25,274 nt of DNA, taken from IMG/VR virus record IMGVR_UViG_3300010354_000582, positions 1 through 25,274 of that record; one strand, given 5' to 3'. The DNA is from a virus. Shown piece by piece: positions 1-25,274 of the stretch. Positions within the stretch are counted from its first letter, which is position 1. The number at the start of each line of letters is the position of its first letter. Below the pieces are notes generated by a model. That model did no database searches and had not been told where the DNA came from. It was given only the letters and a program-made list of their open reading frames with translations. The translations under genes were made by a program, and so were the position numbers.

Positions 1-675
1 ACGGATGTCCCAATGTGCGGTGACCGGAATCACGATGTCGAACATGGGGAACATGCGGGCGTACAGACCGTCCGAGATGAGGATCTTGTACTCCTCGACG
101 TTCTGGTTCTCGCTGAGCGGGACGTGCTTACGGGACAGGTGCGCGATGTAGTACACGCCGTAGCCGTGACGGCGCAGGGTGGTGCCGAACTCGATGAGGG
201 TATCGAACAGGCGTTCCCAACCCAGCCGACCATCGACGTCGGTGAATCGCTCACGGCCGTAGATCTTGGCGATGTGCGGGCGCAGCAGGCGGATGGCGGC
301 ACCGAGGGTGTCGATGACCACGGTCTCTGGGCGTGGCTGGTTGCGCACGGCGAGGTCGATCAGGACCTTCTGCTTGGCCTCGAGTGCGGACCAGTCGAGG
401 ACGATGGGGCTTCCCTTCTCGTCCACTGAGCGACCGTCAGGACCGGGGGTGGGGAACATGACGGCTTCGCTGGTCCCGCAGACCGCAGGCGTCTCGTCAA
501 GGTTGAGGATGTACGCGCCAGGATGGGACTGGAGGAGGAAAGACTTGCCGCAGCCAGCTTCACCGACCACCAGGCCAAGCATGCGGGAAGGAGTAGTGCG
601 GCCAGTGGTGACGGCATTGCCGAGTCCTGCGTATTTGGATGCGACAGTCGTACCGTGAGTAACGGAGTGGGTCAT
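1..675 (-). CDS. Sak4-like RecA-fold ATPase (AAA_24 type), 3' end cut by window edge
   Basis: The reading frame is open from an ATG at 675 to the left edge (225 codons, no stop reached). Walker A is GEAGCGKS at residues 38-45. A Walker B-like strand, ETVVIDTLGA, lies at about 117-126 with Asp122. A later hydrophobic strand (YGVYYIAHLS) fits the phage nucleotide-binding/Sak4 type of single-core RecA ATPase, which acts in single-strand annealing or recombination with an SSB. AGGAG sits 7 nt before the ATG. It is the last visible gene of an operon with the PD-(D/E)XK nuclease and an unknown protein, a common phage recombination grouping. The ATPase fold is clear; the exact recombinase role is inferred from family resemblance. 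Confidence 0.8.
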   Translation of the reverse strand, partial: MTHSVTHGTTVASKYAGLGNAVTTGRTTPSRMLGLVVGEAGCGKSFLLQSHPGAYILNLDETPAVCGTSEAVMFPTPGPDGRSVDEKGSPIVLDWSALEAKQKVLIDLAVRNQPRPETVVIDTLGAAIRLLRPHIAKIYGRERFTDVDGRLGWERLFDTLIEFGTTLRRHGYGVYYIAHLSRKHVPLSENQNVEEYKILISDGLYARMFPMFDIVIPVTAHWDIR

Positions 676-696
676 GATGGCTCCTGGTTGGGGGTG

Positions 697-1182
697 TCAG
701 TTCGCGTAGTCTTTGCTGTCAATGAACGTGGGCGGCGCGACTCCGCGTGGATACACGTTCGGCAAACCGTCGTCTGAGAAGATTGCTGATGGCCGCACCT
801 GCGGACCGTCCCACTCGACGCGCTCTTCGGGCAGCTCCGGTTCCTGCGCCATCTGGGCGAGGACGGCTGGTGGGGCTTCGGCGGGTACGGGGTGCTGCTT
901 GGGCATGTCGCGCCATCCAGGGATGTTGACCTCGATGCGCTTTCGGAATTGGATGCCAAGGTCTTCGCACCAACTGCTGAAGGTGGAGTAGGAGACGCGG
1001 ACCTTGTTGTGGTCGCAGAAGGCCCGGTGCAACTGCTGCCGGTTTTCGATCTCCGGCAGGGTACGCACGATGCCCACGATCCTGGGTGCGATGACGAGGC
1101 GTAGGACTTCCGCCCACATCACCGCACCCAAGACCGACTTGCCTGCTTCTTGGCTGGTGGGGTTCTCAGTCGTTGGTTCCAT
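697..1182 (-). CDS. Hypothetical protein between recombination nuclease and ATPase
   Basis: This is a 161-aa protein I do not recognise. I chose ATG 1182 (GGAG 8 nt upstream) over a GTG at 1206; the chosen start overlaps the nuclease gene by 17 bp. The middle (about 15-85) is helix-rich with an LPEIENRQQLHRAF segment followed by VSYSTFSSWCEDLGI, which resembles the turn-and-recognition part of a helix-turn-helix, so DNA binding is possible but not shown. The C-terminal half is rich in Pro and Glu and looks disordered. It contains two copies of the dispersed GCTGGTGGGG motif (866 and 1153), read as APPA and NPTS. Its position suggests a helper of replication or recombination. Confidence 0.65.
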   Translation of the reverse strand: MEPTTENPTSQEAGKSVLGAVMWAEVLRLVIAPRIVGIVRTLPEIENRQQLHRAFCDHNKVRVSYSTFSSWCEDLGIQFRKRIEVNIPGWRDMPKQHPVPAEAPPAVLAQMAQEPELPEERVEWDGPQVRPSAIFSDDGLPNVYPRGVAPPTFIDSKDYAN

Positions 1183-2380
1183 TCTCAAGCTCCGTGAATG
1201 TGTCACGGTCGCGCTGCATGAATCCTTCGAGCCTGATGACTTCCGGCCACTTGCCGGGCTCCACCGCGTGGAACGTCATGTAAGGAGACGGGGTGCCGTG
1301 TTGAACAACGGGGTCCCCAATCTCAAACTGTGCGGGCTGGGACTTGCGCGACGTGTAAGACCGGATGAACCGGAGGCGCGCATTGTACTCCGAGTAGAGA
1401 TCGTCGCAAGAGAGAAGTTCGGAAGATGTGGTCGAAATCGCAACGCATGGGTCCGTCAGCCGTTCGGGTTCGAGATGGCTGTATTCGCCGCGGCCGAGGT
1501 ACCAGTCGATGCACCGTTGCTCGTAAAGGGCAGGGTCCGGCTCACCGGTATAGATACGCTCGTTGCGGGGTTCGCCCTTGCGGGGACCGGACTTAAAGGG
1601 GGACTCATCGAGGGTGAATGGGCGGTCCTTGGAGCCGAACTCGATGGACGGCTTACGGACGGCGATGTGCAGGACACCGCCGATTGGTCCGTAGTTTTCG
1701 TAGTTGCCGTTGGCAACGGCGTCGGAGAGGGTGTGGTAATAGTGCTGGGTCTGGAACTCGAGGGGGCAAGTCTGAAGGCGCGCGTTGGTGGAGAGGGAGG
1801 TGGTCTTGAAGTCCACGATCCACACCTTCCCGGCCTTGTCCTTGAGCAGCACGTCGGGCTGGATGAGGCGGTCACCGTGGTGGATCTCCGGCTCCTGCGC
1901 GATGATGGTCCAGTCCTCCGCGAACCGCTGGGCCAGGGTGCGTCCGCTGCCATCGGTGATGGTCAGGGCTGCGTTGAACCAAGCGATGCTGGTACGGGCG
2001 TCCTGCTCCTCGCGGGCCACGATCTCCCGGATCTTGTCGGGGGACACGCCGAGGACCTTGCACACGTCCCGCAGCTCTTCGCACCGGGCGACGATGGCGT
2101 CTTCCAGTTCGGCGGCACGTGACATGGGGTCGGACAGGATGCAGGCAAAGGCGAGATGGACCCAGCTGCCGCGGTTCAGGGCACGGCTGTACTGCATGGC
2201 CTTGACCAGCCCGAGTCGGCGGGACAGGTAGTAGGTACGGGGGCACGACCGCAGCAGGCGGTAGTCAGAGGAGCGGATGGGTGGCAGGCGCGCGAAGATG
2301 CCGTGTGCTTCAAGCCACGGGGTCACGCTGGCATCGGACAGGCTGGTGGGGTACTGCACGGATTCGACGGTGGGTGGCAT
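1166..2380 (-). CDS. PD-(D/E)XK nuclease, Cas4/RecB-like
   Basis: 404 aa from ATG 2380, preceded by AGGAG with 6-nt spacing; an upstream in-frame start at 2473 would add a basic, low-complexity leader across a hairpin and is rejected. The active site is visible as QPDVLL (Asp176), then WIVDFKTTS (Asp190, Lys192), then the QxxY-like QHYYHTL (about 212-218). The N-terminal RLLRSCPRTYYLSRRLG and NRGSWVHLAF (about 41-78) match the RecB/AddB nuclease-domain entry motifs (CPxxYY, GxxVH). Cas4/RecB-type enzymes cut or resect DNA ends. Fewer than four candidate cluster cysteines are positioned as in Cas4, so an Fe-S cluster is not supported. It heads the operon to the ATPase gene. Confidence 0.85.
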   Translation of the reverse strand: MPPTVESVQYPTSLSDASVTPWLEAHGIFARLPPIRSSDYRLLRSCPRTYYLSRRLGLVKAMQYSRALNRGSWVHLAFACILSDPMSRAAELEDAIVARCEELRDVCKVLGVSPDKIREIVAREEQDARTSIAWFNAALTITDGSGRTLAQRFAEDWTIIAQEPEIHHGDRLIQPDVLLKDKAGKVWIVDFKTTSLSTNARLQTCPLEFQTQHYYHTLSDAVANGNYENYGPIGGVLHIAVRKPSIEFGSKDRPFTLDESPFKSGPRKGEPRNERIYTGEPDPALYEQRCIDWYLGRGEYSHLEPERLTDPCVAISTTSSELLSCDDLYSEYNARLRFIRSYTSRKSQPAQFEIGDPVVQHGTPSPYMTFHAVEPGKWPEVIRLEGFMQRDRDTFTELENGTND

Positions 2381-2400
2381 AGGGACTCCTGGTGTTGAGC

Positions 2401-2432
2401 GCACGCGGGGCGCACCGCGCCTCCCCGCGTGC
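2401..2432 (-). promoter_or_regulatory. Perfect 10-bp hairpin in the 5' leader of the nuclease gene
   Basis: The arm GCACGCGGGG (2401-2410) pairs exactly with CCCCGCGTGC (2423-2432) around a 12-nt loop. It lies 21 nt upstream of the nuclease ATG and just 5' of its SD. No U-run follows, so it is more likely a leader or operator structure than a terminator. Confidence 0.6.
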
Positions 2433-2480
2433 GCGACTCTAGGGGACGGGGGTGTAGTATGTACTTCACCCATGCTGATG

Positions 2481-2704
2481 ATCTAACCTCCCGCCTAGGA
2501 CGGGCCAAGAACAAGATGCCGTGGGTGAACCGGCAATGCGGGTAATGGGAATCCCGCTCAGCAAATGGGCTGTGTCAAAAGCACTCCACTTGTCGACAAG
2601 TGTGGCAGATTTGTACACGTTATTTGGGACTGTCGACCCGGCGTACACGGTAAGAAATACTGGTAAGTGTTTCTTACAGGAATCGGATTCCCGTAAGTGG
2701 AAGT
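2481..2704. promoter_or_regulatory. AT-richer intergenic control region with several palindromes
   Basis: This is the gene-free stretch upstream of the nuclease-ATPase operon. It holds a perfect 16-bp palindrome CACTTGTCGACAAGTG (2587-2602); an 8-bp inverted repeat GTAAGAAA/TTTCTTAC (2650-2657 and 2670-2677); a GGAATC-G-GATTCC palindrome (2679-2691); GGGAATCCC (2547-2555); repeated GTACACG (2613 and 2643); and repeated TGTCGAC (2592 and 2631). A consensus -35 hexamer TTGACA reads on the minus strand at 2578-2573, 8 bp from the 16-bp palindrome. I see no good -10 at 17 bp from it. Promoter plus operator for the leftward operon is inferred. Confidence 0.55.
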
Positions 2705-2971
2705 TTAAGTTCCAGTCCGCCGGTAGCCAAGACGCCACAGGAGGCGTGACAGGTCACGGGCGGTAGCGTCGACTGCTGCTTCGTCCAGTTCTGGACGGGA
2801 GCAGTGGATCGCTTCGTGGATGATGGTGTCTAGGGTGTCCTCTTCTCCCTGCCAGGTGCCCACGCGGATCAGGCGGCCCTGCGCCTTGCCCGGATCCTGC
2901 ATGTCACCGTAGTCGCGCATGTTCGGCGCGAACCGCAGCGTCCAGTACTTGCCACCGAGTCGGACACGCAT
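2705..2971 (-). CDS. Small HExxH metallopeptidase-like protein
   Basis: 88 aa with TLDTIIHEAIHCSRPELDEAAVDATARDL in the second half. The IHEAIH is a zinc-metallopeptidase HExxH motif, and the glutamates about 7-10 residues later (ELDEAAVDA) could be the third ligand, as in minimal SprT/WLM-like domains. The protein is very short for a full protease. The N-terminal YWTLRFAPNM strand matches the short beta segment that precedes HExxH in such phage proteins. The 13-nt gap from the metallophosphoesterase stop codon to this ATG consists almost entirely of the dispersed 10-mer and has no SD, so translation may depend on coupling. Proteolytic activity is not established. Confidence 0.65.
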   Translation of the reverse strand: MRVRLGGKYWTLRFAPNMRDYGDMQDPGKAQGRLIRVGTWQGEEDTLDTIIHEAIHCSRPELDEAAVDATARDLSRLLWRLGYRRTGT

Positions 2972-2984
2972 GGCTGGTGGGGGC

Positions 2985-3923
2985 CTAGTGGGCGAGGTGG
3001 AATTCGGGGGTCAGCTGGTAGTACGTCTTGGTGTCGCCGCTGATGGTGCGGCCAGACTTCTTGGAGAGGTAGAGGCGCATCCAGATTGCGCCCTGAACTT
3101 CGGGTCCTCGGCCCTGTTCGATGTGCCAGCCGGAGTGGCCGTCACCGAACTCGTCCTTGTAGGTGCCCGTGCGAACGTGGTACTGGATGTCGCTGACTAC
3201 GCGGCAACCGGCTTTGTCGCAGACTAGCCGTTCGCGGGACAGTGGCATGAACCACTGCTTGTGGACGTGGCCCTGGACGATCACGTCTGCGTCAGGCATG
3301 ACGGCTGCGTTGCGGCGGACCTTGAGGGTGTCGAACGACATGAGCGCAGCCCCACCAGCCCCGTGGAAGTACTTGAGGGATAGGTTGTACCGCTCGTTGT
3401 TGCACTCCGCGAAGAACTTAATCCCCCCGCCGTATCCGCCTGGATGAACCTTGTGGCTGGACTGCTGGCTCATGCGTTCGCATAGCCGCTCGGTCAGATC
3501 AGTTTCGCAGTTCTTGAGGATTGCGGTTTCGTGGTTGCCGCGCCCGATGACCACGAAGTTGGCGGCGTAGGGGGTGTAGAAGTCAGAGGCGTGGCGGACT
3601 AGGGAATCGAGGTAGTCCGCAGCCAGTGCATGCTCTTCGCGTATGCCTGCCTTGTTGCGGCGAGGATCAAACTTGCCCTCCATCGCGCAGAATAAATCGC
3701 CGACGTCAATAATCCCTGCGCGACGCGCAATGGCTTCATCGAGGTGGGCTTTCTCAAGGGCATGGTCAGCGTGAGGATTGTCATGGTGGCGGTCCCCGGA
3801 CAGCAGGAACCACCACTCGTCCGTTCGCGAAGTGCAATCGAGATCAACGAGGTGGATGTTCCTCGTTGCTGCCCTCACTTGGAACGGTGCTTTGGGATGC
3901 GATCCCAAAGGGGGTGTGGTCAT
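2985..3923 (-). CDS. Calcineurin-like metallophosphoesterase
   Basis: 312 aa from ATG 3923. All metal-binding blocks are present: SGDRHHDN (Asp44, His46), DVGDLF (Asp76), RGNHET (Asn130, His131), YFHGAG (His187) and QGHVHKQW (His219, His221). The family hydrolyses phosphomonoesters or phosphodiesters, including nucleic acids (Mre11/SbcD relatives), but no nuclease-specific capping domain is seen, so the substrate is open. The start overlaps the stop of the upstream 39-aa membrane protein as TGATG, so it is probably translated by coupling; there is no strong SD. An alternative start at 4001 would read through that small gene in another frame and is rejected. Confidence 0.85.
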   Translation of the reverse strand: MTTPPLGSHPKAPFQVRAATRNIHLVDLDCTSRTDEWWFLLSGDRHHDNPHADHALEKAHLDEAIARRAGIIDVGDLFCAMEGKFDPRRNKAGIREEHALAADYLDSLVRHASDFYTPYAANFVVIGRGNHETAILKNCETDLTERLCERMSQQSSHKVHPGGYGGGIKFFAECNNERYNLSLKYFHGAGGAALMSFDTLKVRRNAAVMPDADVIVQGHVHKQWFMPLSRERLVCDKAGCRVVSDIQYHVRTGTYKDEFGDGHSGWHIEQGRGPEVQGAIWMRLYLSKKSGRTISGDTKTYYQLTPEFHLAH

Positions 3924-4042
3924 CAGAGCTTGTGGCCGTGCTTCTTGCAGAGGTACCAGCCAGCAACAAAGCCAATGGCACCAAGCAGGGCCGCGAACCA
4001 CAGGCTACCGAGGAAATCGCCGAAGTCTGCCAGAATCATCAT
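3923..4042 (-). CDS. 39-aa single-pass membrane protein
   Basis: This small ORF begins with two ATGs and encodes MMILADFGDFLGSLWF followed by a hydrophobic span (about residues 13-31, containing AALLGAIGFVAGWYL) and a short basic tail CKKHGHKL. Its first ATG overlaps the stop of the lipoprotein gene (ATGA), and its own stop overlaps the metallophosphoesterase ATG (TGATG), so it sits in a tightly coupled operon. AAAGG lies 5 nt before the start. Size and topology fit a small holin-like or lysis-accessory protein, but nothing beyond topology supports that. Confidence 0.7.
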   Translation of the reverse strand: MMILADFGDFLGSLWFAALLGAIGFVAGWYLCKKHGHKL

Positions 4043-4539
4043 GAACCTTTCTTGTGAACTTTCCGCCACGCAGCGTCAAACTCAGGGTCGGACGCCCGCC
4101 GCGCGGCGATGTACTCACGGGCGTCTTCGGGTTTGTCAGGGTCCAGCATGCCTGCTGCAAGAGATGCGTCTTGCACCTTTCGGCGGGGCAGCCAGCCAAC
4201 GGCAACTCGGATGGCCGTGCCAAGTCCGGTCTGCCACAACATGACCGCAATCGCAACGGCCACCACGGCAGCAGCCACCCACCAAAGCGTCGATAACCAA
4301 GCAGGTGTTCGGTCCTCCAGATGAGGAATGCTGCCATGGATATCGCCAGCCAAATCGTTGATTCGCTCGGCACGAGTCACCACCTCCTTGTCGCCCACCG
4401 CTACGCCGTGGTCGATGAGAGCCTGGGACTCGGCCTGGATGGCGGTTGCGTTGCGGCTCACCTTCGCGAGCTCGCTGCACCCCACCAGCAGGCTAGTTGC
4501 GAGACTCAAGCTGGCGGTCAATCTTGTCCAGCCGTGCAT
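4039..4539 (-). CDS. Lipoprotein with an internal membrane segment; possible unimolecular spanin
   Basis: 166 aa. The N-terminus is a lipoprotein signal peptide ending in the lipobox LLVGC (Cys21). Residues about 22-75 are soluble and helical (SELAKVSRNATAIQAESQALI...). A strong transmembrane span follows at about 81-104, then a charged 60-residue tail ending in KVHKKGS. An outer-membrane lipid anchor plus an inner-membrane helix is the layout of u-spanins such as T1 gp11, though their tails are usually short. GGAGG lies 7 nt before the ATG. The gene overlaps the upstream TM/coiled-coil gene by 47 bp out of frame, reminiscent of Rz/Rz1. No endolysin is visible nearby, so the lysis role is inferred. 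Confidence 0.65.
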   Translation of the reverse strand: MHGWTRLTASLSLATSLLVGCSELAKVSRNATAIQAESQALIDHGVAVGDKEVVTRAERINDLAGDIHGSIPHLEDRTPAWLSTLWWVAAAVVAVAIAVMLWQTGLGTAIRVAVGWLPRRKVQDASLAAGMLDPDKPEDAREYIAARRASDPEFDAAWRKVHKKGS

Positions 4540-4693
4540 TGATCGCCTCCTGCTGGGTCACGAGACGCATGAGCAGGCGGTCGTGCGTGAGGTACCCGCT
4601 TCCAAGGATGGTCAGCAGCGTGATCGCCACGCCGATGATGCCAGCCCAATCGCGCAGCGACAGCTTGACGATGTTGTTCCGCTCTACGGTCAT
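4493..4693 (-). CDS. 66-aa protein with one N-terminal TM helix and coiled coil; holin- or i-spanin-like
   Basis: MTVERNNIVKLSLRDW leads into a hydrophobic helix (about 17-36, GIIGVAITLLTILGSGYL) and then a charged heptad-like helix (about 38-64, LLMRLVTQQEAINARLDKIDRQL). This is the shape of short phage holins or inner-membrane spanin subunits. The 3' end overlaps the lipoprotein gene by 47 bp. A GGGA lies shortly before the ATG. It is probably the first gene of the small membrane-protein operon downstream of the SGNH cassette. Assignment rests on topology only. Confidence 0.65.
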   Translation of the reverse strand: MTVERNNIVKLSLRDWAGIIGVAITLLTILGSGYLTHDRLLMRLVTQQEAINARLDKIDRQLESRN

Positions 4694-4737
4694 GTCTTAT
4701 CCCGCTATCTCCTGGGTTGGTTTAAGGTCAATTTAGC

Positions 4738-6567
4738 TTATGTTGAGGAGATCAGCGAATTAACAACAGCTTGCGTAATTGTTTCGTATCCATCGGCGGC
4801 GGTCGTGACCGTTGACGGCGGGATTGCAACCTTGGTCAGGTGCGCCTGGCTGCCGCTGTCGTACATCGAATACCTCGACATGACCAGCCCGGTCAGCATC
4901 TGCCCGATGTCAACGACTGCGAGGTTGTAGTTGTTGCCGTTTGCGACGGCGTAGGCGTTCGCTGCCGCAGCGACTGCAGCACGATTTGCCGTCCACGTTA
5001 CGCCAGCATCGGTAGTCGGGTGCGTGAGCGTGAACACGAACGCGAGATTGTCAACGCTGCCGCCGGTTGCGACCCACCGCGCACGGAATCGGTCAATGAT
5101 CCGCTGCGCCGCAGCCGGCCACGTCGTGGTCGTTTCGGTTCCGTTGATTCCGGAGTTCATGAACACAAGCACGCGACCAGTTCCGGCGGATCCCGGAGTG
5201 TTGCCAATCTGCCGCTCGCGCAGTTCCTTCAAGTATGCGTCAAGCATCTTGTCGCAATCCTCAACCTTCTCCGCGACTTGCGTGGTGGTCAAGCCTCCGA
5301 AGTAGTTGAGGCAGCTGACCGAGTAGCCCTTGAAGTTTGGGCGGATCACGCTCTGCCAGAGACACGCGAACGGACCATTTGCCTGATCTGCGTTCGTCGC
5401 GCTGTCCGCGCCGTCCCACGTGAAGCAGACGCGGTTTGGCTGGCTTCCGACTGCGGCAAGGGTAAACGAAGAGATGTCGAACCACTTTGTCTTATATCCG
5501 TATCCGCCGCCCGTCGAGGTAGTGGACGAGTCGCGCAGAAGTGCGCCCGTGGTTCCGAGGTAGAACGCATACGGCTTGAACGATCCAGCCGTGGGGAACG
5601 TTCCGTGGACGATGCGGTACTGGAGTGCGTGGCCTCCGGTTCCTGCTGTGCCGAATCCGAGTTCTGATCCAAACGCATTGAAGCCGCTCACCACTTGGTT
5701 GGACACGGCGATGTAGTTGTTGAAACTACTGGTAAAACGCTGTCCGACTTCGACCACGGCAGGATTCGACATCCATCCTTGCGGGAAGATGCTCTTGTTG
5801 GTCGTGTCGTTGACGGTGTAGTTTGTGAAATTGAAGCCGAGCCAATTTCGCAGACCGACGATCTCGGTGTCGGTTGACTGAATCATCTGCTTGAACGTCG
5901 TACCCGTGTTGCTTCCACCAGCGTTGGTGTTTGCATTCCAAGATTGAGCGACGCCGAGCGACCACAGGCCGTCGCCTCTGCTGTTTGCCGTAGTCAACTG
6001 GCTTGGATTCGTCGGCCCACCACCCATGAGCGGAGTGGCATACACAGGCACTCGCAGCCCGAACTGCATGACGCGATTCCACGCAACGGTGTAGCCGTTG
6101 TCTGCCGGGAATCCAGCGTTGCTGTCGCCGATCACGACGATGTCAAGTGAGTCGGTTCCGTTGATGGTGTCACGCAGAAAGCTTCCCGCAAAATTACTTC
6201 CGTAGAATGAAGAAGAAGGAATTGCAGGATCAACAGAATTGACACGCCGCGCAGTAAAGGTCAATCCAGAAACTGAGTTTGAAGTAGAAACAAATTGACT
6301 TCCGAAAGTAGTTGTCTTAACAACAGTTCCACCAGTAGTTGGAACAAGAAAATCTGAAGTGGCAATGGTTCCGCCGGCGGTGAGCTGAACGAGGTTGCCG
6401 TCCTGGAGGGTGACGGGCTGGCCGTCAAGCGTGATGTCCTTTGAGGTCACGCCGAACACGGTGTCGGTCGCTGCGGTGGCGACGGTGACGAAGCCGGGCG
6501 TGGTGGTCATCTTGACGCACGCGTATGCGGGGATGGTGCCAGACGCTCGGATGGTGGGTGTGCTCAT
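4738..6567 (-). CDS. Virion-surface protein: decoration-like N-terminal domain fused to SGNH/GDSL hydrolase
   Basis: 609 aa. Residues 1-110 are a beta-rich domain like DUF2190/decoration-type domains (AYACVKM..., VFGVT, GTIATSDFLVP) and clearly homologous to the adjacent 105-aa protein. From about 140 it is an SGNH hydrolase: block I DIVVIGDSN with Ser149, block III-like VFMNSGING, and a C-terminal YDSGSQAHLT block with Asp570 and His576. SGNH enzymes on virions usually deacetylate or de-esterify surface polysaccharides. The long, Asn/Thr/Gly-rich middle region is typical of beta-sandwich fibre proteins. It follows the 105-aa gene by 1 nt. The fusion would place a sugar esterase on the particle; whether head or tail is unknown. 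Confidence 0.75.
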   Translation of the reverse strand: MSTPTIRASGTIPAYACVKMTTTPGFVTVATAATDTVFGVTSKDITLDGQPVTLQDGNLVQLTAGGTIATSDFLVPTTGGTVVKTTTFGSQFVSTSNSVSGLTFTARRVNSVDPAIPSSSFYGSNFAGSFLRDTINGTDSLDIVVIGDSNAGFPADNGYTVAWNRVMQFGLRVPVYATPLMGGGPTNPSQLTTANSRGDGLWSLGVAQSWNANTNAGGSNTGTTFKQMIQSTDTEIVGLRNWLGFNFTNYTVNDTTNKSIFPQGWMSNPAVVEVGQRFTSSFNNYIAVSNQVVSGFNAFGSELGFGTAGTGGHALQYRIVHGTFPTAGSFKPYAFYLGTTGALLRDSSTTSTGGGYGYKTKWFDISSFTLAAVGSQPNRVCFTWDGADSATNADQANGPFACLWQSVIRPNFKGYSVSCLNYFGGLTTTQVAEKVEDCDKMLDAYLKELRERQIGNTPGSAGTGRVLVFMNSGINGTETTTTWPAAAQRIIDRFRARWVATGGSVDNLAFVFTLTHPTTDAGVTWTANRAAVAAAANAYAVANGNNYNLAVVDIGQMLTGLVMSRYSMYDSGSQAHLTKVAIPPSTVTTAADGYETITQAVVNSLISST

Positions 6568-6568
6568 G

Positions 6569-6886
6569 TCAGGCTCGGTATGCGTTGAAGACGTTGCCGG
6601 AAGTCTCGGACTCGATGGCGATGAACTGCCCGCCGGTCACGCTCTTGATGAGCGAGCCGGGCGTGGTGCCGGGGACGAGGAGGTCACCGGACGTGATGGT
6701 TCCCTCGGCGATCACTTGGTACGCGGGACCGTCCTGGAATACGACGGGCTGACCGGCCTGCACCGTGGTGGCGGAGACGCCGAGCACGACCTTGCCCTCG
6801 GTGGAGCGGGAGACCAAGGCGGGTGTCGTGGTGAGCGAGACGCACTGGTTGATCGAGATCTGCTCTGATGCAAGGAAGGTCTGCAT
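6569..6886 (-). CDS. Small decoration-like (DUF2190-type) protein
   Basis: 105 aa, all beta and uncharged, with the features of the capsid-decoration-like domain: an N-terminal ISINQCVSLTTTP strand, a VVLGVSATT turn, GQPVVFQDG, then EGTITSGDLLVPGTTPGSLIKSV. The same landmarks in the same order occur in residues 1-110 of the downstream SGNH protein, so the two are paralogous and probably arose by tandem duplication. AGGA lies 8 nt before the ATG, and it begins 2 nt after the upstream gene. DUF2190 proteins form trimers on capsid surfaces; the family assignment here is by pattern, not by search. Confidence 0.65.
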   Translation of the reverse strand: MQTFLASEQISINQCVSLTTTPALVSRSTEGKVVLGVSATTVQAGQPVVFQDGPAYQVIAEGTITSGDLLVPGTTPGSLIKSVTGGQFIAIESETSGNVFNAYRA

Positions 6887-6888
6887 GA

Positions 6889-7479
6889 TCAGAGTCCTGC
6901 GCAGAGGGCGGCAAATTCGGGCTGCGTTCCGATTGCGTTGCGGGTGATGTGGATTTCAACCATCTCAGTGCCGATGGTGTCGATGAGGAAGAAGCCGCCC
7001 CCACCAACCAGGTCACCGTTGTAGATCTTTGCTTCGCCGCTGGTAGGGAAAAACCCACCACTAAGACTTGCTGCGCCAAACTCGAAGATCTCGCGCCATG
7101 ATCCTGTCAGACCAGGCATCGTGAACGTACCGGAGGTCGTGCAGTTCAACGAGTTTGGGGTGAGCGTTGCAATCTTGCGGGCTTCCCAATGGCGGGTTGA
7201 GGATTCCTGAGACCAGCCGTAGATGTGAAAGACTGGAATTGCAGCAGTAAGAGGCGAAGCTCCGTTAGTGAGGATCTTGATTCGGAGGTAGTTCAGGCTG
7301 CTGCCGATGAACAGGGAGTTCGGGAACGCAGTCGCGTCCGGCTTGGTCGAGCGGATCAGGTGGCTGCTGGGAGCCGAGGCATTTGCCAGCGACGCAACAA
7401 TCCGATTCCCGTCCGCGTTGCCCGTGGTCGTTGCGAAGTGAGCGTTGCTCGTGTTGGTGTAGATCTGGACCGATGACAT
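6889..7479 (-). CDS. Hypothetical virion-like beta protein
   Basis: 196 aa, rich in Ser, Thr, Gly and Asn with few charges; probably beta-sheet and structural. I do not recognise the family. The segment FPNSLFIGSSLNYLRIKILTNG and the C-terminal FLIDTIGTEMVEIHITRNAIG look like strand pairs of a jelly-roll. It starts at ATG 7479 with AGGA 7 nt upstream and is the first gene of a three-gene cassette with the decoration-like and SGNH proteins. Its first 215 bp are overlapped out of frame by the unterminated end of the ERCC4 nuclease gene. Confidence 0.7.
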   Translation of the reverse strand: MSSVQIYTNTSNAHFATTTGNADGNRIVASLANASAPSSHLIRSTKPDATAFPNSLFIGSSLNYLRIKILTNGASPLTAAIPVFHIYGWSQESSTRHWEARKIATLTPNSLNCTTSGTFTMPGLTGSWREIFEFGAASLSGGFFPTSGEAKIYNGDLVGGGGFFLIDTIGTEMVEIHITRNAIGTQPEFAALCAGL

Positions 7480-7978
7480 GAGATCGTTCCTGGCTGATGA
7501 GCCACCTCAGTGCCCACTCCCCTGCGGCCCTACGCTGGCCGACCGTGCTCAGGGGCATGAGGATGAGCGGCAATCCGAACGCCCCGATGATATCCAATAA
7601 AGCGTCCGTCGCAACGCCCGGATGTGGAAGTCCAGCGCGTACTTCAAAGGCGCCAATGGCACCCTCAAAGAGCAGGCATGCGGTACGGCATTCGTCGCGC
7701 AGGCGTTTGCAGCAGTCGGTGAAACGGCGGTAGCCGTCGGTGGTTAGGCAATTACCGGCTATCTCCTCGAAGCTGCCCTTGCGCTCGATTGCGCTATGGC
7801 CCCCCACCAGCCGGTAGTCCCCTGTCTTGAGGGTCTGGGTTTGAGTGCGGACCGTCAATGTGCGAGACCGACCGGCGGTGGGTAGGCGACCCCTGTCCAA
7901 GACCACAAGGTGTGCCGGGAACGTGAGGGGTTTCTTCTCCCGGCTGTCAATGATGAGGTCGACGTGGGACACGCCCAC
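7265..7978 (-). CDS. ERCC4-type nuclease with an out-of-frame C-terminal read-through
   Basis: The N-terminal 165 residues form an ERCC4/XPF-like nuclease domain: LIIDSREKKPLTF (about 8-20), then GDYRLVGGHSAIERKGSFEE (about 53-72), matching the GDxxxERKxxxD active site with Glu in the last acidic position. Such enzymes cut branched DNA. The start is GTG, either 7978 or 7972; the latter has AGGA at 7 nt and is preferred. The last ~70 residues (HVIGPDLHQHEQR...) lie over the next gene in another frame and look like non-native sequence. The native end may have been lost when the downstream cassette was joined here. The frame stops at 7265. Confidence 0.75.
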   Translation of the reverse strand: MGVSHVDLIIDSREKKPLTFPAHLVVLDRGRLPTAGRSRTLTVRTQTQTLKTGDYRLVGGHSAIERKGSFEEIAGNCLTTDGYRRFTDCCKRLRDECRTACLLFEGAIGAFEVRAGLPHPGVATDALLDIIGAFGLPLILMPLSTVGQRRAAGEWALRWLISQERSHVIGPDLHQHEQRSLRNDHGQRGRESDCCVAGKCLGSQQPPDPLDQAGRDCVPELPVHRQQPELPPNQDPH

Positions 7979-7988
7979 ATCCTAACAA

Positions 7989-8384
7989 TCATCCTTCGCC
8001 GGAGTACAGGGCCCTTTGCGCAGCAAGGGCAAGTGCCGTGAGTTCTTCGTCCTTGTGGCGGATGGGCACCCGGTTCATCTCCGGCTCCAGCTTCATGCGG
8101 CTGAGCCACCACTCAGGGGTAGGCAGGAATCCCATGTCCTCCATCACATGCTGCTCCGCAATCAGGCGGGTGGGGATCCGCTTGCTGCAGCCAGTGAGTG
8201 GGATCGTTGAACCGAACTGCTGCTCACACCAGAAGATCCCGGCGGTGTGGTGGCGCAGGGCACGGTGGCGTGCGTCGCCGAAGAACGCCTTGGTCTCATC
8301 GAACCAGGCGTGGATCTCCATGTAGTCATGCGGCTCGCCGCCATGCTTCTTGGCGGAAGAGAGGGCGTGGTGGTAGGGGTGCAT
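7989..8384 (-). CDS. DUF6915-like small conserved protein
   Basis: 131 aa beginning MHPYHHALSSAKKHGGEPHDYMEIHAWFDETKAFF, then RHRALRHHTAGIFWCEQQFG and a C-terminal IAEQHVMEDMGFLPTPEWWLSRM. This layout, with many conserved His and Trp, matches my recollection of the DUF6915 family, a small protein of unknown function common in phages and their hosts. The function is unknown; the His/Cys content could bind a metal. The start overlaps the stop of the upstream gene (TGATG), and the ERCC4 gene starts 10 nt downstream. Confidence 0.65.
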   Translation of the reverse strand: MHPYHHALSSAKKHGGEPHDYMEIHAWFDETKAFFGDARHRALRHHTAGIFWCEQQFGSTIPLTGCSKRIPTRLIAEQHVMEDMGFLPTPEWWLSRMKLEPEMNRVPIRHKDEELTALALAAQRALYSGEG

Positions 8385-8827
8385 CAGTAGGGGCCCTCCT
8401 CTTCGATGGTGTCCATGACGTTGGTGGTGTGCTCGTGGCGACGGGTGCCATCGCTGGCGTGAACGAATGCGCCGGAGCCACCGTCGTTAATCTCCCAACC
8501 AGGATGCCGCCCGCACAGGATGCCACCGAGTTCGTTATAGACTTTGTGCATGTCGTGACGCTTCGCAATCTCCTGCAACTTGTTGCAGCGATCACGCATG
8601 AAGTCAGGAATGGGATTGCCACCAAACGTGTTGATTGATCCGGTGATCACGGAGTCCGCGTACCAGCCGGTGATTCGGTCATCAGGGAAGGTCACGGTCC
8701 AGTCATCGAACCAGCCATCGTCGCCGGATCCGTTGTACTCGAAGCGAACCGCGAGCGGACGGTCGGGGAAGGTGGCAAAGATGTCGGCGACGAATGCGTC
8801 TGCGAGTGGTGTGGGTAGGCGGGTCAT
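8384..8827 (-). CDS. DUF6878-like hypothetical protein
   Basis: 147 aa. The strand VRFEYNGSGDDGWFDDWTVTF (about 27-47) is the YxGSGDxGxxDD signature I associate with DUF6878-like small proteins. A C-terminal GGSGAFVHASDGTRRHEHTTNV may form a beta hairpin. No catalytic function can be assigned. ATG 8827 overlaps the upstream stop as ATGA and its own stop overlaps the DUF6915-like gene as TGATG, so it is translationally coupled on both sides. Confidence 0.6.
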   Translation of the reverse strand: MTRLPTPLADAFVADIFATFPDRPLAVRFEYNGSGDDGWFDDWTVTFPDDRITGWYADSVITGSINTFGGNPIPDFMRDRCNKLQEIAKRHDMHKVYNELGGILCGRHPGWEINDGGSGAFVHASDGTRRHEHTTNVMDTIEEEGPY

Positions 8828-9132
8828 CGGTCCTCCATTGCTTGTTGTTCGATGTCATCGTGGAGTGCAGCCTCGAACTGTTCGAGCGCACGCTCAATGT
8901 CTGGTGGCATGTTGTCACCGTAGTGCCACACGAATTCACGCTCGAGGTTGTCGAGGAGAACGGCGTGCACAGGCACACGTTCGATCCAATTGATGGTGAC
9001 TTGACGTGCGCTCTTGCTGGCTGGTCGTTCAATGATGCGGTCGAACTTGCAGTCGAATGTGACGGTGAGTTCGATGCCGTACTTGTCGATCCAGGCGGTG
9101 TAGTCTTTGTTGATGCGTTCGGTCTCAATCAT
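8824..9132 (-). CDS. Hypothetical small protein
   Basis: 102 aa beginning MIETERINKDYTAWIDKYGIELTVTFDC. It is unrecognised. It appears to alternate beta strands (ELTVTFDCKFDRII, QVTINWIERV) with an acidic amphipathic C-terminal helix (ERALEQFEAALHDDIEQQAM). The start overlaps the stop of the upstream PGGFL-family gene by 8 bp and its stop overlaps the downstream ATG (ATGA), which supports it as a real gene within a coupled operon. Confidence 0.65.
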   Translation of the reverse strand: MIETERINKDYTAWIDKYGIELTVTFDCKFDRIIERPASKSARQVTINWIERVPVHAVLLDNLEREFVWHYGDNMPPDIERALEQFEAALHDDIEQQAMEDR

Positions 9133-9445
9133 CGGTGAGCTCCAGGTCAAGGTCGATTTCGATCTCGTCGGCATGCGGGCTGAAGCGGACACGCCATGAT
9201 TCCCAGCGGATGTCGAAGCCCTCGTTCGATCCGATGCGCTTGCACTCCTTCTGGTAGTCGGAGGCGTAACGGTTGAAGAGGATGATGGAAGCCAATGCCT
9301 CCCGGTTGGTGGGGTCCGCAAGGGCAGCTGCTTGCCATGCATCGTTGGTGATGACGGCGGACAGGAAACCACCGGGCTGGTAGCCGTACTTGTAGTATCG
9401 GTAGAGTGTGCTGAATGTGGTTGGTGGGACTTTCCAATCTGACAT
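9125..9445 (-). CDS. Small phage protein with a YxxGxxPGGFLxAVxxND motif
   Basis: 106 aa. The segment YRYYKYGYQPGGFLSAVITNDAWQAAALADPTNREALASIILFNRYASD matches a short helical protein seen often in phage accessory regions (pattern: aromatic-x-x-G-x-x-P-GGFL-x-AV-x-ND, then AD--N--A). Its role is unknown to me. The acidic C-terminus (EIEIDLDLELTDD) is a strand plus charged tail and overlaps the next gene's start by 8 bp. It starts directly after the DNA polymerase stop with only a few bases between them. Confidence 0.65.
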   Translation of the reverse strand: MSDWKVPPTTFSTLYRYYKYGYQPGGFLSAVITNDAWQAAALADPTNREALASIILFNRYASDYQKECKRIGSNEGFDIRWESWRVRFSPHADEIEIDLDLELTDD

Positions 9446-9448
9446 GGT

Positions 9449-11533
9449 TCACTCGTAGATAAGGGGTGCGTGGTGTCCTGAACGCTTGCAGAGGTTGTGC
9501 CAGTAGCCGTGCTTGCCAACGAATTCAACGGCTTCCTGCATGAGGTTGGCTGCCTGATGCTCTGTTCCAGCGGGGCAATCGAAGTACAGGGCGTCGTAGA
9601 CCTGGAGGAACATGAGCGGATGCTGGTGGCTGGTGGGGTTCGTGATCGGTCCCATCGCACGGTGGATGAAGTTCTGGATGGCGAGCATCACGTTCCCGGC
9701 GGTGGCTTGGACGGGGAAGTTGCAGACTTCGGAGATCATCGACTTGCCGCCACGCCCCACCAGCTGACGGAGTTCACGGCGGGTGCGCCATGCACGTTGG
9801 TCGAGGTGGAAGTTGGTGAAGGTACGGGTGTGTCCGGTGTAGGGCAGTTCGATGTAGCCCTTGGACTCCGCGATCTGAGTGAGTGAGTACTGCCACTCCA
9901 CAAGGCGTGGACGTTGGGCATGGCGGGACGCGACGATCTGCTCAAAGAAGGGCAGGGGATAGAGGGTGCCCGACATGTCGAGGACTGAGCGCTGTAGGCG
10001 GGCGGCTGATGCGCCGAAGAGGTCAGCAAAGTTGACGGTCTTGCCGATCTGACGGAGGGCCTTGAAGTCGGCGCGGTCCTTCGCGTCGGTGCCGAAGATG
10101 GCGAGGGTGCGTTGGGTGTGAAGGTCGAGGCCGTCGTTGAATGCGGCGAGCAGGGTGGGTTCGCCGGACAGGATGGCGGCGACGCGGAGTTCGATCTGGC
10201 TCAGGTCGAAGGCGACGATGCTGCCACCCTCGAAGCGTGACTCTTCGCAGTCCTTGATGACGGCGGGGAACGTCTGGGCTGCGGGGTTCTTGCAGGTGAT
10301 GCGAGCCTGGATGGTGCCGCCTTCGGAGCCTGAGTCCTTGGGGATCGAGGGCACCGTGTACCAGGTTGGGTAGGCGATGCCGATGTCCCGGCGATCTGGC
10401 CGTCTGAGGAGGACAGATGAGCGGTCGGTGGGCTTGGTGCGACGGTGCCGGAGGAGGGGGTAGGTGTAGGAGGAAACTAGTTTCTGTGCGGTGGCGTGCT
10501 TGTCGGCGCACTCGAAGATGGTGCGAGCGGGGTGTGCGTCGGGGAGGTGGCTTGCGATGAGGCGGCGGTTCTCGCTGGACCACGACAGTTCGCGTGCCTT
10601 CTCCGTGTAGGTGAGGAGAGGGTGGGAGAGGAAGTCTGGGTTGGTGGGGAGGATGTCCTCGATGCAACGCTGCATGAATTCGCGCTGGCTTTGGACGCTG
10701 CCTTCGCCTTCGATGAGTACCCCACCAGCAGCGGCGCAGTTGGATGCTTCGTCGGCCTGTGTCAGCAGGTCTTGCTCGAGTGTTTCGAGGCGGGGCATGG
10801 AGAATGGGATGCCCGCTTCGGACATGCGGATGGTGGACCACAGGGTTTCGCTGAAATGCTTGACGCTGTAGGAGCTGAGTTTGTCGGTGTCTGGGTAGTC
10901 CTGCTGGATGCGGCGCGCGAGGTGGGCCACGGCGAGCATGGTGTTGTGCGTGTCCTGCGCGTTGTAGTCGTGCAGCTCTGGGCTGGTGGGGGATGGGAAC
11001 CGGCGACCGTCCTTGAGCGTGGCGTCGTCACGGTAGGAGTGCGTGCCGAGGACGGGGCCCAGGGATTTGAGGCTGCGCTCGGGCCGGAGTTCGGAGTGCA
11101 GGAAGTTCACCACGCTGAGGTCGATGAGGGTGTGCCGACCGTTGAGGGCGAGAGCGAGGGCGGGCGTGAATGCACGGAGCCAGAGGATGTCGAACGGCAA
11201 GTTCATGCCGACGATGGTGTGCGCATGGCGGAGCCACGCCAGCAGGATCCCGTGACTGGTGGGGTCCGTGAGGTTCAGGGTGAAGGTGGGGCCGGGCACG
11301 AGGCTGGCCACGGCGTCGAGGTTCCACATGCCGGGCAGGCTGGTGGGGGGCTCGGCTGCTGCGACGGTGATGGCGCAAGTGAGGACAAGATCCTGGCGGG
11401 CAACGCCGTCCGTGGCGATGGCCCGTGCAGGATGAAAGACTGTTTGGGGTGGAAGGATTGTGCCCTTGCCGTTGGTGGCTGCTGCTCCGTACGTTTCAAT
11501 GTCGAGGGAGATGACACGGGGACTAGTACTCAC
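9449..11533 (-). CDS. Family A DNA polymerase with 3'-5' exonuclease domain
   Basis: 694 aa from a GTG start that overlaps the upstream coiled-coil gene by 11 bp. The proofreading exonuclease is intact: ExoI SLDIETYG (Asp11, Glu13), ExoII GMNLPFD (Asn111, Asp115), ExoIII YNAQD (Tyr190, Asp194). The polymerase domain has motif A AFDLSQIELR (Asp443), motif B RQIGKTVNFADLFG (Arg494, Lys498, Phe502) and motif C QVYDAL (Asp647). There is no 5' nuclease domain, as in T7-type replicative enzymes. Two deviations stand out: motif C reads YDA instead of HDE, and the motif B tyrosine is Phe506. It carries five exact copies of the dispersed 10-mer. It is the likely replicative polymerase. Confidence 0.93.
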   Translation of the reverse strand: MSTSPRVISLDIETYGAAATNGKGTILPPQTVFHPARAIATDGVARQDLVLTCAITVAAAEPPTSLPGMWNLDAVASLVPGPTFTLNLTDPTSHGILLAWLRHAHTIVGMNLPFDILWLRAFTPALALALNGRHTLIDLSVVNFLHSELRPERSLKSLGPVLGTHSYRDDATLKDGRRFPSPTSPELHDYNAQDTHNTMLAVAHLARRIQQDYPDTDKLSSYSVKHFSETLWSTIRMSEAGIPFSMPRLETLEQDLLTQADEASNCAAAGGVLIEGEGSVQSQREFMQRCIEDILPTNPDFLSHPLLTYTEKARELSWSSENRRLIASHLPDAHPARTIFECADKHATAQKLVSSYTYPLLRHRRTKPTDRSSVLLRRPDRRDIGIAYPTWYTVPSIPKDSGSEGGTIQARITCKNPAAQTFPAVIKDCEESRFEGGSIVAFDLSQIELRVAAILSGEPTLLAAFNDGLDLHTQRTLAIFGTDAKDRADFKALRQIGKTVNFADLFGASAARLQRSVLDMSGTLYPLPFFEQIVASRHAQRPRLVEWQYSLTQIAESKGYIELPYTGHTRTFTNFHLDQRAWRTRRELRQLVGRGGKSMISEVCNFPVQATAGNVMLAIQNFIHRAMGPITNPTSHQHPLMFLQVYDALYFDCPAGTEHQAANLMQEAVEFVGKHGYWHNLCKRSGHHAPLIYE

Positions 11534-11813
11534 GGGCCTCTGACTCCTGGATTCGAGAGAGATACAGGGTGTTGCGTGCCTTCGCTTCCTTCAACTCTTG
11601 CCGCAACGTGATGATGATCTCGGTCTGCCGGTCACGCTCGGCACGAAGGCCTGCGATCTCGTGGATGGTCCGCATCAGCGAGGTGCGGTCGGCGAAGGCT
11701 GAGTCCTTCGCCTTGCTGCTGGCGTAGCGGGAGATGAGTTCGGAGAGGATGTCCGCCGCCCCGTCGCATCGTTCTCGTGCGTGCTCGAGCCATGCTCCTT
11801 CGGTGTCGCTCAC
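11523..11813 (-). CDS. Coiled-coil hypothetical protein
   Basis: 96 aa starting VSDTEGAWLEHARERC. The GTG at 11813 is chosen because AAGGAGG lies 7 nt upstream and it overlaps the previous stop as GTGA; an ATG at 11840 would run further into the upstream gene. Most of the protein is a predicted long helix (about 10-90) with heptads such as LRAERDRQTEIIITLRQELKEAKARN. Its stop lies inside the first codons of the polymerase gene. A small oligomeric accessory protein is likely; the function is unknown. Confidence 0.65.
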   Translation of the reverse strand: MSDTEGAWLEHARERCDGAADILSELISRYASSKAKDSAFADRTSLMRTIHEIAGLRAERDRQTEIIITLRQELKEAKARNTLYLSRIQESEAREY

Positions 11814-12043
11814 TTGCCGTCCTCCTTGTAGCAGTCCCATCCCAAAGACTCTGCGACCTCTTGCTCTCTCGCCTCACGAACTGCAACTTCAACATCTTCC
11901 ATGTCCTCGATGCCTTCGTCTCTTAGGCTGTCCGATGCGCATAGGCTGCAATACAACTCCCTCGCCTCGTCGCGCTCGGCGGTGAGGGTTGCAATCTGCT
12001 GGCGAAGGGAGATGATGGTGAACGCGAGGTCTTCGGTGTTCAT
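11810..12043 (-). CDS. Coiled-coil hypothetical protein with CxxC
   Basis: 77 aa beginning MNTEDLAFTIISLRQQIATLTAERDEARELYCSLCASD. An N-terminal coiled coil is followed by a CSLC pair and an acidic helix, ending SLGWDCYKEDGK. The start overlaps the previous stop as ATGA. It resembles the neighbouring coiled-coil protein in its LRxxIxTLxAERDEA segment, so the two may be related or interact. No function recognised. Confidence 0.6.
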   Translation of the reverse strand: MNTEDLAFTIISLRQQIATLTAERDEARELYCSLCASDSLRDEGIEDMEDVEVAVREAREQEVAESLGWDCYKEDGK

Positions 12044-12273
12044 GTTCCGTACTTCTCCTTTCGGATCTCGAGGAAGCCAGGGCCGTTGCCCTCTGGGTCC
12101 CGGAAGATGGTGACGATCATCTGCTGGTGCTTGTTGTCTGGCTTGCGGAGGACAAGAGCGTAGAGCGTTTCGTCGTACTCGCTTGCATCCTCGTACTTGA
12201 TGGCGACGGGATGTGAGACGGTCCACCCCACCAGCTGACGGAGGTGTTCGTACTCGGGGTCGGTGTCAGTCAT
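12040..12273 (-). CDS. Small beta protein with DPEGNGPGFL motif
   Basis: 77 aa from ATG 12273; an in-frame start at 12351 is rejected because it adds a Ser/Thr/Pro-rich leader over the upstream gene. An N-terminal helix HLRQLVG precedes strands VAIKYEDAS, YALVLRKPD, HQQMIVTIFRDPEGNGPGFLEI. The DPEGNGPGFLxI ending is a pattern I recall from small phage proteins of unknown role. It overlaps the upstream gene by 8 bp and the downstream gene as ATGA. Confidence 0.6.
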   Translation of the reverse strand: MTDTDPEYEHLRQLVGWTVSHPVAIKYEDASEYDETLYALVLRKPDNKHQQMIVTIFRDPEGNGPGFLEIRKEKYGT

Positions 12274-12565
12274 TGATGGTTCCGTTGCGGAAGGAAGTGT
12301 TGTTGGCGTTGGCTTCGTAGACTGCGTTGGGGTCGAGGAACTTACGGGCAAACTCCTCGATGTCGATGAGCTGCGGCTCGGGCGTGAAGCCCACGCGCTT
12401 GTCGGTGATGCGGTAGAAGAGGGAGCCGAGGTTCTCGTAGGTGGTGCGGAGTCCGCACACGCAGATGTTGACGGGGTGATCGCAGGGTCCAGTCTCTTCG
12501 ATCTGAGAGCGGAGGTCGATCAGGGCTTGACGCATGGTGGCAAGGTCGGCGAGGCTGAAGTTCAT
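12266..12565 (-). CDS. Hypothetical protein with Cys/His cluster
   Basis: 99 aa beginning MNFSLADLATMRQALIDLRSQIEE. A possible metal-binding cluster, CDHPVNICVCGLR (about 28-40), follows the first helix. GAGGA lies 5 nt upstream, and the ATG overlaps the uracil-DNA glycosylase stop as ATGA. The C-terminal half (FTPEPQLIDIEEFARKFLDPN) is helical. No family recognised. Most of a longer in-frame extension lies over the glycosylase gene and is not native. Confidence 0.6.
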   Translation of the reverse strand: MNFSLADLATMRQALIDLRSQIEETGPCDHPVNICVCGLRTTYENLGSLFYRITDKRVGFTPEPQLIDIEEFARKFLDPNAVYEANANNTSFRNGTIND

Positions 12566-13236
12566 GTGGTCCTCGGGAGGAAGGGTGCGTGGATGAGCGG
12601 AGCCGTGGGCCGTGCGAGTTCGCCGGTCAGGAAGTTGCGGAGCAGGGCGAGATGGTCGGCGACGGGGTGGATGAGGCCGGGCTCGCGCAGGACTGCGGCG
12701 GGGTGGTAGGTGGCGAACAGGTGAGTGCGGGTGAGGGTGGGAATGGACATGCCCTGCACGCGGAATGCGTCTTGCTGGGACAGTGCTTTCTTCTGGAACG
12801 TGCGGGACAGGTGAGTGACCGGATCTGCACCGGCGCACAGGATGGCGCGGGCTGGAGCGGGAGTATGGTGGTCGAGGATCGTGGCGATGTCAAGCAGGGT
12901 GTTGGCGAAACAGGTGCGGTAGTGCGCGGGCTTGGGCTTGCCACCAGGCGAGACGCAACGTGCGATGTTGCAGAGGTAGACGGTTGCGATGGACGAGATG
13001 GTGGAGCCGGTGAGATAGGGACCGGCGAGGAGCTGGCCGGATGGACCGATCCAGCACTCGCCTGCACGGTCTTCTTGGGTGCCGGGGTTCATGCCGATGA
13101 CGATGACCACGGGATTGGTGGGGTCAGGCGGCAGGCTGGTGGGGAGATGGCGAGAGGGGATGCCGACGTTCTTGGCGCCGGAATGGAGATCGCAGCCCAC
13201 GCAGGTGGGCTTGGCCGGGAGCAGTGTGAGTTGCAT
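12562..13236 (-). CDS. Uracil-DNA glycosylase, family 4/5-like
   Basis: 224 aa. It has the superfamily motifs GMNPGTQEDRAGECWIGPSG (about 48-67; motif 1 and the xGxxG loop) and ATYHPAAVLR (His178; motif 3). Cys12 and Cys15 (CVGC), Cys89 and Cys109 are spaced as in Fe-S cluster-containing family 4 enzymes. These remove uracil from DNA by hydrolysing the N-glycosidic bond. The motif-1 position where family 4 has Glu (GEAPG) is Met-Asn here (GMNPG), closer to other branches, so the exact family is uncertain. It lies 3 bp after the NADAR gene, in the same operon. Confidence 0.87.
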   Translation of the reverse strand: MQLTLLPAKPTCVGCDLHSGAKNVGIPSRHLPTSLPPDPTNPVVIVIGMNPGTQEDRAGECWIGPSGQLLAGPYLTGSTISSIATVYLCNIARCVSPGGKPKPAHYRTCFANTLLDIATILDHHTPAPARAILCAGADPVTHLSRTFQKKALSQQDAFRVQGMSIPTLTRTHLFATYHPAAVLREPGLIHPVADHLALLRNFLTGELARPTAPLIHAPFLPRTT

Positions 13237-13239
13237 GTG

Positions 13240-13695
13240 TTACCTTTGCTGGGACCGGATGAGTTGGATGAGGCGACCGAGATGGTTCATGCCTTCGCCG
13301 GTTGGCGTCTGTGCCCAGAACCTGTCGTATCCACGGGGGTCGATCTCGACGATGGGCGTGTCGCCGGTGGAGAGCAGTGCGTCACGGAAGCGGGGCTGCT
13401 CGAACTTTTTGCGGAGTAGGTACTCCATGATTGTGAGTCGCCTCTCGTTGAAGCCTGGCTCCATGGTTACGCGTCGACCTGCGGACTTGGCGGGCAAGCC
13501 AGCCCACTGCGGGTCGCTGTTAAGCAGGGCAGCAAGGGCACGACGTTGTTCTAGATTGCTCGTCTTTGCTGCCTGGTACGCATGCTCAACCGTGCGGTAC
13601 GGAATGCCATGCCTGTCCACGATGGGAGCGTCAAGCAGGTGCATGTTGGAAAGCAACCTGTTGAGCGCAGTGCGGGTGTCGATGCGGGCAGGCAT
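13240..13695 (-). CDS. NADAR-domain protein (YbiA/DUF1768-like)
   Basis: 151 aa. The conserved blocks are LSNMHL (15-20), TVEHAYQAAK (35-44), KFEQ (97-100), TGDTPIVE (110-117) and DRFWAQTPTGEGMNHLG (124-140, with Trp127 and Asn137). NADAR enzymes are N-glycosidases: YbiA acts on riboflavin intermediates, and some relatives remove ADP-ribose from guanine in DNA in DarT-type conflict systems. The usual Gly after the conserved Trp is Ala here. It is the first gene of the leftward glycosylase operon, with an AAGGA SD just before the ATG. Counter-defence or nucleotide salvage are both possible; the sequence cannot decide. Confidence 0.83.
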   Translation of the reverse strand: MPARIDTRTALNRLLSNMHLLDAPIVDRHGIPYRTVEHAYQAAKTSNLEQRRALAALLNSDPQWAGLPAKSAGRRVTMEPGFNERRLTIMEYLLRKKFEQPRFRDALLSTGDTPIVEIDPRGYDRFWAQTPTGEGMNHLGRLIQLIRSQQR

Positions 13696-14035
13696 GTGGT
13701 CCTTTCGGCGGGACGAGATGAGTGTACCCCACCAGCCAGAGCCTTATCGTGGTGACCTCTAGTAGCGTCGACTGTGCGCGGATATCACGGCAGGGAGTCG
13801 AGAGGCATGGGTGCTCAGAGGAGGTCGGATGGCTGGGGGATACGTCCCTACGCACGGACCGTCGTCCGCTACCAGGCAAGCCTGGAGCGCAGGGTGTTCA
13901 CCGGATTCCGCTTGACACCGGTTACGAGTCGGTGGTGCGGACGGTCCAGTGGCTTGGTGGGGCAGGGTCCCGACGCACGCTGACCGGCGACGTGCCGGGG
14001 CATCTCGTCAGAGAATCGGGCCCTGCCCCGTGTAG
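13696..14035. ncRNA. 340-bp gene-free, highly structured segment; candidate non-coding RNA or control region
   Basis: It lies between the NADAR gene start and the stop of the 206-aa gene, in a genome where genes otherwise overlap. It contains nested inverted repeats: a 14-bp stem with one bulge (13959-13973 with 14016-14029) enclosing CTGAC/GTCAG; CCAGG-CAAG-CCTGG near 13872; GGAC-CGTC-GTCC near 13857; and GGTGT/ACACC and CGACT/AGTCG pairs. One exact dispersed 10-mer is at 13727-13736. Plus-strand ORFs across it have no SD and unconvincing protein composition. I recognise no known RNA family; transcript direction is unknown. Confidence 0.4.
13959..14029 (-). terminator. Long bulged stem just downstream of the 206-aa gene
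   Basis: A 14-bp GC-rich stem with a single bulged base closes a 42-nt loop that can itself fold. It begins 7 nt after the TAA at 14036. No T-run follows on the minus strand, so it is not a classic intrinsic terminator; it may stabilise the mRNA 3' end or be part of the structured RNA. Confidence 0.4.
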
Positions 14036-14656
14036 TTAGAGAGCGTGGGCTGGGGTGGGCAGGTACGTGTCGCGGACGTTGGGTCCGGTGAGGGAGAAGA
14101 CGGGACCGCGGATGTAGGCGGGGACGGCTTCGTTGTAGAAGGAGTTTGATGGGCAGCCTGCATGGTCTGGGTAGATGGCCTTGGCGCGGGGGTGCTCCTG
14201 GTCGAGCGGGTGCAGGCAGTCGATGAACTCAGCGCAGACGCTGGCGGGCGGGAGCATGCGGGTCGGCTCGTCCAGGATCTTGTAGTAGAGGCGGGCGTAC
14301 AGATCGCTGTCGGAGAGATGGTTGGTGTGGAACAGGAACATTCCCGCCTTGGCGAGTGCTTCGATGATGGTCCACAGTTCGTCGTGGACGTCGAGGCTTG
14401 TGGTGAGTTCGTGCGGGGGAACGGGGATGATGCCGTACTCGAGGAGGCGGGCGCGGCTGGTGGAGTTGGGTGCCTCGGTCGTGTCGTAGACCATCGACCA
14501 GTACATGATGTCGTTGGTTTCGGCGGAGGAGGCGGCGAGCTCAGCGATGCGACGGGTGCGGGTCTCGAAGTGTTCGTCGCGGAGTTCGATGGCCTGCTGC
14601 TGGATGCGGCTGGTGGGGATGGGCGAGGAGTAGGGACGGGTGCGGGTGGCGATCAC
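14036..14656 (-). CDS. Conserved hypothetical protein with TNHLSDxDLYxRL motif
   Basis: 206 aa. The N-terminus is a basic helix (SRIQQQAIELRDEHFETRTRRIAEL). The core has PPHELTTSLDVHDELWTIIEALAKAGMFLFHTNHLSDSDLYARLYYKIL (about 80-125), a pattern seen in uncharacterised phage and bacterial proteins; the helices around HLSDxxLY are the most conserved-looking part. Function unknown. The start overlaps the upstream stop as ATGA. A dispersed 10-mer copy (14609) is read as IPTSR near the N-terminus. Confidence 0.65.
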   Translation of the reverse strand: MIATRTRPYSSPIPTSRIQQQAIELRDEHFETRTRRIAELAASSAETNDIMYWSMVYDTTEAPNSTSRARLLEYGIIPVPPHELTTSLDVHDELWTIIEALAKAGMFLFHTNHLSDSDLYARLYYKILDEPTRMLPPASVCAEFIDCLHPLDQEHPRAKAIYPDHAGCPSNSFYNEAVPAYIRGPVFSLTGPNVRDTYLPTPAHAL

Positions 14657-14883
14657 TTGGTGACTCCGTTCTCGGTGTTGGTGATGCGGGCGTGCAGCTT
14701 CTCGTTTTCTTCGGCGAGGGTTTCGATGTACTTGATGGCCTGGATGAGGCGCATGCGGGCATCGAGTCCGGCCTTGGCGAGATCAGTGATGGCCTGCTCG
14801 TTGAAACCGTACCAGTTGATGCAGTAAGAGGAGGAACGGTCGATGAACTCTTTGGCGTCCTTGATGGTCTGGGGCGTGGTCAT
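14653..14883 (-). CDS. Small helical protein
   Basis: 76 aa, beginning MTTPQTIKDAKEFIDRSSSYC. It is almost wholly helical, with a C-terminal coiled coil (IQAIKYIETLAEENEKLHARI). Not recognised. It begins 9 nt after the DUF932 gene and couples to the next gene by an ATGA overlap. Confidence 0.6.
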   Translation of the reverse strand: MTTPQTIKDAKEFIDRSSSYCINWYGFNEQAITDLAKAGLDARMRLIQAIKYIETLAEENEKLHARITNTENGVTK

Positions 14884-14892
14884 GGGTGGTCT

Positions 14893-15669
14893 TTAGATGG
14901 TGGCGAGGTAGGAGGTGGCGGCTTGCATGCGGTCGACGGAGGACAGGGCGTTGAGTGAGCGCTTCTCGACTTCGGTCACGGCCTGGAGGACAAGGCCCTT
15001 GGTGAGACCGTTGGCGCGGGCGGGGAAGAGGGAGGCGGGACCGGCGGGGTTGGAGAGTTCGCGGCGCAGATGGGGGACGTTCTGCCAGAGGACAGCGCCG
15101 GAGTCGGCGAGGGCACAGGCAGTGGTGTCGATGAACTCGCGGGTGTCGGGTAGGGGCGTGGCGTCGAAGTCGTTGAGGGTCGTGATGAATCGGTTGGCGC
15201 TGGCGATGAAGTCGATCATTGCCTGGGCGATGGTGGATTCGTAGGAGTCGGCGAGACCGGGCGTGTTCTTGCGGTGGAACGAGATGGCGTCACCGCCTGA
15301 GATGGCGAGGTTGTCGCAGACGAAGGTGCGGAAGGAGAGGATGCCGGTCTGGGCGAATGACTTGTCCCACGAGCCGCGGAATCCGAAGCCGACGGTGCCG
15401 GAGGGTCGGGGTGTGATGCGGGGATGGGTGAATTCGATGAGTCCGAAGAACTTGTCGGCTCCGGTATGGCCGGGCTTGATGGCGAGAGTTTCGCTGGTGA
15501 TGGTGCCACCGAGCATGGAGATGGAGTCACGGATGGCGGTGACGTAGGTGGCATGCGGGATGGGGTACCACGAGGGGGTGGGCTCGGGCGGGACGATCAT
15601 GGCGAGATCGTCGAATGCGATTTCGGATGCGCCGCAGTGCAGATAGAGACGGTTGGTGGGGGCAGGCAT
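14893..15669 (-). CDS. DUF932-like protein
   Basis: 258 aa. The middle (about 100-150) reads GSWDKSFAQTGILSFRTFVCDNLAISGGDAISFHRKN, which matches the DUF932 core (NSHDxSF..., RVFVCDNLxFSG, RKHT). DUF932 proteins are common on phages and plasmids near replication genes; no biochemical role is known to me. GAGGA lies 7 nt before the ATG, and the gene begins 3 nt after the upstream stop. The helical C-terminal third (LTKGLVLQAVTEVEKRS...) is typical of the family. Confidence 0.75.
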   Translation of the reverse strand: MPAPTNRLYLHCGASEIAFDDLAMIVPPEPTPSWYPIPHATYVTAIRDSISMLGGTITSETLAIKPGHTGADKFFGLIEFTHPRITPRPSGTVGFGFRGSWDKSFAQTGILSFRTFVCDNLAISGGDAISFHRKNTPGLADSYESTIAQAMIDFIASANRFITTLNDFDATPLPDTREFIDTTACALADSGAVLWQNVPHLRRELSNPAGPASLFPARANGLTKGLVLQAVTEVEKRSLNALSSVDRMQAATSYLATI

Positions 15670-15672
15670 GGT

Positions 15673-15933
15673 TTAGTCCTCGAGTTCGGGGTTGATGGTG
15701 TGTGCGGTCACGCCGAGTGCGTGGCAGGTGGTGCGGAGGGCGGATGCGTGTGCCTGCCAGGTACGGAAGGCTTCGGTGAATGAGGGGGTGGAGAGGATGA
15801 GCTGGGTCGAGCAGGTGTCTGGGTCGGGGAAGTCGGTAGCGATGACTTCGGGGAAGTGGTGAGCGGGCGTACCCCAGACTTGCATGGGTCGACCGAAGGG
15901 GTTGAATGCGACGAAGACGGAGAAGTTCGGCAT
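15673..15933 (-). CDS. Hypothetical 86-aa protein
   Basis: It begins MPNFSVFVAFNPFGRPMQVWGTP, a short beta hairpin, followed by a helix (SFTEAFRTWQAHASALRTTCHALG). No family recognised and no clear SD before the ATG. It sits directly after the hairpin terminator of the upstream gene and 3 nt before DUF932, so it may start the DUF932 transcript unit. Confidence 0.55.
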   Translation of the reverse strand: MPNFSVFVAFNPFGRPMQVWGTPAHHFPEVIATDFPDPDTCSTQLILSTPSFTEAFRTWQAHASALRTTCHALGVTAHTINPELED

Positions 15934-15961
15934 GGTGGCGGTTGGGAAGGCGGGGGAAGAA

Positions 15962-16002
15962 ACCCTGTGGGCGGGGACGCGCGAGCGGCCCGCCCACAGG
16001 GT
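15962..16002 (-). terminator. Intrinsic terminator, 14-bp stem
   Basis: The 15962-15975 arm pairs perfectly with 15989-16002 (core CCCTGTGGGCGGG) around a 13-nt loop. On the minus strand it is followed by TTTCTTCC. It lies 11 nt after the stop of the 195-aa gene. Confidence 0.8.
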
Positions 16003-16013
16003 GCTGAAAGGAG

Positions 16014-16601
16014 TCAGGTGTGTGCCCACGGAATGCGGCGGTCGAGTCCGCCGATGGAGGTCCAGGCGGAGTCGGGATCGCGTGCGAGTCGGTTGGTACG
16101 CGGGCAGCGGACGATGCCGAGTCGGCGGTAGAGGCGGGCCCGGAGTGCGCGGCGTCTGTCCGTGTTGAGGAGGGTGGAGACGGTGGTGGGGGCTGGTGGA
16201 CGGGGCGGTGTGCGGATGACGTCTGGGCGGGCGGGGGTGTAGCGATGTGAGCCGCCTGCGGACATGGAGAGGTCGTGCTCGGTGGAGAGGACGCGGTTCC
16301 AGTGGCGGTAGACGTGATGCCAGACGGGTGGCAGGGATTCGAGGGAGCGTGTGACTTCCCACGCGGCGCGGAAGGAGAACTCGTCGCGGTAGATGGACTC
16401 GTGTTCGGTGGGCAGCGGGATGCCTTCGATGGCGTCGGAGGCTGGTGGGGAGAGGGTGGGCCGGTGGTCCTCGGTGAACGGGAGGTTGGGCAGGGCTGGT
16501 GGGGTGGACGAGTCGATCTCGGAGTGGCGGACGATCCAAGAGGAGAAGGGCAGGGGGACGAGAAGTGCGGAGACGGTGAGAGATGGCAGTTGGGACTTCA
16601 C
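16014..16601 (-). CDS. Hypothetical 195-aa protein, possible signal sequence
   Basis: The start is GTG 16601 with AAGGA 5 nt upstream. The N-terminus, VKSQLPSLTVSALLVPLPFSSWIV, is hydrophobic and could be a weak signal or membrane segment. The rest is Pro-, Arg- and Ser-rich, with FRAAWEVTRSLESLPPVWHHVYRHWNRVL (about 80-108) and a basic region with LLNTDRRRALRARLYRRLG near the end. Not recognised. Two exact dispersed 10-mer copies (16441, 16495) lie within it, both read as PPA. Confidence 0.55.
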   Translation of the reverse strand: MKSQLPSLTVSALLVPLPFSSWIVRHSEIDSSTPPALPNLPFTEDHRPTLSPPASDAIEGIPLPTEHESIYRDEFSFRAAWEVTRSLESLPPVWHHVYRHWNRVLSTEHDLSMSAGGSHRYTPARPDVIRTPPRPPAPTTVSTLLNTDRRRALRARLYRRLGIVRCPRTNRLARDPDSAWTSIGGLDRRIPWAHT

Positions 16602-16626
16602 GGTGTTCCTTTCAGCGTGAGGCCGT

Positions 16627-16662
16627 CCCCCACCAGCATGCCGGAGCAGAGGCTGGTGGGGG
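16627..16662. repeat. Inverted pair of the dispersed 10-mer forming an 11-bp hairpin
   Basis: The 16627-16637 arm (CCCCCACCAGC) pairs exactly with 16652-16662 (GCTGGTGGGGG) across 14 nt. Both arms are exact copies of the dispersed motif in opposite orientation. It is intergenic, 26 nt upstream of the GTG start of the 195-aa gene, and has no T-run, so it looks like an operator or RNA leader element rather than a terminator. Confidence 0.65.
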
Positions 16663-16677
16663 AGAGCGGATGGGGCA

Positions 16678-17277
16678 TTAGCGGCGGACAGCCTTGATCT
16701 TGCGGCGCGGAGCGGGCTGGCGCTCCATGTCGCAGTCATCGCCGGTGAACGAGGAGGCGGGGTCCTGCTCGTTGGAGGCGGGGAGGTACGAGGGCGTGAC
16801 CTTGCTGCCGCGGACGTTGGCGTACTGACCGTCCTCGGTCCAGTCGATGTTGGGCGCGACGCGGGTGCCGGTGAACGTGGCGGCCATGGCGGCGAGTTCG
16901 AGGAACGAGTCGCGGATGCCCGTCTTGTTGCCGGTCTCGAGTGCGGCTGAGAGCGTCTTGCAGGCGGCGTAGGCCGTGTCCCGGTCGAGGCCGGAGATGG
17001 CGGCGAGGTCGCAGAAGACGTTGGCACCTGCCCACATGAAGCCGTTCGGGCCGGTGAAGGACACGAAGTCGGACAGGCGGAGCTGGGGGCGGTCCGGGAA
17101 GGAGTCGACCGCGATCTGGACCTGGAACCGGAGGCAGAACTTGCCGGACTTGTCGGCGGTCTGCGGCACGACGCCGGTGATGGTCGCGGAGTAGCGACCG
17201 GCCGGGTAGTCGTTGGGCGTGGCGCGGGCGAAACGGGACGTGTCGAGCGAGGCGAGCGAGTCGAACTTGATTTCCAT
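16678..17277 (-). CDS. DUF669-like, possible single-stranded-DNA-binding protein
   Basis: 199 aa from ATG 17277 (AAGGAT 5 nt upstream). Residues about 15-75 (PAGRYSATITGVVPQTADKSGKFCLRFQVQIAV, then RLSDFVSF) have the LPxGxYxxxI...KxGxxxLxxxF pattern of phage DUF669 proteins, which sit in replication modules and are thought to bind DNA. A helical middle (AAISGLDRDTAYAACKTL) matches the second half of those proteins. The C-terminus is basic (RRKIKAVRR). The assignment is by pattern and moderate. Confidence 0.55.
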   Translation of the reverse strand: MEIKFDSLASLDTSRFARATPNDYPAGRYSATITGVVPQTADKSGKFCLRFQVQIAVDSFPDRPQLRLSDFVSFTGPNGFMWAGANVFCDLAAISGLDRDTAYAACKTLSAALETGNKTGIRDSFLELAAMAATFTGTRVAPNIDWTEDGQYANVRGSKVTPSYLPASNEQDPASSFTGDDCDMERQPAPRRKIKAVRR

Positions 17278-17325
17278 AACGATCCTTAGGTAAGAGATGT
17301 GAAGAAGAAAAGAAACGAGTGCAAC

Positions 17326-17365
17326 CCCCACGCAGGGGGCGCGAACGCGACCCCCCTGCGTGGGG
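17326..17365 (-). terminator. Intrinsic terminator, 14-bp stem
   Basis: CCCCACGCAGGGGG (17326-17339) pairs perfectly with 17352-17365. The minus-strand flank is T-rich (TTGCACTCGTTTCTTTTC). It lies just after the stop of the zinc-ribbon gene. Confidence 0.75.
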
Positions 17366-17379
17366 AGGGAGAGAGAGGA

Positions 17380-17562
17380 TTAGTGGGAGGAGCCACAGTG
17401 GACGCACCGGAAGTCAGCGTCGAGTTCGAGCTGGTGATTGCAGTTCGGGCACGGGCTGACGCCGGGATAGTCGCGGTCCCATTCCTGGTCGAGCTCGTTG
17501 AGGGCGGCCTGGAGTTCGGCGAGGATGGAGGCGTCGGGTTCCGGGAAGTTGGTGTTGGACAT
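17380..17562 (-). CDS. 60-aa zinc-ribbon protein
   Basis: It begins MSNTNFPEPDASILAELQAALNELDQEW with an acidic helix, then CPNCNHQLELDADFRCVHCGSSH: two CxxC knuckles (about 38-41 and 53-56) typical of a rubredoxin-like zinc ribbon. AAGGAG lies 8 nt upstream. It has its own terminator and a terminator upstream, so it can be expressed alone. A role in DNA or protein binding is likely but unassigned. Confidence 0.75.
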   Translation of the reverse strand: MSNTNFPEPDASILAELQAALNELDQEWDRDYPGVSPCPNCNHQLELDADFRCVHCGSSH

Positions 17563-17618
17563 GGCTAGGACTCCTTGGGGACGGGATGTGAGCGATCGGG
17601 CAACGTGCCCGAAGAGAA

Positions 17619-17650
17619 ATCCCCCACCGGCGGTGAGGCCGGTGGGGGAT
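17619..17650 (-). terminator. Intrinsic terminator, 12-bp stem
   Basis: ATCCCCCACCGG (17619-17630) pairs exactly with 17639-17650 around an 8-nt loop. On the minus strand TTTCTCTTC follows. It lies 4 nt after the 90-aa gene's stop. Confidence 0.75.
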
Positions 17651-17654
17651 GGTG

Positions 17655-17927
17655 TTACTCGTGGATGATCACGATGCTGTAGCCGCCGCCTCGGTTGACT
17701 GCGAGAGCGTTATCGAAGGTGGTGGGGCACACATCGCTGCTGATCACGACCCACTCCGACTCGGGCGGGAGTTGGAATTCTCCGTTGCGGTGGAGACTCC
17801 ATGCGGAGGGGTATGAGCAGTGCGTGGCCACCACTTGGCCGTCGGTAGTCTCGGTCCAGACAGCGAAGGAGGACGGGAACCACGGAGCAAGCGTGACGAA
17901 CGAACGAGTAGCCTGAGCAGTCTGCAT
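17655..17927 (-). CDS. Hypothetical 90-aa protein
   Basis: It starts at ATG 17927 (AAGGAG 6 nt upstream); the in-frame ATG at 17957 is rejected for lack of an SD. It is beta-rich: RSFVTLAPWF, SSFAVWTETTDGQVVATHC, SEWVVISSDVCPTTF, GYSIVIIHE. No family recognised. It has its own terminator. Confidence 0.65.
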   Translation of the reverse strand: MQTAQATRSFVTLAPWFPSSFAVWTETTDGQVVATHCSYPSAWSLHRNGEFQLPPESEWVVISSDVCPTTFDNALAVNRGGGYSIVIIHE

Positions 17928-18044
17928 GACTGACTCCTTTCTGCCACTGAGTGGCAAAGCGCAGCTGGCGACGTTGGCCGCGCGGCTGCGGATGGGATGG
18001 GAAGCGCCGGGATGGGTGCGGTCGCACCCGGCGGTGACGAAGAA
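17928..18044 (-). promoter_or_regulatory. Leader with two hairpins upstream of the 90-aa gene
   Basis: This 117-bp leader contains TGCCAC-TGA-GTGGCA (17942-17956) just before the SD and a GGGTGCG/CGCACCC inverted repeat (18014-18029) extended by CGCC/GGCG. It lies between a terminator and a gene, so a promoter is expected here; I see no convincing -35/-10 pair. Confidence 0.45.
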
Positions 18045-18076
18045 AGCCCCCGTAGCCGGTGAGGGCTACGGGGGCT
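18045..18076 (-). terminator. Intrinsic terminator, 13-bp stem (copy 1 of a repeated terminator)
   Basis: AGCCCCCGTAGCC (18045-18057) pairs with 18064-18076; TTTCTTC follows on the minus strand. Its stem and loop nearly repeat the terminator at 18287-18318. Confidence 0.85.
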
Positions 18077-18085
18077 GATCTGATC

Positions 18086-18247
18086 TCAGCAGACTAGGGC
18101 GACGATGAAATCGTCTTCCTCGTCGATATCCACGACCTCTGAGAACGGCTTTGCCACTACGTTTCTGACGAGGTGGCCGTCTCCGGTAACGAGGTCTAGG
18201 TCTTGTGGAAGTTTGCTGAGGACGTCGATCATTTCCTTGACTGTCAT
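18086..18247 (-). CDS. 53-aa acidic protein
   Basis: It reads MTVKEMIDVLSKLPQDLDLV..., with a helix then strand as in common small phage proteins, and an acidic end (DIDEEDDFIVALVC). AAAGG lies 7 nt before the ATG. It is flanked by near-identical terminators on both sides, so it forms a single-gene unit. Function unknown. Confidence 0.7.
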   Translation of the reverse strand: MTVKEMIDVLSKLPQDLDLVTGDGHLVRNVVAKPFSEVVDIDEEDDFIVALVC

Positions 18248-18286
18248 TTTGTGCCTTTCTGTTCGAGTTGCGTGACGGTGAAGGAA

Positions 18287-18318
18287 AGTCCCCGTAGCCG
18301 GTTAGGGCTACGGAGACT
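18287..18318 (-). terminator. Intrinsic terminator, 13-bp stem with one mismatch (copy 2)
   Basis: The 18287-18299 arm pairs with 18306-18318 with one C-A mismatch; TTTCCTTC follows on the minus strand. It shares the CCCCGTAGCCGGT core and the flanking CGGTGA with the terminator at 18045-18076. Confidence 0.8.
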
Positions 18319-18332
18319 GAGTGCGACGAGGC

Positions 18333-18656
18333 TCAGAACGGCACTTCGTCGTGCGGCATCTCGACGGGCCGGATTGCGGGCGTGGCGGTTGCCTGCTCGC
18401 GCATGCGGCGGACGGCGAAGTGCTGCTCGACGACTCCGTTGGGCATCGTCGTCTCGTCGGTGGATGCGTTCAGGAAGTACGATTCCGACTTCCCGGTGCT
18501 GTTGTCGGTGATCCGCAGCAGGTCGCGCCGCTGGCCGGACTTGGTGGGGACGCCACGCGCGATCGAAATCACGAGGGCGTTCCGGTCACTGAAGGCGCGG
18601 ACGGCGAGCGAAACGGCGGATGCGACATCGGAAACGGGAACGGATGCGGTCTTCAT
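18333..18656 (-). CDS. 107-aa protein with SSB-type C-terminal tip; candidate ssDNA-binding protein
   Basis: It starts at ATG 18656 (AAGGAG 7 nt upstream); longer in-frame starts lie in the untranslated leader. The body has strands NALVISIARGVP, DLLRITDNS and ESYFLNAST compatible with a small OB-like fold. A Pro/Ala-rich linker then ends in MPHDEVPF, which resembles the acidic SSB-Ct peptide (DDDIPF) that recruits SSB partners. Neighbours are the helicase and a candidate origin. No direct evidence of DNA binding; the C-terminal match is the main support. Confidence 0.6.
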   Translation of the reverse strand: MKTASVPVSDVASAVSLAVRAFSDRNALVISIARGVPTKSGQRRDLLRITDNSTGKSESYFLNASTDETTMPNGVVEQHFAVRRMREQATATPAIRPVEMPHDEVPF

Positions 18657-19101
18657 AACGTGCTCCTTTCGAGCGAGATAGGCGATTGGCACTCGGAGAA
18701 ACGATCTCCAAGGGATGCCAACCCCCTGCAGCGCAAGGGGGTTGCAACCCACTACCACGCGGGACACACGAGCGTCACACAACCGGGCTCGGAAACGAAC
18801 GTCGCGAAACGTGACGAGCCCCGGCGCGCACGACCGTCACACAAGCGCGACCCCAACGTCCGGATGCGCAGCGGGTCCGGTAACGGCGTCTGGGGTGTAG
18901 GTGTCCGCCGACGGGGGGGGGTGCGGCCCCTCGCCGGGGTCTAGCCGGAAGGGGAAAGCCCCTCTCCCTCTCAAAATTCCCTACCAAATCCCTAACCAGT
19001 ACCTCCAATACCAACCCTCTTCTCTTTCGTAGAGAGAGTTATATATAAAGGATAGGAAACGGTATGTCTGTCCGGTACACCCGGTCTGCCCAATAACACA
19101 A
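18657..19101. promoter_or_regulatory. Long non-coding segment: candidate replication origin and promoter region
   Basis: A 445-bp stretch without a credible gene next to the helicase cluster. It contains an 8-bp leader stem (18719-18726/18737-18744); a direct repeat CGTCACACAA (18773-18782 and 18835-18844) with an inverted GTGACG between the copies; a G9 run (18913-18921); a pyrimidine-rich tract with CCCTACCA/CCCTAACCA near 18980-19000; a TCTCT-TTCGT-AGAGA hairpin (19021-19035); and the AT-rich palindrome TTATATATAA (19039-19048). Repeats plus an AT-rich unwinding element fit an origin or a strong leftward promoter. Neither is proven. Confidence 0.45.
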
Positions 19102-19132
19102 CCCCCCACCGACCTTTCGGCCTGGTGGGGGG
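19102..19132 (-). terminator. Intrinsic terminator after the 83-aa gene
   Basis: CCCCCCACC (19102-19110) pairs with GGTGGGGGG (19124-19132), with a GACC/GGCC-like upper stem and TTTC loop. TTGTGTTATT follows on the minus strand. It separates the helicase operon from the non-coding region. Confidence 0.75.
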
Positions 19133-19143
19133 CGGAGAGGAGT

Positions 19144-19395
19144 TCAGTCCATTTCGCCCAAGAAGTGCAGCCGGAGGTAGTGAAGGGCGGCTTTGCGGGT
19201 CTCCGACTCCCCTTCGCTCGCCTTCCTGCCCTCCTGCCGGACCACTCCCCGATCCGTTCCTACCCACCGCGGACCAGTGACCCCCTCGATCCAGTCCAGA
19301 TACCGCAACGCAGCACAGGCCCTGGGCGTCACATCGCCCATCATCACCCCCACCACCTGTTCCTCAACATGCTCCTCGCGGTCGGCTGGGTTCAT
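19144..19395 (-). CDS. Hypothetical 83-aa protein downstream of the helicase
   Basis: It begins MNPADREEHVEEQVVGVMMGDV with AGGAGG 4 nt upstream, 8 nt after the helicase stop. It contains a helix (PRACAALRYLDWIEGV), a charged loop, and a C-terminal helix (RKAALHYLRLHFLGEMD). Not recognised. It is likely co-transcribed with the helicase and ended by the hairpin at 19102-19132. Confidence 0.65.
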   Translation of the reverse strand: MNPADREEHVEEQVVGVMMGDVTPRACAALRYLDWIEGVTGPRWVGTDRGVVRQEGRKASEGESETRKAALHYLRLHFLGEMD

Positions 19396-19403
19396 CGGGC
19401 CTC

Positions 19404-20819
19404 CTAGTGCTCGTCATCGTACTCCTTCCGCAGACTAAGCCCAGCAATTCCCCTCTCATGGCCCTGACTTTCCGGCAACCGCACCTGCCTCAGATCCCAG
19501 CTGCTGCCCTGCACCACCTTCATCGGCAGCATGTTGCTGGCTACGTGCATCCGGATCTTGTTGGCCTTCACCCACGCGTCCCACTGCGCCCTGACCATCC
19601 CGTTCGCCACAAACCCATCCCTCCTCCTCACAAACCGAGCCTCAAGGAACGCATCGAACGGATTGTTCTGGAGGTGATACATGTGCACCGCCCGCTCCGC
19701 AGCCTTCGGCACCGGCCACCGCTCAGCCGCCCGACTGTTCTCCAGCCGATGCGCACCCGCTACCGCCCACGCCGCAATCCCTGCCAACTCCTTCTCCAGA
19801 TCCCCCTCGAGATCCAGATCCTCCTTGCCCTCAAAGCTGACCTCAAACGGCAAGACCAGCATCTTCCCGCTCAACCCCCTGCCCTTATTCGGCAACACCG
19901 GAATCTCGTTGCTCTGCATGATCACCGCCGCATTCACCACCACGTTCCGCTGCTGCCGCATGTACTTCGCGTCCACCGTCATCGGGTCCCTGCCGACAAT
20001 GTTCTTCACCACCCGACACACCCGTTCACCGCTCTTCCCGTCCAACTCACTCACCTCATTGATACTCAACACCTTCGTTCGCTCCAACCCGTCCATCCCA
20101 AAGCCACCCGCCAAGTCCTCCAGGCTCGCGCCCATAAACGCATCCCTCCCCACCAACCGCCGGATCACCCCGCTAATCGTTCCTTTCCCACCCCGGATCT
20201 TCCCGTACATCAACATCCACCTCGCGTACTTCCGGCTGCCCATCAAGCAGTACCCCATCCACCGCGCCAACAACTCAGCCCACACCTCGTCCCCATCGCC
20301 CCACTCAGACACCGCCTGCAACCACCTCCCAGCCTCCGCATCAGGCCGATAGTCCACGGGCAAGATCGCGGTATCAAACCACCGCGCAGGCCTCGCCATC
20401 ACCTCCAACGTCCGCACGTTCACCAGCTTGTCCCGAAACGCAACCGTTTCACCCGCCGGGAAACTCGGTTCCGGGTTCTCAAGCCACAACGGCACTTCCT
20501 CCGCGTCAATCCGCACCAGCGCCTCAAGCGCCCGTACCACCCCATCAACCTTCTGCTTGTCCGGGCTATACCGCACAATCACCGGGCCGTTCTGGGTCTG
20601 CCGCTCATACAACGCGTCCTCCAGCGCAAGCCATACCCGGTCGCGGATGCGCTCCTCATCGAGCACATGCCACGTCCCGACCTCCCAGGCCCACCAGTCA
20701 TTCTTCCATCTCCACAGTCCCCGCATCCCACCGGGCGCGGTAAACTGCCTCTGCAAGATCCTCCTCGCAACCTTCACGGGTTCGAGGGACTGCAGCGGGT
20801 TCTGCATCCATTCAGTCAT
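19404..20819 (-). CDS. SF3-type phage/plasmid helicase (P4/D5-like primase C-terminal family)
   Basis: 471 aa, AGGAG 5 nt before ATG 20819. Walker A GKIRGGKGT (206-214), motif B SINEVSELD (252-260) and the SF3 motif C segment VIMQSNEIPVLPNKGRGLSGKMLVLPFE with Asn304 are all visible, as is the D5_N-like region before them (about 30-200, ending RWMGYCLMGSRKYARWMLMYG). No prim-pol or zinc-finger primase domain precedes it, so this is a stand-alone helicase that probably unwinds DNA at the origin. The C-terminal part (about 375-471) includes a winged-helix-like segment. The opposite strand is open for 491 codons by codon-bias shadowing. Confidence 0.85.
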   Translation of the reverse strand: MTEWMQNPLQSLEPVKVARRILQRQFTAPGGMRGLWRWKNDWWAWEVGTWHVLDEERIRDRVWLALEDALYERQTQNGPVIVRYSPDKQKVDGVVRALEALVRIDAEEVPLWLENPEPSFPAGETVAFRDKLVNVRTLEVMARPARWFDTAILPVDYRPDAEAGRWLQAVSEWGDGDEVWAELLARWMGYCLMGSRKYARWMLMYGKIRGGKGTISGVIRRLVGRDAFMGASLEDLAGGFGMDGLERTKVLSINEVSELDGKSGERVCRVVKNIVGRDPMTVDAKYMRQQRNVVVNAAVIMQSNEIPVLPNKGRGLSGKMLVLPFEVSFEGKEDLDLEGDLEKELAGIAAWAVAGAHRLENSRAAERWPVPKAAERAVHMYHLQNNPFDAFLEARFVRRRDGFVANGMVRAQWDAWVKANKIRMHVASNMLPMKVVQGSSWDLRQVRLPESQGHERGIAGLSLRKEYDDEH

Positions 20820-20845
20820 GTTGTCTCCTCTCTGAGATCACCATT

Positions 20846-21865
20846 ATGGCGTCCTACACGAATCCGTCAAGCACCTACCTGACTTCCGCCACAAACTTTC
20901 AGGGCGTGCCCATCTCCCAACTCCTCGCAGCACTCGGCGCACCCGAGCCGTCCTCCACCTTCGCCGCTCCACCCGTCACCCAGCACGGTTTCGGTCTCCG
21001 CGGCATCCGTGGCTCGAAGCCCGACCCCCGCAATCGCCCGCGTCCCCGCGCGACTACACAGACCACTGCACAGACCACACAGACCGCGCCTGCCCCCGCC
21101 CCCACCACCGCAACCAGTTCCCTTGTCGATCCGGTCTCGACCCGTGGCCTTAAGGGCGCCGCACTCCAGAACGCCTACGCCCAGAACCGCGCAGCCATGC
21201 GCGCGCGTCGCCAGCAGGAAGCCCAGGACCTCGAAGCCACCAAGGCTGCCAACCGCGCACGGCTAAAGCAGGAAGCCATCGACCGGCCAAAGAAAGAAGC
21301 AGAGAAGGCCCTTGCAAAGTCGGATGCGGCACTAGCCCGAAACCTTCGGGAACCAGACCGTGGCTACGACAAGGCAGAAGCCGCGCGCCTTGCGCCGCGT
21401 ACACCTTCATCGACCTACACCGCCCCAGCCGCAACCCCCGTCTCTAGCCGATACCAGGAAGTCGAAGGCATGCTCGGCGACATGGAGGCCCGACAGGCCG
21501 CTCAGGACCTCGAAGCTCTCTACAACAGAGCTGCAATCTATTCCAAGTACGGAACTGATGAAGAGAGGCTTGCTGAACGCAATCGCCTTGAGGCAGATCA
21601 GGAAGTCCTCGACCGCAACGCAGCCCGCGCGCAGATGGCTGTTGACGAAATCCACGCACGGCAAAACGCGCGCCGCATTGCAGAAGCACACACACCCGAA
21701 AAGCTTCCCGAGATCAACGACCCTTCGCGTGTCCTAGATGCTTTAGGTCAAGCTTTCTCGCCCTCAAACTACTTTGGGGCTTATCCGTTGTACCGAACCT
21801 TTGCTGATCCGATCAGCGAGCTGTATCGCAAGGCATTCCCGCGCGGACCAATCTTCGTCCGGTGA
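20846..21865 (+). CDS. Ala/Arg/Gln-rich coiled-coil protein, first gene of the rightward arm
   Basis: 339 aa. The N-terminal 100 residues are Pro/Thr/Ala-rich and disordered. Residues about 105-280 are long charged helices (QNRAAMRARRQQEAQDLEATKAANRARLKQEA..., ARQAAQDLEALYNRAAIYSKYGTDEERLAERN). The C-terminus (LGQAFSPSNYFGAYPLYRTFADPISELYRKAFPRGPIFVR) is more hydrophobic. I do not recognise it; composition suggests a scaffold or internal virion protein. There is no clear SD, and only 26 bp separate it from the helicase start, so its promoter must overlap coding DNA. Confidence 0.65.
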   Translation: MASYTNPSSTYLTSATNFQGVPISQLLAALGAPEPSSTFAAPPVTQHGFGLRGIRGSKPDPRNRPRPRATTQTTAQTTQTAPAPAPTTATSSLVDPVSTRGLKGAALQNAYAQNRAAMRARRQQEAQDLEATKAANRARLKQEAIDRPKKEAEKALAKSDAALARNLREPDRGYDKAEAARLAPRTPSSTYTAPAATPVSSRYQEVEGMLGDMEARQAAQDLEALYNRAAIYSKYGTDEERLAERNRLEADQEVLDRNAARAQMAVDEIHARQNARRIAEAHTPEKLPEINDPSRVLDALGQAFSPSNYFGAYPLYRTFADPISELYRKAFPRGPIFVR

Positions 21866-22362
21866 GTACGGGAGAGAAACACGTCATCAGCTTTGGGCGC
21901 GGTGTGCGCCTGATGAGCGAGGCGTACTACATCGAGGAGTTGCGCGGCTTTGGCATTGACAAGCCACGCGCATTCCGTGCGCTGTGCCGTTCCATCTGCT
22001 GCCCAATCATCGTCCTGGGCCGGGTTGCGTTCGTGGACCCCGCCGTGTTCCAGGTCTGCATCAAGCACTTGTCGGTGCCGGGCAGTTTGGACTTCAACGG
22101 CCCGAACTCCAACATGAAGCCTGACCGCAAGCGCAGGCCCTACATCCGCACCAAGGTCCCTGCCCGCGAAGTCCGCCGCAACTGGAGGCTCGTGGTCCGC
22201 GCCATCATCGACTCCCGGCGGATGGTGGGGCTTCACTCCCCACCAGCAGAACGTGCAGCAATCAAGAGTGCGGCCGCGGAGTTGACCCGGTTTGTGCTTA
22301 CAATGATCCCATCCGGCGAACAGGAGCAGCAGGATGGCCAAGCAGTACAACCTCAAGCCTAA
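21862..22362 (+). CDS. Hypothetical basic protein
   Basis: 166 aa from a GTG that overlaps the previous stop (GTGA); an ATG at 21913 (MSEAYYIEELRGFGIDKPR) is an alternative start. The segment EAYYIEELRGFGIDKPRAFRALCRSICCPIIVLGRVAFVD looks like a helix-turn-helix followed by a strand pair. A basic stretch (MKPDRKRRPYIRTKVPAREVRRNWRLVVRAII) follows. DNA binding is plausible. It overlaps the next gene by 29 bp. Confidence 0.65.
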   Translation: MSTGEKHVISFGRGVRLMSEAYYIEELRGFGIDKPRAFRALCRSICCPIIVLGRVAFVDPAVFQVCIKHLSVPGSLDFNGPNSNMKPDRKRRPYIRTKVPAREVRRNWRLVVRAIIDSRRMVGLHSPPAERAAIKSAAAELTRFVLTMIPSGEQEQQDGQAVQPQA

Positions 22363-24250
22363 GGAGCTTCAGAGCGTTTGGCGAATGATGATTCGTTCGC
22401 AGGACTTCTCATTCTCCCCTGACCGAATCAACAACCTTATTGAGACGCTGGTGGGGCTCGGTGAGATCCGCAAGGAAGTTGCGGCTGAGGCGCGGGCAAT
22501 TGCTGCATACGGCGGCGAGATCATGTCGGGCCGCGGGCTGACTGAACGGACCGCTGATGTTCCGGAGGGTAAGTCGTTTGAAGAGTTGGATATGCGCAAT
22601 TACACCTCAGGTGTTGACCGTGAGGGATTGCGCGCTCGCGAGCGATTTGCGGAACCCGTCCGAAGACGCTTGCGGTTTGCATCTGACGTTGACCCTGGCA
22701 TTCTCCAGATCCTTCAGAAGTCCTTCAAGACCAACGAGGGAAAGCGGTTGTTCCGCCTTGTCCGCAACAAGGCAGTAGAAGAAGGGACCATTCCGCCCAC
22801 CAAAGTCACACGCGGATCCATTAGCGCAGAAGTGCGTGCGATGGCCCGCAAGGGCGGTGAGTACCAGGAACCCAAGATCCCTGGCAAGGTTGTCCGCCGT
22901 GCGCGCGCCCAGAACGCAGCAGAGGCAAGAAGGCTTGGCTGGTCTGGTCCACGAAAGGGATACCTAAATAGGACCGTTGAGTACGAGCGCGGTGGAGCAA
23001 CTTACGGGGAAGAACTGTCGGAGATGGAACCTGGCGGCCGCGGGCTCCCCATTGTCGGTGAAGCCCTTGGGGTATTTGGTAGCCAGAGTCCGGAAGAGCG
23101 GTTGCGTGGGAGCCAGGCTAAGGCGATTGCGCGGCTGGCTCGTCTTGCAAAGCCTGTTCCACTTGAGGGCGGTCGTGCTGCCGAACTCCAGAAGGACACC
23201 AGCGCAGAAGAAGCAAGGTCGGAACTGCTGGCGAAGAACACCCAGCGAATCCTTCGGTTTGTTGAACGTGCATTGCTCAACAAGATAAATTCTGGCAAGC
23301 TGAGTCCGAAACAAGAACGCAACGTCAAGCGTAAGCTTGAGAAACTCCGCGAAGGGCTCAATCAAGCGGACAAGAGAAGCCTCATCGGTGAGAGCATTGA
23401 CGTTGTTTCGAAGAAGGCGACCGGTCTCATGGGCCGGATCCTCAAGGCACCGAAGGCTGTCCGCGAACGACTTCGATCACTTGCGCTCCGCAACTCGCCG
23501 GAATTCAAGAGGGAACTCCAGAAGCTTGTTGCGGCCTACAAGGCTGAAGTCAAACTTCGTGAACGCGAGCGAGCCAAGGCAGAGAAGTCACGGCAACGCC
23601 CGCAGCGTGGATTCCGTCAGGTCAACGAGCGCGAGGTGTTGCGTGGACGCGTGGCCAAGTTTGAGCCCGATGTCCCACCAACCCCTGAAGAAGCCCGGCG
23701 TGCAGCGGAACGCGAGGCTCTGAGCCGCAATGCCAATGAACTTGGTAGGCGTGTTGGTGTCCGTAACCTCGAGGCGCAGGGTCGTGTTCGTCGGCTTCCA
23801 GGAGGACGCCCGGTCTTGCTTGCTGATATGTCCCCTCGGATTCTTGAGCAGCCCATCAAACCTCCGCCCGCAAGACAGACATTAAGTTTGTCGGAGGCTG
23901 GTGTTGCGGTTCCTCGAAGGACCGGAGGAGGCGAGTTTACTCTTGGGGTCGAGGACGATATTGAAGATTTGCGGGCCCGGGCTAAGTGGGAGAAAGAGAA
24001 TGCCGAATACGAGAGAAGGTTCAACGCTTTACTTGAGCGGCTTGAGCGCGGAGCGGCGGCTCGTGGCGACGAGGTTGGTCGGTACCGCAGAGAACAAGAG
24101 GCGAAGGCGGCAGCAGAGGCAGCTGCAATAGAAGCGCGCAACGCTGAAATTGCAGCTCGTGCCATGAAGCCTGGCGCACGGCGCAGGACGTTGTGGAAGA
24201 GCGCAAACCCCGTGGAGGTGCTGAGATGGCTGAGTCGAAGACCCCGATAA
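22334..24250 (+). CDS. Large basic helical protein, possible internal virion or scaffold protein
   Basis: 638 aa, start ATG 22334 with AGGAG in the leader. It is very rich in Arg, Glu, Ala and Lys, with long charged helices (residues about 270-420 and 560-620, e.g. LLAKNTQRILRFVERALLNKINSGKLSPKQERNVKRKLEKLREG). The N-terminal 60 residues (LKPKELQSVWRMMIRSQDFSFSPDRINNLIETLVGLGEI) are a compact helical domain. No known motif. Position upstream of the terminase genes and composition suggest a structural or DNA-condensing protein. The last bases overlap the next gene by 25 bp. Confidence 0.65.
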   Translation: MAKQYNLKPKELQSVWRMMIRSQDFSFSPDRINNLIETLVGLGEIRKEVAAEARAIAAYGGEIMSGRGLTERTADVPEGKSFEELDMRNYTSGVDREGLRARERFAEPVRRRLRFASDVDPGILQILQKSFKTNEGKRLFRLVRNKAVEEGTIPPTKVTRGSISAEVRAMARKGGEYQEPKIPGKVVRRARAQNAAEARRLGWSGPRKGYLNRTVEYERGGATYGEELSEMEPGGRGLPIVGEALGVFGSQSPEERLRGSQAKAIARLARLAKPVPLEGGRAAELQKDTSAEEARSELLAKNTQRILRFVERALLNKINSGKLSPKQERNVKRKLEKLREGLNQADKRSLIGESIDVVSKKATGLMGRILKAPKAVRERLRSLALRNSPEFKRELQKLVAAYKAEVKLRERERAKAEKSRQRPQRGFRQVNEREVLRGRVAKFEPDVPPTPEEARRAAEREALSRNANELGRRVGVRNLEAQGRVRRLPGGRPVLLADMSPRILEQPIKPPPARQTLSLSEAGVAVPRRTGGGEFTLGVEDDIEDLRARAKWEKENAEYERRFNALLERLERGAAARGDEVGRYRREQEAKAAAEAAAIEARNAEIAARAMKPGARRRTLWKSANPVEVLRWLSRRPR

Positions 24251-24666
24251 GGGCACTGCCGGGGGAGGAAGTGATCCGCTCGTACTTCGGGCTTGAGGGC
24301 GTCGCGTTGGCGATGCGGGAGAGCAATTGGGAAGTGCGGGAAGAGGTGGAACGGCTGGTGGGGTTCAGCCGGGATCCGGATCCGAAGGTGGCGATGGCGG
24401 CAATGAAGCAATTGCGGGGTGTGGTGAGGGAGACGGCGGAGATCAACGGTATCATCACGAGCCAGAACGCCGAGATCACGCACTCTGACGGGAACCAGAC
24501 CGTAAGGATTAGTGCGTCGGCGAAGCTGGTCCAGTCCCTGAAAGAGACCACTCACCATGTCCAAGTCCCAGACAGTCTCCCCTTCGCAGCCCAGTTCCTC
24601 CCCGCCCGTGATTCCGGATCATCTTCTCAGGGTGTACGAGACGCTGGCGCGTCTGACCCCAAGTGA
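24226..24666 (+). CDS. Possible small terminase or terminase-associated protein
   Basis: 146 aa. ATG 24226 has GGAGGT 7 nt upstream; a GTG at 24193 is rejected. The body is helical (EEVIRSYFGLEGVALAMRESNWEVREEVERLVGFSRDPDPKVAMAAMKQLRGVVRETAEI). Small-terminase-like proteins carry this kind of short helical-repeat segment and sit before TerL, but I cannot confirm the family. The C-terminal 37 codons overlap the next gene in a different frame, giving a Ser-rich tail. Confidence 0.5.
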   Translation: MAESKTPIRALPGEEVIRSYFGLEGVALAMRESNWEVREEVERLVGFSRDPDPKVAMAAMKQLRGVVRETAEINGIITSQNAEITHSDGNQTVRISASAKLVQSLKETTHHVQVPDSLPFAAQFLPARDSGSSSQGVRDAGASDPK

Positions 24667-24895
24667 TTGCTACCGGCTGGGTGCAGCGATCTTCCAGGAC
24701 ATCGGCATTCCGGAGCCCAGCCTATTTCGGGGCGTTGAGCCGCCGGAGATGGGCGTGATGTTCCGTGACGGCATCAAGGCGAACCCGGAGTGGTTCATGG
24801 TGTGCGAGGACCTAGGCCGCTTCGTGACGGACCCGCAGGTGATGGCCATTGCCCTGCTGCGCATCTCCGCCATTCGGATGGTGGGGAAGCGTTGA
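24557..24895 (+). CDS. Hypothetical 112-aa protein before TerL
   Basis: It begins with a Ser/Pro-rich leader (MSKSQTVSPSQPSSSPP) and continues with helices DHLLRVYETLARLTPSDCYRLGAAIFQDIG and VTDPQVMAIALLRISAIRMVG. Unrecognised. It overlaps the previous gene by 110 bp out of frame and the TerL start as TTGA. It has no strong SD, so coupling is likely. Confidence 0.55.
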   Translation: MSKSQTVSPSQPSSSPPVIPDHLLRVYETLARLTPSDCYRLGAAIFQDIGIPEPSLFRGVEPPEMGVMFRDGIKANPEWFMVCEDLGRFVTDPQVMAIALLRISAIRMVGKR

Positions 24896-25274
24896 GCGCG
24901 GTCCGCATCGAACGCAACCGCAACGACCTCTACCCGCTGCCTGCGGACTACCTCGAACTGACGCCGGAAGGCCAGCGATTGGCCCGCGTCAACGCATGTC
25001 GGCAATGGCTGGTGGGGGGCGAGCCGAACGAGCGGGCGCATGCGCTTGCTGCGTGCATCAACTTCTTTGATCGGTACTACCTGTATCCCGATTGGGAAGA
25101 AGAGTTCAATCCCTACTTCTACGATGACGATCCGATTGAATCACCGCTGGGGCATTTCGCCATTTACCGGCTGTGGGCGCTCGCATCACGCAGCGTCGCA
25201 ATTGCTCCGCGTGGCTTTGCCAAGAGCAATTGTTTCCGGAAGTCGGCACTCCTGCAAATGGTTAGCCGCCCGGC
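24892..25274 (+). CDS. Terminase large subunit, 5' part (cut by window edge)
   Basis: The reading frame is open from a TTG at 24892 to the right edge (127 codons plus two bases). The start overlaps the previous stop as TTGA. Residues about 103-123, SRSVAIAPRGFAKSNCFRKSA, hold the TerL Walker A-like motif APRGFAKS, preceded by the conserved PLGHFAIYRLWALA helix. TerL packages DNA into the prohead with ATP and cuts it with a C-terminal nuclease, which is outside the window. The TTG start is unusual; no in-frame ATG occurs before the motif. A dispersed 10-mer copy lies at 25008-25017. Confidence 0.8.
   Translation, partial: MSAVRIERNRNDLYPLPADYLELTPEGQRLARVNACRQWLVGGEPNERAHALAACINFFDRYYLYPDWEEEFNPYFYDDDPIESPLGHFAIYRLWALASRSVAIAPRGFAKSNCFRKSALLQMVSRP

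Follow-up and report, generated by a model that had tools for sequence, protein, structure and literature searches.

The DNA analysed here, called the window, is a 25,274-base IMG/VR record that covers roughly one half of a phage genome of ~51 kb. At its left end, genes for a PD-(D/E)XK exonuclease, a small HTH protein and a Sak4-like ssDNA annealing protein follow one another on the same strand (Table 1), and the order exonuclease, HTH, Sak4-like, small gene is fixed in the complete genomes carrying G-rich words. The Sak4-like and exonuclease assignments come from matches to phrog_124 (E 1e-9) and phrog_1218 (E 2e-16), and the 173-aa small gene after the Sak4-like gene may encode an SSB, judging by the usual position of SSB genes. 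The locus has the make-up of a Sak4-like annealase module, with an exonuclease and a small gene placed where SSB genes usually lie, and resembles the Sak4-SSB module of phage HK620, where a small gene also adjoins the Sak4-like gene in that position (PMC5928155). Unlike in HK620, the HTH and exonuclease genes here precede the Sak4-like gene, and HK620 is devoid of a dispersed word.

Relatives were collected through the polymerase and include phages of 51-53 kb. One of them, G017, has 50,972 bp and a terminal overlap of 127 bases and is probably a complete genome. No close cultured phage was found, the best polymerase matches being ~25% identical, and among ten proteins of the G017 structural region only the terminase had a PHROG match.

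Table 1. Genes, exact copies of the dispersed word and hairpin-forming pairs (window positions unless a relative is named)
Feature	Position	Strand	Evidence
Sak4-like ssDNA annealing protein, cut by window end; start codon inside frame	1..696	-	AAA_24, phrog_124 in relative G017
Small HTH protein, candidate motif reader; between exonuclease and Sak4-like genes	697..1206	-	AF2 tri-helical HTH
PD-(D/E)XK exonuclease, overlaps start of HTH gene	1166..2473	-	phrog_1218; PF12705 in relative G017
GCTGGTGGGG	866..875	+	exact match
GCTGGTGGGG, 5' end of HTH gene; similarly placed site in G003, G006, G017	1153..1162	+	
GCTGGTGGGG	2342..2351	+	exact match
GCTGGTGGGG, intergenic	2973..2982	+	
GCTGGTGGGG	3350..3359	-	exact match
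GCTGGTGGGG	4480..4489	-	exact match
GCTGGTGGGG	7802..7811	-	exact match
GCTGGTGGGG, polymerase gene	9629..9638	+	
GCTGGTGGGG, polymerase gene	9755..9764	-	
GCTGGTGGGG, polymerase gene	10720..10729	-	
GCTGGTGGGG, polymerase gene	10982..10991	+	
GCTGGTGGGG, polymerase gene	11339..11348	+	
GCTGGTGGGG	12226..12235	-	exact match
GCTGGTGGGG, UDG-like gene	13135..13144	+	
GCTGGTGGGG, intergenic	13727..13736	-	
GCTGGTGGGG	14609..14618	+	exact match
GCTGGTGGGG	16441..16450	+	exact match
GCTGGTGGGG	16495..16504	+	exact match
GCTGGTGGGG, intergenic, left arm of hairpin-forming pair	16628..16637	-	
GCTGGTGGGG, intergenic, right arm of same hairpin-forming pair	16652..16661	+	
GCTGGTGGGG	22238..22247	-	exact match
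GCTGGTGGGG	22447..22456	+	exact match
GCTGGTGGGG	24354..24363	+	exact match
GCTGGTGGGG, intergenic	25008..25017	+	
Hairpin pair, window	16628-16661		
Hairpin pair, window	~17617-17650		
Hairpin pair, window	~19100-19130		
Hairpin pair, G017	~316-355		
Hairpin pair, G041	~817-860		

The initial annotation of the window had drawn attention to a dispersed 10-mer, GCTGGTGGGG, and a recount returned the same 24 exact copies (15 plus, 9 minus) between 866 and 25017, making it the commonest 10-mer of the window. Shuffles preserving dinucleotides gave a mean of 0.18 copies (maximum 2 in 100) and shuffles preserving codons gave 1.3 +/- 1.1 (maximum 7 in 500), which upholds the claim that neither composition nor codon use accounts for the excess of the word. 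The shorter TGGTGGGG occurs 40 times, compared with 4.5 in codon-preserving shuffles; 16 of its sites are without the leading GC, where 15 had been counted. The octamer GCTGGTGG is present 28 times and is followed by GG in 24 cases, as reported, so the unit is longer than E. coli Chi. The copies were again found in the four registers PTS, PPA, LVG and AGG, with genes on both strands used, and by the present gene calls five of them, rather than four, are intergenic. With a weight matrix, at a false discovery rate of ~10%, the window yielded ~55 sites with the consensus (G)G[C/t/a]TGGTGGGG, which adds a 5' G and contains an almost invariant GGTGGGG core. The density of GCTGGTGGGG, 9.5 per 10 kb in the window, is far above the background level of ~0.01-0.4 per 10 kb in 58 sampled Myxococcota genomes, so the word is not equally common in unrelated genomes.

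Conservation of the sites was compared among relatives, including at the synonymous positions that the annotation had proposed to examine. Between phages with 77-80% nucleotide identity, 36-76% of sites were kept exactly, whereas the figure for background 10-mers was 14-18%, which makes sites 2-5 times more often conserved than other 10-mers (p values as low as 6e-10). At fourfold-degenerate positions, 85-89% were conserved within sites in comparisons of G017, G006 and G003, versus 51-53% elsewhere; in comparisons with the window the values were 71-77% and 55-57% (p 0.017-0.057). The words of other clades have a similar conservation excess. These results indicate that selection acts on the DNA word itself and, together with the codon-preserving shuffles, rule out an artefact of codon use or composition. 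Individual sites turn over among relatives while the density remains high. The earlier view that the dispersed word has some function is upheld.

The word is a property of a phage family, a point that the annotation had missed along with the clade-specific words. GCTGGTGGGG is enriched in 10 of 10 close relatives, at 5-9 copies per 10 kb, and a de novo scan of the family found a dispersed word of its own in nearly every member. Other members carry the G-rich words CGTGGGGGGAC, CAGTGGGGGT, GAGTGGGGG, AGTGGGGGGA and AGCGGGGAA, and further members GTGGGGGGGA, TAGTGGGGAA and TGGGGGGAG; the distant, HTH-bearing G037 has GGCTTGGGCGGCAA, with 46 sites at <=3 mismatches. The words are weak in G034, G035 and G030, and the scan gave no clear word in G044, G045 and G046. 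Since GC content in the family ranges from 37 to 65%, composition does not explain the common GTGGGG-type core. In control scans no dispersed word was detected in shuffled genomes, lambda or HK620, and the sole find in YuA was an element of seven copies that probably corresponds to promoter-like repeats already annotated there. Scans started from the polymerases of G037 and G044 brought in practically no further members, and divergence among the HTH and the Sak4 proteins was too great for a profile scan of the whole collection.

Other repeats occur in the family. The relatives G039 and G040 (L181-L186), in which an HTH homologue was not detected, carry an unrelated dispersed 14-mer, AGCGACCGCGAGGT, with 18-32 sites; in G039 a ribonucleotide-reductase-like ORF of 885 aa (L182:8041-10698) looks, by eye only, split by an intein-like insert. 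A second repeat, GCTGCGGTG, is found in G030, L065 and L079, is distributed 12:2 between the strands of G030, and is distinct from the G030 word AGTGGGGGAG.

The candidate reader of these words, overlooked in the annotation, is the HTH protein. Its AlphaFold2 model is a tri-helical HTH (pLDDT ~95); Foldseek returned no PDB match at E <= 0.001, and the folds that it resembles are widespread wHTH ones (best Z 6.5), the likeness to wHTH, ArgR and Fur being generic. Residues of the recognition helix vary with the word: SYSTFS accompanies GCTGGTGGGG, SFSTFN CGTGGGGGGA, SK(S/N)R CAGTGGGGG, S(L/F)REFK GAGTGGGGG and SAAKF GTGGGGGGA. Of all proteins in the comparison, it is the HTH domain that correlates best with word similarity (r 0.46; partial Mantel 0.43, p 0.002), although the exonuclease and two structural proteins correlate likewise and the phylogeny shared by word and HTH limits what this covariation can say. 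An HTH homologue was not found in the five distant relatives G044, G045, G046, G039 and G040, none of which has a G-rich word; these are also the most distant members, so the lack of the word and of the HTH gene may be one event each. Taken together, we infer that the HTH protein binds the words.

As to where the sites lie, 777 of 976 weight-matrix sites fall inside genes, broadly tracking the coding fraction, and the remaining 20% compare with ~13% of sequence that is intergenic. Sense and antisense sites are in a ratio of about 267:225 in 19 genomes. In 20 of 20 genomes the strand that does not encode the polymerase has most of the sites (633:331, or 2:1), though gene direction switches along the genome. 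The GC skew mostly matches the direction of this bias, which may therefore be compositional in part and does not prove fork polarity. Sites occur about once per kb with few long empty stretches, and in several genomes their spacing is somewhat more even than random. Divergent pairs that lie close together make GC-rich hairpins, of which about half are intergenic, and divergent pairs less than 60 bp apart outnumber convergent ones.

The stoperators of cluster A mycobacteriophages, dispersed repressor or terminator sites, are a natural comparison; on this reading the HTH protein would be a global transcription regulator. Stoperators are mainly intergenic, are oriented to transcription, and vary in word with the HTH recognition helix between cluster A subclusters (PMC3029335). 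The present sites resemble those of L5 and Bxb1 in having an asymmetric word of about 9-14 bp in tens of copies per ~50 kb phage (about 20-100 sites) and in the covariation of word and helix. Stoperators are bound by the repressor of a temperate phage, a part for which the HTH protein would be the candidate here; in the GCTGGTGGGG clade the HTH gene has a site at its start, and the hairpin pairs, half of them intergenic, would also suit such a role. In contrast to stoperators, the sites are mostly intragenic and show almost balanced sense and antisense orientation, so that two defining features, intergenic placement and a single orientation to transcription, are lacking; the HTH gene sits in a recombination operon; and no integrase was seen among the G017 proteins in the Pfam and PHROGs lists. 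A stoperator function is considered distinctly unlikely. A modification target, also among the roles listed in the annotation, lost its support when no methyltransferase match was listed for G017 proteins in Pfam or PHROGs.

Two further readings would account for coverage of the whole genome. The sites might be replication signals, recognised for example by a lagging-strand primase or another part of the replisome, with the HTH protein as a replication factor; the density of about one per kb, the few long gaps and a polarity opposed to the early genes and matching the G-rich strand would fit, and the family encodes PolA and a D5-type helicase matching phage "DNA primase" families. Yet word similarity is unrelated to the helicase (r 0.02) and only weakly related to the polymerase (r 0.21), no primase domain was seen among the Pfam hits of G017, and 9-14 bp is long for a primase recognition word, which makes this reading unlikely. 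A role in packaging, partitioning or condensing the phage DNA, as a nucleoid-like or translocation signal, would likewise explain coverage of the whole genome with a single polarity irrespective of gene direction. However, the gene of the candidate reader belongs to the recombination operon and is not with the terminase genes, and terminase and putative portal correlate less with the word than the HTH domain does (r 0.25-0.28); this is the least probable of the explanations weighed here. DNA uptake sequences of Neisseria and Pasteurellaceae offer a parallel in layout, as they recur roughly once per kb, occupy genes on either strand and form hairpins as inverted pairs between genes, but here the carrier is a phage, not a competent bacterium, and the word is specific to phage clades.

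The sites also resemble Chi, the crossover hotspot instigator of RecBCD/AddAB: in both cases the word is short, asymmetric and rich in G, is enriched on either strand with a preference for one of them, and is scattered through genes. The strand polarity of the present sites (2:1 in 20 of 20 genomes) resembles that of Chi on the leading strand, which is assigned here from GC skew only. E. coli Chi, GCTGGTGG, is contained in GCTGGTGGGG, and the B. subtilis AGCGG in AGCGGGGAA. The words could then be Chi sites of the host RecBCD or AddAB, gathered by the phages to survive and recombine through the host machinery. Lambdoid phages do over-represent Chi, most strongly when they have no recombinase of their own, at 2-5-fold enrichment and 0.2 sites per kb (PMC3784561). 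The family described here, in contrast, has its own exonuclease/Sak4-like module, its words are enriched ~100-fold at 0.5-1 per kb, and related words recur in phages of 37-65% GC, following the phage HTH protein. A search for the host found family members in one bin only, the Myxococcales bin G015 (NP1036), where GTGGGGGGA is mostly confined to the family contigs C7, C18 and C72 (L120, L139, L140); this confinement also speaks against a host signal, though the bin may not be the host. No tRNA genes, sought as host clues, were found. An origin as host Chi is very unlikely.

Host Chi and stoperators fit less well than a Chi-like tag of the whole genome that is encoded by the phage and read by its own HTH protein, the reading that we tentatively favour although it may well prove wrong. 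The annotation had listed several roles without choosing; a phage-encoded signal, Chi-like or otherwise acting over the whole genome, is now preferred. The positions of breakpoints speak against a simple crossover hotspot: 68 identity breakpoints between related phages were no nearer to sites than random positions (median 321 versus 283 bp), at a resolution limited by the presence of a site every ~0.5-1 kb, and in this respect, too, the words seem to differ from Chi. In the proposed mechanism, the word would be a cis-acting, genome-wide tag of this uncultured phage family, with the HTH protein sitting at the sites. An end of phage DNA under processing would reach an HTH-bound site within about 1-2 kb, where the exonuclease/annealase module would be made to stop degrading and start strand loading. 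Phage DNA would be protected, recombined and replicated, and untagged DNA would not.

The sites are real, selected as DNA, genome-wide, clade-specific and strand-biased, and they go together with the HTH gene and the residues of its recognition helix; a Chi-like consequence of them is speculative. The words and the covarying HTH protein suggest a marking or recombination-signal system encoded by the phage, and no comparable system was found in the limited set of literature searched. It is possible, if doubtful, that the system serves phage self-recognition, the HTH protein at clade-specific words identifying phage DNA to the exonuclease/Sak4 machinery that the phage itself encodes; this would be a Chi analogue evolved inside phages, whose specificity shifts by joint change of word and recognition helix. 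Chi-like signals have so far come from cellular enzymes, and a phage-borne, clade-specific word with its own reader would, if true, be a new form of viral self-marking of DNA. The family offers a dozen or more natural pairs of word and HTH protein in which the joint change of a recognition specificity and dozens of genomic sites, otherwise hard to observe, can be tested.
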